From contig CANDBT010000025.1 of assembly GCA_947383005.1 (NCBI GenBank), positions 1-64,000 on the forward strand: 64,000 nt of DNA, written 5' to 3'. Below, one piece after another: positions 1 through 64,000 of this stretch. This DNA comes from an uncultured bacterium (GTDB lineage Bacteria; Bacillota; Clostridia; Lachnospirales; Lachnospiraceae). Position 1 is the stretch's first letter, and every line of letters begins with the position of its first letter. The notes under the pieces are model-generated. The model was not told the DNA's origin, ran no database searches, and saw only the letters and a program-made list of their open reading frames with translations. A program made the position numbers and the translations under genes.

Positions 1-54
1 CAGAAAAAGCAGAAAAAGCAGAAAAAGCAGAAAAAGCAGAAAAAGCAGAAAAAG
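1..54 (+). repeat. Six tandem copies of a 9-bp unit
   Basis: Six perfect copies of CAGAAAAAG. Frame 1 reads (Gln-Lys-Lys)6 and frame 3 reads (Glu-Lys-Ala)6. Frame 3 is open into the following phosphoesterase, and frame 1 closes with TGA at 67-69. The repeat is probably the hypervariable tail of an upstream gene that starts outside the window. Confidence 0.85.
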
Positions 55-69
55 CGGGTCATTTGTTGA
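1..69 (+). CDS. 3' tail of an upstream CDS (partial)
   Basis: Frame 1 is open from the window edge to TGA at 67-69 and encodes a lysine/glutamine repeat ending Arg-Val-Ile-Cys. The stop would overlap a TTG start of the next gene in a TTGA arrangement, which is typical of translationally coupled operon genes. The product cannot be identified from 22 codons. The alternative is that frame 3 (Glu-Lys-Ala repeat) is coding and the next protein has an N-terminal extension. Confidence 0.35.
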   Translation, partial: QKKQKKQKKQKKQKKQKKRVIC

Positions 70-1991
70 AGATGTGCCTTTTGGCGGATACCCATTATAC
101 GGTCAACGGGACTTGGGAGGATACGGCATATGCCATAGAGGAAGTGGCGAAGCGGGTTGGTTATGAGGCAATTATCCATCTGGGGGATATGACAGACGGG
201 ATGGTTTCCAAGGAAATGACATCAGCTTATGTCAGGAGGATGATTTGTGATCTGGAAAGATGCCAGGTTCCGGTGTATATTACGCCGGGAAATCATGACA
301 GCAACTATTTCCGGAACCGGGAGAATACGTTTACGGCGGAGGAGATGAGGGAGTTGTACCGCCTTTATGGAGATGTATGGGCTGATGGCATTTTTTCGGA
401 TCGGCAGGACGGCGGCGATTTTGCCAGTGGGCCGGAGAAGCGCGGGCCTGCTGGCGGACAGGACGGCGGCGATTTTGCCAGCGGGCGGGATAAGTGCAGG
501 TTTGCTGGCGGACAGGACGGCGGCGATTTTGCCAGCGGGCCGGACGAGCGCGGAACTGTCGGCAGACAGGCCGAAGGCAGTTTTGCTGATGGCCGGAGTA
601 TCAGTTATTTTGTTGATTTGCCTAAGTGGAAGGTGCGGATGATTTTTTTGTCGTCTTTTGATGACCAGGAGAAAATCCGCTACGGATATACGGACGGACA
701 GGTTGACTGGCTGCGGGCGGTTTTGTTTGGCGCACCGGCCGGCACAAAATTTTTGGTTTTTTCGCATGAAGCCCCGTTGGCAAAGCTGGATTACTGGAGT
801 TTTTATACACGGAACGGGGAGCGGCTGGTCAAGGTTTTGGAAGAGTGCAACCAGCGGGAAGAATATCAAATCATCGGCCTTTTTTACGGGCATACCCATG
901 GGGATTTTGTGTTTGGGGAATGCAGTTTCCCGATGGTTTCCACAGGATGCGCAAAATTGGAATATCTGCCAGGGTTAAAGCCCAAGGGAGCTGCCTGTCC
1001 ATACCGGGAAGCAGATAAGCGGACACAGGAGCTGTGGGACAGCCTGTTGGTGGATTTTGAAAACCAGGAATTGCATTTTATCCGTTTTGGCGCGGGGGAA
1101 GACCGGCGGGTTTCCTTCCGGAAGAAGGCAAACCGATATTTTTCTTCCGTAAATGTGGCACTCAGGCGGCGGCGCCCGAAGATATGGGCGCACCGGGGAG
1201 CCAGCGGGCATGCGCCGGAAAATACGATTCCGGCTTTTGAGCTGGCACTGCTGATGCGGGCTGACGGTATTGAGCTGGATGTGCAGTTGTCAAAGGATGG
1301 CGTGCCTGTGGTTATCCATGATGAACGGCTTGAGCGGCTGAGTGAAGGCGGCGGATGGGTGAAGGAATATACGCTGGAAGAGCTGCAGGCATTGAACGTG
1401 AATAAACGCTTTCCTGCTTACGGCAAAGTCAGGATACCCACGTTGGAAGAAGTCTATGACCTGGTAAAGAAAAGTGATTTGACCATCAACCTGGAATTAA
1501 AAAACGGCGTGGTTGATTATGCGGGATTGGAAGAAAAGGTGCTCAGGTTGGCCGAGGAAAAAGGGCTGGCAGAAAAGATGGTTTATTCCTCTTTTAATCA
1601 CTATTCTATCAGGAAAATACAGCAGCTTTTGCCTGGGGCAAAGACGGCGTTTTTGTATGCGGACGGTTTTTTGGATATGGCAGGATATGCGGCCAGATAT
1701 GGTGCGTATGCCTTGCATCCGTCATGCAGCAGGGTTTGCTATGGCGTCGCGAACGGAGGGGCAGGCCGGGAAGTTTGCGATGGCGCCGCGGACGGAGGGG
1801 CAGGCCGGGAAGTTTGTGATGGCGCCGCGGACGGAGAGATGAGCCAGGAAAAATACGGGGATATTATCCGCCAGTGCCATGAAAAAGATATCCGGGTGCA
1901 TGTATGGGCGGTCAACGAGCAGGCGGATTTTGAAAGGATGAGGGCACTGGGGGCCGATGCGGTGATTACCGATTACATAGAGAGAGGATAG
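66..1991 (+). CDS. Metallophosphoesterase-glycerophosphodiester phosphodiesterase fusion
   Basis: Two phosphoesterases in one chain. The N-terminal calcineurin-like domain shows the metal motifs in order: ADTH, LGDMTDG, TPGNHD, FSHE and YGHTHGD (residues about 8-300). The C-terminal GDPD domain (about 375-640) shows WAHRGASG, PENT, ELDV, IHDE and the late LELKNG and HVWAVN motifs. Family knowledge suggests hydrolysis of phosphomono- or diester bonds in glycerol-phosphate polymers or lipids, fitting a teichoic-acid-like locus. The protein appears cytosolic, with no signal peptide. TTG at 66 overlaps an upstream TGA and gives MKMCLLADTH, the usual N-terminal distance to the first metal motif; ATG at 72 is an alternative. 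Two minisatellite insertions (405-600 and 1755-1832) add Gly/Asp/Ala-rich loops without breaking the frame. Which substrate each domain uses is unknown. Confidence 0.85.
   Translation: MKMCLLADTHYTVNGTWEDTAYAIEEVAKRVGYEAIIHLGDMTDGMVSKEMTSAYVRRMICDLERCQVPVYITPGNHDSNYFRNRENTFTAEEMRELYRLYGDVWADGIFSDRQDGGDFASGPEKRGPAGGQDGGDFASGRDKCRFAGGQDGGDFASGPDERGTVGRQAEGSFADGRSISYFVDLPKWKVRMIFLSSFDDQEKIRYGYTDGQVDWLRAVLFGAPAGTKFLVFSHEAPLAKLDYWSFYTRNGERLVKVLEECNQREEYQIIGLFYGHTHGDFVFGECSFPMVSTGCAKLEYLPGLKPKGAACPYREADKRTQELWDSLLVDFENQELHFIRFGAGEDRRVSFRKKANRYFSSVNVALRRRRPKIWAHRGASGHAPENTIPAFELALLMRADGIELDVQLSKDGVPVVIHDERLERLSEGGGWVKEYTLEELQALNVNKRFPAYGKVRIPTLEEVYDLVKKSDLTINLELKNGVVDYAGLEEKVLRLAEEKGLAEKMVYSSFNHYSIRKIQQLLPGAKTAFLYADGFLDMAGYAARYGAYALHPSCSRVCYGVANGGAGREVCDGAADGGAGREVCDGAADGEMSQEKYGDIIRQCHEKDIRVHVWAVNEQADFERMRALGADAVITDYIERG
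405..600 (+). repeat. 54-bp in-frame minisatellite, three copies plus a degenerate fourth
   Basis: Copies at 405-458, 459-512 and 513-566 each encode an 18-residue unit beginning QDGGDFASG. A decayed fourth copy begins QAEGSFADG. The unit is 54 bp, so copy-number change keeps the reading frame. It lies in a loop of the metallophosphoesterase domain between the GNHD and FSHE motifs and is GC-richer than its surroundings. Confidence 0.9.
1755..1832 (+). repeat. 39-bp in-frame minisatellite, two copies
   Basis: Two nearly identical 39-bp units (1755-1793 and 1794-1832) encode GGAGREVCDGAAD twice, followed by the start of a third. They are inserted in the late part of the GDPD domain just before the HVWAVN strand. 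GC-rich and multiple-of-three, like the repeat at 405-600. Confidence 0.85.
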
Positions 1992-1999
1992 CGGAGCAA

Positions 2000-3358
2000 A
2001 TGAAAAAGGTCATTACCTATGGGACGTTCGATTTGTTTCATGAAGGGCATTACAACCTTTTGAAAAGGGCGAAGGCGCTGGGGGATTACCTGATTGTCGG
2101 TGTTACCACAGAGTATTATGACCGGCAGAGAGGAAAGCTGAATGTGCTCAATTCCCTGCTGGATCGTGTGGAAAACGTAAGAAAGACCGGCTTGGCTGAT
2201 GAAATTATCGTGGAGGATCACGAGGGGCAAAAGCCGGAAGACATCCAGAAAATGGGAGTGGATATTTTTACCGTCGGTTCGGACTGGGTGGGAACTTTTG
2301 ATTATTTGAAAGAATTTTGCCAGGTGGTGTATTTGGAAAGGACACCGGAGATTTCCTCTTCTGTTCTCAGGGCCAATAAATTCCCGATTGTGCAGGTAGG
2401 GGTGGTCGGTTGCGGACGGATTGTGCCAAGGTTTTTGGCGGAGGCAAAATTTGTCAGCGGGGTAAATGTGGGTGCGGTTTACAACCCTCACAGGGAAAAT
2501 GTTTTGCCGTTTGGGAAAAAATATAAGTTGGAACCGTATTATGAAGAGTTTGACGAGTTTTTAAAGCAGGTGAATGCGATTTATATAGCATCGCCTCATG
2601 AGACTCATTATGATTATGCGAAGATGGCGATTAGCCGGGGGCGCCATGTCCTTTGCGAAAAGCCGTTGGCTTTTTCCGTAGGGCAGGCCGAGGAGCTGTA
2701 TCATCTGGCCAAAGAGAAAGGCGTAGTGCTGACGGAAGGGATAAAGACTGCTTTTTGCCCTGGATTTATGCAGATGATGAATCTGGCCCGCAGCGGGATA
2801 ATCGGTGAGGTGCGGGATGTAGAAGCGTGTTTTTCCCGGATCACGCCGCCGGGACTGAGGGAAATGGCTGATGATCAATATGGCGGGGCTTTTCTGGAAT
2901 TTGGCAGTTATACGCTGTTGCCGATATTTAAGCTTCTGGGATGCCACTATGAGAACGTAGAATTTGACAGTATCCTGGCGGAAAACGGGGTGGATTTGTA
3001 TTCGAAAATCCATTTCCGGTTTAAACATGCCTTAGCTATGTCAAAGACAGGTATCGGGGTAAAGTCGGAAGGGCAGTTGGTGATTGCCGGTACAGGCGGT
3101 TACATTTTGGCGGAATCACCTTGGTGGCTGACAAAATCCTTTGAGGTGCGTTATGAGGACCCGACAAAGATTGACAAATATTCGCCTAAATTTTTGGGGG
3201 ACGGGCTTCGCTATGAGATCGCTGATTTCGTATCGAAAATCAACGGGATTGAGAGAATATCTTACTGCCTGACACAGGAGGAATCCGTGGCGATGGCAGG
3301 AGTAGTGGAAAAGTTTATGGAAGAGCGGAAGAGGCAGAAAGAAGGGCAGCCCGCTTGA
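2000..3358 (+). CDS. TagD-like cytidylyltransferase fused to a Gfo/Idh/MocA oxidoreductase
   Basis: Residues 1-128 are a glycerol-3-phosphate-cytidylyltransferase-like domain: GTFDLFHEGH (the HxGH CTP site) and the late motif RTPEISSSVLR. Residues about 132-445 are an NAD(P)-dependent oxidoreductase of the Gfo/Idh/MocA family: VGVVGCGRIVPRF nucleotide-binding start, CEKPLAF with the conserved EKP lysine, and a beta-sheet C-terminal half. The first half would make a CDP-polyol from CTP and a polyol phosphate; the second would oxidise or reduce a sugar, polyol or its precursor. Fusion suggests consecutive steps making one CDP-activated building block, but the substrate is inferred only. It starts 8 nt after the previous stop with a GGAG upstream, so it is probably in the same operon. 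Confidence 0.88.
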   Translation: MKKVITYGTFDLFHEGHYNLLKRAKALGDYLIVGVTTEYYDRQRGKLNVLNSLLDRVENVRKTGLADEIIVEDHEGQKPEDIQKMGVDIFTVGSDWVGTFDYLKEFCQVVYLERTPEISSSVLRANKFPIVQVGVVGCGRIVPRFLAEAKFVSGVNVGAVYNPHRENVLPFGKKYKLEPYYEEFDEFLKQVNAIYIASPHETHYDYAKMAISRGRHVLCEKPLAFSVGQAEELYHLAKEKGVVLTEGIKTAFCPGFMQMMNLARSGIIGEVRDVEACFSRITPPGLREMADDQYGGAFLEFGSYTLLPIFKLLGCHYENVEFDSILAENGVDLYSKIHFRFKHALAMSKTGIGVKSEGQLVIAGTGGYILAESPWWLTKSFEVRYEDPTKIDKYSPKFLGDGLRYEIADFVSKINGIERISYCLTQEESVAMAGVVEKFMEERKRQKEGQPA

Positions 3359-3367
3359 AAAACGCGG

Positions 3368-6073
3368 ATGCGGGAAAGGAAGCATATTGGCGTGAGAAAA
3401 AGGATAAAGAAAAAAATTGCGGATATTTTCCAACTGCTGGCAGAGATGCAGCAGCAGGCGTGGATGTTGCTTGGAAGCGGGCGCCGGACGGAGGCTCTTG
3501 AGATGCTGAGGCAATGCCAGCTCTATACCCTGAAGGCGGGGGAATGGATTGAGGAAAGCGAAGGGATGGGGACGGAGGCGGTAGCCTGCCTGGAGGAATA
3601 CTGCGATCAGCTTTATCAAATGAGCCAATGGGAGGAAAGCAGCGAAGGAGAGAAAGACGGCAAGGGAGCAAAACCGGAAAACAGCAAAAAGGCGGCAAGC
3701 AGGGAAAAAGTGGAAAACGGGGAAAAGACGGAAAGGTCAGAGCGCGGAGATAAGGCAGAAAATGGCCAAAAAACAATAGAAGCCCTGAAAAAGCAGTTGG
3801 ACAAGACGCTTAAGCGGGCAGAGGGTTTGCTGAAGATGTTTCCCGCAGATAAGCTTAAGGTGGTATTTATGCCTTATAAGGCTTCGATGTGGGACTGCAT
3901 GGAAAGCGTGTGGGAGGCGGCGGCAGCGGATGAAAACTGCCAAGCTTTTGTCGTCCCCATCCCTTTTTATGAGAGAAATCCCGAAGGCATGGTCGAAAAA
4001 GCCTGTTATGAGGGGGAAATGTTTCCTGCTTATGTGCCGATTGTCCATTACCGCCAATTTTTTTTGGAACAGGAGGAGCCGGATATCATTTATATCCATA
4101 ACCCGTTTGATAATACCAATAATGTGACTACGATACACCCGGATTATTACTCCGACAATTTGAAAAAATATACCGACATGCTGGTATATATCCCGTATTT
4201 CTTTATGGGTAACGGCCCGCTGCCGGAAATACACCGGGATTTGGCGGGGTACCGCCATGTGGATAAGATTATCCTGCAAAACCGGGAACAGCTCGCGTCC
4301 CTGTCTGAGGAGTATGCCCGCGAAAAGGCTGTGGTTCTTGGTTCACCTAAGATCGACCGGCTGCTGAAGCTGGCAGGGCGGCGGGAAGAGATTATCGGAA
4401 AGGAAATCCCGGCAGAGTGGAGGAAAAAGATTGCCGGGAAGAAGGTGGTGCTGTTTAATATCAGCGTTACGGGAATTTTGCATCACAGCAATTGTGTGAC
4501 GGACAAAATCCGTTATGTCCTGTCCTGCTTTAAGGATAGAGAGGATGTGGTATTGTGGTGGCGGCCCCACCCGCTGATTGAAGGGACGCTTAAAGCGATA
4601 CGGCCGCAATTGTATGAGGAATATATGCAGATCAAGGATGAGTTTGTGCGGGAGGGCTGGGGAATCCTTGACGAGAGCGGGGACGCGGGAGTGGCTGCCG
4701 TGGTGGCAGACGCATACCTGGGGGAGGATTCGTCTTCACTGGCGCATTATTTTGGAGTGCTGGGGAAGGCGGTGATGTTTACGGAGTGGGAGATAGTAGA
4801 GGATACCGTAGGGAAAAGCAGGGATTTTTTGTGGTTCCATACATTTTTTCAGGAGGGGGATAAGTTGTATTTTGTTCCTGCAAAAGTAGGATATGGGCAT
4901 GAATTATTCTGTGTGGATGTAGAAAAAGGAATCGTGGAAAAAATTTTGACGTTTCCAGGTTCTGCTGAAAATATTTGGGCTGCTTATCGTGGAATTAAAA
5001 AAATACAAAACAAAATTATATTGGTTCCTTATAATACAGAGGATGTATATATATATGATAGGGAAAAAGGCCAGGCAGTTAAAGTTGTTTTACCTCAAAT
5101 CGAGAATAGAGAAGCGGAAAGCCAGGTAATGCGTTTCGGTGGAATAGAGGAGTATAATGGGAATATTTATTTGCTTCCTGTGTGTTATCCGGCATTAATC
5201 AAAATCGATTTGGATAATTTAGAAGTTGTTGAATATAAAGAGTGTATTGCCTCATTTGCTTCAGAGGATAAAGAAAAAATATTATTTCTTTGGGGATATT
5301 ATAGAAAAGATCATTATTTATATTTGGCAACTTGTGGTAGAAGTGAAATGCTTATATTTGATATGGAAAATAATAGTTTTATATATAAAAAGATAGGTGA
5401 TTATAAACATGGGTATGGCCATATGATATTTGATGGAAAATATTTTTGGCTTTCTACATATGGTGAAAACAGTATTGTAAGATGGGATGAACAATCTGAA
5501 GAAGCTAAGAAGTATTCATACCCAATAGAACAGCAGGAAAAATTATCCGAAAATCATTGGGCATCAATATTAGATAATGGAGAGAACATTATTGTTTGTT
5601 GCGGAACCTCGGTTGACATAGTGGCTCTTAATAAAAAAACCGGAAAGCCCTATCAAACAAATGGAATGAAGGGTATTTTAAGCAGAGTGAAAGAAGAGTC
5701 CATTAACTATCATTTTAGTTTTGGATGGATGCAGGGACGTGGTATGGAAACGGCGCTAATATATAGTATGGGAAACAGTATGATATATGTATGGAATATG
5801 AATACAGATCGTTGGAAATCTGTTCCTTGCCGTTTGCCTCAAAATGAAATGTTAAAGATGGAAAGAAAATCGATAGAGAAATATGGAATTTCGCGTTCTA
5901 CGCCATTTTGTTTATGGGAGAATATGGTAACTATACTGCAATTTATTGAGTATATCGCGAAAGGGAATACAAAAATATTTAAAAATGCTTATGAATGCTA
6001 TCATAATGATCAAAATGGAGATTCGATTGGCTCTCAAATATATAATTACATAAAGGGTAAAACTAATGTATAA
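3368..6073 (+). CDS. CDP-glycerol-transferase-like protein with C-terminal beta-propeller; chimeric composition
   Basis: Residues 1-90 are helical. Residues 90-140 are a charged low-complexity linker (Glu/Lys/Ser). Residues 158-490 form a GT-B-like module related to CDP-glycerol glycerophosphotransferases: VVFMPYKASMWDCM, IYIHNPFDN, WWRPHP and YLGEDSSSL, equivalents of the family's RPHP and TDYSS sites. Residues 495-860 are repeated beta blades with spaced aromatic and Gly-Asp turns, like a kelch or PQQ propeller. Base composition drops sharply at about 4860, the boundary between these two parts: GC-rich before, AT-rich after. The gene therefore looks like a recombination product. The stop overlaps the next gene by 8 bp. 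ATG 3368 is used; GTG 3392, behind a GGAAAGGAAG sequence, is possible. The activity is inferred from fold motifs only. Confidence 0.75.
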   Translation: MRERKHIGVRKRIKKKIADIFQLLAEMQQQAWMLLGSGRRTEALEMLRQCQLYTLKAGEWIEESEGMGTEAVACLEEYCDQLYQMSQWEESSEGEKDGKGAKPENSKKAASREKVENGEKTERSERGDKAENGQKTIEALKKQLDKTLKRAEGLLKMFPADKLKVVFMPYKASMWDCMESVWEAAAADENCQAFVVPIPFYERNPEGMVEKACYEGEMFPAYVPIVHYRQFFLEQEEPDIIYIHNPFDNTNNVTTIHPDYYSDNLKKYTDMLVYIPYFFMGNGPLPEIHRDLAGYRHVDKIILQNREQLASLSEEYAREKAVVLGSPKIDRLLKLAGRREEIIGKEIPAEWRKKIAGKKVVLFNISVTGILHHSNCVTDKIRYVLSCFKDREDVVLWWRPHPLIEGTLKAIRPQLYEEYMQIKDEFVREGWGILDESGDAGVAAVVADAYLGEDSSSLAHYFGVLGKAVMFTEWEIVEDTVGKSRDFLWFHTFFQEGDKLYFVPAKVGYGHELFCVDVEKGIVEKILTFPGSAENIWAAYRGIKKIQNKIILVPYNTEDVYIYDREKGQAVKVVLPQIENREAESQVMRFGGIEEYNGNIYLLPVCYPALIKIDLDNLEVVEYKECIASFASEDKEKILFLWGYYRKDHYLYLATCGRSEMLIFDMENNSFIYKKIGDYKHGYGHMIFDGKYFWLSTYGENSIVRWDEQSEEAKKYSYPIEQQEKLSENHWASILDNGENIIVCCGTSVDIVALNKKTGKPYQTNGMKGILSRVKEESINYHFSFGWMQGRGMETALIYSMGNSMIYVWNMNTDRWKSVPCRLPQNEMLKMERKSIEKYGISRSTPFCLWENMVTILQFIEYIAKGNTKIFKNAYECYHNDQNGDSIGSQIYNYIKGKTNV

Positions 6074-6503
6074 AAAATATAAGATTGGGTATACATCAGG
6101 CGTGTTTGATTTATTCCATATTGGCCATTTGAATATTTTAAAGAGGGCAAAAGAACAGTGTGAATATTTGATTGTAGGCGTGAGCACTGATGAATTAGCA
6201 AAAAAGTTGAAGGGAAGGGTTCCTATTATTCCATATGAGCAAAGAATACAAATAGTAGAAAATATTAAGTGTGTAGACAAGGTTATTAAAGAAAATGATG
6301 TGGATAAATATAAAGCATGGAAAGCGCTTCATTATGAAGTGTTATTTAAGGGGAGTGATGCGGCCCAAAAAGCTTGCTATAAAGAATATGAACGGCAACT
6401 GAAAAACGAAGGGGTAGATGTAATTTACTTCCCATATACAGAAGGTATATCGTCTTCAGAAATTAAGAAAACGTGGAGCGAGGTGAAAAATGAAAGCAGA
6501 TAA
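6066..6503 (+). CDS. TagD-like cytidylyltransferase
   Basis: A free-standing 145-residue nucleotidyltransferase with GVFDLFHIGH near the N-terminus and the late YTEGISSSEIK motif. It matches glycerol-3-phosphate cytidylyltransferase (TagD) in length and layout and should couple CTP to a phosphorylated polyol or amino alcohol, giving a CDP-linked donor. It overlaps both neighbours (8 bp upstream, 14 bp downstream), so translation is coupled. It resembles the N-terminal half of the protein at 26208 more than the domain at 2000. The exact phosphate substrate (glycerol, ribitol, ethanolamine-like) cannot be read from the sequence. Confidence 0.88.
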   Translation: MYKKYKIGYTSGVFDLFHIGHLNILKRAKEQCEYLIVGVSTDELAKKLKGRVPIIPYEQRIQIVENIKCVDKVIKENDVDKYKAWKALHYEVLFKGSDAAQKACYKEYERQLKNEGVDVIYFPYTEGISSSEIKKTWSEVKNESR

Positions 6504-7530
6504 AGAATATTGTATGAGCTCATATCTTGCGTTTCGGTATGTATATGATAAGAATATTTGTTTCAAAAAAGGAATTTTGCATAATGACTATAAACCAATA
6601 GAAAATGATGAAAAGATGTCATGCAAAACGGCAGAAGAAATTGATAAAAATATAAAAAAACAATTGGAAAAAATTGATTTATCCAAGGCTGCTCTTTTTC
6701 TTAGTGGAGGAATGGATTCAGCAATCCTAGCTTCTTATATGCCTCCGGGAATAAAGGCGTATACAGCAAAATGTATTGGCAAAAATGCTGTTGACGAAAC
6801 AGAACAAGCTCGTAAAATTTGTGAGATTAATCATTTAGATCATGTAATTGTTGAGGTTAGCTGGAAGGATTATGATGATTTAATGGATGAGTTAATGATT
6901 GCGGATGGATCGCCAATTATACCAAATGAGCCGCAGGCATATAAAATGGCGAGGAAGGCGAAGCAAGAAGGAAGCGAGTATATTATATATGGTGATTGTG
7001 CTGATACGGAATTTGGCGGAATGGATCGGATGCTGTCCCAGGATTGGAATTATGATGAATGGATAAAAAGGTATAATTTTGTAGATCCTGAGAAGGTTTT
7101 GAAAAATGCTGTTTCTCTTTCGCCGGTGTATGATTTGTACCGAGTGGGAGAAAAAGGGATAGATTTTATTACGTTTATTAAAGAAATATATTTGACATCT
7201 GCATCGGGCGCTTATTCAAACGCTTGCAGGTTAGCCGCAATTACTTCGGTAGATCCATATGAAAGATTGAAAATGAAAGAACCTTTGGATTTAAAAAGAG
7301 TCCGTAAGGGTGAGAGCAAATATTTGATTCGAGAATTATTCCGTATGAAATATCCTGGGTTAGAGGTACCTGAGAAATTGCCTATGTCCAGGCCGGCCGA
7401 AGACTGGATGAAAGATTGGAACGGCCCGGTAAGAAGCGAATTTTTGCCTGATTGTATTGAAGGACTGACCGGTGAACAAAAACTTTTGGTTTATAGTTTA
7501 GAGCGGTTTTTGAACCTGATTGAACGATGA
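6490..7530 (+). CDS. Asparagine-synthetase-like PP-loop ligase without a glutaminase domain
   Basis: Residues about 70-200 show an ATP-pyrophosphatase fold: ALFLSGGMDSAILAS (PP-loop), then IIYGDCADTEFGGMDR, the equivalent of the GxGxDExFxGY region of asparagine synthetase B. The class II glutaminase domain and its N-terminal Cys are absent, so it probably uses free ammonia or an amine and adenylates a carboxyl group. In this context it may form an amide on an acidic sugar or keto-acid building block of the polymer, which is inference. At 346 residues it is shorter than AsnB (about 500-600). Its codons are AT-rich like the genes that follow. Confidence 0.75.
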   Translation: MKADKEYCMSSYLAFRYVYDKNICFKKGILHNDYKPIENDEKMSCKTAEEIDKNIKKQLEKIDLSKAALFLSGGMDSAILASYMPPGIKAYTAKCIGKNAVDETEQARKICEINHLDHVIVEVSWKDYDDLMDELMIADGSPIIPNEPQAYKMARKAKQEGSEYIIYGDCADTEFGGMDRMLSQDWNYDEWIKRYNFVDPEKVLKNAVSLSPVYDLYRVGEKGIDFITFIKEIYLTSASGAYSNACRLAAITSVDPYERLKMKEPLDLKRVRKGESKYLIRELFRMKYPGLEVPEKLPMSRPAEDWMKDWNGPVRSEFLPDCIEGLTGEQKLLVYSLERFLNLIER

Positions 7531-7545
7531 GGGGAAATAATAGTT

Positions 7546-8760
7546 ATGGATAAAATAAGCGTCGCAGAAAAAGGATATATATTAAAAAGAAAATTAAAGG
7601 CTTTTTTCTGTGGTTTGGTTTATTATATGTGCTGGATTTTTCCCATAAAACCGAACAAGATTGTTATGTGGACTTTTGAGGGAAAAGGAGGATATGGATG
7701 CAGTCCCAAATATATTGCCGAAGAATTGATGCGCAGAAAAGAAAAAGGGGAAAATTCCTTTGAGATTTTTTGGCTTTTAGAAGATATGGGAAAACAATTT
7801 CCAAATGAGATAAAAAAAGTAAAAAGTACTTTATGGACAAGAGCTTATCATCTTTCCACAGCACGATTCTGGGTTGCTAATACGAGGACGTTTTATGGGA
7901 CAAAGAAGAGAAAGGGGACGGTATATTTACAAACATGGCATGGGACTGTAGCACTAAAGCCGATTGGAAAGCAGAGAGGAAATAAGCTGCCTAAAATAGC
8001 GTATTTGATTAGTAAATATGATTCGGGGATGATTGATTATGCGTTGTCAGGCAGCAGATGGTGTACAGAAATGTGGCCAGAAGGGCTGATTTATCAAGGC
8101 AAAATAGCGGAAACAGGAACGCCAAGATGTGATGTCCTCTTTCAAGATGTTCGACAGAAGCGTATACAATTTCGGAAAGAGTATAATATCCCATTTGAGG
8201 CAAACATTATGTTGTATGCCCCTACATTTCGCGGCGGAAGCCAAAATAAAGTCAGAAATGTGAATGCTGAATCGTGTTCAGTTAATTTTGAAAGGGTGAT
8301 CCATGCATTAGAGACACGGTTTGGCGGAACTTGGTACATCTTTTTGCGCTTACATCCCCAATTGGCGGCACAGTTGGAAGAATTTCCAATAGAAAGGAAG
8401 AATGGGCGTTTAATTGACGTAAGTCATAGAATGGATATGAATGAAATTATTGCTGCATCTGACGCTTGTCTGACCGATTATTCCAGTATGATTTTCGAAA
8501 GTTTTCTGACCTGTCAGCCAGGATTTATTTATGCAGATGATTTGAATAATTATATTGCAGACAGAGGCTCCTTATTGTTTGATATGAATGAAATCCCGTT
8601 TTCTGTAGCGTACAATAATGATGAATTAGTTGAGAATATATTAACTTTCAATCAGGAAATATATGAAAAAAAGGTCAAAGATTTTATTAAAAAAATTGGC
8701 ATTGTGGAAGATGGACATGCCAGTGAAAAAGTAGTTAATTTGATGGAAGCTCTTATTTGA
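7546..8760 (+). CDS. CDP-glycerol:glycerophosphate glycerophosphotransferase family (TagB/TagF-like)
   Basis: The 404-residue chain carries the family motifs in order: VYLQTWHGT, LYAPTFRGG, LRLHPQ and LTDYSSMIFE. These contain the catalytic His and the donor-binding residues of TagF-type polymerases and primases. It transfers polyol phosphate from a CDP-polyol to a growing chain at the inner face of the membrane. An N-terminal hydrophobic stretch around residues 20-32 could be a membrane anchor. It fits directly with the cytidylyltransferases at 2000, 6066 and 26208. Whether it primes or polymerises cannot be told. Confidence 0.88.
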   Translation: MDKISVAEKGYILKRKLKAFFCGLVYYMCWIFPIKPNKIVMWTFEGKGGYGCSPKYIAEELMRRKEKGENSFEIFWLLEDMGKQFPNEIKKVKSTLWTRAYHLSTARFWVANTRTFYGTKKRKGTVYLQTWHGTVALKPIGKQRGNKLPKIAYLISKYDSGMIDYALSGSRWCTEMWPEGLIYQGKIAETGTPRCDVLFQDVRQKRIQFRKEYNIPFEANIMLYAPTFRGGSQNKVRNVNAESCSVNFERVIHALETRFGGTWYIFLRLHPQLAAQLEEFPIERKNGRLIDVSHRMDMNEIIAASDACLTDYSSMIFESFLTCQPGFIYADDLNNYIADRGSLLFDMNEIPFSVAYNNDELVENILTFNQEIYEKKVKDFIKKIGIVEDGHASEKVVNLMEALI

Positions 8761-8784
8761 TACGGAGATACAGGAGGAATAAAC

Positions 8785-10014
8785 GTGCAAAAACAATTAT
8801 ATTTGTTTGGTGCAGGGGCCAATTGTGTGGGAACTATCAAGTTTTTCGGGAAAGAAATGATAAAGGCAATAATTGATAGTGATAAAAGGTTGCAGGGAAA
8901 CACTTTTGATGGTATACCTATTATACCATTACAGGATTATTTAGATACGAATTGTGGGGAAGTTGTGGTTGTTTCTGGATTTTACGCGTCAGAAAAAATC
9001 TCGGAAGTGTTAATTGAAAATAATATTAAAAATTTTTATATATGCCCATATATGCAAAATGGTTTTTATAAAAATGGAAAGGATATTGTGGAAAAATTAA
9101 ATTTATGCCAATATCCAATTATTTATTTTCAATCAAAACATCCCTTTGCGGAGATGATAGAGGAAGAATTGAAAAAAATGAACTATAATGGGAGCGTTTG
9201 TTATGCAGATAAAAATGAATTAAAAAAAGAAGAATCTGTATTTATAGTAACAAATTATGTTGAAAAAAGACAAATCACATATACTGATTATGGTAAGGTT
9301 ATCGATATAAATGAAATATATAGAAGCAAATATTCTTATCAAAATAATAAATTAGAGAAATTTAAGGATCGACATAAAGGAAAAAGATGTTTTGTTATCG
9401 GGAACGGACCAAGTCTTACATATAGAGACTTACAAAAATTACATGAAGAAAAAGAAATATGTTTTGGTGTGAACCGGATATATTTAGCTTTTCAGCATAC
9501 GGATTGGCGGCCTGACTATTATACGGCATGTGATTATTTTATGATAAAAAGAGATGCAAAAATAATAGAAGAATTATGTATGGAAAAATTTATCAGACAT
9601 CAATATGGGGAAGATTTTTTTAATAAAAAAGAGGGGATTTATGAATATGGCGGTTTATCAGCAGATAAGAAGGATTATCCATTTTCAAAAGATATTGTAA
9701 AAGGTGTTTATATTGGAAAAACCGTTGTATATGACGCTATCCAGATCGCAGCTTATATGGGGTTCTCAGAAATATATCTGTTGGGAGTAGATTTGACAGC
9801 GAATATGATAGCAGAGGCTGAGGGATCGCATTTTTATCATTCGCCAGATACAAATGAACGATTGCCAAAGGGTGAGCGGGATGAAAACTTAAAGGCCATA
9901 AAGAATGCCAGGATATATATGGAGTCCCGTGGGATGAGTTTGAAAAACGCGACAAGAAAAGCAGATTGGAATGAACTGGAAAAGGTAAACTTTGATAGTT
10001 TGTTTGGAGAGTAA
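8785..10014 (+). CDS. Rossmann module + DUF115/sialyltransferase-like (GNGPSL) protein
   Basis: GTG start behind GGAGGAATAAAC. Residues 1-100 are the locus-wide Rossmann module: LYLFGAGANCVG, then AIIDSDKR and GIPIIPL. Residues about 195-400 hold CFVIGNGPSL, VNRIYL, GKTVVYDAIQIA and EIYLLGVDLT. This pattern is shared by the DUF115/MptE-like group and resembles GT42 bacterial sialyltransferases (the IAGNGPSL and IYLSGIDF type). Placed next to an aldolase and a CMP-sugar synthetase, it could transfer a CMP-activated acid sugar. That role is inferred from neighbours and motif likeness only. The alternative is a pterin pyrophosphokinase-like fold with another activity. Confidence 0.75.
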   Translation: MQKQLYLFGAGANCVGTIKFFGKEMIKAIIDSDKRLQGNTFDGIPIIPLQDYLDTNCGEVVVVSGFYASEKISEVLIENNIKNFYICPYMQNGFYKNGKDIVEKLNLCQYPIIYFQSKHPFAEMIEEELKKMNYNGSVCYADKNELKKEESVFIVTNYVEKRQITYTDYGKVIDINEIYRSKYSYQNNKLEKFKDRHKGKRCFVIGNGPSLTYRDLQKLHEEKEICFGVNRIYLAFQHTDWRPDYYTACDYFMIKRDAKIIEELCMEKFIRHQYGEDFFNKKEGIYEYGGLSADKKDYPFSKDIVKGVYIGKTVVYDAIQIAAYMGFSEIYLLGVDLTANMIAEAEGSHFYHSPDTNERLPKGERDENLKAIKNARIYMESRGMSLKNATRKADWNELEKVNFDSLFGE

Positions 10015-11043
10015 ATGATGAAATATAATCTTTTAGATTGCACGCTTAGGGATGGGGGCTATATTTCAGGGTGGAAGTTTGATGATATAGTGATTAGGAA
10101 TATAATCAAAGATTTGATAGAATCTAATATGGATTATATTGAAGTGGGATATATTAATTCGGTAAAAAAATACAGCGGTAATACGACTCAGTTCGATACA
10201 ATTTCCCGTATCAATGATTTTTTGCCGCCGGACAGAAAAAATGCAGTGATATTGGCGATGGTTGATGTAGAGCAGTTCTTTTTAAAAGATATAGAAGCAC
10301 ATAGAAAAGGATATGTTGATGGCATACGGGTTGTATTTTATAAACACCAAATACGTCAGGCGCTGAAACTGGCTGAAGAAATAAAAAAAGCCGGATATAA
10401 ACTTTTTATCCAGCCAATGGTAACCATTGATTACACTATAGACGAGTACTCAAAATTAAGTTCTCTTATTGCAGAATTGGAACCATATGCAGTATCTATT
10501 GTTGATAGTTTTGGTTATATGATTAAAGAGGATTTTCGAAAGTATTTCAGAATATTAGATAATTTGCTGGAACAAAGTACAGTTATTGGATTTCATTCAC
10601 ATAATAATATGAATTTAGCTTTTATAACTGCCCAGGATATTTTAGAATATAATACAAAGAGAAAGCTGGTTATCGATTGTTCTTTATATGGAATGGGAAG
10701 GGGAGCCGGAAATTTAAATACAGAGCTAATTGCAAATTACTATAATTTGTTTTTTGGTGAAAAGTATAATTTGCATCTCTATTTGGAATTAATTAGCCGG
10801 TATATTATGCCAATTTATAAGAAAAAACAATGGGGATATTCACCATATCTTTTCTTGACGGGATTGAATCATTATCATCCTAATTTTGCCTGTTATTTAT
10901 TGGAAGAGCATCAGGAAGTGACGGTAGAACAGTTTGAAAAATTTTTAAAGACAATTCCCTTGGAATATAAAACAAAATGTAGGAAACCTTACGTGCTGGA
11001 GAAATGGGAGGAGTTTTTAAAGAAGGAGGAAAATGAGTGTTGA
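10015..11043 (+). CDS. HMGL-like (4-hydroxy-2-oxovalerate-type) aldolase
   Basis: DRE-TIM metallolyase family. LLDCTLRDGGY at residues 5-15 supplies the Arg and metal-binding Asp, and GFHSHNNMNLA supplies the metal-binding His-x-His pair and Asn. Family members join or split 4-hydroxy-2-oxo acids (pyruvate plus aldehyde) or related acyl-CoA compounds. Here it overlaps the CMP-sugar synthetase gene that follows. In this surface-polymer context it is likely biosynthetic, making a 2-keto-3-deoxy acid for CMP activation. There is no acylating dehydrogenase partner nearby, which argues against the catechol meta-cleavage role of MhpE. Confidence 0.8.
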   Translation: MMKYNLLDCTLRDGGYISGWKFDDIVIRNIIKDLIESNMDYIEVGYINSVKKYSGNTTQFDTISRINDFLPPDRKNAVILAMVDVEQFFLKDIEAHRKGYVDGIRVVFYKHQIRQALKLAEEIKKAGYKLFIQPMVTIDYTIDEYSKLSSLIAELEPYAVSIVDSFGYMIKEDFRKYFRILDNLLEQSTVIGFHSHNNMNLAFITAQDILEYNTKRKLVIDCSLYGMGRGAGNLNTELIANYYNLFFGEKYNLHLYLELISRYIMPIYKKKQWGYSPYLFLTGLNHYHPNFACYLLEEHQEVTVEQFEKFLKTIPLEYKTKCRKPYVLEKWEEFLKKEENEC

Positions 11044-11696
11044 AAAATCTTGTTGGGATAATGCCGATAAAATTAAATAACGAAAGGCTTCCAGGAAAAA
11101 ATATTAAATTATTGGGAGGCAAGCCATTGATCCAGTACGGATTGAGTACGCTTTTGAATGTGAAAAGATTAGATGAAATAGATGTTTTTTGTTCAGATAG
11201 CGCAATTGAAGATTATTTGATAAAGGGGATAAACTTTGTTAAAAGACCATGCTTTTTGGATTTGCCGACGTCAAATTTCACACAAATATTTGAAGAGTTT
11301 TATAAAACAGTAAAGGCGGATATTTATGTATATGCGCATGCTACGGCGCCTTTTATTAAAGCAGAAACTATTAACGAATGTATAGACGCTGTAATATCAG
11401 GAGAATATGATTCTGCTTTTACAGCAACTAAAATACAGGATTTTTTATGGAAAAATGGGCAGCCATTAAATTTTAAGAAAGATAATTTGCCGCGAAGCCA
11501 GGATTTAGAACCAATTTACCGTGAAACATCGGGAGTATATGTGTTTAAAAAAGAAGTATTTGATCAATGCCATGCGCGTATTGGTGAAAAACCATTTATA
11601 AAAGAAATTGATTATAAGGAAGCAATTGATATTAATACATCTCAAGATTTTGAATTAGCAGAATTGATTATTCAAAATATTAGGGAGAGGAATTAA
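11037..11696 (+). CDS. CMP-N-acylneuraminate cytidylyltransferase-like (NeuA-family) protein
   Basis: A 219-residue nucleotidyltransferase. GIMPIKLNNERLPGKNIKLLGGKPLI matches the NeuA/KdsB start (the AxIPARxGSKxxxxKN pattern, with the Arg and Lys conserved). VYAHATAPFI corresponds to the CTP/metal-binding segment. It would couple CTP to a 2-keto acid sugar giving a CMP-sugar. GTG 11037 lies behind AAGGAGGAAAATGA and overlaps the aldolase stop. No NeuB, NeuC or KdsA homologue is present in the window, so the acid may come from the aldolase just upstream. Confidence 0.82.
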   Translation: MLKNLVGIMPIKLNNERLPGKNIKLLGGKPLIQYGLSTLLNVKRLDEIDVFCSDSAIEDYLIKGINFVKRPCFLDLPTSNFTQIFEEFYKTVKADIYVYAHATAPFIKAETINECIDAVISGEYDSAFTATKIQDFLWKNGQPLNFKKDNLPRSQDLEPIYRETSGVYVFKKEVFDQCHARIGEKPFIKEIDYKEAIDINTSQDFELAELIIQNIRERN

Positions 11697-13205
11697 ATGA
11701 AAATTGTAAGTATGTACTTACCACAATTTTATGAATCAGAAGAAAATAATGAATGGTGGGGAAAGGGTTATACAGATTGGGTTGCTGTAAAAAGAGCAAT
11801 GCCTATTTTTAAAGGACATAACCAGCCAAGAGAACCTTTAGGGGACAGGTATTATAATTTGCTGGAAAAGGAAACTTTGATTTGGCAGTTAAAATTAATG
11901 AAGAAATATAATATATATGGACAATGTTTTTATCATTATTGGTTTAAAAATGGAAAAAGAATATTGGATAAACCGGCAGAGAATCTCTTGAAATGGAAAG
12001 ATATCCATATGCCGTTTTGTTTTTCTTGGGCAAATGAATCTTGGGTGCGTTCCTGGTCGGCTATTGTTGATTCAAACGTATGGGCACAAAAATTTGAACC
12101 TTCAAAAACCGGTGCGGAGGGTAATGGTGTTTTATTAGAGCAAGGATATGGTGGAAAATCTGCCTGGAAACAACATTTTGACTATTTGCTTCCTTTTTTT
12201 AAGGATGAGCGATATATAAAAATCCATGGGAAACCGGTTTTTATGTTCTATCGTTCTGATAATATTCCTTGTTTAACGGAAATGATAGATTGTTGGAACC
12301 AGTGGGGGAAGGATAGTGGATTTCCTGGGATTTATTGTATAGGGGGAAACGCTTCGTCAAAAAGAGCTTTAGATGCGGTATATTTCCACGCGACAGGAAG
12401 CATGTTTCCTCCAAATTATTATAAAACTGACAAATCTGTAAGGACAATTTCTTATGAGGAAGTTTGGAAATATATTATTGCACAGGGGAAAATGTCCGAA
12501 AAAGGGACGTATATTGGAGGAATTGTTGATTTTGACACAACTCCGCGGAAAGGGAAAAATGGAGTTGTAATTACAGGTTGCGATAGCTCTATATATGAAA
12601 AATATTTAAAAAAATTGCTGAACATAAATGAAAAATTAGGAAGTGAAATTACATTTATTAATGCGTGGAATGAATGGGGAGAAGGTATGTATTTGGAGCC
12701 AGACAAAAAGAATTCGTTTGCATTTTTGTCGGCAACAAAAAGAGCCTTAGAGACTTATGTGGATGAATATGAGGATGATGAAGAAAAAGACAGCGCAGAG
12801 CTTTTAAAGTTTTATAAAAATAGAATGGAACAGTATAAAAAAAATTGGCTGATTTTAGATCAATGGTTAAGAAGGAATGAGCAAAAAAGGCCGATAGCTG
12901 GAACTTTGAGCCGAATGGGAGTACATATAATTGCGATATATGGGATGGGTATTTTAGGCCAGCATTTGAGGGCAGCTTTGGAAGGATCGGATATAGTGGT
13001 AAAATACGCAATAGATTCCAGAAAGCAGGGGAATATAAAAGAAATTCCCGTTTTAGGGCTGGATGATGAATTCCCCGAAGTGGATGTTATTATTGTTAGT
13101 GTTGTATTTGAATTTGATAATATTGCCAAGGATTTGAAAAAGAGGACACATATTCCGGTGTGGTCATTAGAGGAAATACTATTCGAAGAGGAGGTTGCTG
13201 ATTAG
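11697..13205 (+). CDS. WbsX-family glycosyltransferase with C-terminal Rossmann module
   Basis: Residues 1-355 are a WbsX-type domain: MYLPQFYESEENNEWWG, YTDWVAVKRA, YGQCFYHYWF, PFCFSWANESW and FINAWNEWGEGMYLEP. The family is found in O-antigen and capsule loci; its mechanism is not established. A charged helix (about 355-390) leads to the locus-wide module (about 405-500): IIAIYGMGILGQHL, VKYAIDSRKQG, EIPVLGL, DVIIVSV. The stop overlaps the GTG of the next gene by one base. Codons are strongly AT-biased. Confidence 0.82.
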   Translation: MKIVSMYLPQFYESEENNEWWGKGYTDWVAVKRAMPIFKGHNQPREPLGDRYYNLLEKETLIWQLKLMKKYNIYGQCFYHYWFKNGKRILDKPAENLLKWKDIHMPFCFSWANESWVRSWSAIVDSNVWAQKFEPSKTGAEGNGVLLEQGYGGKSAWKQHFDYLLPFFKDERYIKIHGKPVFMFYRSDNIPCLTEMIDCWNQWGKDSGFPGIYCIGGNASSKRALDAVYFHATGSMFPPNYYKTDKSVRTISYEEVWKYIIAQGKMSEKGTYIGGIVDFDTTPRKGKNGVVITGCDSSIYEKYLKKLLNINEKLGSEITFINAWNEWGEGMYLEPDKKNSFAFLSATKRALETYVDEYEDDEEKDSAELLKFYKNRMEQYKKNWLILDQWLRRNEQKRPIAGTLSRMGVHIIAIYGMGILGQHLRAALEGSDIVVKYAIDSRKQGNIKEIPVLGLDDEFPEVDVIIVSVVFEFDNIAKDLKKRTHIPVWSLEEILFEEEVAD

Positions 13206-14890
13206 TGAAATATGCGATATATGGAGTAAATAGAATTGCCAAGGATTTTATGTACATATTTGATAAAACAGATATCGTTTGCTTTTATACAGACGGGGAA
13301 GAACAGGCTTGGATGGGTCTGCCTGTTTATAAAATTGATGATTGGTATAAAGTTGAGAAAAACTATGATCGGATCATAATTTGCGATATTGAAAAAGATG
13401 AAAAGAGAAAAAAACTGGAAAATATGGGATTGAAATATAAAGCTGATTTTCTGTATGAAGAAGATTTTTTTATGTCCTTAGACAGATATCCATTAAACTC
13501 ATGCGCAAAGAAAATGATTGCTTGGGGAGCCGGACGGCGTGCGGAGAAATTGGCTTATTTCTATGGGCTAGATAATATAGAGTTTTTTGTGGATTCAAAA
13601 GAACAGGGGTTATATTGGAAAAATAGCGGAAAGAAAATTTTGCTGCCGGATAAAGTTGATAGATGGGATAGCTATTTTGTTGTTATAACCGTTGCAAAAT
13701 CGGACTCTATTATTAAATCACTGGAAGAAAGAGGATTGATTCATTATCGGGATTATTGCACGCTGGGAGAATTATTAACCCAGCCTTCCTGGATGCTGAA
13801 GAAAACTATTTTTGACAAAAATTGTTACAATGTTGAGTGCCGGACAATTTTCAATCATGTAGAGTTAAACCAAACAGGAGAACTGCAGTGTTGCTGCGTA
13901 CCGTTTGTCATAGGGCGGATCGGTAATGTAGAGGAGGGTTCTATAGAAAGCATATGGACGGGGATTGTCCATAAAATAATGTGTTTGGCAATTAATAACC
14001 GTACATATTCGTTCTGTAATAGTGAAATGTGCCCGGTTTTTATCGGACGGGAAAGAAATGGGAAGATTGATTTAATAAATGAATATATGAATATAGAGGA
14101 TTTTCCAAGAAATTTGCTGGTAAATTTTGAAGATTCCTGTAATTTGCGATGCGAGTCTTGTAGGGATAAAGTTCAAATAGCCAATGGAAAAGAGTATGAA
14201 AAAAATATAAGGTATGCCGATCTTCTTATAGAAAAAGTACTTCCTCATGTCGAATTTATTATTATGGCTGGAACAGGAGAAGTTTTTGTAGGAAAAGGAT
14301 ATGAGAGAATGTATTTGAGTGATGCTATGAGGAAAGTTAAATGGATTCGGTTATTGACAAATGGGACGTTGTTTAATAAGCAAAACTGGGAAAAATTTTC
14401 TAAAAATAAGTTGGGGAAAATTTTTTTGACGGTATCCGTTGATGCCGCAACGAAAGAAACTTATGAAAAGCTTAGAAGAAATGGAAATTTTGATATATTG
14501 AGAGAAAATATGGAATTCGCTTCGCAACTAAGGAAAAGCGGAAAATTGTCGTATTTTAGAATGAATTTTGTTGTACAGAAAAAGAATTATCAGGAAATGC
14601 CATTGTTTGTCCAATGGGGAAAGCAATTAGGGGCAGACGAAGTGTTTTTTACTAAAATTTTGAATTATGGAACATATTCACAAGATGAATTTTTTGAAAT
14701 TAGCATGATGGAAGAGGATGGGATGACTCCCAAAAAAGAATTGGTTAAGATTTTGGATTTGCCAATTATGAAAGATGAAATCGTTGATTTAGGGACTATC
14801 CGCTATTCTCACGAACCAATAGGAATAGATTATATCGAAAACTATTATAAGTGGGAATTGGAAAGGAAGGTACCCCATCTATTTGAATAG
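13205..14890 (+). CDS. Radical SAM protein with two tandem N-terminal Rossmann modules
   Basis: Residues 1-95 (YAIYGVNRIAKDF) and 97-195 (MIAWGAGRRAEKL, FFVDSKEQG) are two copies of the locus module. Residues about 205-285 hold a cysteine cluster (LQCCCVPF, then CNSEMCPVF) like a SPASM/auxiliary Fe-S domain. Residues about 305-520 are radical SAM with CNLRCESC (CxxxCxxC) and MAGTGEV in place of the usual GGEP. The auxiliary domain thus precedes the SAM core, the reverse of the usual peptide-maturase order. The substrate is probably a sugar or its nucleotide-linked form, given the neighbours; nothing in the sequence names it. GTG start; GAGGAGG lies 11 nt upstream. Confidence 0.8.
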   Translation: MKYAIYGVNRIAKDFMYIFDKTDIVCFYTDGEEQAWMGLPVYKIDDWYKVEKNYDRIIICDIEKDEKRKKLENMGLKYKADFLYEEDFFMSLDRYPLNSCAKKMIAWGAGRRAEKLAYFYGLDNIEFFVDSKEQGLYWKNSGKKILLPDKVDRWDSYFVVITVAKSDSIIKSLEERGLIHYRDYCTLGELLTQPSWMLKKTIFDKNCYNVECRTIFNHVELNQTGELQCCCVPFVIGRIGNVEEGSIESIWTGIVHKIMCLAINNRTYSFCNSEMCPVFIGRERNGKIDLINEYMNIEDFPRNLLVNFEDSCNLRCESCRDKVQIANGKEYEKNIRYADLLIEKVLPHVEFIIMAGTGEVFVGKGYERMYLSDAMRKVKWIRLLTNGTLFNKQNWEKFSKNKLGKIFLTVSVDAATKETYEKLRRNGNFDILRENMEFASQLRKSGKLSYFRMNFVVQKKNYQEMPLFVQWGKQLGADEVFFTKILNYGTYSQDEFFEISMMEEDGMTPKKELVKILDLPIMKDEIVDLGTIRYSHEPIGIDYIENYYKWELERKVPHLFE

Positions 14891-14924
14891 GGATCTTTAG
14901 TTATATTAAATAGGGGAGATGGGA

Positions 14925-16166
14925 GTGAAAGTGGATATATCAGTAATTATTCCCCTTTACAAGGGTAGAAAATTTTGTGAAAACCTGTTAAGTATGCTGG
15001 AAAAAAATTGCTTATACCAGGATATGTTTAAAAAATGTAAAATAGAATTGATACTGGTAAATGACTATCCAGATGAAAAAATTTTAGTTGAAAAGAAGAA
15101 TTGGCATTTTAATATCCTCTTAATTGAACAGGAGAAAAATTTTGGGATACATCATTCGAGAGTAAATGGGATAAACCACGCCCGAGGAGAGTATATCATT
15201 ATGCTTGATCAAGACGACTTGGTTAGGGAAAATTGGCTTTATAGCCAATGGCATAAGATGGTGACAGATAATTCAGATTATTGTATTTGCAACGGATGGC
15301 TTGGCAGATTTAGGGTTTTATGGGAAGAAAAAACATTTGCTGGCAGAGTAAATGATTTAGATTATTATTTGTCAGTGAGAAATAATATATGTTCGCCAGG
15401 ACAAGTTATGATCAGGAAAAGAAGTATACCGCAGGAGTGGTTAGAGCACATCCAGAAATGTAATGGGGCTGATGATTATCTTTTATGGATTATGGCATTG
15501 AAGAAAAACAACCAGTTTTCATTGAATAAAGATTATTTATATTACCATACTCCGCAAAGGAATCCTGATTCTATTGGCGAGACCGAAATGCTGGAATCGA
15601 TTAAAGAGATGTCTGAATTATTGGATTTTATAGGATTATTGGAAAAGGAAGAATTATCGTTATTAAATAGGCAGATAGCAAGAAGAGAATATGCAAATTG
15701 TGGAATCCAGATGAAAACAACAGATGGGATAAATTCTGAAGATTGGAATTGGTTTAGTCGATATATAAAATTTCAAAAGATGTTTTATCTCATGTTAGAC
15801 TGGGTTAAAATAAAAAACCGAGGAATTAAGATCAGTGAATTCTTTAAGAAAAACAACTACTTGAATATAGCGATATATGGTATGGGCTATATAGGAGAAT
15901 GCCTTTATGATGAGCTAAAAGGAAGCGGTATCCAAGTAAAATACGGGATTGACCGTACGGCGAGGGATTTTAAAGGCGAATTGCCGATATACCGGATAGA
16001 AGATGAGTTGGAAAGGGTGGATATGATTGTTGTGACTGTGATGGAGAACACCAAAAATATTATTGATAAGTTAAAGCGTGACGGAGAATATCCGGTTATG
16101 GCGATTTCCGAATTGCTTATAGCATTGGGGGATAATTATACGAATGGAGAATATTATGATTCCTAA
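14925..16166 (+). CDS. Family 2 glycosyltransferase with C-terminal Rossmann module
   Basis: GT-A fold at residues 1-230: ISVIIPLYKG, LILVNDYPDE, a GIHHSRVNGINHARGEY segment, and LDQDDLV as the metal-binding DxD-type site. It should add a sugar from an NDP-sugar donor in the cytoplasm. The C-terminal part (about 315-412) is the locus module: LNIAIYGMGYIGECLYDEL, VKYGIDRTA, ELPIYRI, DMIVVTV. GTG 14925 is chosen because AGGGGAG at 14912-14918 gives proper spacing, while ATG 14919 would abut it. It overlaps the next gene by 11 bp. Confidence 0.85.
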   Translation: MKVDISVIIPLYKGRKFCENLLSMLEKNCLYQDMFKKCKIELILVNDYPDEKILVEKKNWHFNILLIEQEKNFGIHHSRVNGINHARGEYIIMLDQDDLVRENWLYSQWHKMVTDNSDYCICNGWLGRFRVLWEEKTFAGRVNDLDYYLSVRNNICSPGQVMIRKRSIPQEWLEHIQKCNGADDYLLWIMALKKNNQFSLNKDYLYYHTPQRNPDSIGETEMLESIKEMSELLDFIGLLEKEELSLLNRQIARREYANCGIQMKTTDGINSEDWNWFSRYIKFQKMFYLMLDWVKIKNRGIKISEFFKKNNYLNIAIYGMGYIGECLYDELKGSGIQVKYGIDRTARDFKGELPIYRIEDELERVDMIVVTVMENTKNIIDKLKRDGEYPVMAISELLIALGDNYTNGEYYDS

Positions 16167-17055
16167 AGTCGTTTTGTGGGGGCTAGGTTCGTTTTATAAT
16201 AAGTTTTACAATAATATTCGTTACTGTGAAAGCATGAGGCAATTCCAAGTTGTAGCGGTAACGGCTAAAAGCCTGCCTGTGGCTAAATTATTAGATGGTC
16301 ATTATGTGGTAAAACCAAAAGAGCTTGTTGGGTTAGATTTTCAATATATTATTATTTTAAATGAAGAGAATTATTTTGATATAGCAAATGAAGCAATTAA
16401 TGAATATGGAATATCTAAGGACAAATTAATCAGTTATAAAGTATTTTGGATTCCCAATTTAGATTTTAAAAAATATGTTTGTTTGAAAGAAAGTAACATT
16501 AGTATTATATCTAATAATTGCTGGGGAGGCATAGCATATTTTAGATTGGGATTGGAGTGTTTGTCCCCTTTTAAGAATTGTTTTTTGCTAGATTCGGATT
16601 ATCTTAAATTAATTAGATATTTGCCGGAATATCTGGCATCTTCATTAACTTTTTCGCACTGGGAAAATGATATCCATAGCGGTCAGCGCTATCCCGTGAT
16701 GGTTTTAGGAGAGGATGTGCATATTCATTTTAACCATGTAAATGACATTTCAGAAGCAACTTCCGGATGGGAAAGAAGAAAAAACAAATTGAATTGTAAC
16801 AATATTTTTGTTGAAATGTATACGGAGGATTCACAGACAGAAGAAGCATTTTCAAAGCTAACCCAATACGATAAAAAGATATGTTTTGTTCCATGGGAAA
16901 GCCAATATCATTGCTCTATGAAATTGAGATTGTATGACGGACAAAAAGAGTTTTACCAAACAGTTAATCGAAATGCAGGCGTAAGCGGATTGGAATATGA
17001 TTTGGTAGAACTTTTGTTGTATGGTAAAAAAATATTAAGATATGAAGAGGTGTAA
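16156..17055 (+). CDS. Rossmann module + DUF1919 exopolysaccharide protein
   Basis: Residues 1-105 are the locus module (KVVLWGLGSFYNKFYNNI, with a drifted glycine pattern). Residues about 110-285 match DUF1919: ISIISNNCWGGIAYFRLGLE, SPFKNCFLL, YPVMVLGEDVHIHFNHV, and ATSGWERRKNKLN. DUF1919 proteins occur in exopolysaccharide loci; their biochemical activity is unknown. ATG 16156 has GGAG at the right distance; an upstream in-frame ATG at 16144 lacks one. Confidence 0.8.
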   Translation: MIPKVVLWGLGSFYNKFYNNIRYCESMRQFQVVAVTAKSLPVAKLLDGHYVVKPKELVGLDFQYIIILNEENYFDIANEAINEYGISKDKLISYKVFWIPNLDFKKYVCLKESNISIISNNCWGGIAYFRLGLECLSPFKNCFLLDSDYLKLIRYLPEYLASSLTFSHWENDIHSGQRYPVMVLGEDVHIHFNHVNDISEATSGWERRKNKLNCNNIFVEMYTEDSQTEEAFSKLTQYDKKICFVPWESQYHCSMKLRLYDGQKEFYQTVNRNAGVSGLEYDLVELLLYGKKILRYEEV

Positions 17056-17062
17056 ACGTAAC

Positions 17063-18442
17063 ATGAAGGTTGCTATATTTGGCACAGGAAGTTATTATAA
17101 ACGTTTTAGAAAATACTTTGATAAGATTCAAATAGTTTATGTGATTGATAACGATAGGAAAAAGCAAGGTGTAGTATTAAATGGAAACCATATCTATGCT
17201 CCAAATCAAGTTGATTTTGCTTTGTGTGATTACATATTTATACTAATTAAGGAATCTAGGGAAATTGAACGTCAATTATTAGAAATGAATGTCCCATCAG
17301 AGAAAATAAAAACTTATGCGGACATAAATAGTTTGCTGAAAAGACAATCCATGGTAGTGTCAGATGATAGAGAAATAACATTACAACAGTGGAATGAGCA
17401 ATATGGAGCAAAAAAGATCATTATATTTTCACATGATTTTTCACGTTCAGGTGTTCCTGTAGCGTTAATGAATTTAGCTTTATTATTAAGGAAAATGAAT
17501 TATCATGTGTTGTTAGGAGCATTGGGGAATGGAAATTTAGAAGAAGAATTTAAAGAATTAGGAATAGATTATATTACGGATTTGGAATTATATTATAAAA
17601 ATACAGAATTTTTAAAACAGTTAAAAAAGTTTGATTTAGCCATTGTAGGAAGTTTGGTGTTATCGGAATTAGGGACAATGGTTATCAATGAAAATATTTC
17701 TGTTATGTGGTGGCTACATGAATCTGAACTGCGGTACTATAAAAAGCATGTACTGCCTGATGAAGGAAAAAATGTTTATTATTTTGCAGTAAGCAATAGA
17801 GTAAAAAAAGTTTTTAAGAGTTATTATCCTGAAAAGAAAATAGAGGAATTATATTATTATATTCCTGATATGGAAAATGAAATACAGAAAAAGAAGAATG
17901 AGAAGGTAGTATTTGCTTTGATCGGTAATGTAAGTCAACGAAAAGCACAAGATATTTTGATACGGGCCTTGGAACAGATACCACAATATTATAGAAAAAA
18001 AATACAGGTATTATTTGCAGGAGAAATTCCGTCAAAATGCAGGTCGGATTGGGAGAAAATACAAAGCCAGATGCCGGAAGTTTTCATGATGGGAGAATTG
18101 ACCCAAAAGCAAGTGAAAGAATTATATCACAAAATCGATGTGCTGATTTGTCCATCCAGAGATGATCCAATGCCAATTGTTGTAACGCAGGCAATGCAGT
18201 ATGGAATTCCTTGTATCGTGTCGGATCAGGTGGGGCAAAGTGAATTTATGCGGCAGGGATTTGGAGGGATGGTTTTTCCAAATGAGGATATAAATGAGCT
18301 TTCTAAATTGATGGTTTGGTGTATTGAAAACCCGGAACAGTTAAAGGAAAAAGGCATGCAAACTTCGAAAGTTTATAAATCATATTTTACAGAGGAAAAT
18401 ATGAGAAAGCGGCTGAATGAGATTTTGCTGAAAATCTTGTAA
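17063..18442 (+). CDS. Rossmann module + family 4 glycosyltransferase
   Basis: The N-terminal module (residues 1-100) begins MKVAIFGTGSYYKRF and has YVIDNDRKKQG. Residues about 115-455 are GT-B/GT4: IIIFSHDFSRSGVPVALMNLA near the acceptor site, ALIGNVSQRKAQDIL for the donor half, and PSRDDPMPIVVTQAMQYGIPCIVS as the Ex7E-like region, with Asp at the first position. It is a retaining sugar transferase of unknown specificity. ATG 17063 follows AAGAGGTG; the earlier in-frame ATG 17042 lies inside the previous gene. Confidence 0.83.
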   Translation: MKVAIFGTGSYYKRFRKYFDKIQIVYVIDNDRKKQGVVLNGNHIYAPNQVDFALCDYIFILIKESREIERQLLEMNVPSEKIKTYADINSLLKRQSMVVSDDREITLQQWNEQYGAKKIIIFSHDFSRSGVPVALMNLALLLRKMNYHVLLGALGNGNLEEEFKELGIDYITDLELYYKNTEFLKQLKKFDLAIVGSLVLSELGTMVINENISVMWWLHESELRYYKKHVLPDEGKNVYYFAVSNRVKKVFKSYYPEKKIEELYYYIPDMENEIQKKKNEKVVFALIGNVSQRKAQDILIRALEQIPQYYRKKIQVLFAGEIPSKCRSDWEKIQSQMPEVFMMGELTQKQVKELYHKIDVLICPSRDDPMPIVVTQAMQYGIPCIVSDQVGQSEFMRQGFGGMVFPNEDINELSKLMVWCIENPEQLKEKGMQTSKVYKSYFTEENMRKRLNEILLKIL

Positions 18443-18528
18443 AAGACTGAGGATTATTGGATAATTGTATGCTGGGAATTAAATACCTTAGTGAAGGATA
18501 ATGAAGAAAGATTTGCTTTGGAGGGATA

Positions 18529-19899
18529 ATGGAAAAAGTAAGCGTGGTTCTGCCTTGTTATAATCATGGAGAGTATGTGGGGGATGCAATAAGGAGCGTG
18601 CTGCAACAGACGTATTCAGAGTTTGAACTGTTTGTATTTGATAATGGATCTACAGATAATTCCTGGGAAGTGATTCAACAATTCACTGACCAGAGGATGA
18701 AAACTATCCGATTAGAACAGAATGATTTGCTGAAAGTAAAAAAGCAATTTATAAAAATGGCTTCAGGAAATTACTTTGCCATTATGCATTCGGATGATGT
18801 TTGGAAAAAGGAAAAACTGGAAAAGCAAATGGAGTTTTTCGGTAAAAATAAGGAAGCAAAAGTTTGTTTTACATGGTCTAAATTCGTCGATGCACGGTTG
18901 AACGATATTGAAGGGTGGGAAGAGCTCTTTTGTGAATATAATAAAACAGAACAGGGATGGTGGGATTCTTTTTTAACCCGTGCAAATCATTTGTCTTGCC
19001 CATCGTTTGTATGTGAAAGAAATATTTATATTAAATATTTTGGGAAATTATATCCTTATAGGCAAATCGCGGACTTTTACTGTTGGATGAAAATCCTGGA
19101 GGAAACTAATTTATATGTGATAGAGGAAATATTAGTAAATCAAAGGATTCATTATTTTGGTAAAAATATGAATGAAAGCTCACTTACGACAGAAAACGGG
19201 ATTAGGGTATCGATAGAATTAAGATATGCTATATATAAAATAATTGATGAAATGGAGGACAGGACATTTATCAAATATTTTTGTGCTCAAAACGAGCAAT
19301 ATTTACCTTTGACTCATCTTGATGTGCTTTGCAAAAAATTTATGTTTTTTATAGAAAGTAGCAAAAAATTTGTTGAGGAATTTGACAATGTAATCCGTTA
19401 TTATAATGTATATTTTGATTATGAGGAAAATGGACATGTATTTTATCAGTATTTGAACGATAAATATGGGTTTTCCCGAGATGATTTTTTCCTTTATGAG
19501 GCGAAAATGGAAGGGAGAGTTAGAATGCTTCAGTCTCGTCTTCATCGATGGGAGAGTTTGGAGAATACCGATTTTTCAACGATTAAATATCCGGATTCTG
19601 TCAGTATTTATGGATGCGGGCAAATCGGGAAAGCTTTTTATAAAAGGATAAGGGAATATTGCCATGTCGACCAGTTTATTGATAAAAACCCCAAACTGGA
19701 TTTTTATGAAGGAATTCCTGTGGTTACATTAGATAGGGCAAAATTAGATGAAAATTCATGGATTATCGTTGTCCCTTCTTATGATTTGAAGCAAATTATA
19801 GATCAAATTAAAACAAAACATAGTTGTGTAAATGACAAAAATATCATTGAGTTTGAAGCTTTTACAAAAAAGGGAAAAGCGTCGAAGATTGAATTTTAG
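18529..19899 (+). CDS. Family 2 glycosyltransferase with C-terminal Rossmann module
   Basis: GT-A domain at residues 1-230 with KVSVVLPCYNHGEYV, FVFDNGSTDNSWE and MHSDDVW (the DxD-type motif). The middle is helical. The locus module runs from about residue 355: SVSIYGCGQIGKAFY, QFIDKNPK, GIPVVTL, WIIVVPS. There is a good GGAGGG site before the ATG. An 86-bp gap separates it from the gene upstream. Sugar specificity is unknown. Confidence 0.85.
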   Translation: MEKVSVVLPCYNHGEYVGDAIRSVLQQTYSEFELFVFDNGSTDNSWEVIQQFTDQRMKTIRLEQNDLLKVKKQFIKMASGNYFAIMHSDDVWKKEKLEKQMEFFGKNKEAKVCFTWSKFVDARLNDIEGWEELFCEYNKTEQGWWDSFLTRANHLSCPSFVCERNIYIKYFGKLYPYRQIADFYCWMKILEETNLYVIEEILVNQRIHYFGKNMNESSLTTENGIRVSIELRYAIYKIIDEMEDRTFIKYFCAQNEQYLPLTHLDVLCKKFMFFIESSKKFVEEFDNVIRYYNVYFDYEENGHVFYQYLNDKYGFSRDDFFLYEAKMEGRVRMLQSRLHRWESLENTDFSTIKYPDSVSIYGCGQIGKAFYKRIREYCHVDQFIDKNPKLDFYEGIPVVTLDRAKLDENSWIIVVPSYDLKQIIDQIKTKHSCVNDKNIIEFEAFTKKGKASKIEF

Positions 19900-20036
19900 C
19901 AGGGCAGGGGATATTGGATGCCTGGGCGGAAGAAAATAGTTACATTTTATATTCAGAGCATACTGATTTGCCAAATGATTGGGGACTGCAAAAATATGGG
20001 AACTATATTGGTAAATCATTTGGCTCATGGGTATAA
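19893..20036 (+). pseudogene. Possible 3' remnant of a lost gene
   Basis: A 47-codon open frame lies between two glycosyltransferase genes. It reads ILAGQGILDAWAEENSYIL, then LYSEHTDLPNDWGLQKY and ends GKSFGSWV-stop at 20034-20036. It has protein-like composition, no ribosome binding site, and is closed by an upstream TGA. It overlaps the first codons of the next annotated frame. It looks like the C-terminus left after deletion or replacement of a gene; the family is not recognised. Confidence 0.3.
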
Positions 20037-20068
20037 CAGCAAACGAAGATAAAAGGTATATAGATGTT

Positions 20069-21370
20069 ATGAAAAACGCAAATGTAGCTTTATGCATACC
20101 GACTTACAACCGTCCGCAGATAATTCAGGAATTTATGGAAAAGCATATTGGGCGTTATATCAAACATGGTTTTGAAATCTTTGTCTATGATTCCAGCGAG
20201 AGTCCGGATACGGAGGTTATCGTCCGTAAGGCAATGGAACACTGTGACATGCTGCATTTTATCAAAATTGATTCAGCCATGCATTCCAATATGAAAATGT
20301 ATCATATATTTAAAGAATTTGGAAGTAAGCAGGAATATGATTATTTGTGGATATGTGGTGATGCAGTAAGCTGGTCGGAACGTGTGCTGGAATCGGTAAA
20401 TTCTTGTATTGATCAAGGGTATGATATGATTATCCCCAACCACCATGATGTTGAAAAGCTTGGAGATAAAATATATGCCGATAAAAACCGATTTTTTTTG
20501 GATTGCGCATGGCAGATGACTCTATATGGAGCAACAATAGTCAGGGTTCCGACTGTATTGACAGACGTAGATTGGCCATATTTAATAGAAAAATATGCTG
20601 TCCCGGATTCGATTAATCTTTCTCATGTCGCCTTTTATTTTGAAAAGATCAGTGTGATGGAGAAATGGAAAGCCATACATTTATCGTTTGCAGAATCCGA
20701 TATTATTGTATCGCCTTTGAAAAAAGCCTCGGGCTGGAAGCAGGAGACTTTTTACGTTTGGTGCCATTGCTGGCCGACGATGATAAACAGGCTTCCGGGA
20801 TGTTATAAGAATAAAAATAAGAAAAAGGTAATTAGGAAAAATGGCGTTAATTCTATGATATTGTCATATTCGAACTTAAAGACGCTGAGGGCAGAGAATA
20901 TTTTCAATTCATCGGTTTATCGGCAGTATAGAGGAAAGTGGCATAGTTTAACTACAGTACCCGTATTATCATTATGGTTTTTATCCGTCATTCCGCAGGA
21001 AGCGGCGCTGGATTTTTGGCGTTATATAAAAACCATGTGGCTTAAGGCAAAGATAAAGAGATTCTGCCATCGTTTTGAATGCGTCTATATATATGGAGCA
21101 GGGGTAAAGGCGAAAAGATATACAAGATATTTAGAAGAGATGGGTCTTGAATTTGAAGGATATATGATATCAGGAGAGCCCAAGAAAACAGAGACAACGG
21201 GACAGTATGAAATCATTAGGTTTTCGCCGGATATATTGGCGGACGGAAAAACAGGAATATTGTTAGCATTGAATAAGGAAAATACAAAAGAAGTAATCAA
21301 TAGTACTTTGCGCAAGGTTAAAAACCGGATCATTTTTAGTGAATTTCTGCTGTGGAGGGGATTTTTATGA
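20069..21370 (+). CDS. Glycosyltransferase 2-like protein with C-terminal Rossmann module
   Basis: MKNANVALCIPTYNRPQII opens a GT-A-like domain, followed by FEIFVYDSS and LWICGDAVSW, a replacement for the DxD site. The classic acidic pair is weaker than in its neighbours, so activity is less certain. The C-terminal module starts near 21080: FECVYIYGAGVKAKRY, then LLALNKENTKEV. ATG 20069 is preferred; ATG 20027 lies inside the remnant frame and has no ribosome binding site. The stop overlaps the next start as ATGA. Confidence 0.78.
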   Translation: MKNANVALCIPTYNRPQIIQEFMEKHIGRYIKHGFEIFVYDSSESPDTEVIVRKAMEHCDMLHFIKIDSAMHSNMKMYHIFKEFGSKQEYDYLWICGDAVSWSERVLESVNSCIDQGYDMIIPNHHDVEKLGDKIYADKNRFFLDCAWQMTLYGATIVRVPTVLTDVDWPYLIEKYAVPDSINLSHVAFYFEKISVMEKWKAIHLSFAESDIIVSPLKKASGWKQETFYVWCHCWPTMINRLPGCYKNKNKKKVIRKNGVNSMILSYSNLKTLRAENIFNSSVYRQYRGKWHSLTTVPVLSLWFLSVIPQEAALDFWRYIKTMWLKAKIKRFCHRFECVYIYGAGVKAKRYTRYLEEMGLEFEGYMISGEPKKTETTGQYEIIRFSPDILADGKTGILLALNKENTKEVINSTLRKVKNRIIFSEFLLWRGFL

Positions 21371-22695
21371 GAAAAGTGTCAATAATTGTGCCTGTCTACA
21401 ACGTAGAATGTTATTTGGAACAATGTCTGGAAAGCGCTTTGGCCCAGACGATGAGGGAGATTGAAATAATCTGTATCAACGATGGATCTACCGACGGTTC
21501 ATTACCGATATTAAAAAGAATAGCGCATAGAGACAGTCGCGTCAGGATAGTTGACAAACCGAATTCCGGGTATGGAAAGGCCATGAATATCGGTATTGAC
21601 CTTGCGAGAGGAAAGTATTTGTTTTTTTTGGAAAGTGATGATTTTATTTTGCCGGAATTATGTGAAACGCTATATGAATTATGTGAGAAGCATGCACTGG
21701 ATATGATTAAAACCGATTATTATGAATTTAAGACTCTGGGAGATCGCGTGTGTGCCAGATATAAGAAAGCTTCAGGAGCCGATACATACCATCATGTAAT
21801 CGATTGTCAGAAAAACAGAGTGGTGTTTCGTTCGGCTATGTATACGTGGTCCTGCATGTATAACCGGGAATTTATTAACAAATATCAGATTCGGCATCAG
21901 GAGACGCCGGGAGCATCTTATCAGGATAACGGATTCTGGTTTCAGACGCTGATGTACTGCAGGAGAATATATTTGTTGGATCAGGCTTTTTACCTGTATA
22001 GGCAAGACAATCCCAATTCTTCGATTCACAGCAAAGAAAAGGTCTATGCTTTTTCTGAGGAATATGCATTTATTCGAAAAAAAATAGAAAATTATCCTGG
22101 TGACAGAGATATTCTTTTAAGAATTTGCGCTTATTTTAATCTGACCCATAATATGACGAGTCTTACCAGAGTAGATAAAAAATACACAGAAGAGTTGCTT
22201 CAGCTTATTTTGCACGATTTTTTGGTTTATCGAAAAAAAGAGGCATGGAACATACGGGAATTGGACGCGGAGTTCATGAAAAAACTTATGCTTTGTCTGA
22301 CTGAACCGGAGAAACTGAAAGCCAGAATATGGAAATATATCGACTGGAATTCCAATCGCTTGTCGCTTTTGGCCCAGTATGATACGTACATTCTTTATGG
22401 TGCGGGAGTGTTTGCAGAAAAATTGCTATTTGAACTGGAAGAGTGTAAAATTTGGAATAAAAAAATATTATGCGGAGTAACGGCAGTAAAAAATAAAGGA
22501 GAAACATTAAACGGCATGGAAATACAGCCGATACAGGATTTGATGCAGTACAAAGATACAGCATTAGTGATTATATGTGCAAAAAAAGATACAGAAAATT
22601 ATAAACAGATGAGCAGTAATTTAAGAAGATGGGGCGTAAAAAATGTTATTTATTCTCAGGAATTGATAGCAAATGATCTTTGGCCGTTTTTATGA
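21367..22695 (+). CDS. Family 2 glycosyltransferase with C-terminal Rossmann module
   Basis: Typical GT2: VSIIVPVYNVECYLEQCLES, IICINDGSTDGS, DKPNSGYGKAMNIGI and FLESDDFI. This layout is that of inverting transferases acting on lipid- or polymer-linked acceptors. The middle third carries the SSIHSKEK region often seen in this subgroup. The locus module begins at about residue 335: YILYGAGVFAEKLLFEL, then TALVIICAKKD. The start forms an ATGA overlap with the previous stop, behind GGAGGGG. Confidence 0.87.
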   Translation: MRKVSIIVPVYNVECYLEQCLESALAQTMREIEIICINDGSTDGSLPILKRIAHRDSRVRIVDKPNSGYGKAMNIGIDLARGKYLFFLESDDFILPELCETLYELCEKHALDMIKTDYYEFKTLGDRVCARYKKASGADTYHHVIDCQKNRVVFRSAMYTWSCMYNREFINKYQIRHQETPGASYQDNGFWFQTLMYCRRIYLLDQAFYLYRQDNPNSSIHSKEKVYAFSEEYAFIRKKIENYPGDRDILLRICAYFNLTHNMTSLTRVDKKYTEELLQLILHDFLVYRKKEAWNIRELDAEFMKKLMLCLTEPEKLKARIWKYIDWNSNRLSLLAQYDTYILYGAGVFAEKLLFELEECKIWNKKILCGVTAVKNKGETLNGMEIQPIQDLMQYKDTALVIICAKKDTENYKQMSSNLRRWGVKNVIYSQELIANDLWPFL

Positions 22696-22728
22696 TTGCC
22701 GTAAACGGCGGAAAGGCTGAATAGTACA

Positions 22729-25023
22729 GTGGTATATTCTTTTGATGTTTTTGATACCTTAATAACAAGAAGCACGGTTACACCGACAGGTATTTTTGCC
22801 GTTATGCAGAGGCTGATGGGAGACAACGGCGAGCTGGACGGTTTTGTGAAGAATCATTTTTATGAGCTGCGGATAGGGGCAGAGCAGGTGGCCCGGAATA
22901 CATACTGCAGGCAAGGAATTGAAGATGTTACTTTGGAACAGATATATAGCGTTTTAGTAAACGGGCATAAAATTTCACCAAGCCAGGCTGTTTATTTGCA
23001 GAGTTTGGAGAGACAGACAGAAATTGATTATGTATACGGAATTCCTCAAAACATAGCCCGTTTGAAGGGGCTGGTAGAAAACCATCAGAAAGTGCTTTTG
23101 ATTTCCGATATGTATTTGGATGCAGATACAATACGGAAGATGCTGATAAAAGCAGATCCGGTTTTTGAAGAAATCCCTCTGTATGTATCTTCGGATATAG
23201 AGAAAAAGAATAAATATTCAGGAAATCTATTCAGGTTAGTAAAGGAAAAAGAACATCTGGAATATCATGACTGGATACATTTTGGCGATAATGTGCATTC
23301 GGATTTTGAAGTGCCTAAAAGTTTGGGGATTTCCTGTGAATTGTATTTGCCGGAACAGTTGCAGGATATAGAGAAGAACTATTTCAAAAATGGGGATAGT
23401 GATGCAGGAAAGCAGTTAATGCTGGGCGCAGTAAAGCTTGCACGCCTTCGGGGAGAAAAAAATAACGCTTATATTTTGGGATGCACGATAGGAGGGCCGA
23501 TGCTCTGTCCTTATGTCAAGTGGCTGTTGGAGGATTGTGTAAAGAGAGGGATACAACGGCTTTATTTTATAGCAAGAGACGGTTATATATTGAAAGAGAT
23601 CGCAGATATATGGATAAGACAGGAGAATTTGCCGGTATTCACCCGATATATTTATGGCTCAAGGAAGGCATGGAGAATTCCGGATACAGAGAATCTTAAA
23701 AATGAGATAACGGCAATTTTTGAGGGGGCTTATAAGGACAGAATTTTCGGCCTCTCGGATATGGCCGATTTTTTTCAGGTGGAAGAACAGGCATTGAAAG
23801 AATTTCTTCCGGAAAAACTATGTGACAAGCAGTTGGTTTGGAATATACCTGTCGTAACAATAGTTCTAAATAGTCTCTTAAATCATCCTGATTTTCTGAA
23901 TCAGCTTTGCCATATTTATGATTCGAAAAGAAAATTGCTCATAGAATATTTGCAGCAGGAAGTAGACGTCCATGATGACAAATTTGCTTTTGTAGATTTG
24001 GCAGGAACAGGTCTTACACAGGAATTTTTGGCAAAAGCATTGGGATGTTTTTATAAAGGAAAAGTAAAAAATTATTTTTACCGTTTGGATCAAATAAACA
24101 ATGGTATATGTGATTATTATGTGTTTTATCCGAATTTTATTCCTCATTATGTATTGCTGGAAATGCTGTGCAGAGCACCTCATGAACAGACAATCGGGTA
24201 TCAAAAAGCAGAGAGCGGAGATGTTTTGCCGGTTTTTTCTAATGTAGATGCCCAGGCGATAATTAATCACCAAGTACCCCAATTTATCGAGGGAGCTAAA
24301 CAATTTGCCGGGATTTACGAAAAAGTATTGAATAAAAATCGAGAGTTTTCTGGTGTGATTAATTGCATATTACCCTATTTAAACTACATTTATAACGAGT
24401 CGGATGAAATACTGCTGGATTATTTTGGGGACATGCCCGATATGCTGACAGGGCGGGAAAAACAGGTAATGTTATATGGCCCGAAACTGTCGGATAAAGA
24501 AATTAAGAAAATATTTTGGTATAGAGAAAACGTAGCGCCTGAGTATTTTTATCGGGGTTCTTCGCTGAAATATTCGTTACTGAGATGCAGCGGGAAGCAA
24601 AAAAGGAAAATAGAGCAATATAAAAAATTTTACCATTCGCCATGGGGGAAATTTTGCCGGAAAACTTACACATGTTTTTGCGGCAAATCTGATTTTCGTA
24701 CGGCAAATGTGTTTGATTGTATCCGGCAGAATATTATTATCTATGGGGCGGGCAAAGTAGGACAGCGTTTTTATCGTCAGATCACAGGTAAAGATAAAGT
24801 AAATGGGATTCGATATTCGTCCTCGGTAGTATTGTGGGTAGACAGAAATTATCAGGAATATCAAAGTGAAGGGATGCCGGTAGCCAGTCCGTCAGAGGTT
24901 ATTAAACATGATTATCAGCAATTGATTATAGCAATAGCAAAGAAGGAAACAGCAGACAATATTCGAAAATATCTGTTGGAGTTAGGGGTAAGGGAAGAGA
25001 AAATTTTTTGGCTTAGACAGTAA
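22729..25023 (+). CDS. HAD-superfamily protein with C-terminal Rossmann module
   Basis: GTG start. Residues 1-225 are a HAD hydrolase: YSFDVFDTLITR (nucleophile and acid/base Asp), LLISDMYLD (motif II) and HFGDNVHSDFEVPKSLGI (motif IV). Residues 230-640 are a long uncharacterised region with IQRLYFIARDGYILKEI and FVDLAGTGLTQEFL, seen in large HAD proteins of polysaccharide loci. The locus module starts at about residue 668: NIIIYGAGKVGQRFY, VVLWVDRNYQ, GMPVASP, LIIAIAKKE. It probably dephosphorylates a sugar phosphate or acts in transfer; the role of the middle region is unknown. Confidence 0.75.
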   Translation: MVYSFDVFDTLITRSTVTPTGIFAVMQRLMGDNGELDGFVKNHFYELRIGAEQVARNTYCRQGIEDVTLEQIYSVLVNGHKISPSQAVYLQSLERQTEIDYVYGIPQNIARLKGLVENHQKVLLISDMYLDADTIRKMLIKADPVFEEIPLYVSSDIEKKNKYSGNLFRLVKEKEHLEYHDWIHFGDNVHSDFEVPKSLGISCELYLPEQLQDIEKNYFKNGDSDAGKQLMLGAVKLARLRGEKNNAYILGCTIGGPMLCPYVKWLLEDCVKRGIQRLYFIARDGYILKEIADIWIRQENLPVFTRYIYGSRKAWRIPDTENLKNEITAIFEGAYKDRIFGLSDMADFFQVEEQALKEFLPEKLCDKQLVWNIPVVTIVLNSLLNHPDFLNQLCHIYDSKRKLLIEYLQQEVDVHDDKFAFVDLAGTGLTQEFLAKALGCFYKGKVKNYFYRLDQINNGICDYYVFYPNFIPHYVLLEMLCRAPHEQTIGYQKAESGDVLPVFSNVDAQAIINHQVPQFIEGAKQFAGIYEKVLNKNREFSGVINCILPYLNYIYNESDEILLDYFGDMPDMLTGREKQVMLYGPKLSDKEIKKIFWYRENVAPEYFYRGSSLKYSLLRCSGKQKRKIEQYKKFYHSPWGKFCRKTYTCFCGKSDFRTANVFDCIRQNIIIYGAGKVGQRFYRQITGKDKVNGIRYSSSVVLWVDRNYQEYQSEGMPVASPSEVIKHDYQQLIIAIAKKETADNIRKYLLELGVREEKIFWLRQ

Positions 25024-25089
25024 CTCCCATGCCTGCCATCAGATACCACCATAAATGAAAGGGGTTTATAGGTAAGAGAGGATAGAAAC

Positions 25090-26130
25090 ATGGAAAAATT
25101 CACCAATACAACTAAAAATATTTATGACCATCTGCAGGATAGACAGTCAAAATTTTTCTTTGAAAACAGGCTGCTATATACCTTGACTGGTGATTACCAA
25201 TATATCCAGCGGATAATAGCGGTGTTGCCGCAAAAAAAAGAGTTAGATCGAGCGATCGAATTTTGTAAAAGTCAGACAAATAACGTGGTGATTTACGGAG
25301 CAGGCAATGATCTTTCAATTTTATCGGATTTGTATCCTGATTTTCCTATCCGCCTTATCTGCGACAGCAGCCAGGCCAAACAAAAAGCTGGGTGGCGCGG
25401 GATTCCGGTGATGTCCCCTGACGAGTTGATTAAGATAAAAAATAATATATACGTCGCTATAAATACTTCCGCATACCACAAAGAAATCGCTCAATTTTTA
25501 GGGAAAAACGGTTTCCCCAAAGAGAGGATTATCAACCTGGGCGCGATAACCGATGCCTTGTATTCCAGGCAATACTTTGACAGGGATATTATGGTTCCCC
25601 GATCGGGAGAGGTATTTGTTGATGGCGGATGTTTTAACTGCAATACGGACAGGGAATTTGTAAAATGGTGTTCCGGAAATTACGAAAAGATATATGCTTT
25701 TGAACCCGATCCGGCAAATTATCAATATTGTTTGAAACAATGCGAAAAAGAGGAAATCCGGAATATTGAAATTTATGATAAGGGATTATGGGATAAGGAG
25801 GCAGAGCTGTCCTTTGAGGAAACCGGGGGGCAGGGTTCAAAAATAGGAGAGGGTACTGCCGTTATTTCTGCGACATCTATTGACACCGTTGCAGGAGATC
25901 ATCCGATATCGTTTATTAAGCTGGATGTGGAGGGGGCAGAGTTGAGGGCATTGCAGGGAGCAGAGCGGATCATTTGCCGGGATCATCCGCGTATGGCAGT
26001 TTGCGTATATCACAAACCGCAGGATATTATTGAAATACCGGAATATATTTTGAAGTTGGATGACCGCTATAAACTTTATATCCGACATTATCAAATGAGC
26101 CCGTGTGAAACGGTAGTGTACGCTTTGTAA
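25090..26130 (+). CDS. Rossmann module + FkbM-family methyltransferase
   Basis: Residues 1-60 are a helical lead. Residues 62-155 are the locus module: NVVIYGAGNDLSIL, RLICDSSQAK, GIPVMSP, IYVAINTSAYH. Residues 170-340 are FkbM methyltransferase: VFVDGGCFNCNTD, YAFEPDPANY, ATSIDTVAGDHPISFIKLDVEGAE, ALQGAERII. It likely O-methylates a sugar or chain end using SAM. The module sits upstream of the catalytic domain, unlike in most glycosyltransferases here. Composition is intermediate between the AT-rich core and the GC-richer right flank. Confidence 0.85.
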   Translation: MEKFTNTTKNIYDHLQDRQSKFFFENRLLYTLTGDYQYIQRIIAVLPQKKELDRAIEFCKSQTNNVVIYGAGNDLSILSDLYPDFPIRLICDSSQAKQKAGWRGIPVMSPDELIKIKNNIYVAINTSAYHKEIAQFLGKNGFPKERIINLGAITDALYSRQYFDRDIMVPRSGEVFVDGGCFNCNTDREFVKWCSGNYEKIYAFEPDPANYQYCLKQCEKEEIRNIEIYDKGLWDKEAELSFEETGGQGSKIGEGTAVISATSIDTVAGDHPISFIKLDVEGAELRALQGAERIICRDHPRMAVCVYHKPQDIIEIPEYILKLDDRYKLYIRHYQMSPCETVVYAL

Positions 26131-26207
26131 ATCCTTTAGCGCCTTTCTTTAAACAGTAAAAAACAAAAATAAAACGTCGCTTATTTGGAGGAAATATCAT
26201 CAACAAC

Positions 26208-26957
26208 ATGAATAATCATAAAGTAATACAACAACCAAAAAAGTATAAGCGGGGATATGTCCCCGGCGTGTTTGATCTGTTCCATATCGGGCATTTGAAC
26301 TTAATCCGACGGGCAAAAGAGCAGAGCGAATATTTGCTGGCAGGAGTTTTGACGGATGAGTTGGTTGTACATTTTAAAGGGAAAAAGCCCTGTATCCCTT
26401 TCGAGGAACGGATAGCTATTGTTGCGGCTTTGAGGGACGTTGACCAGGTGGTCAAGGTGGATTTTTCCAACACAATTAAAATGGATGCCTGGAAAATGTA
26501 CCATTATGATGCGTATTTTTCAGGGGATGATCATGGGAGTGAATGGGATGAGGAAAGAAAAGCTCTTCAGTCTGTCGGTTCCGATATCGTATTTCTGTCT
26601 TACACCCAAGGAACCAGCTCCACATGGATCCGCCAGGAGCTCCAGGAGCAAAAAAGGAAGGAGCGGCTGTATCTGTTTGGGGCAGGAAGAATCGGCCAGC
26701 GGACGATAAGGCAGATGCGGCTGGAAGGCAGGGACGAGGAGTGGGAAATTGCCGGTTTTTTGGATAATCAGCGTGAAAAACGGCTGACCCGTGTGGATGG
26801 GTTGCCGGTATACGGTCCAGAGGATTTGCGGACTCTGGAACGGGAAGACAGTTTTACTGTGGCAGTCACGATGAAGGATAAAGAAGCTGCTTATAAACAG
26901 CTTACCAGCCTGGGGCTGGAAGGGCAGTTGCGGCTTGTGGACGCCCAAAATCTGTGA
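26208..26957 (+). CDS. TagD-like cytidylyltransferase with C-terminal Rossmann module
   Basis: Residues 12-145 are a cytidylyltransferase (GVFDLFHIGH; late YTQGTSSTWIRQ). Residues 150-248 are the locus module: LYLFGAGRIGQRTI, IAGFLDNQREK, GLPVYGPEDL, FTVAVTMKD. It is closely related to the enzyme at 6066 but has the extra module and GC-richer codons. It would supply a CDP-linked building block. A GGAGG at 26186-26190 is 17 nt from the ATG, which is long. Confidence 0.86.
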   Translation: MNNHKVIQQPKKYKRGYVPGVFDLFHIGHLNLIRRAKEQSEYLLAGVLTDELVVHFKGKKPCIPFEERIAIVAALRDVDQVVKVDFSNTIKMDAWKMYHYDAYFSGDDHGSEWDEERKALQSVGSDIVFLSYTQGTSSTWIRQELQEQKRKERLYLFGAGRIGQRTIRQMRLEGRDEEWEIAGFLDNQREKRLTRVDGLPVYGPEDLRTLEREDSFTVAVTMKDKEAAYKQLTSLGLEGQLRLVDAQNL

Positions 26958-27302
26958 TGCAATGTTTTATAAGATCCTACGCTATTTCCCATTGGGTTCT
27001 GGAACAAATATTATCAATCTGCGCGACTATGGGGCGGAAAGCCCTGCTATAGGGCGAAAAGCTGGTTCTGCAGACCGGCTGTGCCGTTGAAGGCTCTTAT
27101 CGTGCTAATGTATATATAGCATATTGATTTAATGAAACGCCTTCTTTTTCCGCTTCCATCGCTAAAATTGTTTTGAGAAGCAATATTGATCAATATGGAA
27201 GTTTATTTAGGCCGCTTATCAATGATTTTTGAGGAAGCGCCAGAATTTTTGCAGGGCATCCCAAAATCAAATATATCACGGAATAGGTGGTGAAGGAGGG
27301 GT
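26958..27302. other. 345-bp gap with short open frames only; right edge of the AT-rich cassette
   Basis: No convincing gene. Two short plus-strand frames look protein-like but have no ribosome binding site: 26962-27090 (MFYKILRYFPLGSG start, 42 codons) and 27195-27293 (MEVYLGRLSMIFEEAP start, 32 codons). They may be remnants of deleted genes. No terminator hairpin or strong promoter was seen. Confidence 0.4.
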
Positions 27303-30300
27303 ATGTCAACATTATACAAGCAAGAAAATGCTCCATCCGCCCGTCCGCTTTCACAAACGGATCGGGCGGTTTTGGAATACATGGATTTGGTAAAAAAGGA
27401 TTATTATGATGAAGAAATCTCTGAGGACAGCCGTTTCCCGGTGTGGTATCAATTGTCCAGCCTGAGAACGGGTTTATTAAGCTGGTATGAATTTAAACAA
27501 GAGGCGAGAGTGCTGGAAATCGGCGCCGGCTTTGGAGCCTTGACGGGACTTTTGTGCGACCGGTGCAGTTATGTGGCAGCAACGGAACGTTCGGTTGTCC
27601 GTGCGGAGGCTTTAGCCAGAAGATGGGAAGATAAGGGGAATTTGCATGTATATGCCGGCGAGTGGAGTGAGAGAAAATGGGAAAAGCCTTTTGATTATAT
27701 TATCCTTACCGGGATTTTGGAGCGGGCTTGCGGAGGATCGAAAAACCGGGAAGATTATGTTGAATATTTGAAGAAAATCTTCGCGCTTCTGAAAAAAGAC
27801 GGGATTTTGCTGCTGGCAGCAGATAACCGTTTGGGCCTTAAATATTTTTGTGGTGCCAGGGAATCTCATGGCGGTAACGCTTTTGAGGGGATAAACCATT
27901 ATCCCAATGGTACCCGGGGATATTCCTTTGACCGGGCAGAACTTAAAAGTATCCTTGCCAGGGCGGGGTTTGGCGATATGCAGTTTTATTATCCCCTGCC
28001 GGATTATAAGATGCCGCAGCTTATATATTCAGACAACTACCTGCCAAAGAAGAATATAAAAGAGCGGCTGATCCCTTACTATGAGAACCACAATTCCCTG
28101 GTGGCAATGGAAAATGAGTTATATGATGATGTAATTGAAAACGGGGTTTTTCCTTTTTTTGCCAATTCTTTTTTGATTGAGTGCAGCCAGATGGAGACGG
28201 GGGAAAGCGAAGAGGAAGGAAAGCTGTGCCAGGTGGTTTACGCGGCGGTTTCCACAGACCGGGGGAGGGGAAAAAGCTATGTGACTGCCATCAAAAAGGG
28301 TAAAACCGTGACAAAAACACCTCTGTTTGAGGAGGGAAAGGCCAGCGCCAGACAGTTATTTTCCCATATAGAAGACTTGAAAGCCCATCAGATCCCGGTT
28401 GTGGAACATACGCTGCTTGCGGATGGGAGCCTGCGGCTTCCTTATGTCCCATGGCCAACGCTGTCGAACTATATCAAGGAAGTGATTAAAGAAGACCCGG
28501 GGAAATTCCTGCAGATTGTTGACCAGATATACGCGTATATCCTTGCCTCCTCGGAGCGGGCGCCGGATTCGGAAAATGCGTTGTTAAAGAGGATAGCGTT
28601 GCCAAAGCAGATAAAATTGCAAGGGGCATCCGCAGGGGGCGCCTCTTCGGGGAATCCTGCCCCAGGGAATCCTGCCCCGGGGAATCCTGCCTCGGAGAAT
28701 CCTGCCCCGGGAAATCCCGTTCCGGAAGATCCGTCCCTGGAGGCTCCCGCCCTGGATTTTGGCCCCATACTGAAAAAAGCGTATATGGAGCTGATCCCGC
28801 TGAATTGTTTTTATCATCCGCAGACGGGGGAGTTCCTCTATTTTGATCAGGAATTTGTCCGGGAAAATTATCCGGCCAAGTATGTGCTGTTCCGGGCGAT
28901 TCATTATATTTATTGTTTTACGCCGGATGGGGAGCGGTATTATCCCCGGCAAAAGCTTATCCGCCGGTATGGGATGGAAGATACCTGGGACATTTATCAG
29001 GAAGAGGAAAACCGGTTTTTGGATCAGGTGCGCAATCACAAAAAATACGGGCAGTTTTACCGGTGGGCGTCAGTCACCAGGGAAAAGATACAGGAAAATA
29101 TAAAAAGGCTGCGATCGGAAGAGGAGGTTATTGCCGATTATAAAATATCCGACAAAATGAAAAAGATATGGAAGGTGGAGTTGTCTTTGCTGGCGGAAGT
29201 TGACCGCATTTGCAAAAAATATGGGTTTCGGTATTTTTTGGTCCATGGGAGCCTTTTGGGTGCGGTGCGGCATAAAGGTTTTATTCCATGGGATGACGAT
29301 TTGGATATTGCCATGCCGAGAAAGGATTATGACGGTTTCCTGAAAGCGGCAGAAAAAGAGCTGGCAGCTCCGTTGTCCCTTCATACGCCGGAGACGGAAA
29401 AAGACATGTTTTGGGGAGGGTTTGCCCGGGTCAGGAATGCCATGACTACAGGAATTGAAGCCAGGGATTTGAATCATAAGGGGAATTTGGGAATTTGGAT
29501 CGATATTCTTCCGCTGGATGTTTGTACGATGGATGAAGCCTTGTTTGAAAAAAAGAAAAAGGAAATCCGACGCTGCCATCGGTTACTTTTGGCTAAGATT
29601 TATGGGAATGATTATCCGTCCTATTCCGATATGAAGCCGTGCCAGTGGAAGATGTATAAGTTTTTGTCTTGTTTTTACAGCCATGACAGGCTGTGCCGGA
29701 TGCTGGACAGGGCTATGCGGCGGTATACGGATAAGGATTCGGAGGATGTGGCCTTTTTTTCTGGTTATTATATGCACAGAAGGCTTAACGCTGCCGATTT
29801 CCAGTCGGTATCGTTTCTTGAATTCGAACAGCAACAGGTCCCTGTTCCGGCGGGATATGATAATTACCTGTTTATGTCTATGGGTAAGGATTACCGGAAG
29901 TATCCGCCAGAGGACGAGCGGAAACCAAAACATACCGGGATTTTTGATCCGGAAAAGCCTTACGGCGAATATCAGCGGATGCTGACAGGCATGTTTGAGG
30001 ATATCCGGGGGAAGAAAATTATTATTTTTGGGGCGGGGATGATGTTTGAGGACTATATGAAGAAATGGGGGGGCCGGTACCGACCGGATTTTCTGACGGA
30101 TAATGATGAGCACAAGTGGGGCCGGCAGAGAATGGGTATCCCGGTAAGGCCGCCCAAACAGATATTGGAAGTGCCGGAAGAAAAAAGGAGGGTGATTATC
30201 TGCAGTTTCTATTATAAAGAAATTGAAAGGCAATTGGCCCAAATGGGAATAAAGGATTACCGGGTTTATGTACAGCATGTGGATTGGATCATAAGGGCGG

Positions 30301-30311
30301 AAAACCAATAG
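27303..30311 (+). CDS. Methyltransferase-LicD-Rossmann module fusion protein
   Basis: A 1002-residue multidomain protein. Residues 45-215 are a SAM methyltransferase (VLEIGAGFGALTGLL, then YIILTGILE). Residues 215-430 continue the family-specific extension. Residues 440-486 are a Pro/Gly/Ala low-complexity linker built from 15-bp repeats. Residues 625-800 are LicD/fukutin-type: YFLVHGSLLGAVRHKG and PWDDDLDIAMPR, the nucleotidyl-fold DxD metal site. The locus module ends the chain (about 900-995: KIIIFGAGMMFEDY, FLTDNDEHK, GIPVRPP). LicD proteins move phosphocholine or similar groups from CDP donors onto cell-wall sugars, matching the CDP chemistry of the locus. The methyltransferase could modify the same group or a chain end. 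Confidence 0.82.
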   Translation: MSTLYKQENAPSARPLSQTDRAVLEYMDLVKKDYYDEEISEDSRFPVWYQLSSLRTGLLSWYEFKQEARVLEIGAGFGALTGLLCDRCSYVAATERSVVRAEALARRWEDKGNLHVYAGEWSERKWEKPFDYIILTGILERACGGSKNREDYVEYLKKIFALLKKDGILLLAADNRLGLKYFCGARESHGGNAFEGINHYPNGTRGYSFDRAELKSILARAGFGDMQFYYPLPDYKMPQLIYSDNYLPKKNIKERLIPYYENHNSLVAMENELYDDVIENGVFPFFANSFLIECSQMETGESEEEGKLCQVVYAAVSTDRGRGKSYVTAIKKGKTVTKTPLFEEGKASARQLFSHIEDLKAHQIPVVEHTLLADGSLRLPYVPWPTLSNYIKEVIKEDPGKFLQIVDQIYAYILASSERAPDSENALLKRIALPKQIKLQGASAGGASSGNPAPGNPAPGNPASENPAPGNPVPEDPSLEAPALDFGPILKKAYMELIPLNCFYHPQTGEFLYFDQEFVRENYPAKYVLFRAIHYIYCFTPDGERYYPRQKLIRRYGMEDTWDIYQEEENRFLDQVRNHKKYGQFYRWASVTREKIQENIKRLRSEEEVIADYKISDKMKKIWKVELSLLAEVDRICKKYGFRYFLVHGSLLGAVRHKGFIPWDDDLDIAMPRKDYDGFLKAAEKELAAPLSLHTPETEKDMFWGGFARVRNAMTTGIEARDLNHKGNLGIWIDILPLDVCTMDEALFEKKKKEIRRCHRLLLAKIYGNDYPSYSDMKPCQWKMYKFLSCFYSHDRLCRMLDRAMRRYTDKDSEDVAFFSGYYMHRRLNAADFQSVSFLEFEQQQVPVPAGYDNYLFMSMGKDYRKYPPEDERKPKHTGIFDPEKPYGEYQRMLTGMFEDIRGKKIIIFGAGMMFEDYMKKWGGRYRPDFLTDNDEHKWGRQRMGIPVRPPKQILEVPEEKRRVIICSFYYKEIERQLAQMGIKDYRVYVQHVDWIIRAENQ
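28651..28728 (+). repeat. 15-bp in-frame repeats (Asn-Pro-Ala-Pro-Gly)
   Basis: About five units based on AATCCTGCCCCGGGG, encoding repeated NPAPG or NPASE. They form a flexible linker between the methyltransferase and LicD halves of the host protein. GC-rich and multiple-of-three, as in the other in-gene repeats of this locus. Confidence 0.85.
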
Positions 30312-30340
30312 TCCCCATAAATTAATCGTTTGATCTGCCC

Positions 30341-30369
30341 TTGCTATTTTATGAAAAAAATGATAAACT
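30341..30369 (+). promoter_or_regulatory. Possible promoter for the Rrf2 regulator
   Basis: TTGCTA (30341-30346), 17-bp spacer, TAAACT (30364-30369). It would give a leader of about 120 nt containing the two palindromes at 30431-30473. Confidence 0.4.
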
Positions 30370-30430
30370 CCATTAATAACTGCATAGGGAATGACTGGAT
30401 GGAAAATAACTTCAAAAACGAATCAATACA

Positions 30431-30473
30431 TTGCGGATAACCGCAAAATGAAAGCTGCACAATTAAGTGTGCA
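30431..30473 (+). promoter_or_regulatory. Two perfect palindromes upstream of the Rrf2 gene
   Basis: TTGCGG-ATAA-CCGCAA (30431-30446) and TGCACA-ATTAAG-TGTGCA (30456-30473) lie 22-64 bp before the start codon. Rrf2 proteins bind inverted repeats and often regulate themselves, so these are candidate operators. That is inference. Confidence 0.45.
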
Positions 30474-30494
30474 TAGTTAAGGAGAACAGTAATA

Positions 30495-30926
30495 ATGAAG
30501 ATTTCCACCAAAGGGCGGTACGCCCTTCGCATGATGATCGAGTTTGGCTTAAACCAGGGAAAATGTACGAAGATCAGTCAGGTCGCGGTGAGACAAGGTA
30601 TTTCTGATAAGTATTTGGAGCAGATTGTAACGCCGCTTCTCAAAGCCGGATATGTGCGCAGCGTCCGCGGCGCGCAGGGTGGCTATATGCTGACTAAGGC
30701 GCCGGAGGATTACACGGTAGGCATGATTTTACGCCAGACGGAAGGCAGTTTGTCTCCGGTTCCCTGTTTAGATGACGAGGCCAACCAGTGCGAACGGGCG
30801 GGCTATTGTGCGGCCCTTACCGTATGGAAGCTGCTTAAGAAAGCTATTGACCAGACAGTAGATTCGGTGACGCTTGCCGATTTGATTGCCGAGCAGAGAA
30901 GCCGTCCCGATAAAAATTTGATGTGA
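30495..30926 (+). CDS. Rrf2/IscR-family transcriptional regulator
   Basis: 143 residues. Winged helix at 1-80 with MKISTKGRYALRMMIEFGLNQG and the KYLEQIVTPLLKAGYVRSVRGAQGGYML recognition region. CLDDEANQCERAGYC (Cx7CxxxxxC) matches the three-cysteine Fe-S ligand loop of IscR-type members. It probably senses iron-sulfur status, redox or cysteine. No isc/suf genes lie beside it, so its targets are unknown. AAGGAGA is placed well before the ATG. Confidence 0.88.
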   Translation: MKISTKGRYALRMMIEFGLNQGKCTKISQVAVRQGISDKYLEQIVTPLLKAGYVRSVRGAQGGYMLTKAPEDYTVGMILRQTEGSLSPVPCLDDEANQCERAGYCAALTVWKLLKKAIDQTVDSVTLADLIAEQRSRPDKNLM

Positions 30927-31071
30927 GACCGGATGGGGGGATTTGAAATGTTACTGTTCACGCTATGGATATAACTGCTTTATTGATTGGCCATGGATAA
31001 ATACAGTGACGGGGCAGGGTATATGCCCGTTTGGACAGCGGCAACAATATGAAGGCACAGGAGTAGATATC

Positions 31072-31845
31072 ATGCATGAATTTTCACGGACGGAATGTTT
31101 GGTTGGGACAGAGAATCTGCATAAGCTTGCCTGCCTTTCCATTGCTGTTTTTGGCGTGGGAGGGGTGGGAGCGCATTGTATTGAAGCATTGGCCCGATGC
31201 GGGATAGGCCGATTGGTTTTGATTGACAATGACACGGTTTCCCTGACGAATATAAATCGTCAGAGCATTGCTTTCCACAGCACAATCGGCCGGCTGAAAA
31301 CACAGGTGATGCGCGAAAGGATTCTGGACATTAATCCGGCTGCCCAGGTGGAAACTTATGAAATTTTTGTGCTGCCGGAAAATGTGGATAGCTTGATGAA
31401 GGATATAGGCCAGGTGGATTATGTGATCGATGCCATTGATACGGTTGCTGCCAAGCTGGCTATTGTCTGTTATGCGAAGAAACATCAGATACCAGTGATA
31501 TCTTCTATGGGAACCGGAAACAAACTTTACGGAGATCGGTTTGAGATTACCGATATTTCTCAGACCTCCGTGTGCCCTCTGTGCAGGGTTATGCGCCGTG
31601 AGCTGAAAAAGAGGGGGATTGGGCATTTACAGGTGCTTTATTCTAAAGAACCGCCGCTTCCGCCGGTTTTGCCGCCGGAAGAGACGACAGCCCGCCGGGC
31701 TGTGCCTGGCAGTATTTCATTTGTACCGTCAGTGGCCGGGCTGTTGATTGCGGGGGAGGTTATCCGAAAATTGTGTGATGCGTGCCCGACGGAGGATCGT
31801 GAGTCCCCGGGACTTCTGCCGCCCATACCGGTGCCGAAAATATAG
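31072..31845 (+). CDS. tcdA: tRNA threonylcarbamoyladenosine dehydratase (TcdA)
   Basis: A ThiF/E1-like protein that cyclises t6A37 of tRNA to ct6A using ATP. IAVFGVGGVGAHCIEALARCGIG is the ATP-binding glycine loop. LIDNDTVSLTNINRQ is the adenylation segment. SVCPLCRVMRRELKKRGI holds the Cys-x-x-Cys part of the family signature. The start at 31072 is chosen because AGGAG (31059-31063) is 8 nt upstream and MHEFSRTECLVG is the usual TcdA N-terminus; the frame extends to 30943 but that part is not TcdA-like. The length of 257 residues is normal. Confidence 0.9.
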   Translation: MHEFSRTECLVGTENLHKLACLSIAVFGVGGVGAHCIEALARCGIGRLVLIDNDTVSLTNINRQSIAFHSTIGRLKTQVMRERILDINPAAQVETYEIFVLPENVDSLMKDIGQVDYVIDAIDTVAAKLAIVCYAKKHQIPVISSMGTGNKLYGDRFEITDISQTSVCPLCRVMRRELKKRGIGHLQVLYSKEPPLPPVLPPEETTARRAVPGSISFVPSVAGLLIAGEVIRKLCDACPTEDRESPGLLPPIPVPKI

Positions 31846-32015
31846 CGGGGGGGGGCAAAACGCGGTATTGGTGCAGCGTAGCCAGGAATGGAGAGGGTTC
31901 AGCCATATTTTATGGAAGCAGCGAATTTTGCGGAGCAGGATTCTTTTTTAAACAGGCAGCCATAGCCGGCTGCGATTGCCGGCTGCCTGGCATAAGGCAG
32001 CAGAAGGGAGAAAAA

Positions 32016-33944
32016 ATGAAGGATGGTTTTTTCCGGGTGGCGGCTGCCACCCCGGAGATTCGGGTTGCAGACCCAATATATAATCGTGAGCAGATTTGTA
32101 AGCAGATTGAAGAAGGGGTAAAACAGGGTGTCGGTTTGATGGTTTTCCCTGAATTGTGCCTGACGGCCTATACTTGCGGCGATTTATTTTTGCAGTATCC
32201 TCTTTTGCGAAGCGCCAGGGAAGAATTGCAAAAAATAGTCGCATGCACAGAAGGAAAGCATATGATGGTATTGGTGGGGCTTCCCTGGAAACATGGCAGC
32301 AAATTGTATAATGTGGCGGCGGTTTTATGCGGCGGCCGGCTTTTGGGGATTATCCCCAAAACCCATTTGCCGAATTATTCGGAATTTTATGAACAGCGCC
32401 ATTTCGCTGCCGGGATGAGGAAACCGGTAATGACCGGATGGCTGGACGGGCAGGTGCCTATGGGGACAAATATCCTGTTTCGCTGCAGGGATATCCCTGA
32501 ACTTACGGTAGCAGCAGAAATTTGTGAGGACGTATGGGTTCCTTCGCCGCCAAGTATCCGCCATGCACTGGCTGGCGCCACGGTTATTGCCAATTGTTCC
32601 GCCAGCGATGATCTGGTAGGAAAGGATACTTACCGCAACGCATTGATTTCAGGCCAGTCGGCCAGGCTGATTTGCGGGTATGTATATGCCAACGCGGGAG
32701 AAGGAGAATCCACTCAGGATTTGGTTTTTGGCGGTCACAATATTATAGCGGAAAACGGCACTATGCTGGCTGTTTCCCGGCGCTTTCAGCCAGAGACGGT
32801 TTATGCTGATATAGATTTGGAAAGGCTCGGCAGCGAACGGCAAAGAGCAACCACTTATCCGCCTCAGTCAGATGACGATTATATGAGTATTGATTTTTCT
32901 CTTGATACGTCAGCCATGGAAGAGATGCAGCAGAAAAAACTGCTGCGCTTTATCGATAACCGTCCTTTCGTGCCTCATGACCAGGCGGAACGGAACAAGC
33001 GGTGCGAGGAGATCATTACCATACAGGCTATGGGTTTGAAAAAACGTCTCGCTCACGCCGGCTGCGGGCATGTGGTGCTGGGAATTTCCGGCGGTTTGGA
33101 TTCCACGCTGGCCCTTCTTATTGCGGCGCGGGCATTCGATATGCATGGGCTGCCCAGAAAACAGATTCATGCCGTGACCATGCCCTGCTTTGGCACTACC
33201 GACCGTACTTATCGGAATGCCTGCCGGATGGCCAGGGAGCTGGGGGCTTCATTGACAGAGGTTGACATCAAAAAGTCGGTTATGCAGCATTTTTCCGATA
33301 TCGCTCACGACCCGTCGGTTCACGATGTAACTTATGAAAACAGTCAGGCCAGGGAACGAACCCAGGTGTTGATGGATTTTGCCAATCAGGTCGGAGGGCT
33401 GGTGGTGGGAACCGGCGATATGTCCGAACTGGCGCTGGGATGGGCCACATATAACGGCGATCATATGTCCATGTATGGAGTTAATGCTTCTGTCCCGAAG
33501 ACATTGGTGCGCCATCTGGTGAGGTATTATGCGGATACCTGTAAGGAAGAAGCTTTGGAGGCGGTACTTAAGGATGTGCTGGATACTCCGGTCAGCCCGG
33601 AGCTTTTGCCGCCGGAGGGAGGCTCCATTTCCCAAAAGACGGAAGATCTGGTAGGCCCGTATGAGCTGCATGATTTTTTCCTGTATCATATGCTCCGGTT
33701 TGGTTATATGCCTTCTAAAATTTACCGTATGGCGTTGCGGGCTTTTGCCGGGGAGTATGAAGGTGAAACTATCAAAAAATGGCTGGGCATTTTTTACCGC
33801 CGTTTCTTTGCCCAGCAGTTTAAACGTTCGTGTCTGCCGGACGGCCCGAAGGTGGGGTCCGTAGCCGTATCGCCCAGGGGCGATTTACGCATGCCCAGCG
33901 ATGCAGTACAAAAAGTGTGGATGGAAGATCTGGAACGGCTTTAG
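32016..33944 (+). CDS. nadE: Glutamine-dependent NAD+ synthetase
   Basis: A two-domain enzyme converting nicotinate adenine dinucleotide to NAD+ with glutamine and ATP. The N-terminal nitrilase-like glutaminase has the catalytic triad segments FPELCLTAY (Glu), IPKTHLPNY (Lys) and AAEICEDVWV (Cys). The C-terminal synthetase has the PP-loop LGISGGLDSTLALL and VVGTGDMSELALGWATYNGDH. At 642 residues it is the usual size. The preceding gap (31846-32015) contains a strong GC-rich hairpin near 31951-31990 with no T-tract after it. Twelve nt separate it from the next gene. Confidence 0.95.
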   Translation: MKDGFFRVAAATPEIRVADPIYNREQICKQIEEGVKQGVGLMVFPELCLTAYTCGDLFLQYPLLRSAREELQKIVACTEGKHMMVLVGLPWKHGSKLYNVAAVLCGGRLLGIIPKTHLPNYSEFYEQRHFAAGMRKPVMTGWLDGQVPMGTNILFRCRDIPELTVAAEICEDVWVPSPPSIRHALAGATVIANCSASDDLVGKDTYRNALISGQSARLICGYVYANAGEGESTQDLVFGGHNIIAENGTMLAVSRRFQPETVYADIDLERLGSERQRATTYPPQSDDDYMSIDFSLDTSAMEEMQQKKLLRFIDNRPFVPHDQAERNKRCEEIITIQAMGLKKRLAHAGCGHVVLGISGGLDSTLALLIAARAFDMHGLPRKQIHAVTMPCFGTTDRTYRNACRMARELGASLTEVDIKKSVMQHFSDIAHDPSVHDVTYENSQARERTQVLMDFANQVGGLVVGTGDMSELALGWATYNGDHMSMYGVNASVPKTLVRHLVRYYADTCKEEALEAVLKDVLDTPVSPELLPPEGGSISQKTEDLVGPYELHDFFLYHMLRFGYMPSKIYRMALRAFAGEYEGETIKKWLGIFYRRFFAQQFKRSCLPDGPKVGSVAVSPRGDLRMPSDAVQKVWMEDLERL

Positions 33945-33956
33945 GAGGGGCAAAAG

Positions 33957-34751
33957 ATGATCAGCAGTACTGCCAATAAACAGGTAAAATATGTGAGCGC
34001 TTTGCTTAAAAAAGCGAAAACGCGGAAGGAAGAAGGGCTGTTTGTGGCAGAAGGCCTGCGGATGTGCCGGGAAATCCCCCCGGGGCGTTTGGCTGTCCTT
34101 TATGTATCGGAAAGTTTTAAAGAGACTCCTGAATATCCGGCGCTGGCGAAGATAGCAGAGAGGACGGAGGTGGTCGCGGATCAGGTGTTTCCGGCTATGT
34201 CCGATACACAATCACCGCAGGGAGTGCTGGCACTGGTTCGTCAATCGCCCTGTATTTGGGAACGGGTGTTAAAAAATGCAGATGATGTTCCCGCACACCT
34301 TGTGATTTTAGAGCGCATACAAGACCCAGGAAACTTGGGAACCATTTTTCGTTCTGCCGAAGGGGCGGGCGCCACAGGCATATTGATGGACATGGGTACT
34401 GCCGATATATACAGCCCCAAAGCCGTTCGTTCCACCATGGGTTCAATGTTGCGTATTCCTTTCGCTTATACAGACAATTTAGGAAAAACGCTTCGCCAGT
34501 TGAAAAACAGGGGGATTCGTCTTTGCGCCGCCCATCTGTCAGGGGAAAAAGATTACGACCAGGAAACGTACACCCGCAGCATCGCTTTTCTTATCGGCAA
34601 TGAAGCGAACGGCTTAACTGCCGAAACGGCTGATCTGGCAGATATCAAGGTTCGGATACCTATGGCCGGTAAAGTGGAATCTTTAAATGCCTCGGTTGCC
34701 GCGTCTCTGTTAATGTTTGAGGCCGCCCGGCAGCGAAGGGGGATCTTTTAG
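33957..34751 (+). CDS. TrmH/SpoU-family RNA 2'-O-methyltransferase
   Basis: 264 residues. The N-terminal substrate domain begins MISSTANKQVKYVSALLKKAKTR and contains GLFVAEGLRM. The C-terminal SPOUT domain has LERIQDPGNLGTIFRSAEGAGA (motif 1), FLIGNEANGLT (motif 2) and IPMAGKVESLNASVAASLLMFE (motif 3, trefoil-knot SAM site). It methylates a ribose in 23S rRNA or tRNA; which site cannot be stated (YsgA/RlmB-like). It is in the same transcript as nadE. Confidence 0.9.
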   Translation: MISSTANKQVKYVSALLKKAKTRKEEGLFVAEGLRMCREIPPGRLAVLYVSESFKETPEYPALAKIAERTEVVADQVFPAMSDTQSPQGVLALVRQSPCIWERVLKNADDVPAHLVILERIQDPGNLGTIFRSAEGAGATGILMDMGTADIYSPKAVRSTMGSMLRIPFAYTDNLGKTLRQLKNRGIRLCAAHLSGEKDYDQETYTRSIAFLIGNEANGLTAETADLADIKVRIPMAGKVESLNASVAASLLMFEAARQRRGIF

Positions 34752-34763
34752 CCTGCTGTGCGG

Positions 34764-34795
34764 CGGTCCTAAGCGCCGGTGGCGCTTGTTTAGGA
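34764..34795 (+). other. Strong hairpin after the SpoU methyltransferase gene
   Basis: TCCTAAGCGCC-ggt-GGCGCTT-gtt-TAGGA forms a stem with a 3-nt loop and a small bulge. There is no T-tract, so it may be a transcript end structure rather than a classic terminator. Confidence 0.45.
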
Positions 34796-34840
34796 TGAAC
34801 CGAAACGGAGTGTAGAGGGATTTTTGCTCGCCGGCCCAAG

Positions 34841-34926
34841 TTATCATACGGTCAGCGAAGCAAGTGCCCTCGCTTCGCTGGGGCAGACTCTGTGCAGACC
34901 TACCTGAATAGTAACACAACTGTTAC
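34841..34926 (-). repeat. Intergenic palindromic repeat, family B, copy 1
   Basis: Read on minus, it starts GTTACTATTCAGG, continues TAGGTCTGC, contains a perfect 9-bp stem (CAGCGAAGC at 34853-34861 with GCTTCGCTG at 34872-34880) and ends CTGACCGTA. The flanking blocks AGGTCTGC and CTGACCGTA recur at 54427-54455 with a different stem between them. Confidence 0.6.
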
Positions 34927-34954
34927 GGTAAATTCTTACATTTTCCAAAATCCG

Positions 34955-34983
34955 TTGTAAGAACCGGCAAATTATGATATGAT
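34955..34983 (+). promoter_or_regulatory. Promoter of the nfeD-SPFH pair
   Basis: TTGTAA (34955-34960), exactly 17 bp, TATGAT (34978-34983). It lies about 50 bp before the start codon of the NfeD gene. Confidence 0.6.
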
Positions 34984-35036
34984 GATAACGGGGTGTGTTT
35001 GAATGTTTGGAAAAGTATTAAAAGGAGGTGGCAGGA

Positions 35037-35477
35037 ATGGCTCCAATCTATTGGCTGATTGCTTTCGTTGCTTTAATCGGTATTGAGATCGTAACCATGG
35101 CCCTGACTACGGTTTGGTTTGCAGGAGGCGCCGTAGTTGCGTTTTTGCTGTCTTTGTTTGGCGTAAGTGTGGAGGCTCAGCTTGCAGTTTTTGTGATTGT
35201 ATCCTTTCTGCTGTTGTTTTTTACCAGACCTTTTGCATTTAAGTACGTGAACAGTCAGACGACAAAGACCAATGCGGACAGTCTGATTGGCAAGCGGGCG
35301 CGGGTTACGGCTGAGATTAATAATGATTTGGACACCGGCACTGCAGTGATAAATGGTCAGGAGTGGACAGCCAGAGGCGAAAAGGCCGAGATGGTTATCC
35401 CGGTGGGAACTATGGTATTGATCAAGGAGATCCGCGGCGTGAAATTAATTGTCAGTTCGGCACAGGAGGAGGCGTAA
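35037..35477 (+). CDS. NfeD-family membrane protein
   Basis: 146 residues. Two or three hydrophobic helices (about 1-75: IYWLIAFVALIGIEIV, WFAGGAVVAFLLSLF, LAVFVIVSFLLLFF) are followed by a small OB-fold domain (SLIGKRARVTAEINND ... GQEWTARGE ... GTMVLIKEIRGVKLIV). NfeD proteins partner with SPFH/stomatin proteins in membrane microdomains, and the next gene is one. ATG 35037 lies 8 nt after AAAGGAGG; the GTG at 35028 overlaps that site and is not used. Confidence 0.9.
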   Translation: MAPIYWLIAFVALIGIEIVTMALTTVWFAGGAVVAFLLSLFGVSVEAQLAVFVIVSFLLLFFTRPFAFKYVNSQTTKTNADSLIGKRARVTAEINNDLDTGTAVINGQEWTARGEKAEMVIPVGTMVLIKEIRGVKLIVSSAQEEA

Positions 35478-35478
35478 T

Positions 35479-36414
35479 ATGCCAATTATAATTTTTTTGC
35501 TGGTATTTTTTGTGATTGTTATGATTTTGCTGGTATCTTGTATTCGCATCGTTCCTCAGGCGAATGCCCTGGTGGTCGAGCGATTGGGAGCTTATCAGGG
35601 AACCTGGCATGTGGGCGTGCATTTTCTGATCCCCTTTATCGACCGGGTGGCCAAGAAGGTGATTTTAAAAGAGCAGGTAGTGGATTTTGCACCTCAGCCG
35701 GTGATTACCAAGGATAATGTTACTATGCGGATTGATACCGTGGTGTTTTTTCAGATTACAGATCCAAAGCTGTTTGCTTATGGTGTCGAGCATCCGATTA
35801 TGGCCATTGAGAATCTGACAGCTACTACCTTGAGAAATATTATCGGCGATTTGGAGTTGGATCAGACGCTGACATCCAGAGAGACGATCAATACAAAGAT
35901 GCGTGCCTCATTGGATGTTGCGACTGACCCATGGGGAATAAAAGTAAACCGGGTGGAACTGAAAAATATTATCCCGCCGGCCGCTATTCAGGATGCCATG
36001 GAGAAACAGATGAAGGCGGAGCGGGAGCGGCGTGAGGCTATCTTGCGGGCAGAAGGAGAAAAGAAGTCGACCATTTTGGTTGCGGAAGGCAAAAAAGAGT
36101 CGGCGATTCTGGATGCGGAGGCCGATAAGCAGGCAGCAATTCTTCATGCAGAAGCGGAGAAGGAAAAGCGGATTAAAGAAGCGGAAGGTGAAGCGGAAGC
36201 TATTTTGAAAGTGCAGCAGGCGAATGCGGATGGTATCCGTTTCCTGAAAGAGGCGGGCGCCGACGAGGCAGTATTGAAAATTAAGAGCCTGGAAGCATTT
36301 ATTGCGGCGGCTGACGGCAAGGCTACAAAGATTATTATTCCTTCAGAACTGCAGGGGTTGGCAGGTTTAGTCAAGTCGGCTGCGGAGATTGCAAAGGAAA
36401 ATGGGGTTAATTGA
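35479..36414 (+). CDS. SPFH/stomatin-family membrane scaffold protein
   Basis: 311 residues. One N-terminal transmembrane helix (IIIFLLVFFVIVMILLVSC), then the SPFH domain (VVERLGAYQGTWHVGVHFLIPFIDRV, ITDPKLFAYGVEHP, LRNIIGDLELDQTLTSR). A long Ala/Glu/Lys coiled coil follows (about 180-260, with repeated AEGEK/AEADK units), and a short tail. It forms oligomeric membrane assemblies with NfeD and is thought to organise membrane domains. AGGAGG at 35464-35469 fixes the ATG at 35479. It is cotranscribed with NfeD. Confidence 0.92.
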   Translation: MPIIIFLLVFFVIVMILLVSCIRIVPQANALVVERLGAYQGTWHVGVHFLIPFIDRVAKKVILKEQVVDFAPQPVITKDNVTMRIDTVVFFQITDPKLFAYGVEHPIMAIENLTATTLRNIIGDLELDQTLTSRETINTKMRASLDVATDPWGIKVNRVELKNIIPPAAIQDAMEKQMKAERERREAILRAEGEKKSTILVAEGKKESAILDAEADKQAAILHAEAEKEKRIKEAEGEAEAILKVQQANADGIRFLKEAGADEAVLKIKSLEAFIAAADGKATKIIIPSELQGLAGLVKSAAEIAKENGVN

Positions 36415-36434
36415 ATGATTATGTTACAAGAAAC

Positions 36435-36463
36435 AAGCAGGAAATCAAAAAGGTTTCCTGCTT
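36435..36463 (+). terminator. Intrinsic terminator after the SPFH gene
   Basis: A perfect 10-bp stem AAGCAGGAAA / TTTCCTGCTT with a 9-nt loop, followed by TTCTTGACAGTTGTTTTTT. The T-rich run is interrupted, so efficiency is uncertain. Confidence 0.6.
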
Positions 36464-36467
36464 TTCT

Positions 36468-36496
36468 TGACAGTTGTTTTTTGTTATAGTAAGTTA
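36468..36496 (+). promoter_or_regulatory. Weak candidate promoter for argF
   Basis: A perfect TTGACA (36468-36473) but a poor -10 (TAAGTT) at 17 bp. TATAGT boxes nearby are at off spacing. No clear ArgR box was recognised. Confidence 0.3.
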
Positions 36497-36585
36497 TAGT
36501 AGTAGGTTTAAACAAGAATATGATTTGGATAAGTTTACGTTAAGTCAGACGAACAGGAAATATGGTCAGGATATGGAGGAAAGTT

Positions 36586-37569
36586 ATGAATTTAAAAGGA
36601 AGACATTTTTTAACATTGAAGGATTTTACTTCGGAGGAAATCGTGGGATTGCTGGATTTGGCTGCCGATTTAAAAGAAAAGAAAAAGATGGGTGTTCCGG
36701 CTCCGTTGTGCCAGGGAAAGAATATTGCCTTGATTTTTGAAAAGACCAGTACCAGAACCCGCTGTTCCTTTGAAGTGGCGGCAAGAGATTTGGGCATGGG
36801 TGCTACGTATCTTGACCCGTCAGGTTCCCAGATTGGGAAGAAGGAGAGCATTGCCGATACGGCCAGAGTATTGGGACGGATTTATGATGGGATTGAGTAT
36901 CGGGGTTACGGACAGGAGATTGTGGAGGATTTGGCGAAATATGCTGGCGTACCGGTGTGGAATGGCCTGACTAATGAGTATCATCCTACTCAAATTTTAG
37001 CGGACATGCTGACGATTCGTGAGAATTTTGGCAGACTATCAGGGCTGAAACTGGTTTATATGGGGGATGCCCGCTACAATATGGGCAATTCCCTGATGAT
37101 CGGCTGCGCCAAGCTGGGATTGGATTTCGTCGCCTGTGCGCCGGAGAAATATTTCCCTGATCCGGATCTGGTAGCTCAATGCCAGAAGTATGCCGAGGTT
37201 TCCGGCAGTACGATTACCTTGACATCAGATGTGGCAGAGGGAACCAAAGAGGCAGATGTGATTTATACGGATGTGTGGGTATCTATGGGTGAGCCTGATG
37301 CCGTGTGGGAGGAGAGGATTCGTGACTTGACTCCCTACCGGGTGACAAAGAACGTAATGGAGAATGCGGGAGAAACAGCGATTTTCCTCCATTGCCTGCC
37401 ATCATTTCATGACTTAAAGACCAAAATCGGCAAAGAGATGGGGGAGCGGTTTGGCATATCCGAAATGGAAGTAACGGATGAGGTATTTGAATCCGCACAG
37501 TCAAAAGTGTTTGATGAGGCAGAGAATCGTATGCACACCATCAAAGCAGTGATGGCGGCGACTCTGTGA
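36586..37569 (+). CDS. argF: Ornithine carbamoyltransferase
   Basis: Makes citrulline from ornithine and carbamoyl phosphate (arginine synthesis, or the reverse in the deiminase pathway). Signatures: [15 protein letters not shown] (carbamoyl-phosphate loop), HPTQ, and HCLPSFHD (Cys-Leu-Pro ornithine loop). The length of 327 residues is standard. ATG 36586 follows GGAGGA; the upstream in-frame ATG at 36562 is not supported. No other arg genes lie beside it, so catabolic versus biosynthetic use is not decided. Confidence 0.95.
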
Positions 37570-37586
37570 GAATAGAGGCCATACTT

Positions 37587-37892
37587 ATGATCAATCAGGA
37601 TAAGAAACGGTTTTTCCGCAATGAGGCTCTTTTTTTGGATATCCTGCATATTGTGATAGGAATATTGGTGGTAGTTTGCGCAATACTGGCATTTTTAGAG
37701 CCGGAGAGCAATCAGGTTTTGTTTCCGGTGATTTTTTGGCTGGCTGGGCTGCTAAACGGAGTGAGCGGATGGTATAAGCTGAAAAACGGAGGAAGGAACC
37801 GGAAAGTGAAGCTTAACGGTTTTGCCTTGTGCTTGCTGGGTGCAGGTTTGGCGGTTATTGGGGTAATCAGTGCCATCAGCATAGGGAGGTAA
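37587..37892 (+). CDS. Small hypothetical membrane protein
   Basis: About 101 residues with three hydrophobic segments: LDILHIVIGILVVVCAILAF, VLFPVIFWLAGLLNGVSGWY and FALCLLGAGLAVIGVISAI, with basic stretches between. Not recognised as a characterised family. It sits tightly between argF and birA. The frame also opens at GTG 37566, overlapping the argF stop; ATG 37587 follows AGAGG and is preferred. Confidence 0.7.
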   Translation: MINQDKKRFFRNEALFLDILHIVIGILVVVCAILAFLEPESNQVLFPVIFWLAGLLNGVSGWYKLKNGGRNRKVKLNGFALCLLGAGLAVIGVISAISIGR

Positions 37893-37894
37893 CG

Positions 37895-38875
37895 GTGAAG
37901 GCGAAGATATTGAAAATACTGAAGGAAGCCGATGGTTATGTGTCAGGACAAGCCTTGTGCGAAAGCCTTGAAGTGTCGAGGACAGCCGTCTGGAAAGTAA
38001 TACGTCAGCTTCAGGAAGACGGTTATGATATCGAGGCGGTACGCAACCGCGGTTATCGGCTGGCAGACAGCGGGGATGTGTATACCCGGGAAGAGCTGGA
38101 GAGCCAGCTTCATACAGAGTGGCTGGGGAAAAATTTGGTATTTCTTGACCATGTGGATTCTACCAATAATAGAGTAAAGCAATTGGCCGATCAGGGAGCG
38201 CCTGAAGGTACAATGGTGGTAGCGGTGGAGCAATCGGCGGGAAAAGGCCGTCGGGGACGTTCCTGGGTATCGTTAGAGGGAACCGGAGTGTGGATGAGTT
38301 TTTTGCTGAGGCCGGATTTTATGCCGGAACATGCCTCGGCTCTGACTTTGGTAGCCGCCCTGTCAGTAATAGACGGAATATGTCAGACTACAGGTATTGA
38401 AGGAAAGATCAAATGGCCCAATGATATTGTAATTGAAGGGAAAAAGGTTTGCGGGATATTGACGGAAATGAGTACTGAGGTGGAAAGCATTCATTATATA
38501 GTCGTAGGAATAGGTATTAATGTCGAGATAAAGGAATTTCCGGAGGAAATAAGACAGACAGCTACTTGCCTGGCCTTTCATGTTGATAAACCGGTTAGGC
38601 GGGCGAAGCTGGTTGCTTCGGTGGCAGAATCCTGGGAAAAGTATTACCGGAAATTTTTGCAGACATTGGATATGACTCTGTTAAAGGAAGAGTATAACCG
38701 CTTTCTGGTAAATCTTGACCGGGGGGTGAAGGTTTTGTCATCGGCAGACGAATATACCGGTGTTTCTTTGGGCATCAATGATCAAGGGGAGCTTTTGGTA
38801 AAGCAGGAAGACGGAAGAATCCGCACGGTTATGTCCGGGGAGGTTTCTGTGCGGGGGATTTATGGATATATCTGA
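37895..38875 (+). CDS. birA: Bifunctional biotin-protein ligase/repressor BirA
   Basis: An N-terminal winged helix (ILKILKEADGYVSGQALCESLEVSRTAVWKVI) marks it as the regulatory class. The catalytic domain has DHVDSTNNRVK, AVEQSAGKGRRGRSW (the biotinyl-5'-AMP loop), KWPNDIVIEGKKVCGIL and GIGINV. It attaches biotin to carboxylase subunits and likely represses biotin genes. The start is GTG 37895, behind GGGAGG; the frame opens earlier inside the preceding gene. It overlaps mutY by 14 bp. Confidence 0.93.
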   Translation: MKAKILKILKEADGYVSGQALCESLEVSRTAVWKVIRQLQEDGYDIEAVRNRGYRLADSGDVYTREELESQLHTEWLGKNLVFLDHVDSTNNRVKQLADQGAPEGTMVVAVEQSAGKGRRGRSWVSLEGTGVWMSFLLRPDFMPEHASALTLVAALSVIDGICQTTGIEGKIKWPNDIVIEGKKVCGILTEMSTEVESIHYIVVGIGINVEIKEFPEEIRQTATCLAFHVDKPVRRAKLVASVAESWEKYYRKFLQTLDMTLLKEEYNRFLVNLDRGVKVLSSADEYTGVSLGINDQGELLVKQEDGRIRTVMSGEVSVRGIYGYI

Positions 38876-39986
38876 AAATGGGCGGATCCAGAGTCAAAGT
38901 TCGGACGAATCTGCCGGCAGATTTACGGATGCCTGCAGGCAAGCACAAAAATCCCGTCTGCAGGCAATAAATGTCCCTCTTCTGACTTGGTATAAGGCAA
39001 ACGGGAGAATGCTGCCATGGAGACGGGATTCACAGCCTTACCATGTGTGGATTTCCGAAATTATGCTGCAGCAGACTCGGATAGAGGCGGTGATACCTTA
39101 TTACAGCCGTTTTATGCAGGCGCTTCCTGGCGTGGCGGACTTGGCATCGGTGGAGGATGATCGTTTGATGAAGCTGTGGGAGGGGCTTGGTTATTATAGC
39201 CGGGCCAGAAATCTGAAGAAGGCAGCTATCGTTATTATGGAAAAATACGGCGGTTTTATGCCGTCCCGATACGAAGAGCTGGTTGGATTGCCGGGCATTG
39301 GCAGTTATACAGCCGGCGCAATTGCGTCTATTTCTTTTGGGAAAGCATATCCGGCGGTAGACGGCAACGTATTGCGGGTAGTGTCCCGGATTCTGGAAAG
39401 CCGCGAGGATATTTTAAAGCAGTCAACAAAGAAAAGGATGGGGACGCTGTTGGCGGAGACGATGCCGAAGGTAGAGGCAGGGGCATTTAATCAGGGGCTG
39501 ATGGAATTAGGCGAAACCTTATGTATTCCTAAGGGAGAGCCAAAATGTCCCCAATGTCCTCTTGCGGGGTTTTGTTTATCCTCGTTACATGGGATGGCCG
39601 GCCAGATACCGGTAAAATCCCTTCCCAAAGAGCGCAGGATTGAAAAGCGGACCGTGTGTATATTGGAATATAACGGTTATATAGGACTTCGTAAACGGGC
39701 GCCTACGGGGCTTTTGGCGTCTCTCTATGAGCTTCCCAACGTTTTGGGCCATTTAGCGAAGGAGGAGTTGGCAGATGCGTTCCGATTGGAGGAGGAAGCG
39801 GGCATTGCCGGGGAACGGCTGCCAGATGCCCGCCATATATTTTCCCATGTGGAATGGCGGATGATTGGATACAAGGTGCGTTTAACAAAACCGGTGCAAG
39901 GATACCTTATGGCAAAAAAACAGGATTTAAAGACGATTTATCCTCTTCCAAATGCTTTTAGCAGGTATATAAAGCTGATAAAATGA
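38862..39986 (+). CDS. mutY: A/G-specific adenine glycosylase MutY
   Basis: Removes adenine mispaired with 8-oxoguanine. MLPWRRDSQPYHVWISEIMLQQTRIEAV, the helix-hairpin-helix LVGLPGIGSYTAGAI and catalytic Asp segment PAVDGNVLRV are present. The 4Fe-4S loop is CIPKGEPKCPQCPLAGFC (Cx8CxxCx5C). A C-terminal NUDIX-like 8-oxoG recognition domain follows. The N-terminal 30 residues are a non-conserved extension. Confidence 0.94.
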   Translation: MDISENGRIQSQSSDESAGRFTDACRQAQKSRLQAINVPLLTWYKANGRMLPWRRDSQPYHVWISEIMLQQTRIEAVIPYYSRFMQALPGVADLASVEDDRLMKLWEGLGYYSRARNLKKAAIVIMEKYGGFMPSRYEELVGLPGIGSYTAGAIASISFGKAYPAVDGNVLRVVSRILESREDILKQSTKKRMGTLLAETMPKVEAGAFNQGLMELGETLCIPKGEPKCPQCPLAGFCLSSLHGMAGQIPVKSLPKERRIEKRTVCILEYNGYIGLRKRAPTGLLASLYELPNVLGHLAKEELADAFRLEEEAGIAGERLPDARHIFSHVEWRMIGYKVRLTKPVQGYLMAKKQDLKTIYPLPNAFSRYIKLIK

Positions 39987-40017
39987 GGATAATGAAAAGG
40001 AGGCGAAGCATTGGGAT

Positions 40018-40941
40018 ATGGACGGACAGAAGAAAATGCTGCTGATCATTAATCCGAAATCGGGTAAAGGACAGATAAAAAACAGGCTTTTAGAGATAAC
40101 GGATATTTTTATCAAAGCAGGATATCGGTTGCAGCTCCATGTGACTCAAGAGCCGGAAGAAGCCCGCAACATAACGGCTTTGGAGGGCGGGCATAAAGAT
40201 TTAATTGTCTGCAGCGGCGGTGACGGTACTCTTAACGAGGTGATCTCCGGAATGATGGAGCTGGATAATCGCCCGCTGTTGGGATATATCCCTGCCGGTT
40301 CTACCAATGACTATGCGGCCAGCTTAAAGCTTCCAAAACGAATGTCTGCCGCGGCTCGTGTGGCAGCGGAGGGGCAAGCTTGCCTGGTGGATGTCGGCCG
40401 GTTTGACGGCCAGAAATATTTTGCTTATGTAGCCGGTTTCGGAGCATTTACCGAAGTCTCTTATCTGACTTCTCAAGCTAAAAAAAATCTGCTGGGCCAT
40501 CAGGCATATGTGCTGGAGGGATTGAAAAGCCTGACCTCCATCAAAGAATATTCCTTGCGGGTGGAAAGTGATGATCAGGTTTATGAAGGGAAATTTATTT
40601 TTGGAATCATTACTAATACGGTAAGCGTGGGGGGATTTAAGGGGCTTATCAGTCAGGATGTGCTGTTGGACGACGGTTTGTTTGAGGTGCTGCTGGTTCG
40701 CATGCCAAAGACTCCGTTAGAATTCAGTAGTATTGTTTCCAGCATTGTTTTTAAAGAAGAAAAAAGCGAATTGACTTACAAATTTAAAGCCAGCTCTCTG
40801 CGAATCATATCGGAAGAACCGATAGACTGGGTATTGGACGGCGAGTTTGGCGGGAGCCAGACGGAAGTGCAGGTGGAAAATCTTTGCCGGAGTATTGCTA
40901 TCCGCAGGAATCTGCCCAAGGCGTCTGAACGGTTACAATGA
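40018..40941 (+). CDS. Diacylglycerol/lipid kinase (YegS/DgkB-type)
   Basis: The DAGK catalytic fold: MLLIINPKSGKGQIK, VCSGGDGTLNEVI (nucleotide-binding GGDGT) and YIPAGSTNDYAAS. The C-terminal half carries WVLDGEFGG. It phosphorylates diacylglycerol or a related lipid at the membrane, recycling the lipid released when glycerol phosphate is used for teichoic-acid-like polymers. Its stop codon lies within the left 8-bp duplication of a miniature repeat (40936-41107). Confidence 0.9.
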   Translation: MDGQKKMLLIINPKSGKGQIKNRLLEITDIFIKAGYRLQLHVTQEPEEARNITALEGGHKDLIVCSGGDGTLNEVISGMMELDNRPLLGYIPAGSTNDYAASLKLPKRMSAAARVAAEGQACLVDVGRFDGQKYFAYVAGFGAFTEVSYLTSQAKKNLLGHQAYVLEGLKSLTSIKEYSLRVESDDQVYEGKFIFGIITNTVSVGGFKGLISQDVLLDDGLFEVLLVRMPKTPLEFSSIVSSIVFKEEKSELTYKFKASSLRIISEEPIDWVLDGEFGGSQTEVQVENLCRSIAIRRNLPKASERLQ

Positions 40942-40943
40942 TT

Positions 40944-41099
40944 GTAACTGTTCACGGGGGGAGGGGCATCTTCTTGCCCGTTTTCAACGGACAAGAAGCA
41001 TTATGCGTTCGCCCGATGAGGAAAAACGGATAAAATCAGTCTTACAAGCAAGCTTGACGCCTGTTTTTATCTGTTTTTCCCCACCCCATGAACTGTTAC
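40944..41099 (-). mobile_element. MITE-like palindromic element, family A, copy 2
   Basis: 156 bp bounded by inverted ends GTAACTGTTCACGGGG (40944-40959) and CCCCATGAACTGTTAC (41084-41099), 14 of 16 matching. Flanked by CAATGATT on the left and CAATAATT on the right, a 7/8 target duplication. Inside is a stem of arms 41020-41039 and 41061-41080 (18 of 20 pairs) around the conserved loop CTTACAAGCAAGCTTGACGC, and a hairpin CTTCTTGTCCG/CGGGCAAGAAG in reverse. It shares loop, hairpin and ends with 53226-53375. Confidence 0.7.
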
Positions 41100-41139
41100 C
41101 AATAATTTGCGAATATCTGTAGAATAAATGAAGAAAATG

Positions 41140-41168
41140 TTGAAATCTGTGATTTAGTGATATATAAT
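41140..41168 (+). promoter_or_regulatory. Strong vegetative promoter of rpoD
   Basis: TTGAAA (41140-41145), 17-bp spacer, perfect TATAAT (41163-41168). Transcription would begin about 41175, so the ATG at 41188 would have almost no leader, supporting GTG 41218 as the start. Confidence 0.8.
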
Positions 41169-41217
41169 GATAAGTTGAATAGGCTATATGTTACCTTTAA
41201 GTGAAAGGACGTTACCC

Positions 41218-42351
41218 GTGGAAAAAGACAATTTTTTGGAGAAGCTGATAAAGCTGGTGGAAGTTGCCAAGACAAAGCACAATATGTTGGATGTGGCAGA
41301 AATCAATGATTTTTTTATTGGGGATAATCTGACACCTGACCAGATGGAGCAGATTTACAACTATCTGGAAGAGAAGCGTGTGGATGTGGTTCCTAACATT
41401 GATGAAAATCTGATGGAGGATGGCCCTCTGCTGCTGGATGATGATGATGATTTTGTCGGGGATGACAGCTTCCTGAAGGAAGCTGAGGAGATTGACCTGG
41501 AAGCGGTTGATTTGCTGGAAGGCATTGGTACAGAAGATCCTGTGAGGATGTATTTAAAAGAAATTGGCACGGTGCCTCTTCTCAGTGCGGAAGAAGAAAT
41601 CGTTTTGGCAAAACGGAAGGCAGAGGGTGACGAACACGCAAAGGAACGTCTGATTGAGGCAAATTTGCGTTTGGTTGTCAGCATTGCCAAACGGTACACC
41701 GGCAGAGGCATGAGTTTTTTGGATTTGGTGCAGGAAGGCAACCTGGGCCTGATCAAAGGTGTGGAAAAATTTGATTATACAAAAGGATATAAGCTGAGTA
41801 CATATGCTACTTGGTGGATTCGTCAGTCTGTGACCAGGGCTCTTGCTGACCAGGCACGTACCATCCGCGTACCAGTGCATATGGTTGAGACAATCAATAA
41901 GATGTCGAAAATGCAGCGTAAACTGACTTTGGAATTAGGCTATGAGCCTTCGGTCACCGAGTTGGCCGACGCCTTGGAAATGTCAGAAGAAAAAGTGATG
42001 GAGATTATGCAGATTGCCAGAGAACCCGCCTCTTTGGAAACGCCAATCGGTGAGGAAGACGATTCCAATTTAGGTGATTTTGTGGCTGACAGCAATGTAA
42101 TGACTCCTGAAGGCAATGTGGAATCCGTTATGCTAAGGGAACATATTGACGCGCTGTTGGGAGATTTAAAGGAACGGGAGCGGCAGGTGATTGTGCTGCG
42201 TTTTGGCTTGGAGGACGGCCATCCCCGGACTTTGGAGGAAGTCGGCAAAGAGTTTAATGTGACTCGTGAGCGAATCCGCCAGATTGAGGCAAAAGCGCTG
42301 CGAAAATTGAGGAATCCTGTGCGGAGCAAACGAATTCGTGATTTTCTGTAA
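41218..42351 (+). CDS. rpoD: RNA polymerase primary sigma factor (sigma-70/SigA)
   Basis: Region 1.1-like start ([24 protein letters not shown]), an acidic Asp run, region 1.2 ([24 protein letters not shown]), region 2 ([52 protein letters not shown]), region 3 and region 4 ([27 protein letters not shown]). It directs RNA polymerase to housekeeping promoters. GTG 41218 follows AAAGGA at 8 nt; the frame opens at ATG 41188 but the promoter position argues against it. The gene gives 377 residues. No dnaG lies upstream, unlike the common dnaG-rpoD order. Confidence 0.95.
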
Positions 42352-42388
42352 CAGTTTTTCTGCAAGTTATTTTTCTCAGAGGTGGAAG

Positions 42389-43030
42389 ATGAATCAGAGA
42401 AATTACCAGAAAGAGCTGGACAGGCTTATCGAGCAAAAAGAGAGCGGGGGAGATGTGCCCCGGCTCTTTTTGCATAGCTGCTGTGCACCCTGCAGCAGTT
42501 ACGTCTTGGAGTATTTGTCCCAATATTTTTCGATTACTGTTTTCTATTATAATCCTAATATATTCCCGGAAGAGGAGTATGAAAAGCGGGTGGAGGAGCA
42601 ACGGCGGCTTATCGGGGAGCTTCCGGCAAAACATCCTGTGCATTTGCTGGTGGGGGATTATCAGCCTCAGCGTTTTTTTGACGCGGTCAGAGGCTGGGAA
42701 AAAGAGCCCGAGGGCGGAGAACGCTGTTTTCGCTGCTATCGCCTGCGTTTAGGGGAGGCCGCCCGGTTGGCGGCGGAAGGCGGTTATGATTATTTTACGA
42801 CTACCTTGACAATTAGCCCTTTGAAAAACGCCCGCAAGCTTAACGAAATTGGTGAAGAGCTGGAAAGTATTTACGGAGTGAAGCATCTTCCCTCGGATTT
42901 CAAGAAAAAGAACGGTTACAAGCGTTCTGTGGAGCTTTCCGCCCGCTATGGACTGTATCGCCAGAATTATTGCGGATGTGTTTTTTCACGCGCCGGTTCT
43001 GGAGAAAATAGATTTTCAGACACGCTCTAG
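42389..43030 (+). CDS. queH: Epoxyqueuosine reductase QueH
   Basis: The non-B12 enzyme that completes queuosine in tRNA. The paired-cysteine motifs LFLHSCCAPCSSYVLEYL, GGERCFRCYRLRL and YCGCVFS supply the iron-sulfur and active-site cysteines. TTTLTISPLKNARKLNEIG and LPSDFKKKNGYKRSVELS are family blocks. The start is ATG 42389 behind AGAGGTGG. It lies 37 nt after rpoD and may be cotranscribed. Confidence 0.92.
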   Translation: MNQRNYQKELDRLIEQKESGGDVPRLFLHSCCAPCSSYVLEYLSQYFSITVFYYNPNIFPEEEYEKRVEEQRRLIGELPAKHPVHLLVGDYQPQRFFDAVRGWEKEPEGGERCFRCYRLRLGEAARLAAEGGYDYFTTTLTISPLKNARKLNEIGEELESIYGVKHLPSDFKKKNGYKRSVELSARYGLYRQNYCGCVFSRAGSGENRFSDTL

Positions 43031-43151
43031 GGGGGCCGGCTCCTAAACCCAGTAATCGGGGGAAATGTTTTTTGGAGCGTACTTATCGGAATGCTTCTGT
43101 CTGAACTGCTGCTACCGTTGTGAAAAACGCCGGAAATTCTATGATTTTTGC

Positions 43152-43180
43152 TTGACACTTATCGCGATTTGTAATAAACT
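43152..43180 (+). promoter_or_regulatory. Promoter of the HPr gene
   Basis: A perfect TTGACA (43152-43157), 17-bp spacer, TAAACT (43175-43180), about 73 bp before the start codon. Confidence 0.7.
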
Positions 43181-43253
43181 TTTAATGAGGAGTTCGCACG
43201 ATTTGTGTGTGAATTTGGGGGATTATAATTTAATTAAAAAGGAGAAATGTGCT

Positions 43254-43520
43254 ATGCTGAGTAAAACTTTGACTATTGTAAACCCGTCCGGACTTCACTT
43301 AAGACCTGCAGGAGTTCTTTCACAGACCGCGATGAAATTTAAGTGTGATGTTCTGATTGAGTGCGGCGAGAAAAGGATTATTGCCAAGAGCGTATTGAAT
43401 GTTATGGCTGCGGGTATCAAGTCCGGTACCGAAGTTACCTTGATCTGTGACGGCGAAGATGAGGCAGCCGCTATGGAGACGATTAGCCAGGCCATTGAGA
43501 GCGGGCTGGGTGAACTGTAA
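43254..43520 (+). CDS. ptsH: HPr-family phosphocarrier protein
   Basis: 88 residues, the canonical HPr size. NPSGLHLRPAG contains the phosphorylated His15, and AKSVLNVMAAGIKSG contains the regulatory Ser46 equivalent. It passes phosphate from enzyme I to sugar-specific PTS proteins and, when Ser-phosphorylated, supports CcpA catabolite repression in Bacillota. Enzyme I is not adjacent. The start has AAGGAGA upstream. The frame extends to 43065 but that part is not HPr-like. Confidence 0.88.
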   Translation: MLSKTLTIVNPSGLHLRPAGVLSQTAMKFKCDVLIECGEKRIIAKSVLNVMAAGIKSGTEVTLICDGEDEAAAMETISQAIESGLGEL

Positions 43521-43549
43521 AGCAATATAGTAATGGGAATCGAGCAGGG

Positions 43550-43577
43550 GAGGCTGTTTTTTGACAGCCTCTTGTTG
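43550..43577 (+). terminator. Intrinsic terminator after HPr
   Basis: An 8-bp stem GAGGCTGT / ACAGCCTC (43550-43557 and 43564-43571) with a TTTTTG loop, then TTGTTGT. Confidence 0.6.
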
Positions 43578-43872
43578 TATTTGATGATAAAAAGTACATT
43601 TCGTGTTTGCATTTTGTTAAGAAATGATGTAAAATATAAATATAGAGTTAAGAACGGATAAATACGAGAAAAATTCAAATAAAGATCGCCATAATCCGCC
43701 GCTATATTTGGACAAAATTTATAATAAGAGTCATATGGCAGAGGATTGAGAGCGCATTAAGGAAGGGAGATGTGTATTTTCGGTCGATATCATTGATAAA
43801 AATTGTTTAATCACGGTCGGTTGTCAATAGTATTAACATTTGAGCATATCCAAGGGAAACGGAGGGATTTCT
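43578..43872 (+). promoter_or_regulatory. Gap with candidate promoter before the lipoprotein
   Basis: TTGCAT (43607-43612), 17 bp, TAAAAT (43630-43635) could drive the lipoprotein gene with a long leader of about 240 nt. No gene was recognised in the rest; an 8-codon frame after GGAAGGGAG (near 43769) is too short to support. Confidence 0.45.
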
Positions 43873-44745
43873 GTGAGAAATGGCTGTAAAAAATTGGCAA
43901 GTATGTTTTTGATTACGGTACTTTTGGCAGCCTGTTCCTCTAAAGAGCAGGAAGAAATTCATCAGATGGATTTTCAGGCACAAATTGATTGGAAAGCGCC
44001 TGCGCCTGCTGTCGGTGAGCGTCCCCGGATTTTATTTGTAGGCAACAGCCATATTTTTTATAATGATCTTTCCGGGACGTTTGTAAGGATTGCCGATGCT
44101 TTTGGCTACAGGAGCGATGTTTACGAGTTATCCAAAGGATATTATTCCTTGAGGCAGTATGCGAATCCGGAGGATACCTTAGGGGCCTTATTTGACAGTG
44201 CCGTGACAAATAAGAAGTGGGATTTTGTCGTTCTTCAGGAAAATATATCCGTAGCTTTGTCGGATTCACCGGATGAAGACATGTTCCCTTATGCCAGGAT
44301 TCTGGATGAAAAGGTGAAATCTGCCGGCGGACAGACAGCCTTTTTAATGACCTGGGCGCCAAAAGACGGGAAAAAAGAGGGATTTAAGAAGCAGAGCTGC
44401 CAGGAGCTTCAATCTGTGGTAGCAGAGAATTATATGACGATTTCCGATGAATTGGATGATTTGGTGATTCCCGCCGGGATTGGTTTTATGCGCTGTGCGG
44501 ATTCTTATCCGGAGATTGAACTGTGGGATGAAGACGGATATCATCCTTCGCCGGCCGGGACTTATCTGACAGCTTGTATTGTTTATGCGACGGTCTATCA
44601 GGAATCTCCGGAGAATTGCAGTTATATAGCTGATTTAGACACGGAGCTTGCCGGGAAGCTGCAGGAGATAGCCGCGGATGTCGTGTTGGGGAACGGTACA
44701 AGTACGGCAAAAAAAATCGAAGGGCATACGGGAAACCAGGGATGA
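43873..44745 (+). CDS. SGNH/GDSL-hydrolase-like lipoprotein
   Basis: The signal sequence ends in the lipobox LLAACS, giving a lipid-anchored outer-face protein. ILFVGNSHIFYNDL carries the GNS block (Ser nucleophile region), VVLQENIS a central block, and DEDGYHPSPAGTYL the final Asp-x-x-His of SGNH hydrolases. It may remove acetyl or other ester groups from surface sugars; the substrate is not evident. GTG 43873 follows GGAGGG at a good distance; the frame opens at 43840. Confidence 0.78.
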   Translation: MRNGCKKLASMFLITVLLAACSSKEQEEIHQMDFQAQIDWKAPAPAVGERPRILFVGNSHIFYNDLSGTFVRIADAFGYRSDVYELSKGYYSLRQYANPEDTLGALFDSAVTNKKWDFVVLQENISVALSDSPDEDMFPYARILDEKVKSAGGQTAFLMTWAPKDGKKEGFKKQSCQELQSVVAENYMTISDELDDLVIPAGIGFMRCADSYPEIELWDEDGYHPSPAGTYLTACIVYATVYQESPENCSYIADLDTELAGKLQEIAADVVLGNGTSTAKKIEGHTGNQG

Positions 44746-44855
44746 AATGAAATGGCGATTCAAAGGTTGCCTGAGCTGTTGCGGAAGAGATAATAATGGA
44801 GATAAGTAAAACCATCGCGGGAAGAATTGCGATGGTTTTTTGCAACATAGGAAAT

Positions 44856-45506
44856 TTAGAGAGCTGTCTCCGGTATGGTCGGCTCTTCAGGAAAAAAAGG
44901 GCGGTAAAGAAGCCAGAAGAACCAGGAATCCGCATAGGCAGTCAGGGAAAAACCGCACATAAGCCAGAAAAACAGATATACGGGAAACAATTGGGCATCT
45001 ACCAGGGTAAAATACATAGGCAGGCAGGTGATTGCCGTTACGGCTATGGCATAGGCCGGATTTTTCAGCACAAAATAGAAAGCGTAGCTGACCAGCCTGA
45101 AGGTTTTATTCTCGAAAGCGGAAACCGTGGAAAAGACATAGAGGGCAGTCAGAACCAGCAGGATAGCGGCAGCCATCACCACATAGCGGAATATTTGTCC
45201 CATCTCTGCCGGCATGGTGGCCAGGGACTGCCATTCCAGCCAAAGGCAGCCGGCGGCCAGGAGCAGCAGAAGCCAGATAATTGTAGATTGGAGAAAATTC
45301 CTTCGAAAGCTTTTCCAGTATGCCTTCCAACAGAAGATGTCTTTGTCCTTGTGAAGCTTCAATGTACAATAATATAAAGCTGTGGTGGATGCGCCGACGG
45401 TGATAAGGGGCAGGCTGGATATCATCCATAAAAGGTTGAGGGCAATCAATTTTCCCAGGAACAGAAAAAACTGATGCAGAAAATTATCTTCATTAAAGAA
45501 ATTCAT
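44856..45506 (-). CDS. YesL-like (DUF624) membrane protein
   Basis: 216 residues with about five hydrophobic helices and the DUF624 start: FFLFLGKLIALNLLWMISSLPLITVGASTTALYY, then KLHKDKDIFCWKAYWKSFRRNF. This family is often found next to sugar ABC importers; its function is unknown. It lies downstream of the importer on the same strand, after a terminator-like hairpin. AAAGGAG precedes the ATG. Confidence 0.85.
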   Translation of the reverse strand: MNFFNEDNFLHQFFLFLGKLIALNLLWMISSLPLITVGASTTALYYCTLKLHKDKDIFCWKAYWKSFRRNFLQSTIIWLLLLLAAGCLWLEWQSLATMPAEMGQIFRYVVMAAAILLVLTALYVFSTVSAFENKTFRLVSYAFYFVLKNPAYAIAVTAITCLPMYFTLVDAQLFPVYLFFWLMCGFSLTAYADSWFFWLLYRPFFPEEPTIPETAL

Positions 45507-45600
45507 AGCTTCTCCTTTCGCAGGGGTATGCAGATGTTTCTGTCCGTGCCAAGGTTAATCATTCAATCATCCTGTTGATTGGCAAATAGGCTATATGCAG

Positions 45601-45646
45601 AAAACCAGCCGCCCCACAAAAAATGTTTTGGGAAGCGGCAGGTTTT
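45601..45646 (-). terminator. Terminator after the permease operon
   Basis: On minus, AAAACCtGCCGCttCCC pairs with GGGGCGGCtGGTTTT across a 14-nt loop and ends in a T-run. The structure is nearly symmetrical and could also stop plus-strand transcription. Confidence 0.6.
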
Positions 45647-45674
45647 ATCAATGCAGGTTAAGTATTGTTTTGTT

Positions 45675-46499
45675 TTACAGTTTACCACCGGAAGTAGCGA
45701 TACCTTCCACAAACTGTTTCTGGAAGATCAGATACAGTACGATCATGGGGATACAGGCTAACAGTGATGCTGCCATCAACTGCGGATAGTTGCTGGTGTA
45801 CTGGCCCTGCATTTTAGCAAGAGCAGCAGACAAAGGCATCACGTCACGGTTACAGATAAGGGGCCACATCAGGTCTTTGTAAGCAAACACGGCGGTAAAG
45901 ATACCAAGCGCTACCATGGAAGACTGGGTCAGAGGAGCCATAATCCACAGGAAAGTCTGGCCGATATTGCAGCCGTCCAAGCGGGCGGCTTCTTCCAAAT
46001 CCCTGGGAAGCCCCATGTAAGCCTGGCGAAGCAGGAAAGTACCAAATGCTGTCACTAAGCCCGGGAATACGAGTGCGAAAATGGTGTTCAGCATCCCCAT
46101 CTTGCTGACCATCAGGTATTGAGGGATAATATAAATCTGGCCTGGAACCATCATCTGGAACAGAATCAGGGAGAACATCAGGTTTTTGCCTTTGAACTCA
46201 AGCCTTGCAAAGGCATAACCAGCCAAGGTAGCGGTCAAAACTGCGGCAATAACACGGCCTGCAATCAGCAGCAGGGTGTTTAAGTAAAGAACCGGGAAGT
46301 TCATGTTGTTAATAACGGTAGTAAAGTTCTCAGTCCTCCATACGCTTGGGAAAATGACAAAAGGATTTACTGACGTAGCCTCAGTCATTGACTTGAAAGC
46401 GGTAAGGGCCATCCATAAAAATGGAACCAGCATGGTAATCGATACCAAAATCAGGATGAGATGAATGAGAGCTGACATGAGTTTTGCTTTTTGTTCCAT
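45675..46499 (-). CDS. Carbohydrate ABC transporter permease (MalG/MsmG type)
   Basis: 274 residues with six predicted membrane helices. The cytoplasmic EAA loop is EAARLDGCNIGQTFLWIMAPL, where the ATPase docks. It is the second permease of a family-1 sugar importer, and the neighbouring alpha-galactosidase suggests raffinose- or melibiose-type substrates. No ATPase gene is present, so a shared MsmK-like ATPase from elsewhere probably powers it. AGGAGGAGG is before the ATG. Confidence 0.93.
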   Translation of the reverse strand: MEQKAKLMSALIHLILILVSITMLVPFLWMALTAFKSMTEATSVNPFVIFPSVWRTENFTTVINNMNFPVLYLNTLLLIAGRVIAAVLTATLAGYAFARLEFKGKNLMFSLILFQMMVPGQIYIIPQYLMVSKMGMLNTIFALVFPGLVTAFGTFLLRQAYMGLPRDLEEAARLDGCNIGQTFLWIMAPLTQSSMVALGIFTAVFAYKDLMWPLICNRDVMPLSAALAKMQGQYTSNYPQLMAASLLACIPMIVLYLIFQKQFVEGIATSGGKL

Positions 46500-46513
46500 A
46501 ACATTTCCTCCTC

Positions 46514-47407
46514 CTAATTATAATATACCCATTTTTTCTGTGCGACCATCTGGAACACGGTGATGACCATGATAATGGCGATCAACAGTACGACGATTGT
46601 GGAACCGTAGCCTTTGTTGTTTTCCACAAAGGAGTTCTGATAGAATAAGTACACAATGGACTGAGTCTTGTAAAGAGCGGGATTGTTTTTATCCATAACC
46701 ATGAAAATCAGGTCAAATACCTGCAGTCCGCCGATGATTCTTGTAATGGATACGAAGAAAATAGTCGGGGAAAGCAGCGGAACGGTAATGTTGAAAAACT
46801 GCTTAATCCCGTTCGCACCGTCAATATCTGCCGCTTCGTAATAATCGCGGGGGATTTCCTGAAGGCCGGCAAGGAACAAAACCATATTGTAGCCGATAAT
46901 GGACCAGATACCGATGACGGCGATGCTGAATACGGCGATCCTGGGATCGGAGATCCATTGGATGTTATTGTGTACGATGTGGTTCAGAAGGCCGAATTCC
47001 GTGTTAAACAGCCATCTCCATACCATGGCTACTGCAGCGGGAGCCGCTACCATAGGCAGGAAAAAGATTGTGCGGTAGGCAGAAACACCTTTCATTTTCC
47101 GATTCAGAAATACGGCCAGGAGCAAGGAAATGGCAATAGAAAACGGCACTTCCACGATGGCGTATTTAAATGTGTTGATTACGGACTGCCAGACTTCTGC
47201 GTCTCCAAAAAGGCGGATATAGTTATCTGCGCCAACAAAGATATTGCCCTTTCCAAAATCTCCGGTTTTGAAAAAGCTTTGATATATGGTCTGGAAAATA
47301 GGGATAATATTTAATATGATAAGACCAATCATAGTAGGAAGGATAAACAGCCATCCCCATAAGAATTCATTGCGTTCCCGGCTGGTTCCTTTTTTTATTG
47401 TGCTCAT
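46514..47407 (-). CDS. Carbohydrate ABC transporter permease (MalF/MsmF type)
   Basis: 297 residues with about six helices; EAADIDGANGIKQFFNITVPLLSP is the EAA loop. It pairs with the downstream permease (14-nt gap). The first helix (LFILPTMIGLIILNIIPIF) is typical of the family. It is separated from the binding-protein gene by a 184-bp gap holding a large hairpin, which commonly lowers permease expression relative to the binding protein. Confidence 0.93.
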   Translation of the reverse strand: MSTIKKGTSRERNEFLWGWLFILPTMIGLIILNIIPIFQTIYQSFFKTGDFGKGNIFVGADNYIRLFGDAEVWQSVINTFKYAIVEVPFSIAISLLLAVFLNRKMKGVSAYRTIFFLPMVAAPAAVAMVWRWLFNTEFGLLNHIVHNNIQWISDPRIAVFSIAVIGIWSIIGYNMVLFLAGLQEIPRDYYEAADIDGANGIKQFFNITVPLLSPTIFFVSITRIIGGLQVFDLIFMVMDKNNPALYKTQSIVYLFYQNSFVENNKGYGSTIVVLLIAIIMVITVFQMVAQKKWVYYN

Positions 47408-47431
47408 AGACTCACCTCTCTCTGATATGAG

Positions 47432-47581
47432 GTTACTGTCCCGCTGCGCGGCAATCAGGAAGTTCCATTAGGATACATCCGACACGGATAAAAATATAGA
47501 TAAAAACATAGATAAAAACAGGATGCCCGGGCTGCCAGCTCCCCGTGGCGGAAGCCGGCAGCGGCATGCCAGGACAGTAAC
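47432..47581. repeat. 150-bp intercistronic segment with perfect 10-bp inverted ends
   Basis: GTTACTGTCC (47432-47441) and GGACAGTAAC (47572-47581) are exact inverted ends. The interior has the hairpin at 47521-47570 and two direct copies of ATAGATAAAAACA (47495-47520). Length and GTTAC/GTAAC ends recall family A, but the flanks (GATATGAG, AGTTTATG) are not duplicated. Confidence 0.4.
47521..47570 (-). terminator. Intercistronic hairpin between binding-protein and permease genes
   Basis: On minus, GGCATGCCGCTGCCGGCT pairs imperfectly with AGCTGGCAGCCCGGGCATCC and is followed by TGTTTTTATC. It is likely an attenuator or 3' stabiliser that keeps binding-protein mRNA abundant. Confidence 0.55.
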
Positions 47582-47591
47582 AGTTTATGAT

Positions 47592-48890
47592 TTAATTTTC
47601 TTCGGCGATTTTTTCGTTCATAATCTGGGCGATATTGGCACAGGCAGTAGCCATATCTTCTTCACCGTTCCATGGCTTTTTCAGCTCTTCAACCATGGGG
47701 TTCCACCAAGCAAGGGTAGATTTGGTTGAGGGACGGAAAACTACGTCGTCCATAGCATCCAGGTAGGGCTGTAAATTGAACAGATCCGTGTCGTTGACCC
47801 ACTGATCAGATACGCCGTCGTAAGCAGCCATGGTCACACCCAGTTCAGCTTGTTTCTGCTGCATCTCTTTGGAAGCGAACCATTCGATCAATTTGTAAGC
47901 GCCTTCAGGATTCTTGGTGCCTGCAGAAGCAGACCAGCCAAGCCCGTTGTAAAGGGAGACGCTTCTGCCGGTTGCCGGGTCTTTGGGGAGGCGGGCTACG
48001 TCGGCATGAGCAGCGATGTATTCATTGTCTTTGAAAGCGGCAACCATCCAGGAACCCTGGCTGATCATGGCAACCTTACCGGAACCAAACAGTACGTCCG
48101 TACCGGTTTCAGACATGGTGGATGCCGGCGGCATGGTTTCTTTAACCAGCTTGTCGAAGAATTCCATGGCAGCAACGGTCTTGGGATCATCAAAACCGGA
48201 TTTGCCTTCTTCGTTCAGTACGCATCCGCCTAAAGTATATACGGTATTCATCCAGGTATCCTGCTCATTGGACGGGTTAGCGCAGAAACCGAACTGGCTG
48301 CCGTCGTCTTTGGTGAGCTGTTTGGCAATATCATAGAAATCATCCCAGGTCCAGCTTCCATCCGGATAAGGAATGCCTGCCTCATCAAACATATCTTTGT
48401 TGTACCAGATGGCAACGGTGTCCATGTCCTTCGGCAGCGCGTAGATCTTGCCGTCATAGGTGTACATGTTCTTCAAATCTTCCGGGAACTTGTCAAGTTC
48501 CAGAGTTTCACTGGCGTTTACCTTGTCTGTGATGTCCAGGAGAATGCCATTGGACATATAGCGGACGGCTTCGTTGGAATGCATCCAGAACACGTCAGGC
48601 ATATCGCCGCCGGAAGCGCCCGCTTCCAGAAGTGTCCAGTAGCTGTTCCATTCGATAACCTGAAGCTGAGTCTCAATACCGGTTGCTTCGGTAAAATCAT
48701 TGAGGATCTGCTGCAGTCCGGGCTGCTGTCCATTGTCCCAGATAGCTACGGTCAGCTTTCCGCCGGCATCGCCGCCCCCGGTGTTCCCGCCGTCAGAGGA
48801 TTCGCCGCCGCCTCCGCCGCAAGCGCTCAGACTGGCTGTTGCCAAGGCCGCACAGAGGCCCAGTGCAAGAAGTTTGTTGCGTCTTTTCAT
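47592..48890 (-). CDS. Sugar-binding lipoprotein of an ABC importer (family 1)
   Basis: 432 residues. Signal peptide with lipobox SLSACG, then a Gly/Asp/Ser-rich tether (about 22-45). The SBP_bac_1 fold has LTVAIWDNGQQPGLQQIL, VFWMHSNEAVRYMSNG, MDTVAIWYNKDMFDEAGIPYPDGSWTWDDFYDIAK and SLYNGLGWSASAGTKNPEGAYKLIEWFAS. It captures an oligosaccharide outside the cell for the two permeases. GGAGG precedes the ATG. Confidence 0.94.
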   Translation of the reverse strand: MKRRNKLLALGLCAALATASLSACGGGGGESSDGGNTGGGDAGGKLTVAIWDNGQQPGLQQILNDFTEATGIETQLQVIEWNSYWTLLEAGASGGDMPDVFWMHSNEAVRYMSNGILLDITDKVNASETLELDKFPEDLKNMYTYDGKIYALPKDMDTVAIWYNKDMFDEAGIPYPDGSWTWDDFYDIAKQLTKDDGSQFGFCANPSNEQDTWMNTVYTLGGCVLNEEGKSGFDDPKTVAAMEFFDKLVKETMPPASTMSETGTDVLFGSGKVAMISQGSWMVAAFKDNEYIAAHADVARLPKDPATGRSVSLYNGLGWSASAGTKNPEGAYKLIEWFASKEMQQKQAELGVTMAAYDGVSDQWVNDTDLFNLQPYLDAMDDVVFRPSTKSTLAWWNPMVEELKKPWNGEEDMATACANIAQIMNEKIAEEN

Positions 48891-48909
48891 AATTCTTTAC
48901 CTCCATATT

Positions 48910-48933
48910 CGTCATAATGCCGTCATAATGACG
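48910..48933 (-). promoter_or_regulatory. Repeated CGTCATAATG motif in the binding-protein leader
   Basis: CGTCATAATG occurs twice, 11 bp apart. The second copy extends to the perfect palindrome CGTCA-TAA-TGACG (48921-48933). It lies between the promoter and the start codon, a good position for a repressor operator. Unproven. Confidence 0.4.
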
Positions 48934-48948
48934 TATTTCTTGCTTATA

Positions 48949-48977
48949 ATTATATGAAAAGATAGCTATATTGTCTA
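48949..48977 (-). promoter_or_regulatory. Promoter of the sugar ABC operon
   Basis: On minus: TAGACA (48977-48972), 17 bp, perfect TATAAT (48954-48949). Confidence 0.72.
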
Positions 48978-49010
48978 TGGATAAGCAGTAATAATTTTTA
49001 CACATTTAAC

Positions 49011-49043
49011 ATGGAAAAATGAACAAGGATATGGAAAAATGAA
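49011..49043 (+). promoter_or_regulatory. Tandem 13-bp half-sites for an AraC regulator
   Basis: ATGGAAAAATGAA at 49011-49023 and again at 49031-49043, a 20-bp period, about two helical turns, as used by AraC dimers. The sites lie between the divergent promoters; the second overlaps the -35 of the AraC gene. Confidence 0.55.
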
Positions 49044-49060
49044 TTGATTTGGTGTATAAT
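49032..49060 (+). promoter_or_regulatory. Candidate promoter of the first AraC gene
   Basis: TGGAAA (49032-49037, weak -35), 17 bp, perfect TATAAT (49055-49060). The weak -35 inside a half-site suggests activator dependence or autoregulation. Confidence 0.5.
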
Positions 49061-49156
49061 AAACAAAAATTGATTTAAACTGTCCAACATAAAAACGGAT
49101 TGTTCCTTGTTGTATTTTACTGGTAACAACACAAAACATCAATAGGAGATGATCGC

Positions 49157-50065
49157 ATGAAAAACGTCAAATATACGGATTGCGCCGAATTCCGGTGTCT
49201 GGAACATTTGCGGGAGACTTGTATGGATCTTTATTTGATCCACTGTGGCCTGGAACATTGCCTTCCTACCCACGCAATCAGCCATTCCATTCGGGAAGAA
49301 TATATTGTTCACTTTGTATTGGAAGGGAAAGGGTCTTATACGGTCAATGGTATTACGTATTTTCTTAATGCAAACCAGATGTTTTTAATCCGTCCGGGGG
49401 AAGAGGTGAGTTATGCGGCTGATATGGAAGAACCTTGGACCTACGCCTGGATTGGTTTTAACGGGATTCGAGCCGAAGCTTGTTTGAAAAACAGCGGATT
49501 TTCCAAACAGGCTTATGTTCTTCCCTTTAGGAACCAGGATCTGCTGGTAGAACAGATCATCCGGATTCTCAATGCTGTTCAGCTTTCTTTTTCCAATGAT
49601 TTAAAACGAAATGCTTGCCTAATGATGATTTTATCCTTATTAGTAGATAATTATACTCATGATTTTTGCAACAAAAACAGTACTTCCGGCCATTATGATT
49701 ATAATCGGAACGTTTATGTGGAACAAGCTATGGATTATGTAAAGTGGAGATACAGTTATGGAATTAATGTGTCGGATATTGCCAATTATATCGGTATCAG
49801 CCGTACTTATTTGAACCATGTGTTCCAGAAAGAACTGGGGCTTTCCGCACAGAAGTTCCTGATGGATTTCCGGCTCCATAAGGCCGCTAATTTATTGATT
49901 TCCACAGAATATCCGGTAGCTGAGGTGTCTACCTCCGTAGGATATGAAGATTCCCTGGCTTTTTCCAAAGCATTTAAAAAGAAGTTTGGCTTAAGCCCCA
50001 AAAATTATCGCCTGCAGAAAGAAGATTTGGAAAAGTATTCGGAAAAGCAGCCTGCTATAGAATGA
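49157..50065 (+). CDS. AraC-family regulator (sugar-operon type)
   Basis: 302 residues. The N-terminal cupin (about 20-130: VLEGKGSYTVNGITYFL, MFLIRPGEEVSYAAD, PWTYAWIGFNG) binds a sugar. The C-terminal double helix-turn-helix (195-295: GINVSDIANYIGISRTYLNHVFQKELG, PVAEVSTSVGYEDSLAFSKAFKKKFGLSPKNYR) binds DNA. It is divergent from the ABC operon and likely its activator, MsmR/RafR-like. AGGAGATG precedes the ATG. Confidence 0.92.
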   Translation: MKNVKYTDCAEFRCLEHLRETCMDLYLIHCGLEHCLPTHAISHSIREEYIVHFVLEGKGSYTVNGITYFLNANQMFLIRPGEEVSYAADMEEPWTYAWIGFNGIRAEACLKNSGFSKQAYVLPFRNQDLLVEQIIRILNAVQLSFSNDLKRNACLMMILSLLVDNYTHDFCNKNSTSGHYDYNRNVYVEQAMDYVKWRYSYGINVSDIANYIGISRTYLNHVFQKELGLSAQKFLMDFRLHKAANLLISTEYPVAEVSTSVGYEDSLAFSKAFKKKFGLSPKNYRLQKEDLEKYSEKQPAIE

Positions 50066-50084
50066 AAGTAAATTGAGGAAAGGT

Positions 50085-50963
50085 ATGGAACAGTCTTTCG
50101 TATTACAGTTGGATAACCGGCAGATACAGGATTTTTATTTGTGCTTTTGCGGTTATGAGAAATGCGGTCGGCTTCACAGCTTTGGGCCGGCTGTGCGGTC
50201 TAATTATGTGATTCATTATGTTTTGGAAGGCGAAGGGGATTATATGGTGGCGGGTCAGCAGTATCATCTGCAAGCCGGCCAGGGTTTTTTGATCGAACCG
50301 GATACGGTTACTTTGTACCGGGCAAGCCCGGATAATCCATGGACCTATGTATGGGTAGGCTTTTCCGGGCAAAGGGCGCCGGAATATTTATATCATCTGG
50401 GATTCAACCATAACCATTTGATTTTTCAAAGTCTGGAGTCAGATAGGATTCGCAGTTTGGTTTTTGAAATGTTAAAGAATAATCGGATCAGCCTGAAAAA
50501 CGAATTTTATCTTCATGGGCTGTTTTATGAGTTTTTTTCCTGTCTGGTCAATGAGGACAGCCAATATCCGGAAGCGGGAAAACGGCTTCAAAAAAACATC
50601 AGCCGGTATCTGAGAATGGCGGTGGCTTATATCCAACAACATTACTCCGAAGGCATCCAGGTATCGGATATCGCTGAGCATGTAGCGGTAAGCAGGGTAT
50701 ATTTATATCAGATGTTTAATGAAGCCTTGGGAGTGTCTCCGAAAGAATATTTGACGAATTTTTGTCTTACCCGGGCCGCAGAGCTGCTTTTGCTGAGCGA
50801 TCAGCCGGTGGAAGAGATAGCGGCCAGCTGCGGCTTTAAAAATCCGGCGGCGTTCTCCGCCAAATTCAAAAGCCGCATGGGAATGACCCCTACTCAGTAT
50901 CGCGTTTCCGTGCCGGCTTCCTATCGGGAGCGTATGGAGAAGGAACTTAACAGCCTCCTCTGA
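50085..50963 (+). CDS. Second AraC-family regulator, paralogue of the first
   Basis: 292 residues with the same architecture and many shared blocks (VLEGEGDYMVAGQQYHL, PWTYVWVGFSG, GIQVSDIAEHVAVSRVYLYQMFNEALGVSPKEYL, EEIAASCGFKNPAAFSAKFKSRMGMTPTQYR). It lies 19 nt after its paralogue, so is probably cotranscribed. The two may control the importer and the alpha-galactosidase separately. The start is ATG 50085 with GAGGAAAGG upstream. Its 3' end overlaps the convergent alpha-galactosidase gene by 17 bp. Confidence 0.9.
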   Translation: MEQSFVLQLDNRQIQDFYLCFCGYEKCGRLHSFGPAVRSNYVIHYVLEGEGDYMVAGQQYHLQAGQGFLIEPDTVTLYRASPDNPWTYVWVGFSGQRAPEYLYHLGFNHNHLIFQSLESDRIRSLVFEMLKNNRISLKNEFYLHGLFYEFFSCLVNEDSQYPEAGKRLQKNISRYLRMAVAYIQQHYSEGIQVSDIAEHVAVSRVYLYQMFNEALGVSPKEYLTNFCLTRAAELLLLSDQPVEEIAASCGFKNPAAFSAKFKSRMGMTPTQYRVSVPASYRERMEKELNSLL

Positions 50964-53181
50964 GCACAACTATTTTTGACCAGAAATCGGTACATATATC
51001 CAGGCCAGGCTCCGGATGGCCGCTTGCCGGCTGGCCGGAGGACGGGTCGGTGGTAATCAGTCCTAAATTCATCAGCTCATCGCCGTAATGGGTTTCTCCG
51101 GATTCGGTTTGATAGGCCATATTGGGGTCAAGGCCTTTCAGCAGCAGTCTCCGGTATTCGCAGTTTACGTCATTGAGAATCTTATAATATCCTACAATAG
51201 CTGTTTTTTTGTCTTCAGAGACGACCATCCAGGCGGATATATTGTGTTCAAAGGGGCTTTGCAGCCGATAGAAAGTCCCATACTGAATAACCTGGCGGTA
51301 TTGTTTCATAAAACGGATTTGTTCACGGACAGTTTCCCGCTCTTTGTCAGAAAGGTTTTGTAAATCCAGCTCATAGCCGAAAGCGCCGAAATAAGCTACA
51401 TTGCCCCGGGTTTCCAAAGGCGTATGGCGGAACAACTGATGGTTGGGCGTGGCGGAAACATGGGCGCCCATGCTGCTGACAGGATAGCAGAAGCTGGTTC
51501 CGTACTGGATTTTGATTCTTTCTGCCGCATCGGTATCGTCGCTGGTCCAGCATTGGGGGGCATAATACAGCATCCCGGCATCGAAACGGGCGCCGCCGCT
51601 GGCGCAGGATTCAAAAAGGATATGCGGGAAATGCTCAATCAGCCGTTCATACAGAGAATACAGCCCGAGAATATAGCGGTGGAATACTTCGCCTTGCCGG
51701 TTGGCCGGAAGAGCCAGGGAATAACACTCGGTGATGGAACGGTTCATATCCCATTTAATATAGGAAATTTTGGATTCTGCCAAAATAGCGGCAATCATTT
51801 CATAAATATAGTCTACCACTTCCGGACGGGATAAATCCAATACATACTGGTGGCGGCTCGGGGAGAGGGGACGGCCGGGAGTCTGCAGCAGCCAATCGGG
51901 ATGGGCGCGATACAGATCACTATTTTTATTGACCATTTCAAGTTCTACCCATAGGCCGAATTTAAGTCCAAGAGCTTCCACCTTTTCGGACAAGCCTTTA
52001 ATGCCGCCGGGCAGGCGGTCCGTATTGGCATACCAGTCTCCAAGACCCGCATGATCGTCCGTGCGGGCGCCGAACCAGCCGTCGTCGAGGACAAACAGCT
52101 CAATGCCGTCATTTTTGGCCGCTCTGGCGATATCCAGCAATTTATCTTCATTAAAATCAAAATATGTGGCTTCCCAGTTGTTCAGCAGAATCGGCCTTAC
52201 CCGATCCCGCCACTGGCCCCTGGCCAGCCGACGGCCAAAAAGCCGGTGGAAAGTCTGGCTCATGCCGTTTAATCCATCTTTGGAATAAACCGCGACGGCT
52301 TCCGGAGTCTGGAAATGCTCCCCCGGGTCAAGGCGCCAGGTAAAGGTAAAAGGATTGATGCCCAGCATGACACGGGTCACATTGTATGTGTCAACTTCGG
52401 CTTGTGCCAGGAAGTTTCCGCTGTAAATCAGCGAAAAACCCATGGCTTCTCCCTGGAATTCGTCCGCTGTCGGCCGTTTCAGCACGATAAAGGGATTGTG
52501 GTTGTGGCTGGAATGGCCGCGCGAGCTGTTTACAGCCTGGATTCCCTGCTCTAACCGGCGGGTTCTGACCTGACGCTCCCGGGACCAGGCGCCGGAAAAT
52601 TGAATCCAGTCGTAATCACAGTCCGGCAAATCAAGGCTGATGCTCATAGCACGGGTGATATCAAAGGAGTCCCGGGTGGAATTTTCAAAACGGGCGCTTC
52701 TGGCGATGGCATTTTCTTTGTTGAAAATCGAATAGAGGAGGATCAATTTCATGCCCAGAAGCCTGTCAGTTAAAGTTATTTCCAGGGTGTCCGCTTCCTC
52801 GTCATCCTCGGTATAGGTAGCGGGCAGGCCCTCTAATCCCGGTTTTCCTTTATATATCCGATGGCTCTCATAGGAAAAATCCGTAATCCGGCTGCCGTTG
52901 GGTTGGAGAACTTCCATTGCCGGCAGCTTAAAGTCTGTAGTGCCGTATACGGGATATTCCTGTTTGATATGTTCCAGGGAAAAATTGCCGCCTTCGCTCT
53001 GGTATGCGGTCATGGGCCGGTGGCTGGTTTCCAGCAGATAACCGAAATCATCCCGGTCATGAATGCGGGCGCCAAAGTAGAGCTGGCCTAAATGGCCGTT
53101 TTCCAGGATTTTGATAATATAACTAATCTGGCTGTTGTGAAGATGGAATTCTTTTGACTTTTCATGAAATATAATTGCCAT
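50947..53181 (-). CDS. Alpha-galactosidase, GH36 family
   Basis: 744 residues, the full length for cytosolic tetrameric GH36 enzymes. The N-terminal beta-supersandwich covers about 1-320. The barrel has LFVLDDGWFGARTDD, GLWVELEMVN, ISYIKWDMNR (nucleophile Asp) and CWTSDDTDAAERIKIQYGTS (acid/base Asp). A C-terminal beta domain ends the chain. It releases galactose from melibiose, raffinose or stachyose imported by the adjacent transporter. No signal peptide. ATG 53181 has GGAGG 8 nt upstream; the in-frame ATG at 53196 does not. Confidence 0.95.
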   Translation of the reverse strand: MAIIFHEKSKEFHLHNSQISYIIKILENGHLGQLYFGARIHDRDDFGYLLETSHRPMTAYQSEGGNFSLEHIKQEYPVYGTTDFKLPAMEVLQPNGSRITDFSYESHRIYKGKPGLEGLPATYTEDDEEADTLEITLTDRLLGMKLILLYSIFNKENAIARSARFENSTRDSFDITRAMSISLDLPDCDYDWIQFSGAWSRERQVRTRRLEQGIQAVNSSRGHSSHNHNPFIVLKRPTADEFQGEAMGFSLIYSGNFLAQAEVDTYNVTRVMLGINPFTFTWRLDPGEHFQTPEAVAVYSKDGLNGMSQTFHRLFGRRLARGQWRDRVRPILLNNWEATYFDFNEDKLLDIARAAKNDGIELFVLDDGWFGARTDDHAGLGDWYANTDRLPGGIKGLSEKVEALGLKFGLWVELEMVNKNSDLYRAHPDWLLQTPGRPLSPSRHQYVLDLSRPEVVDYIYEMIAAILAESKISYIKWDMNRSITECYSLALPANRQGEVFHRYILGLYSLYERLIEHFPHILFESCASGGARFDAGMLYYAPQCWTSDDTDAAERIKIQYGTSFCYPVSSMGAHVSATPNHQLFRHTPLETRGNVAYFGAFGYELDLQNLSDKERETVREQIRFMKQYRQVIQYGTFYRLQSPFEHNISAWMVVSEDKKTAIVGYYKILNDVNCEYRRLLLKGLDPNMAYQTESGETHYGDELMNLGLITTDPSSGQPASGHPEPGLDICTDFWSKIVVLRGGC

Positions 53182-53225
53182 GATGTGATCCTCCATGTCT
53201 GTGTATGGCCCTTACCGGAATTTTT

Positions 53226-53375
53226 GTAACAGTTTAGACGGCGGGGAATTTAACATGAATTTTGGGCGTCAAGCTTGCTTGTAAGCCAAAATTCATGTTA
53301 AATTCCCCATCGGATGGACATCCCAGCTTCTTGTCCGGCGTAGACGGGCAAGAAGATACCCGTCTGAATTGTTAC
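53226..53375 (+). mobile_element. MITE-like palindromic element, family A, copy 1
   Basis: 150 bp with inverted ends GTAACAGTTTAGACGG (53226-53241) and CCGTCTGAATTGTTAC (53360-53375), 14 of 16 matching, flanked on both sides by the identical 8-mer GAATTTTT (53218-53225 and 53376-53383). Inside, arms 53243-53265 and 53286-53308 form a perfect 23-bp stem around the loop GCGTCAAGCTTGCTTGTAAG, followed by hairpin CTTCTTGTCCG/CGGGCAAGAAG. No transposase is encoded. Confidence 0.8.
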
Positions 53376-53536
53376 GAATTTTTGGGAGAGCGTTGGCTTG
53401 TTTTCCCTTATTATAGCGAAGCAAGGATTTTTGAACAGGGGATTATGTATGGAAAACTATCAAAAATGTTAAGTAAAAATATCCGCTTAGGGGGAAAGCC
53501 CAGATTGCCGCGCGTAAAGTCTGTCGATATATGGGA
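53376..53536 (+). other. Gap segment with an unexplained open frame
   Basis: A plus-strand frame running from the repeat element reads FLGERWLVFPYYSEARIFEQ, then MYGKLSKMLSKNIRLGG, with protein-like composition. It then continues antisense to the YczE gene. It may be the tail of a gene truncated by the repeat insertion, or chance. No start signal is visible. Confidence 0.25.
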
Positions 53537-54160
53537 CTATTTATCCTGTGGGGCGCCATACAGGAACGGCTCGGATACATGGGTATTAAACCATTGGATG
53601 ACCGGTCCCATAAACAAAGCGGTGATGACGGTGCCTACGCCCACATTGGCATGGAAGATAAATCCTACGATTACACAGGAAAAATCGCTGAGGATACGGC
53701 ATATACGGAAGGGAAGCAGCTTATATTTGTTTGCAGCAATGAGAGATACGGCATCATAGCCGGATACGCCCAAATCAGCGGTAAAATACAAAGAGGCGGA
53801 AAAACAGGAGATTAATACGCCAAGGACCAGAAGCAGGGTTCTTATGGCCATTGACGGTTCGGGGAAAACGAAATTCAGCAGACCCCGCATGAAATCGGCG
53901 GCCACACCGGTAAAAAATAAGTTGAGCAGAGTGGCAATGCCGATATAGTGTTTTTCCAGCACAAAGACGCCCACCAGAATTACTGCCATGATGATGAGGT
54001 AAAAACGGCTGTATGTGGAGCCGAACAGATTGGCCAGGCCGGTGACGAAGCAGGTGAAGGGATCGGTGCCCAGGCTTCCTTTTTGAATAATCCCTACGCA
54101 GAACCCCGTGATGATTACGCCTAAAAAGGCCATGGCCAGGCGTTTATTTTTTTGAGACAT
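53537..54160 (-). CDS. YczE/YitT-like integral membrane protein
   Basis: 207 residues, about five to six hydrophobic helices: RLAMAFLGVIITGFCVGIIQKGSLGTDPFTCF, FYLIIMAVILVGVFVL, ATLLNLFFTGVAADF, RTLLLVLGVLISCFSASLYF, and DLGVSGYDAVSLIA. The LGTDPF and LGVSGYDA pair is the internal repeat typical of this family. Transport or regulatory function is unproven. The start has AAGGAGG. The plus-strand frame over this gene is a shadow. Confidence 0.85.
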   Translation of the reverse strand: MSQKNKRLAMAFLGVIITGFCVGIIQKGSLGTDPFTCFVTGLANLFGSTYSRFYLIIMAVILVGVFVLEKHYIGIATLLNLFFTGVAADFMRGLLNFVFPEPSMAIRTLLLVLGVLISCFSASLYFTADLGVSGYDAVSLIAANKYKLLPFRICRILSDFSCVIVGFIFHANVGVGTVITALFMGPVIQWFNTHVSEPFLYGAPQDK

Positions 54161-54191
54161 GATAGAAACCTCCTTAAGATGATCGTTTTTG

Positions 54192-54255
54192 ATGTCCGCT
54201 TTCGGACATGCATTGGGTTGTCGGAGATTATAACATAGCTTTTTGCGCGGGGCAA
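54192..54255 (-). promoter_or_regulatory. Promoter and leader palindrome of the YczE gene
   Basis: On minus: TTGCCC (54255-54250), 17 bp, TATAAT (54232-54227). Downstream in the leader is a palindrome ATGTCCG-cttt-CGGACAT (54192-54209), a possible operator. Confidence 0.6.
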
Positions 54256-54383
54256 GAGGGATTCTTTAACTGGGACATTGCTCATAAAAGAAAGTTATTT
54301 TGCAAGTAACATCACAATAAACTGATAATTTATACAAAAAGAACAAATATACAAATTATCTGAAAGTTTAAATCAAAAAGAGA

Positions 54384-54412
54384 TTTACAAATCCGTATAT
54401 CTGTAGTATTAT
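54384..54412 (+). promoter_or_regulatory. Promoter of gltBD
   Basis: TTTACA (54384-54389), 17 bp, TATTAT (54407-54412). Gives a leader of about 215 nt made almost entirely of repeats and hairpins (54414-54572). Confidence 0.6.
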
Positions 54413-54413
54413 T

Positions 54414-54572
54414 TTAACTGTTCAATAGGTCTGCGCGTTTGCCGCGCTGACCGTACAAAAGAGTTATGGTAACAGGCATCCGGCTCATTGCGGAGCAATT
54501 TTTATAGCCGGATGCGCAGCCGTTCAGGATTTATCTGAACGGTTGCTTATCTTAACTGTTCAATAGGTCTGC
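54414..54572 (+). repeat. Hairpin-rich gltB leader bounded by 21-bp direct repeats (family B)
   Basis: TTAACTGTTCAATAGGTCTG(C) occurs perfectly at 54414-54434 and 54552-54572. Between them are GCGCG-tttgc-CGCGC with CTGACCGTA after it, a 10-bp stem GCATCCGGCT/AGCCGGATGC (54476-54515), and an 8-bp stem CCGTTCAG/CTGAACGG (54520-54542). No T-box or known riboswitch core is recognised. It may be inserted repeats, a regulatory leader, or both. Confidence 0.65.
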
Positions 54573-54632
54573 ATATTAATAGAAAATTAATGGCTACATA
54601 AAAATAGCTGTTGATTGGGAAAGGGTGAGGAG

Positions 54633-57600
54633 ATGACTATGGATAAAAACCAGAGCAGAGAACAACAGGGAAGGAGCCATACCGTTTCACCAGACAGAAT
54701 ACAAGGGCAAATACAGGACAGGGTTCCGGGGCTTTATGATTCCCGGTTTGAGCATGATAACTGCGGAATTGGCGCGGTAGCCAATATAAAGGGCAGGAAA
54801 AGCCATAAGACAGTAGAGCAGGCGCTTCATATTGTGGAGAATCTGGAACATCGGGCAGGCAAGGATGCAGAAGGAAAAACCGGGGACGGTGTCGGGATCA
54901 TGCTGCAGATTTCCCATGACTTTTTTAAAAAAGTCACCATGCCTTTGGGGATTGAGCTGGGAGGAGAAAGGGAATACGGCGTTGGCATGTTTTTCTTTCC
55001 TCAGGATAAGCTGGCCAGGAACCAGGCAAAGAAAATGTTGGAAATCATTGTCAAAAAGGAAGGGCTGACATTCCTTGGCTGGCGTGATCTGCCAATCCAT
55101 CCGGAACGTATCGGTGAGAAGGCGGTAGAAAAGATGCCCTATATCGTTCAGGGTTTTATCGGAAAGCCGCAGGATGTGAATAAGGGACTGGAGTTTGACC
55201 GGAGGCTTTATGTGGCCCGCCGTGTTTTTGAGCAGAGCAATGACAATACCTATGTGGTTTCCTTAAGCAGCCGGACTATTGTATATAAAGGAATGTTCCT
55301 GGTTGGGGAACTGAGGCAGTTTTTTGATGATTTGCAGGATCAGGATTACCGGTCAGCTTTGGCGGTTATTCATTCCCGGTTCAGTACCAATACTAATCCG
55401 AGCTGGATGCGCGCCCATCCGAACAGGATTATCGTGCATAATGGTGAGATTAATACGATACGGGGAAATGTGGATAAGATGCTGGCCCGTGAAGAAACCA
55501 TGGAGTCCGAATTTTTCCGTTCGGAAATGCACAAAGTGCTACCGATTATCAATCAGGAAGGCTCCGATTCGGCCATGCTGGATAATGCCCTTGAGTTTAT
55601 GATGATGAGCGGGATGGAACTGCCTTTGGCGGTGATGGTGACGATCCCTGCGCCTTGGGCGCATGAGAAAAATATGCCTCAGGAAGTGAAGGATTTTTAC
55701 CGTTATTATGCTACGATGATGGAACCATGGGATGGCCCGGCTTCTATCGTGTTTAGTGACGGAGATGTGTTGGGAGCGGTGTTGGACCGCAATGGCCTGC
55801 GTCCTTCCCGGTATTATATTACCGATGACGATCAGGTGATTCTGGCCTCGGAGGTAGGAGCCATCGACATTGAGCAGTCACATGTGGTAAAGAAGGAAAG
55901 GCTGCGTCCGGGGAAGATGCTGTTGATTGATACGGTAAAGGGCGAATTGGTCAGCGACGAAGATTTAAAGCTGCGCTACGCGGCCCGGCAGCCCTATGGC
56001 GAATGGCTGGATTCCCATTTGATTGAACTTAAAGATTTGCCTATCCCCAATAAGGGAGTGCCGCTTATGTCGAAAGAGGAGCGGGCCAGACTGCAAAAGA
56101 CGTACGGATATACCTATGAACAGTATAAAACGATGATTCTACCCATGGCCCTAAACGGAGCCGAGGCGGTTTCCGCCATGGGGGCGGACAGTCCGCTGGC
56201 GGTGCTTTCCCATAAACATCAGCCGCTGTTCAACTATTTTAAGCAGTTGTTTGCACAAGTGACAAATCCGCCTATCGACGCGATTCGGGAGGAAATTGTT
56301 ACCTCTACCACGGTGTACGTGGGGGAAGAGGGGAATGTGCTGGAGGAGAAGCCGGAAAACTGCAAGATTTTAAAAGTAGATAATCCGATTCTTACCTGTA
56401 CGGATTTGCTGAAAATCAAGCATATGAAACAGCCCGGTTTTAAGGTTGAGGTAATTCCTATTACCTATTATAAGAATACTTCTTTGGAGAAGGCCATTGA
56501 CCGCCTGTTTTTGGAAGTGGACCGTGCCCATCGGGACGGAGTTAATATTATTATTCTTTCAGACAGGGATATTGATGAAAACCATGTGCCGATTCCTTCT
56601 TTGCTGGCGGTATCGGCTTTGCAGCAGCATTTGGTCAAAACGAAAAAAAGGACATCCGTCGCTCTGGTCCTGGAAAGCGGAGAGCCGCGGGAAGTGCATC
56701 ATTTTGCCACATTGCTGGGATACGGGGCTTGCGCCATCAATCCTTATCTGGCTCAGGAGTCGGTGCGGTATCTGATCGAGAGCGGAATGCTGGATAAGGA
56801 TTATTATGCGGCGGTAGATGATTATAACTCGGCAGTACTTCACGGTATCGTAAAAATTGCGTCGAAAATGGGTATTTCCACGATTCAGTCTTATCAGGGG
56901 GCGCAAATATTTGAGGCTATCGGAATTTCCCGGCAGGTGATTGATAAGTACTTCACCAATACGGTCAGCCGGGTAGGAGGCATTACTCTCGAAGATATTG
57001 CCAGCGATGTGGATGTGCTTCATTCCACGGCGTTTGATCCCTTGGGATTGGATGTGGATTTGACCTTGGAAAGTGTAGGCAGCCATAAAGAGCGGGCCGG
57101 ACAAGAAGAGCATTTATATAATCCGCGGACAATACATCTTTTACAGGAGGCAACCAGAACAGGGAATTACGAGATATTTAAAGAATACAGCCACGCCTTG
57201 AATGAGGAAGGGCAGACGATCAATCTGAGAAGCCTTATGGATTTTTGTTTTGACGAGGAAGGAGGCATTCCCCTGGATGAGGTGGAAAGCGTGGAATCGA
57301 TCGTCAAACGCTTTAAGACGGGAGCCATGTCTTATGGCTCTATTTCCCAGGAGGCGCATGAGACTTTAGCTATTGCCATGAACCGGCTGGGCGGCAAATC
57401 CAATACCGGCGAGGGCGGCGAGAGCCTGGAGCGTCTGGCTGCGGGGCCGAAAAATATGAATCGCTGTTCGGCCATCAAGCAGGTGGCTTCCGGACGTTTT
57501 GGCGTGACTTCCCGGTATCTGGTCAGCGCCCAGGAGATACAGATAAAAATGGCTCAGGGAGCAAAACCTGGCGAAGGCGGCCAGTTGCCTGGCGGAAAAG

Positions 57601-59246
57601 TGTACCCGTGGATTGCGAAAACCCGTCATTCCACTACGGGCGTGGGGCTGATTTCTCCGCCTCCCCATCATGATATTTATTCGATTGAGGATTTGGCCCA
57701 GTTGATTTATGACTTGAAAAACGCTAATACAAGAGCCAGGATTTCCGTAAAATTGGTGTCGGAAGCCGGTGTGGGGACCGTGGCTGCCGGTGTGGCTAAG
57801 GCTGGCGCCCAGGTGATTTTGGTGTCGGGCTTTGATGGAGGTACTGGTGCGGCGCCCCGAAATTCCATCTATAATGCGGGGCTTCCCTGGGAGCTTGGAG
57901 TAGCCGAGGCCCATCAGACATTAATTATGAACGGTTTGAGAGACAAGGTAATCCTGGAAGCGGACGGTAAGCTGATGACCGGCCGGGACGTGGTTATTGC
58001 CTGCATGCTGGGAGCGGAGGAGTTTGGCTTCGCCACGGCGCCTTTGGTAGCTATGGGCTGCGTGATGATGCGTGTCTGCAACCTGGACACTTGCCCGGTG
58101 GGAATCGCTACCCAGAATCCGGAATTGCGCAAGCGTTTTCGCGGCAAACCCGAGTATGTAGTAAACTTTATGAATTTTGTCGCCCAGGAAATGCGGGAGT
58201 ATATGGCGAGGCTGGGAGTCCGTACCGTAGATGAGCTGGTAGGGCGGACGGAGCTTTTGAAAAAGAAAGAAGATATCCCCTATGCCCGTGCCAGTAAGGT
58301 GGATTTGTCCAATATTCTCGACAATCCCTATGAAGGCGTAAGTTTCAGAGGATACAGAGATAAAATTGAATATGATTTTCAATTAGAAAAAACGGCCGAC
58401 GAACAGTTCTTGCTGAAAAAGTTAAAGACGGCTTTGATAAACGGACAGAAAAAGAGCCTTCAGATTGATGTGTCCAATACAGACAGGACGCTGGGGACGA
58501 TTTTCGGTTCGGAAATCACCAGGCGTTATCCGGACGGATTGCCGGAAGATACTTTTACCATTCAATGTAACGGAAGCGGTGGCCAAAGTTTTGGCGCTTT
58601 TATCCCTAAAGGACTGACTTTGGAGCTCGTGGGTGACAGCAATGACTATTTCGGCAAAGGGCTGTCCGGCGGCAGGCTTGTGGTGTATCCGCCAAAGGCT
58701 GTACAGTTTAAGGCGGAAGATAATATTATCATCGGAAATGTGGCTCTTTACGGCGCTACCAGCGGTAAAGCATTTATCAACGGCATAGCCGGCGAGCGGT
58801 TCTGTGTCCGTAACTCCGGCGCCGTGGCAGTTGTGGAAGGCGTGGGCGATCATGGCTGTGAATATATGACCGGGGGGCGGGTAGTTGTCCTCGGGCCTAC
58901 GGGAAAGAACTTTGCGGCAGGTATGAGCGGCGGCATTGCTTATGTACTGGATGAGAAGCGTGATTTGTATAAACGGCTCAATAAGGAACTGGTATCTTTG
59001 GAAGAAGTGGCCAATAAATATGACGTGCTGGAACTGAAAGAAATGATTCAGGAGCATGTGGCTTATACGAATTCGGCCAAAGGGAAATATATTCTGGATC
59101 ATTTTGGCGAATATCTGCCTAAATTTAAAAAAGTTCTGCCTCATGATTACCGGCGCATGATGAATACGATTGTGCAGATGGAGGAAAAAGGATTAAGCAG
59201 CGAACAGGCGCAGATTGAGGCGTTTTACGCCAATATGAGAAATTGA
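54633..59246 (+). CDS. gltB: Glutamate synthase, large subunit
   Basis: 1537 residues. A propeptide of about 40 residues precedes the N-terminal nucleophile Cys in DNCGIGAVANIKG (class II glutaminase). The central and FMN-binding synthase domains follow: TGEGGESLERL, PGEGGQLPGGKV, VKLVSEAGVGTVAAGVAKAGA, GGTGAAPRNSI. A 3Fe-4S site is seen at CVMMRVCNLDTCPVGIATQ (Cx5Cx4C), and the C-terminal glutamine-channel beta-helix has GNVALYGATSGKAFINGIAGERFCVRNSG. It makes two glutamates from glutamine and 2-oxoglutarate. ATG 54633 and 54639 are both well placed. It is 12 nt from gltD. Confidence 0.97.
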   Translation: MTMDKNQSREQQGRSHTVSPDRIQGQIQDRVPGLYDSRFEHDNCGIGAVANIKGRKSHKTVEQALHIVENLEHRAGKDAEGKTGDGVGIMLQISHDFFKKVTMPLGIELGGEREYGVGMFFFPQDKLARNQAKKMLEIIVKKEGLTFLGWRDLPIHPERIGEKAVEKMPYIVQGFIGKPQDVNKGLEFDRRLYVARRVFEQSNDNTYVVSLSSRTIVYKGMFLVGELRQFFDDLQDQDYRSALAVIHSRFSTNTNPSWMRAHPNRIIVHNGEINTIRGNVDKMLAREETMESEFFRSEMHKVLPIINQEGSDSAMLDNALEFMMMSGMELPLAVMVTIPAPWAHEKNMPQEVKDFYRYYATMMEPWDGPASIVFSDGDVLGAVLDRNGLRPSRYYITDDDQVILASEVGAIDIEQSHVVKKERLRPGKMLLIDTVKGELVSDEDLKLRYAARQPYGEWLDSHLIELKDLPIPNKGVPLMSKEERARLQKTYGYTYEQYKTMILPMALNGAEAVSAMGADSPLAVLSHKHQPLFNYFKQLFAQVTNPPIDAIREEIVTSTTVYVGEEGNVLEEKPENCKILKVDNPILTCTDLLKIKHMKQPGFKVEVIPITYYKNTSLEKAIDRLFLEVDRAHRDGVNIIILSDRDIDENHVPIPSLLAVSALQQHLVKTKKRTSVALVLESGEPREVHHFATLLGYGACAINPYLAQESVRYLIESGMLDKDYYAAVDDYNSAVLHGIVKIASKMGISTIQSYQGAQIFEAIGISRQVIDKYFTNTVSRVGGITLEDIASDVDVLHSTAFDPLGLDVDLTLESVGSHKERAGQEEHLYNPRTIHLLQEATRTGNYEIFKEYSHALNEEGQTINLRSLMDFCFDEEGGIPLDEVESVESIVKRFKTGAMSYGSISQEAHETLAIAMNRLGGKSNTGEGGESLERLAAGPKNMNRCSAIKQVASGRFGVTSRYLVSAQEIQIKMAQGAKPGEGGQLPGGKVYPWIAKTRHSTTGVGLISPPPHHDIYSIEDLAQLIYDLKNANTRARISVKLVSEAGVGTVAAGVAKAGAQVILVSGFDGGTGAAPRNSIYNAGLPWELGVAEAHQTLIMNGLRDKVILEADGKLMTGRDVVIACMLGAEEFGFATAPLVAMGCVMMRVCNLDTCPVGIATQNPELRKRFRGKPEYVVNFMNFVAQEMREYMARLGVRTVDELVGRTELLKKKEDIPYARASKVDLSNILDNPYEGVSFRGYRDKIEYDFQLEKTADEQFLLKKLKTALINGQKKSLQIDVSNTDRTLGTIFGSEITRRYPDGLPEDTFTIQCNGSGGQSFGAFIPKGLTLELVGDSNDYFGKGLSGGRLVVYPPKAVQFKAEDNIIIGNVALYGATSGKAFINGIAGERFCVRNSGAVAVVEGVGDHGCEYMTGGRVVVLGPTGKNFAAGMSGGIAYVLDEKRDLYKRLNKELVSLEEVANKYDVLELKEMIQEHVAYTNSAKGKYILDHFGEYLPKFKKVLPHDYRRMMNTIVQMEEKGLSSEQAQIEAFYANMRN

Positions 59247-59258
59247 GGAGGAGAAAAA

Positions 59259-60746
59259 ATGGGAAAGCCAACAGGATTTTTGGAGTATGACAGAAAGACC
59301 GGCCGGGCGGCAGACCCGTTGCAGCGGATCAAGGATTTCCATGAATTTCATACTCCTTTAACAGAGGAAAAACAGAGGGAGCAAGGTGCGCGCTGTATGG
59401 AGTGCGGCGTGCCTTTCTGCCAGTCCGGTATGGTGCTGGGAGGGATGGTATCGGGTTGTCCTTTAAATAATTTGGTACCTGAATGGAACGATTTGGTGTA
59501 TAATGGAAACTGGACCCAGGCATTTAACCGCCTTAAGAAAACCAACAGTTTTCCGGAATTTACCAGCCGGGTATGCCCGGCGCCTTGTGAGGCGGCCTGT
59601 ACCTGCGGCCTTCATGGTGATCCGGTCAGCATAAAGGAAAATGAAAGAGCGGTTATTGAAAAGGCTTATGAAACCGGCAAAGCGAAGGCACGGCCTCCTA
59701 AGCTGCGTACGGATAAGAAAATCGCGGTTATCGGTTCCGGGCCGGCGGGGCTGGCGGCGGCGGATCAGCTAAATAAGCGGGGGCATAATGTGACGGTATT
59801 CGAGCGGGAAGACAGGCTGGGAGGTCTTCTGATGTACGGAATCCCTAATATGAAGCTGGAAAAGCAGATTATTGAGCGGAAAATTGCCGTGATGCGTCAG
59901 GAAGGCATTAATTTTGTTACCGGGGCAGATGTGGGGCATAATTATAAGGCGGGCAAACTGAAACGGGATTATGATTGTATTATCCTGGCCTGCGGTGCAT
60001 CCAATCCGCGGGATATCCCGGTGCCGGGCCGTGACAGTGAAGGGATCTTTTTTGCCGTGGACTTTTTGAAATCGACGACGAAAAGCCTGCTCAACAGCAA
60101 CCTGGAGGATGGAAATTATATTTCGGCTAAAGATAAGCATGTTTTGGTTATCGGGGGCGGAGATACGGGAAATGATTGCGTGGGAACGGTTATCCGCCAT
60201 GGCTGCGCTTCCGTGACACAGTTGGAAATGATGCCTAAGCTGCCTGACAGAAGGGCGGAGGGCAATGCCTGGCCCCAGTGGCCTAAGGTGTGTAAAACGG
60301 ATTATGGCCAGGAGGAAGCCATCGCGGTATTCGGCCATGACCCGCGGCTGTACCAGACTACAGTGAAGGAGTTTATCCGCGATGAGAGCGGGAAAGTGTG
60401 CAAAGCAATTCTGGTAAGCCTCCACGCACAGAAAGACCCGGAAACGGGCAGGACAACTATGGCGCCGACAGAAGGCAGCGAAAAGGAAGTCCCGGCGGAT
60501 TTGGTATTGATTGCCGCTGGCTTTTTGGGGGCGCAGAATTATGTAGCCGATGCTTTTGGCGTTGAGCTGAATGAAAGAAGCAATGCGGCAACGGAAGCAG
60601 GCGGCTATCTGACCAATGTGGAAAACGTTTTTGCCGCCGGAGATATGCACAGGGGCCAGTCGCTGGTGGTATGGGCGATAAGAGAAGGCCGGGAGGTGGC
60701 CAGGGAAGTGGACAAGTGGCTGATGGGGTACACAAATCTGGCATAG
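59259..60746 (+). CDS. gltD: Glutamate synthase, small subunit
   Basis: 495 residues. N-terminal cysteine clusters (CMECGVPFCQSG, GCPLNNLVPEW, VCPAPCEAACTCG) form the 4Fe-4S centres passing electrons to GltB. An FAD site is at IAVIGSGPAGLAAADQL, an NAD(P)H site at VLVIGGGDTGNDCVGT, and a second FAD segment at NVFAAGDMHRGQSLVVWAIREGR. It supplies electrons from NAD(P)H. GAGGAGG is before the ATG. Confidence 0.97.
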   Translation: MGKPTGFLEYDRKTGRAADPLQRIKDFHEFHTPLTEEKQREQGARCMECGVPFCQSGMVLGGMVSGCPLNNLVPEWNDLVYNGNWTQAFNRLKKTNSFPEFTSRVCPAPCEAACTCGLHGDPVSIKENERAVIEKAYETGKAKARPPKLRTDKKIAVIGSGPAGLAAADQLNKRGHNVTVFEREDRLGGLLMYGIPNMKLEKQIIERKIAVMRQEGINFVTGADVGHNYKAGKLKRDYDCIILACGASNPRDIPVPGRDSEGIFFAVDFLKSTTKSLLNSNLEDGNYISAKDKHVLVIGGGDTGNDCVGTVIRHGCASVTQLEMMPKLPDRRAEGNAWPQWPKVCKTDYGQEEAIAVFGHDPRLYQTTVKEFIRDESGKVCKAILVSLHAQKDPETGRTTMAPTEGSEKEVPADLVLIAAGFLGAQNYVADAFGVELNERSNAATEAGGYLTNVENVFAAGDMHRGQSLVVWAIREGREVAREVDKWLMGYTNLA

Positions 60747-60819
60747 GAAGCATTTGATGGGTATCTTATGTTTTTTGTCCGGCGTAGACGGGCAAGAAGA
60801 TACCCGTCCGAATTGTTAC
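60746..60819 (+). repeat. Short or truncated copy of the family A element
   Basis: Positions 60771-60819 repeat the right end of copy 1 almost base for base (TTGTCCGGCGTAGACGGGC through GAATTGTTAC). The left side pairs GATGGGTATCTT with AAGATACCCGTC. The far-left end is diverged and no flanking duplication is seen. It lies between gltD and dnaE. Confidence 0.6.
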
Positions 60820-60861
60820 AGTGATTTAAGGATACAATGATTTAAGGAGAAGGAGGAAACC

Positions 60862-63800
60862 ATGGCATTTACCCATTTACATGTCCATACGGAGTATAGT
60901 TTGCTGGACGGTTCCTGCAAAATCAAGGAATTGACGGCCAGAGCTAAGGAACTGGGCATGGACAGCATGGCAGTAACCGATCATGGCGTAATGTACGGGG
61001 TTATTGATTTTTACCGTGCGGCCCGGGAAGCAGGGATAAAGCCGATTATCGGCTGTGAGGTTTATGTGGCGCCCGGCTCCCGGTTTGACCGGGAGGTGGG
61101 TAGCGGGGAGGATCGTTATTATCATTTGGTTTTGTTGGCGGAAAACAATCGGGGATACCAGAACCTGATGAAACTGGTGTCTAAAGGGTTTATCGATGGT
61201 TTTTATTATAAGCCTAGGGTGGATTATGAAGTTCTCTCTGCTTATCATGAAGGGATTATCGCTCTCAGCGCTTGCCTGGCAGGGGAAGTGCAGCGGTATC
61301 TGGCGCGGGGGATGTATGAAGAGGCAAAGCGATCTGCTCTTCACTATCAGGATATTTTTGGCAAGGGGAATTTCTATTTGGAGCTGCAGGACCATGGAAT
61401 TGCGACGCAAAAAACGGTAAACCAGGGGCTTTTGCGGATGAGTCAGGAGCTGGGGATTGACCTGGTAGCTACGAATGACATCCATTATACTTACGCGGAG
61501 GACGCAGCCGCGCATGATATCCTTTTATGTATCCAGACGGGAAAAAAGGTTACGGACGAAAACCGTATGCGCTATGAAGGCGGCCAGTATTATTGCAAAT
61601 CGGAAGAAGAGATGCGTGCCCTTTTCCCTTATGCCCAGCAGGCTATCGATAATACACATAAAATAGCCCAGCGCTGCAACGTGGAAATAGAGTTTGGCGT
61701 GACTAAGCTGCCCCGTTATGATGTGCCGGAGGGTTATGATTCCTGGAGCTATCTCAATAAATTGTGCCAGGATGGCATGACCCGGCGCTATCCGCAAGAT
61801 GACGGCACACTGCAGGAGCGGCTGAAATATGAGTTGGGGATTATCCAGAATATGGGCTATGTGGATTATTTCCTGATTGTCTGGGACTTTATTCATTTTG
61901 CTAAATCTCATGATATTATGGTGGGGCCGGGAAGAGGATCGGCGGCTGGAAGTATCGTAGCTTATTGTCTGGAAATTACGGATATTGATCCGATTCGCTA
62001 TAATTTGCTGTTTGAGCGTTTCCTCAATCCGGAAAGGGTATCCATGCCGGATATTGATATCGATTTCTGCTTTGAACGAAGGCAGGAAGTCATTGACTAT
62101 GTGGTTGAAAAATACGGCAAGGACCAGGTTGTTCAAATCGTTACCTTTGGAACTTTGGCGGCCAAAGGTGTGGTGCGGGATGTGGGGCGGGTATTGGATA
62201 TGCCATATGCCCGATGTGATGCCATCGCCAAGATGATACCGGGAGATCTGGGGATGACCCTGGATAAAGCTTTAAGACAGAATCCGGAGCTGCGCAAAGT
62301 ATATCAGGAAGATGAGGAAGTCAAATATTTGATTGATATGGCAAAGAGGCTGGAAGGCCTGCCGCGTCATACTTCCATGCACGCCGCCGGGGTAGTTATC
62401 GGCCAGAGGGCCATGGATGAATTCGTGCCGCTTTCCCGCGCGCAGGACGGGACGATCACCACTCAATTTACCATGACCACTTTGGAGGAGTTGGGACTGT
62501 TAAAAATGGATTTCCTGGGGCTGAGGACTCTGACTGTCATTCAGAATGCGGTCAGGCAGGTAGCTCACAATCAGGGCGTTTATCTTGATATGGAAAAAAT
62601 CGATTATAATGATCCGGATGTGCTGGCGTCTATCGGCACCGGGAAATGTGACGGGATATTTCAGTTGGAAAGTTCAGGGATGAAGAGTTTTATGAAAGAA
62701 CTGAAACCGGAGAATCTGGAAGACATTATTGCGGGAATTTCTTTGTATCGTCCAGGGCCTATGGATTTTATCCCTAAATATTTAAAAGGGAAAAACGATC
62801 GTTCTCTGATTACCTATGACTGTCCGCAGTTGGAACCGATTTTAAGCCCCACTTACGGATGTATTGTCTATCAGGAGCAGGTAATGCAGATTGTGCGTGA
62901 CCTGGCAGGATATACCATGGGGCGCAGCGATTTGGTGCGCCGGGCCATGTCAAAAAAGAAATCGGCGGTCATGGAGAGAGAGCGCAAAAATTTTGTCTAC
63001 GGCAACCAGGAAGAAGGAGTCAGGGGCTGTGTGAATAATGGTATTGAGGAAAAGACGGCTAACCACATTTATGATGAGATGACGGATTTTGCCAAGTATG
63101 CTTTTAATAAGTCTCATGCGGCTTGTTATGCCGTAGTGGCTATACAGACGGCTTATTTAAAATACTATTATCCTAAGGAATTTATGGCGGCATTAATGAC
63201 TTCCGTATTGGACAATAATACAAAAGTGGCTGAGTATGTATTATCTTGCCGTCAGATGGGTATTTCTATCCTGCCTCCCGATATCAATGAGGGTCAGAGC
63301 GGTTTTTCCGTGTCAGGAGACGGCATACGCTACGGTTTATCAGCGATCAAGAGCGTGGGCCGTACAGTAGTAGATGCCATTATCCGGGAGAGAGAAAAGA
63401 ACGGCCTTTATACATCCCTGGATGATTTTGTGGAACGAATGAGCGGCAGGGAAGTGAACCGAAGGACGCTGGAAAGTTTTATCAAATCCGGAGCTTTAGA
63501 CACCCTTCCAGGGAATCGCCGGCAAAAGACCATGATTGCGCCTGAGCTTTTGGACAATAAAAATAAGGAAAAAAAGAATGTAATCGAGGGCCAAATGAGT
63601 TTGTTTGATTTTGCCGGTGAAGAGGAAAAGAGCCGATATCAGATTACCATGCCGGATGTACCGGAGTTTCCGCTGGAAGAAATCCTGGCTTTTGAGAAAG
63701 ATACTATGGGAGTATATGTCAGCGGCCATCCGTTAGATGAATATAGGGAACTTTGGGAAAACAGCATTACGGCAAAGACGACCGATTTCCAGGTGGAGGA

Positions 63801-64000
63801 GGAAAGCGGCAGAGCCTTGGTTCAGGACGGTGCGCGGGCGACTGTAGGAGGAATGATAACCAACAAAGTGATAAAAACTACCAGGACGGGACAGACCATG
63901 GCATTTATTACTATAGAAGATATGGTGGGTGCTGTGGAAGTGCTGGTATTTCCCCGGGATTATGAAAACAAACGAAATTTGTTGATTGAGGAGTCTAAAG
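60862..64000 (+). CDS. dnaE: DNA polymerase III alpha subunit DnaE (3' end outside window)
   Basis: Open from ATG 60862 (AAGGAGGAAACC upstream) to the window edge: 1046 codons of an expected 1150 or so. The PHP domain starts at residue 4 (THLHVHTEYSLLDGS, AVTDHGVMYG). The polymerase core has VGPGRGSAAGSIVAYCL, MPDIDIDFCFERR (catalytic Asp pair, about 395) and LLKMDFLGLRTLT (third Asp, about 548). A clamp-binding-like QMSLFDF is at about 910, and the OB domain (GGMITNKVIKTTRTGQTMAFITIED) begins near the edge. It is the DnaE-type, not PolC, enzyme. Confidence 0.97.
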   Translation, partial: MAFTHLHVHTEYSLLDGSCKIKELTARAKELGMDSMAVTDHGVMYGVIDFYRAAREAGIKPIIGCEVYVAPGSRFDREVGSGEDRYYHLVLLAENNRGYQNLMKLVSKGFIDGFYYKPRVDYEVLSAYHEGIIALSACLAGEVQRYLARGMYEEAKRSALHYQDIFGKGNFYLELQDHGIATQKTVNQGLLRMSQELGIDLVATNDIHYTYAEDAAAHDILLCIQTGKKVTDENRMRYEGGQYYCKSEEEMRALFPYAQQAIDNTHKIAQRCNVEIEFGVTKLPRYDVPEGYDSWSYLNKLCQDGMTRRYPQDDGTLQERLKYELGIIQNMGYVDYFLIVWDFIHFAKSHDIMVGPGRGSAAGSIVAYCLEITDIDPIRYNLLFERFLNPERVSMPDIDIDFCFERRQEVIDYVVEKYGKDQVVQIVTFGTLAAKGVVRDVGRVLDMPYARCDAIAKMIPGDLGMTLDKALRQNPELRKVYQEDEEVKYLIDMAKRLEGLPRHTSMHAAGVVIGQRAMDEFVPLSRAQDGTITTQFTMTTLEELGLLKMDFLGLRTLTVIQNAVRQVAHNQGVYLDMEKIDYNDPDVLASIGTGKCDGIFQLESSGMKSFMKELKPENLEDIIAGISLYRPGPMDFIPKYLKGKNDRSLITYDCPQLEPILSPTYGCIVYQEQVMQIVRDLAGYTMGRSDLVRRAMSKKKSAVMERERKNFVYGNQEEGVRGCVNNGIEEKTANHIYDEMTDFAKYAFNKSHAACYAVVAIQTAYLKYYYPKEFMAALMTSVLDNNTKVAEYVLSCRQMGISILPPDINEGQSGFSVSGDGIRYGLSAIKSVGRTVVDAIIREREKNGLYTSLDDFVERMSGREVNRRTLESFIKSGALDTLPGNRRQKTMIAPELLDNKNKEKKNVIEGQMSLFDFAGEEEKSRYQITMPDVPEFPLEEILAFEKDTMGVYVSGHPLDEYRELWENSITAKTTDFQVEEESGRALVQDGARATVGGMITNKVIKTTRTGQTMAFITIEDMVGAVEVLVFPRDYENKRNLLIEESK

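Follow-up and report, generated by a model that had tools for sequence, protein, structure and literature searches.

A recurring Rossmann-like module on unrelated surface-glycan enzymes of a Lachnospiraceae locus: a possible nucleotide-responsive accessory part

Module copies at the locus

The window analysed here is a stretch of 64,000 nucleotides from an uncultured bacterium of the Lachnospiraceae (contig CANDBT010000025.1). Within it lies a run of fifteen open reading frames (ORFs), thirteen of which carry a Rossmann-like module, in fourteen copies altogether. An earlier note on this DNA had claimed that one module recurs here on thirteen proteins with unrelated catalytic domains, and this was confirmed by leave-one-out searches, in which each window copy was recovered by a profile built from the remaining thirteen (14/14). 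The features are as follows, with E-values for the A2 profile unless another is named:

6066..6503, + strand: TagD-type cytidylyltransferase without module, a natural control; 47% identity with the catalytic part of ORF 26208 (145 aligned positions)
8785..9060, + strand: module 1, N-terminus of MptE-like protein (ORF 8785-10014); E 1.0e-15, leave-one-out 1.5e-9
10015..11043, + strand: HMGL-like ORF within the run; module not found (Pfam and A2 profile)
11037..11696, + strand: CMP-sugar-synthetase-like ORF within the run; module not found (Pfam and A2 profile)
12816..12920, + strand: pre-module segment of WbsX (aa 374-408), part of the subfamily II unit; co-aligns, with the module, to the L177 stand-alone protein
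12921..13181, + strand: module 2 (subfamily II), C-terminus of WbsX-type glycosyltransferase (ORF 11697-13205); E 4.8e-14, leave-one-out 2.4e-7; a separate protein in locus L177
13205..13471, + strand: module 3, first of the N-terminal tandem of a radical SAM protein (ORF 13205-14890); drifted loop (GxN); E 3.5e-15
13499..13777, + strand: module 4, second of the tandem (ORF 13205-14890); E 1.2e-14
15783..15851, + strand: pre-module segment of GT2 14919 (aa 289-311), part of the subfamily II unit by alignment
15852..16118, + strand: module 5 (subfamily II), C-terminus of GT2 (ORF 14919-16166); E 4.4e-15; 42% identity with module 2 over 84 residues
16153..16449, + strand: module 6, N-terminus of DUF1919 protein (ORF 16144-17055), the sole window copy to pass a Pfam cut-off; PF22674 E 6.8e-14, A2 profile E 1.6e-11; solved relative 2g6t
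17054..17329, + strand: module 7, N-terminus of GT4 (ORF 17042-18442); E 2.2e-19
19585..19866, + strand: module 8, C-terminus of GT2 (ORF 18529-19899); E 5.7e-16
21068..21352, + strand: module 9, C-terminus of GT2-like protein (ORF 20027-21370); lacks the beta-2 Asp; E 1.2e-7, weakest leave-one-out (0.0057)
22372..22668, + strand: module 10, C-terminus of GT2 (ORF 21352-22695); lacks the beta-2 Asp; E 6.9e-15
24718..25020, + strand: module 11, C-terminus of HAD-type protein (ORF 22729-25023); E 8.9e-18; PF22674 below cut-off (E 2.2e-4)
25270..25551, + strand: module 12, ahead of the FkbM methyltransferase domain (ORF 25090-26130); E 1.3e-18
26652..26948, + strand: module 13, C-terminus of TagD-type cytidylyltransferase (ORF 26208-26957); E 6.4e-17; PglD_N sub-threshold
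30003..30284, + strand: module 14 (subfamily I), C-terminus of methyltransferase-LicD protein (ORF 27303-30311); E 2.9e-22

The window holds one TagD with the module and one without it (47% identical), so that, by sequence, the module is dispensable for at least one enzyme. Besides the window, at least five other genera have WbsX fused to the module. In L177, a stand-alone module gene overlaps a module-free WbsX gene; WbsX and module are likewise split in L342, in a genome (G353) that also has the fused form. Judged from these alignments, a pair that is split elsewhere is fused in the window WbsX.

Seven of the 21 stand-alone copies in alignment A7 have a hydrophobic segment at the N-terminus and, after it, a conserved stretch containing Trp; a counterpart of this stretch lies ahead of the fused modules in WbsX 11697 and GT2 14919. 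These presumed membrane segments have modest hydropathy values (1.25-2.7, 19-residue window, one method). No stand-alone copy was found among the searched ORFs of the window, and the three present in its own genome lack a hydrophobic start.

Superfamily kinship and the conserved pocket

By profile comparison, the window copies are members of a small Rossmann-like superfamily comprising Rex, PglD_N and the cytoplasmic domain of CapD/WbaP. The profile of the 14 window copies matched Rex at 98.4%, PglD at 97.7% and CapD at 96.8% in profile-profile searches, against 13.2% for SDR, but GFO/IDH (two sequences) reached 80.1%; the subfamily II profile matched SDR at 51.6%. With the 121-copy profile, the values were 98.7% for Rex, 98.5% for PglD_N, 98.4% for CapD and 96.4% for large PGTs, compared with 37.9% and 10% for SDR and GFO/IDH as unrelated Rossmann controls. 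Among solved chains, the 81-copy profile matched 3nkl (1.7e-10; deposited as UDP-D-quinovosamine 4-dehydrogenase), Rex (1.7e-9), the DUF1919 protein 2g6t (2.4e-6), VioB (2.5e-6) and WbaP (1e-5), and also other Rossmann proteins, namely a dihydrodipicolinate-reductase-type chain (2.1e-6) and TrkA (1.7e-5). The link to the WbaP DUF is weaker than those to Rex, PglD_N and CapD, because the large-PGT domain (three sequences) is matched at 74% by the window 14-copy profile and at 5% by that of subfamily II, and WbaP is absent from the PDB matches of the window profile.

The Rex NAD-binding domain is the closest by profile-profile comparison, but the Rex N-terminal DNA-binding domain has no Pfam match in the 13 window proteins, and the NCBIfam Rex models, with 10 of these 13 scanned, match only the module of ORF 26208. 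PglD_N (PF17836) differs in that the 13 window proteins have no Pfam match to a hexapeptide acetyltransferase domain and in that the window copies stay below its cut-off of 23.4 bits, the sole listed protein being ORF 26208 (17.9 bits). The same ORF is the only one listed for CoA_binding_3 (PF13727; 13 bits, cut-off 25 bits). Methyltransf_14 (PF08484), the C-terminal domain of sugar C-methyltransferases, has other partners, and the window copies stay under its cut-off of 23.5 bits, ORF 25090 with 16.3 bits and ORF 17042 with 13.7 bits. C-methyltransferase-like proteins are present, by eye, among the pooled partners (L138-L140). C2185-like_N (PF22674), solved in 2g6t and bearing a Pfam name that refers to a protein N-terminus, counts the DUF1919 protein 16144 as a full member (52.4 bits); the other 13 of the 14 window copies lie under its gathering cut-off of 27 bits, ORF 22729 at 21.9 bits and the remaining twelve without a match at E<=1. 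Among the 81 copies, 14 matched PglD_N, 11 PF22674 and 8 Methyltransf_14 at E<0.01, and these PglD_N and Methyltransf_14 matches (14/81 and 8/81), together with the PglD_N profile-profile value, support the kinship with PglD_N and with the C-methyltransferase domain that had initially been a guess.

The expectation of a single clade fared less well than that of a single superfamily, which stood. When all 64 module rows were forced into one clade, the resulting tree gained 30 log units over the free quick search and was not rejected (p-AU 0.83), but the score between subfamilies I and II (66-69) does not exceed those of subfamily I with Rex (80) or PglD_N (75). This, and the placement of Rex, CapD and PglD inside the module bush on a backbone without resolution (the Rex rows forming a group of their own, support 90), would fit the independent recruitment of several Rossmann-like domains that resemble one module. 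We consider such recruitment unlikely, given the complete leave-one-out recovery, the better one-clade tree and the spread of single subfamilies over unrelated enzymes: the 15 copies of subfamily I, from 10 loci, fall on 10 partner clusters and one stand-alone protein, and the 12 of subfamily II, from 8 loci, on 5 partner clusters and stand-alone proteins.

Over the 121 copies, the best conserved columns include Gly10 (96%), Asp34 (85%) and Gly12 (82%). The glycine loop and the beta-2 Asp are conserved in most of the larger partner groups; in DUF4422-type partners the Asp is kept in 4 of 9. Ten of the 14 window copies have this complete pocket set and four are without part of it, as are 70 of 275 pooled copies lacking the search motif vs 7 of 98 having it. 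The proposal of the earlier note that the glycine loop marks a nucleotide-type pocket thus gains support from superfamily kinship and conserved columns, and such a pocket is probable.

Partners and occurrence in other loci

The pooled set holds at least 363 module proteins in at least 88 partner groups; the 88 clusters were built at phmmer 1e-8, which may split or merge families, and 60 of them are single proteins. The counts of partners and taxa carry a selection bias, because the 121-copy set draws on 33 loci picked for several or strong matches and the pattern scan covers the matches listed; the Pfam partner tallies give the 25 commonest of 46, 38 and 32 families. Near copies (L131 of L130, L145 of L139), Rex (L051, L099) and CapD-type loci (L053, L096, L146) were removed before the 121-copy set was made, and L170 additionally before pooling. 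Among the matches listed, identified partners are mostly surface-glycan enzymes, and the largest partner group is a GT2-led cluster of 99 members. Of the 30 matching places in the window's own genome, 28 are in loci judged by eye to be of glycan type; Rex and a CapD-type protein account for the remaining two. This supports, for the own genome, the suspected association with surface polymers.

Further copies were present in 151 of 497 other ORFs of loci found by one copy vs 1 of 82 beside chance matches, loci being sorted in this comparison solely by whether the search pattern falls inside a module. As ORFs within one locus are not independent, the fair test is at the locus level (73/102 vs 1/16, Fisher p 7e-7). 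Ordinary glycan loci, retrieved via PglD_N and CoA_binding_3, had further copies in 1 of 77 ORFs, in a comparison with partly overlapping A7 loci (24/64 frames). The single hit in these controls (L303) is probably a neighbouring CapD-type gene.

Of the 663 module-free ORFs of module loci, 123 have homologues among the module partners. No hub gene shared by the 136 module loci counted was seen, the commonest module-free cluster (epimerase-like by eye) occurring in 41. The 901-aa companion type found at window position 3368 recurs in 9 of the 136. No published description of the module as a shared part was recognised in the open-access literature, judged by titles and abstract openings. Three of the papers listed mention DUF1919, once each.

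Candidate roles of the module

Rex, the nearest well-known sensor, has NAD(H), not UMP, as its ligand. A grip on the nucleotide end of the substrate during sugar modification is the supposed role of PglD_N and of the C-terminal domain of sugar C-methyltransferases, and GT2 enzymes bind the donor in their own catalytic domain.

The CoA_binding_3 DUF of large monotopic PGTs (WbaP) and of PglF/CapD-type dehydratases belongs to the same superfamily by profile. In the WbaP study (eLife, PMC10942596), this DUF is an accessory, nucleotide-binding domain of surface-glycan pathways common to two unrelated enzymes, features that match those seen in, or proposed for, the module. The same study reports that UMP, UDP and UTP stabilise the soluble DUF whereas UDP-Gal destabilises it, that UMP inhibits full-length WbaP (IC50 4.1 uM), and that the dimer contacts lie mostly within the DUF (PMC10942596). 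The regulatory role of the WbaP DUF is itself its authors' proposal there, and the same kind of feedback is proposed for PglF-like dehydratases (PMC10942596). The WbaP-type DUF sits behind a four-helix membrane bundle in two enzyme classes, whereas the module is mostly terminal or stand-alone and occurs on many classes.

Our preferred reading, which we regard as about evenly balanced, is that the module may serve as a non-catalytic accessory domain, binding a nucleotide and regulating or assembling the glycan enzymes that carry it, as has been proposed for the WbaP DUF. The module would hold a nucleotide in its glycine-loop/beta-2-Asp pocket and relay the nucleotide state to the attached enzyme by dimerising or by shifting it, so that the enzymes of one surface-polymer pathway would respond to a single shared nucleotide signal; copies that have lost the pocket would be structural. 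The predicted ligand, a pyrimidine nucleotide or nucleotide sugar (UMP, UDP or a UDP-sugar), is a guess. FkbM, radical SAM, HAD and sulfotransferase partners have no obvious need for a pyrimidine nucleotide, which counts against such a ligand, as does the NAD(H) ligand of Rex.

Two other roles have to be weighed. The module could grip the nucleotide end of a nucleotide sugar while its partner modifies the sugar, in line with its kinship to PglD_N and Methyltransf_14 and with the many sugar-modifying partners (methyl-, pyruvyl-, acetyl- and sulfotransferases) among the matches listed. Such substrate holding is improbable, however, in view of the largest partner group being led by GT2 enzymes, of TagD, LicD and CDP-glycerol-type partners, which do not act on such a handle, and of the window TagD that exists without the module. 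Alternatively, modules could dimerise by a common face and gather the enzymes into a metabolon, with the hydrophobic-start stand-alone copies of subfamily II as membrane anchors for docking. Many copies per locus, the Trp stretch shared by stand-alone copies and the pre-module segments of 11697 and 14919, the fused and split WbsX units and the dimerisation of the WbaP DUF (PMC10942596) are consistent with this. So is the greater likeness of same-locus copies than of copies from different loci of one genome (43 vs 36, p 2e-7, dominated by the own genome), as is the nearest neighbour lying in the same locus for 23 of 121 copies (shuffled labels: mean 6.1, maximum 18). Nearest neighbours share the partner in 25 of 121 cases (mean 8.0, maximum 21). 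Same-locus copies on different partners nevertheless score no higher than copies from different genomes (medians 43 and 43, p 0.62), and on this ground a locus-specific docking code was rejected and no clear locus-wide code is seen. The missing hub gene, the want of a stand-alone copy in the searched window ORFs and of hydrophobic starts in the own genome, and the modest hydropathy also speak against a metabolon, which we hold to be possible but doubtful. The gathering of the enzymes into one assembly, as put forward in the earlier note, is thus no more than a possibility, and a general interface is kept alive by the split and fused pairs with a hydrophobic N-terminus. Both ideas could meet in a nucleotide-gated assembly, in which membrane-tethered stand-alone modules pair with enzyme-borne ones, swappable glycan enzymes of dozens of unrelated kinds share a plug and one nucleotide pool times the complex; we think this combination quite unlikely.

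Returning to the accessory-domain reading, the recurrence of the module on unrelated enzymes here and in comparable clusters of many other bacteria, together with separate, possibly membrane-anchored versions, suggests a common control or assembly part of surface-sugar factories. Such accessory control has so far been proposed for the two enzyme classes bearing the WbaP/PglF DUF. Should dozens more classes, some without a nucleotide-sugar substrate, bear a related fold, control or assembly of whole pathways by an interchangeable part becomes testable on small soluble domains. The module also offers an annotation handle, in that an origin can be assigned to many C- and N-terminal extensions of glycan enzymes, mainly in Lachnospiraceae and Paenibacillaceae within this sample, and its copy number marks a distinct kind of glycan locus.

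A recurrent module and its relatives

Along the run of 15 plus-strand genes spanning 8785 to 30311 (ORFs are named by their start in the window), 13 genes bear one or two copies of a Rossmann-like module of about 95 residues, and whichever of the 14 copies is left out, a profile of the remaining 13 finds it. The earlier note's proposal that one module recurs through the run is thus upheld, and Pfam assigns much the same partner identities as were named there. Pairwise identity to the first copy is low (12-25%); the copies on WbsX (11697) and on a GT2 (14919), two unrelated enzymes, are 42% identical. The fold itself is not new, and the module is partly covered by one Pfam family: the copy on the DUF1919 protein alone (1/14) passes the Pfam cut-off, as C2185-like_N (solved relative 2g6t), and the unit was therefore partly known before, as the N-terminal part of a single type of protein.

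Among solved chains, the profile of the 14 window copies matches 3nkl, Rex, VioB and 2g6t; an 81-copy profile adds WbaP and, with E-values that are similar or weaker, other Rossmann proteins such as TrkA. With 121 copies, profile-profile comparison gave at least 98% each for Rex, PglD_N and CapD, two Rossmann controls reaching 38% and 10%, and the window-only profile gave 98% for Rex, 98% for PglD_N, 97% for CapD, 74% for the large phosphoglycosyl transferase and 80% for a GFO/IDH control of two sequences only. A tree built from 104 rows over 92 columns did not resolve the backbone; a constraint tree holding all 64 module rows together was not rejected by the test and scored above the quick free search. 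What can safely be claimed is one superfamily and, by sequence comparison, possibly one clade: the clade is not rejected as a constraint, but the likeness between subfamilies I (including the copy on LicD, 27303) and II (including the WbsX and GT2 14919 copies) does not exceed that of subfamily I to Rex or PglD_N.

Other genes of the window are the following:

63-1991, a metallophosphoesterase-glycerophosphodiester phosphodiesterase fusion at the glycan locus edge
2000-3358, a cytidylyltransferase domain and a GFO/IDH/MocA oxidoreductase in one fusion
3368-6073, a protein of 901 aa that matches nothing in Pfam at E<=1 and has relatives in 9/136 module loci; by eye its start appears helical, its middle resembles a transferase and its end a propeller
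10015-11696, two overlapping genes, one HMGL-like of aldolase type and one CMP-sugar-synthetase-like, whose relatives occur in 6 and 9 of the module loci, respectively; their product may be an unusual CMP-activated acid sugar

Partner enzymes and exchange of the module

The pool of 363 proteins was sorted into 88 partner clusters and includes 21 stand-alone modules and 10 proteins with two copies (6/10 in close tandem). Among the Pfam matches listed and in single scans, the partners comprise GT2, GT4, GT8, GT32-type sugar-binding DXD, WbsX, RgpF, Caps_synth, DUF4422, MptE-like, GT-D, GT56 and CDP-glycerol transferase; FkbM, TylF and other methyltransferases, radical SAM proteins, and pyruvyl-, acetyl- and sulfotransferases; and hexapeptide proteins, polysaccharide deacetylase, TupA-type ATP-grasp, LicD, cytidylyltransferases, HAD and asparagine-synthase-like proteins. 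The clostridial toxin catalytic glycosyltransferase-domain model matches 4/75 (best 9e-8) alongside GT8- and DXD-type models, which we take as GT-A-fold likeness. APH-type kinase, DUF1796, citrate-lyase-ligase-type and F420-dehydrogenase-beta-type partners, less plainly glycan-bound, occur in one protein each. Module position mostly follows the partner, being C-terminal in 30/30 of the first-set GT2 cluster; the pooled, partly merged GT2 cluster has 82 C-terminal, 16 N-terminal and 1 internal. Two adjacent large proteins of 939 and 1159 aa (L209:1100-7441) carry two module matches apiece.

Copies of one subfamily sit on different enzymes. Subfamily I (15 copies, 10 loci) spans ten partner clusters and occurs once as a stand-alone protein, and subfamily II (12 copies, 8 loci) spans five partner clusters and also includes stand-alone proteins; the top-scoring relative of the LicD copy is attached to a TIM-barrel isomerase-like protein in another genus. 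The window encodes one TagD without the module (6066) and one with it (26208), 47% identical in the catalytic part, and 123/663 module-free ORFs in module loci are homologous to module partners. The module thus appears, by sequence, unneeded for the chemistry of TagD and of other partner types also found module-free.

Distribution across genomes

A permissive search of the window's own genome found 30 places: the 14 window copies, 14 copies in further loci of glycan-type appearance (C5, C4, C16), a Rex and a CapD-type protein. Copy clusters recur in other genera and families, with at least 11 places within 23 kb in G041 and several copies each in seven other genomes (G059, G051, G176, G210, G263, G108, G168; G176 and G210 share a genus). 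A scan with the subfamily I sequence motif yielded at least 118 stretches in public genomes and 18 in viral contigs, the motif falling inside a module in 105/136. At least one further module gene was present in 73 of the 102 genome loci with such a motif (151/497 other ORFs), as compared with 1/16 loci (1/82 ORFs) where the motif fell outside a module, 0/28 other ORFs in the 3 viral module loci, and 1/32 glycan loci (1/77 frames) fetched as controls via PglD_N and CoA_binding_3 in the same order. Clustering therefore marks out certain glycan loci and is not general among them. In the open-access literature searched, we found no description of a spread of this kind, across many enzyme families and within special loci. 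Taxonomically, 97 module-bearing genome loci comprise 79 Bacillota (including 33 Lachnospiraceae and 9 Paenibacillaceae), 11 in six other phyla and 7 without a resolved taxon.

Three viral contigs (L270, L271, L272) each encode a 336-350-aa protein with an N-terminal module. By eye, genes resembling flagellar hook-associated proteins lie near module loci (L248:5947-6204, L084:196-1524), and NeuB-like genes occur in 15 module loci; some module loci may be flagellin glycosylation islands.

Split forms, the pocket and possible roles

Among the 21 stand-alone proteins, seven, each of the subfamily II type, run from a hydrophobic start through a conserved Trp-containing segment to the module; a profile of this form, fused forms counted, matches 15/120 genomes of the host's family (one per genus). 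No hydrophobic start was seen in the own genome's stand-alone copies, and the putative membrane anchor, suggested by hydropathy, would thus characterise some loci without being general. Residues 1-352 of the window WbsX match a module-free WbsX of L177 (38%, 3e-91), residues 374-496 match the stand-alone protein beside it (33%, 8e-21), and the tandem radical SAM neighbour is also kept (45%). WbsX is fused in at least five other genera, and genome G353 contains both a fused WbsX and a second split pair (L342). In L048 and L215, stand-alone copies overlap with pyruvyl-transferase-like genes, whose link to the fused form in L086 is weaker (26%, 7e-11). Stand-alone forms and split/fused pairs likewise lack a description in the open-access literature searched.

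The main rival reading, that modules dock to gather the enzymes into an assembly, draws on these split forms, on the hydrophobic starts and on some likeness among same-locus copies, but no clear locus code is seen among the copies. The glycine loop and the beta-2 Asp are among the best conserved module columns, a conservation that favours a ligand; this pocket set is intact in 205/275 pooled copies found without the motif's help. In N-terminal modules of DUF4422-type partners (pooled cluster 4) the pocket is often lost (Asp in 4/9, first glycine in 7/9).

The best studied accessory relative is the WbaP DUF: UMP, UDP and UTP are reported to stabilise it, it holds a dimer, and a role in UMP feedback has been proposed for it (PMC10942596). 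A second paper, on a large phosphoglycosyl transferase, describes a response regulator that activates it by promoting dimer formation (PMC12802240). Together with pocket conservation, these precedents lead us to prefer, at about an even chance, an accessory domain that binds a nucleotide and serves to regulate or assemble its partner enzyme. The module would bind a nucleotide in the glycine-loop/beta-2-Asp pocket and, by analogy, the nucleotide-bound form would regulate or assemble the glycan enzyme to which it is attached.
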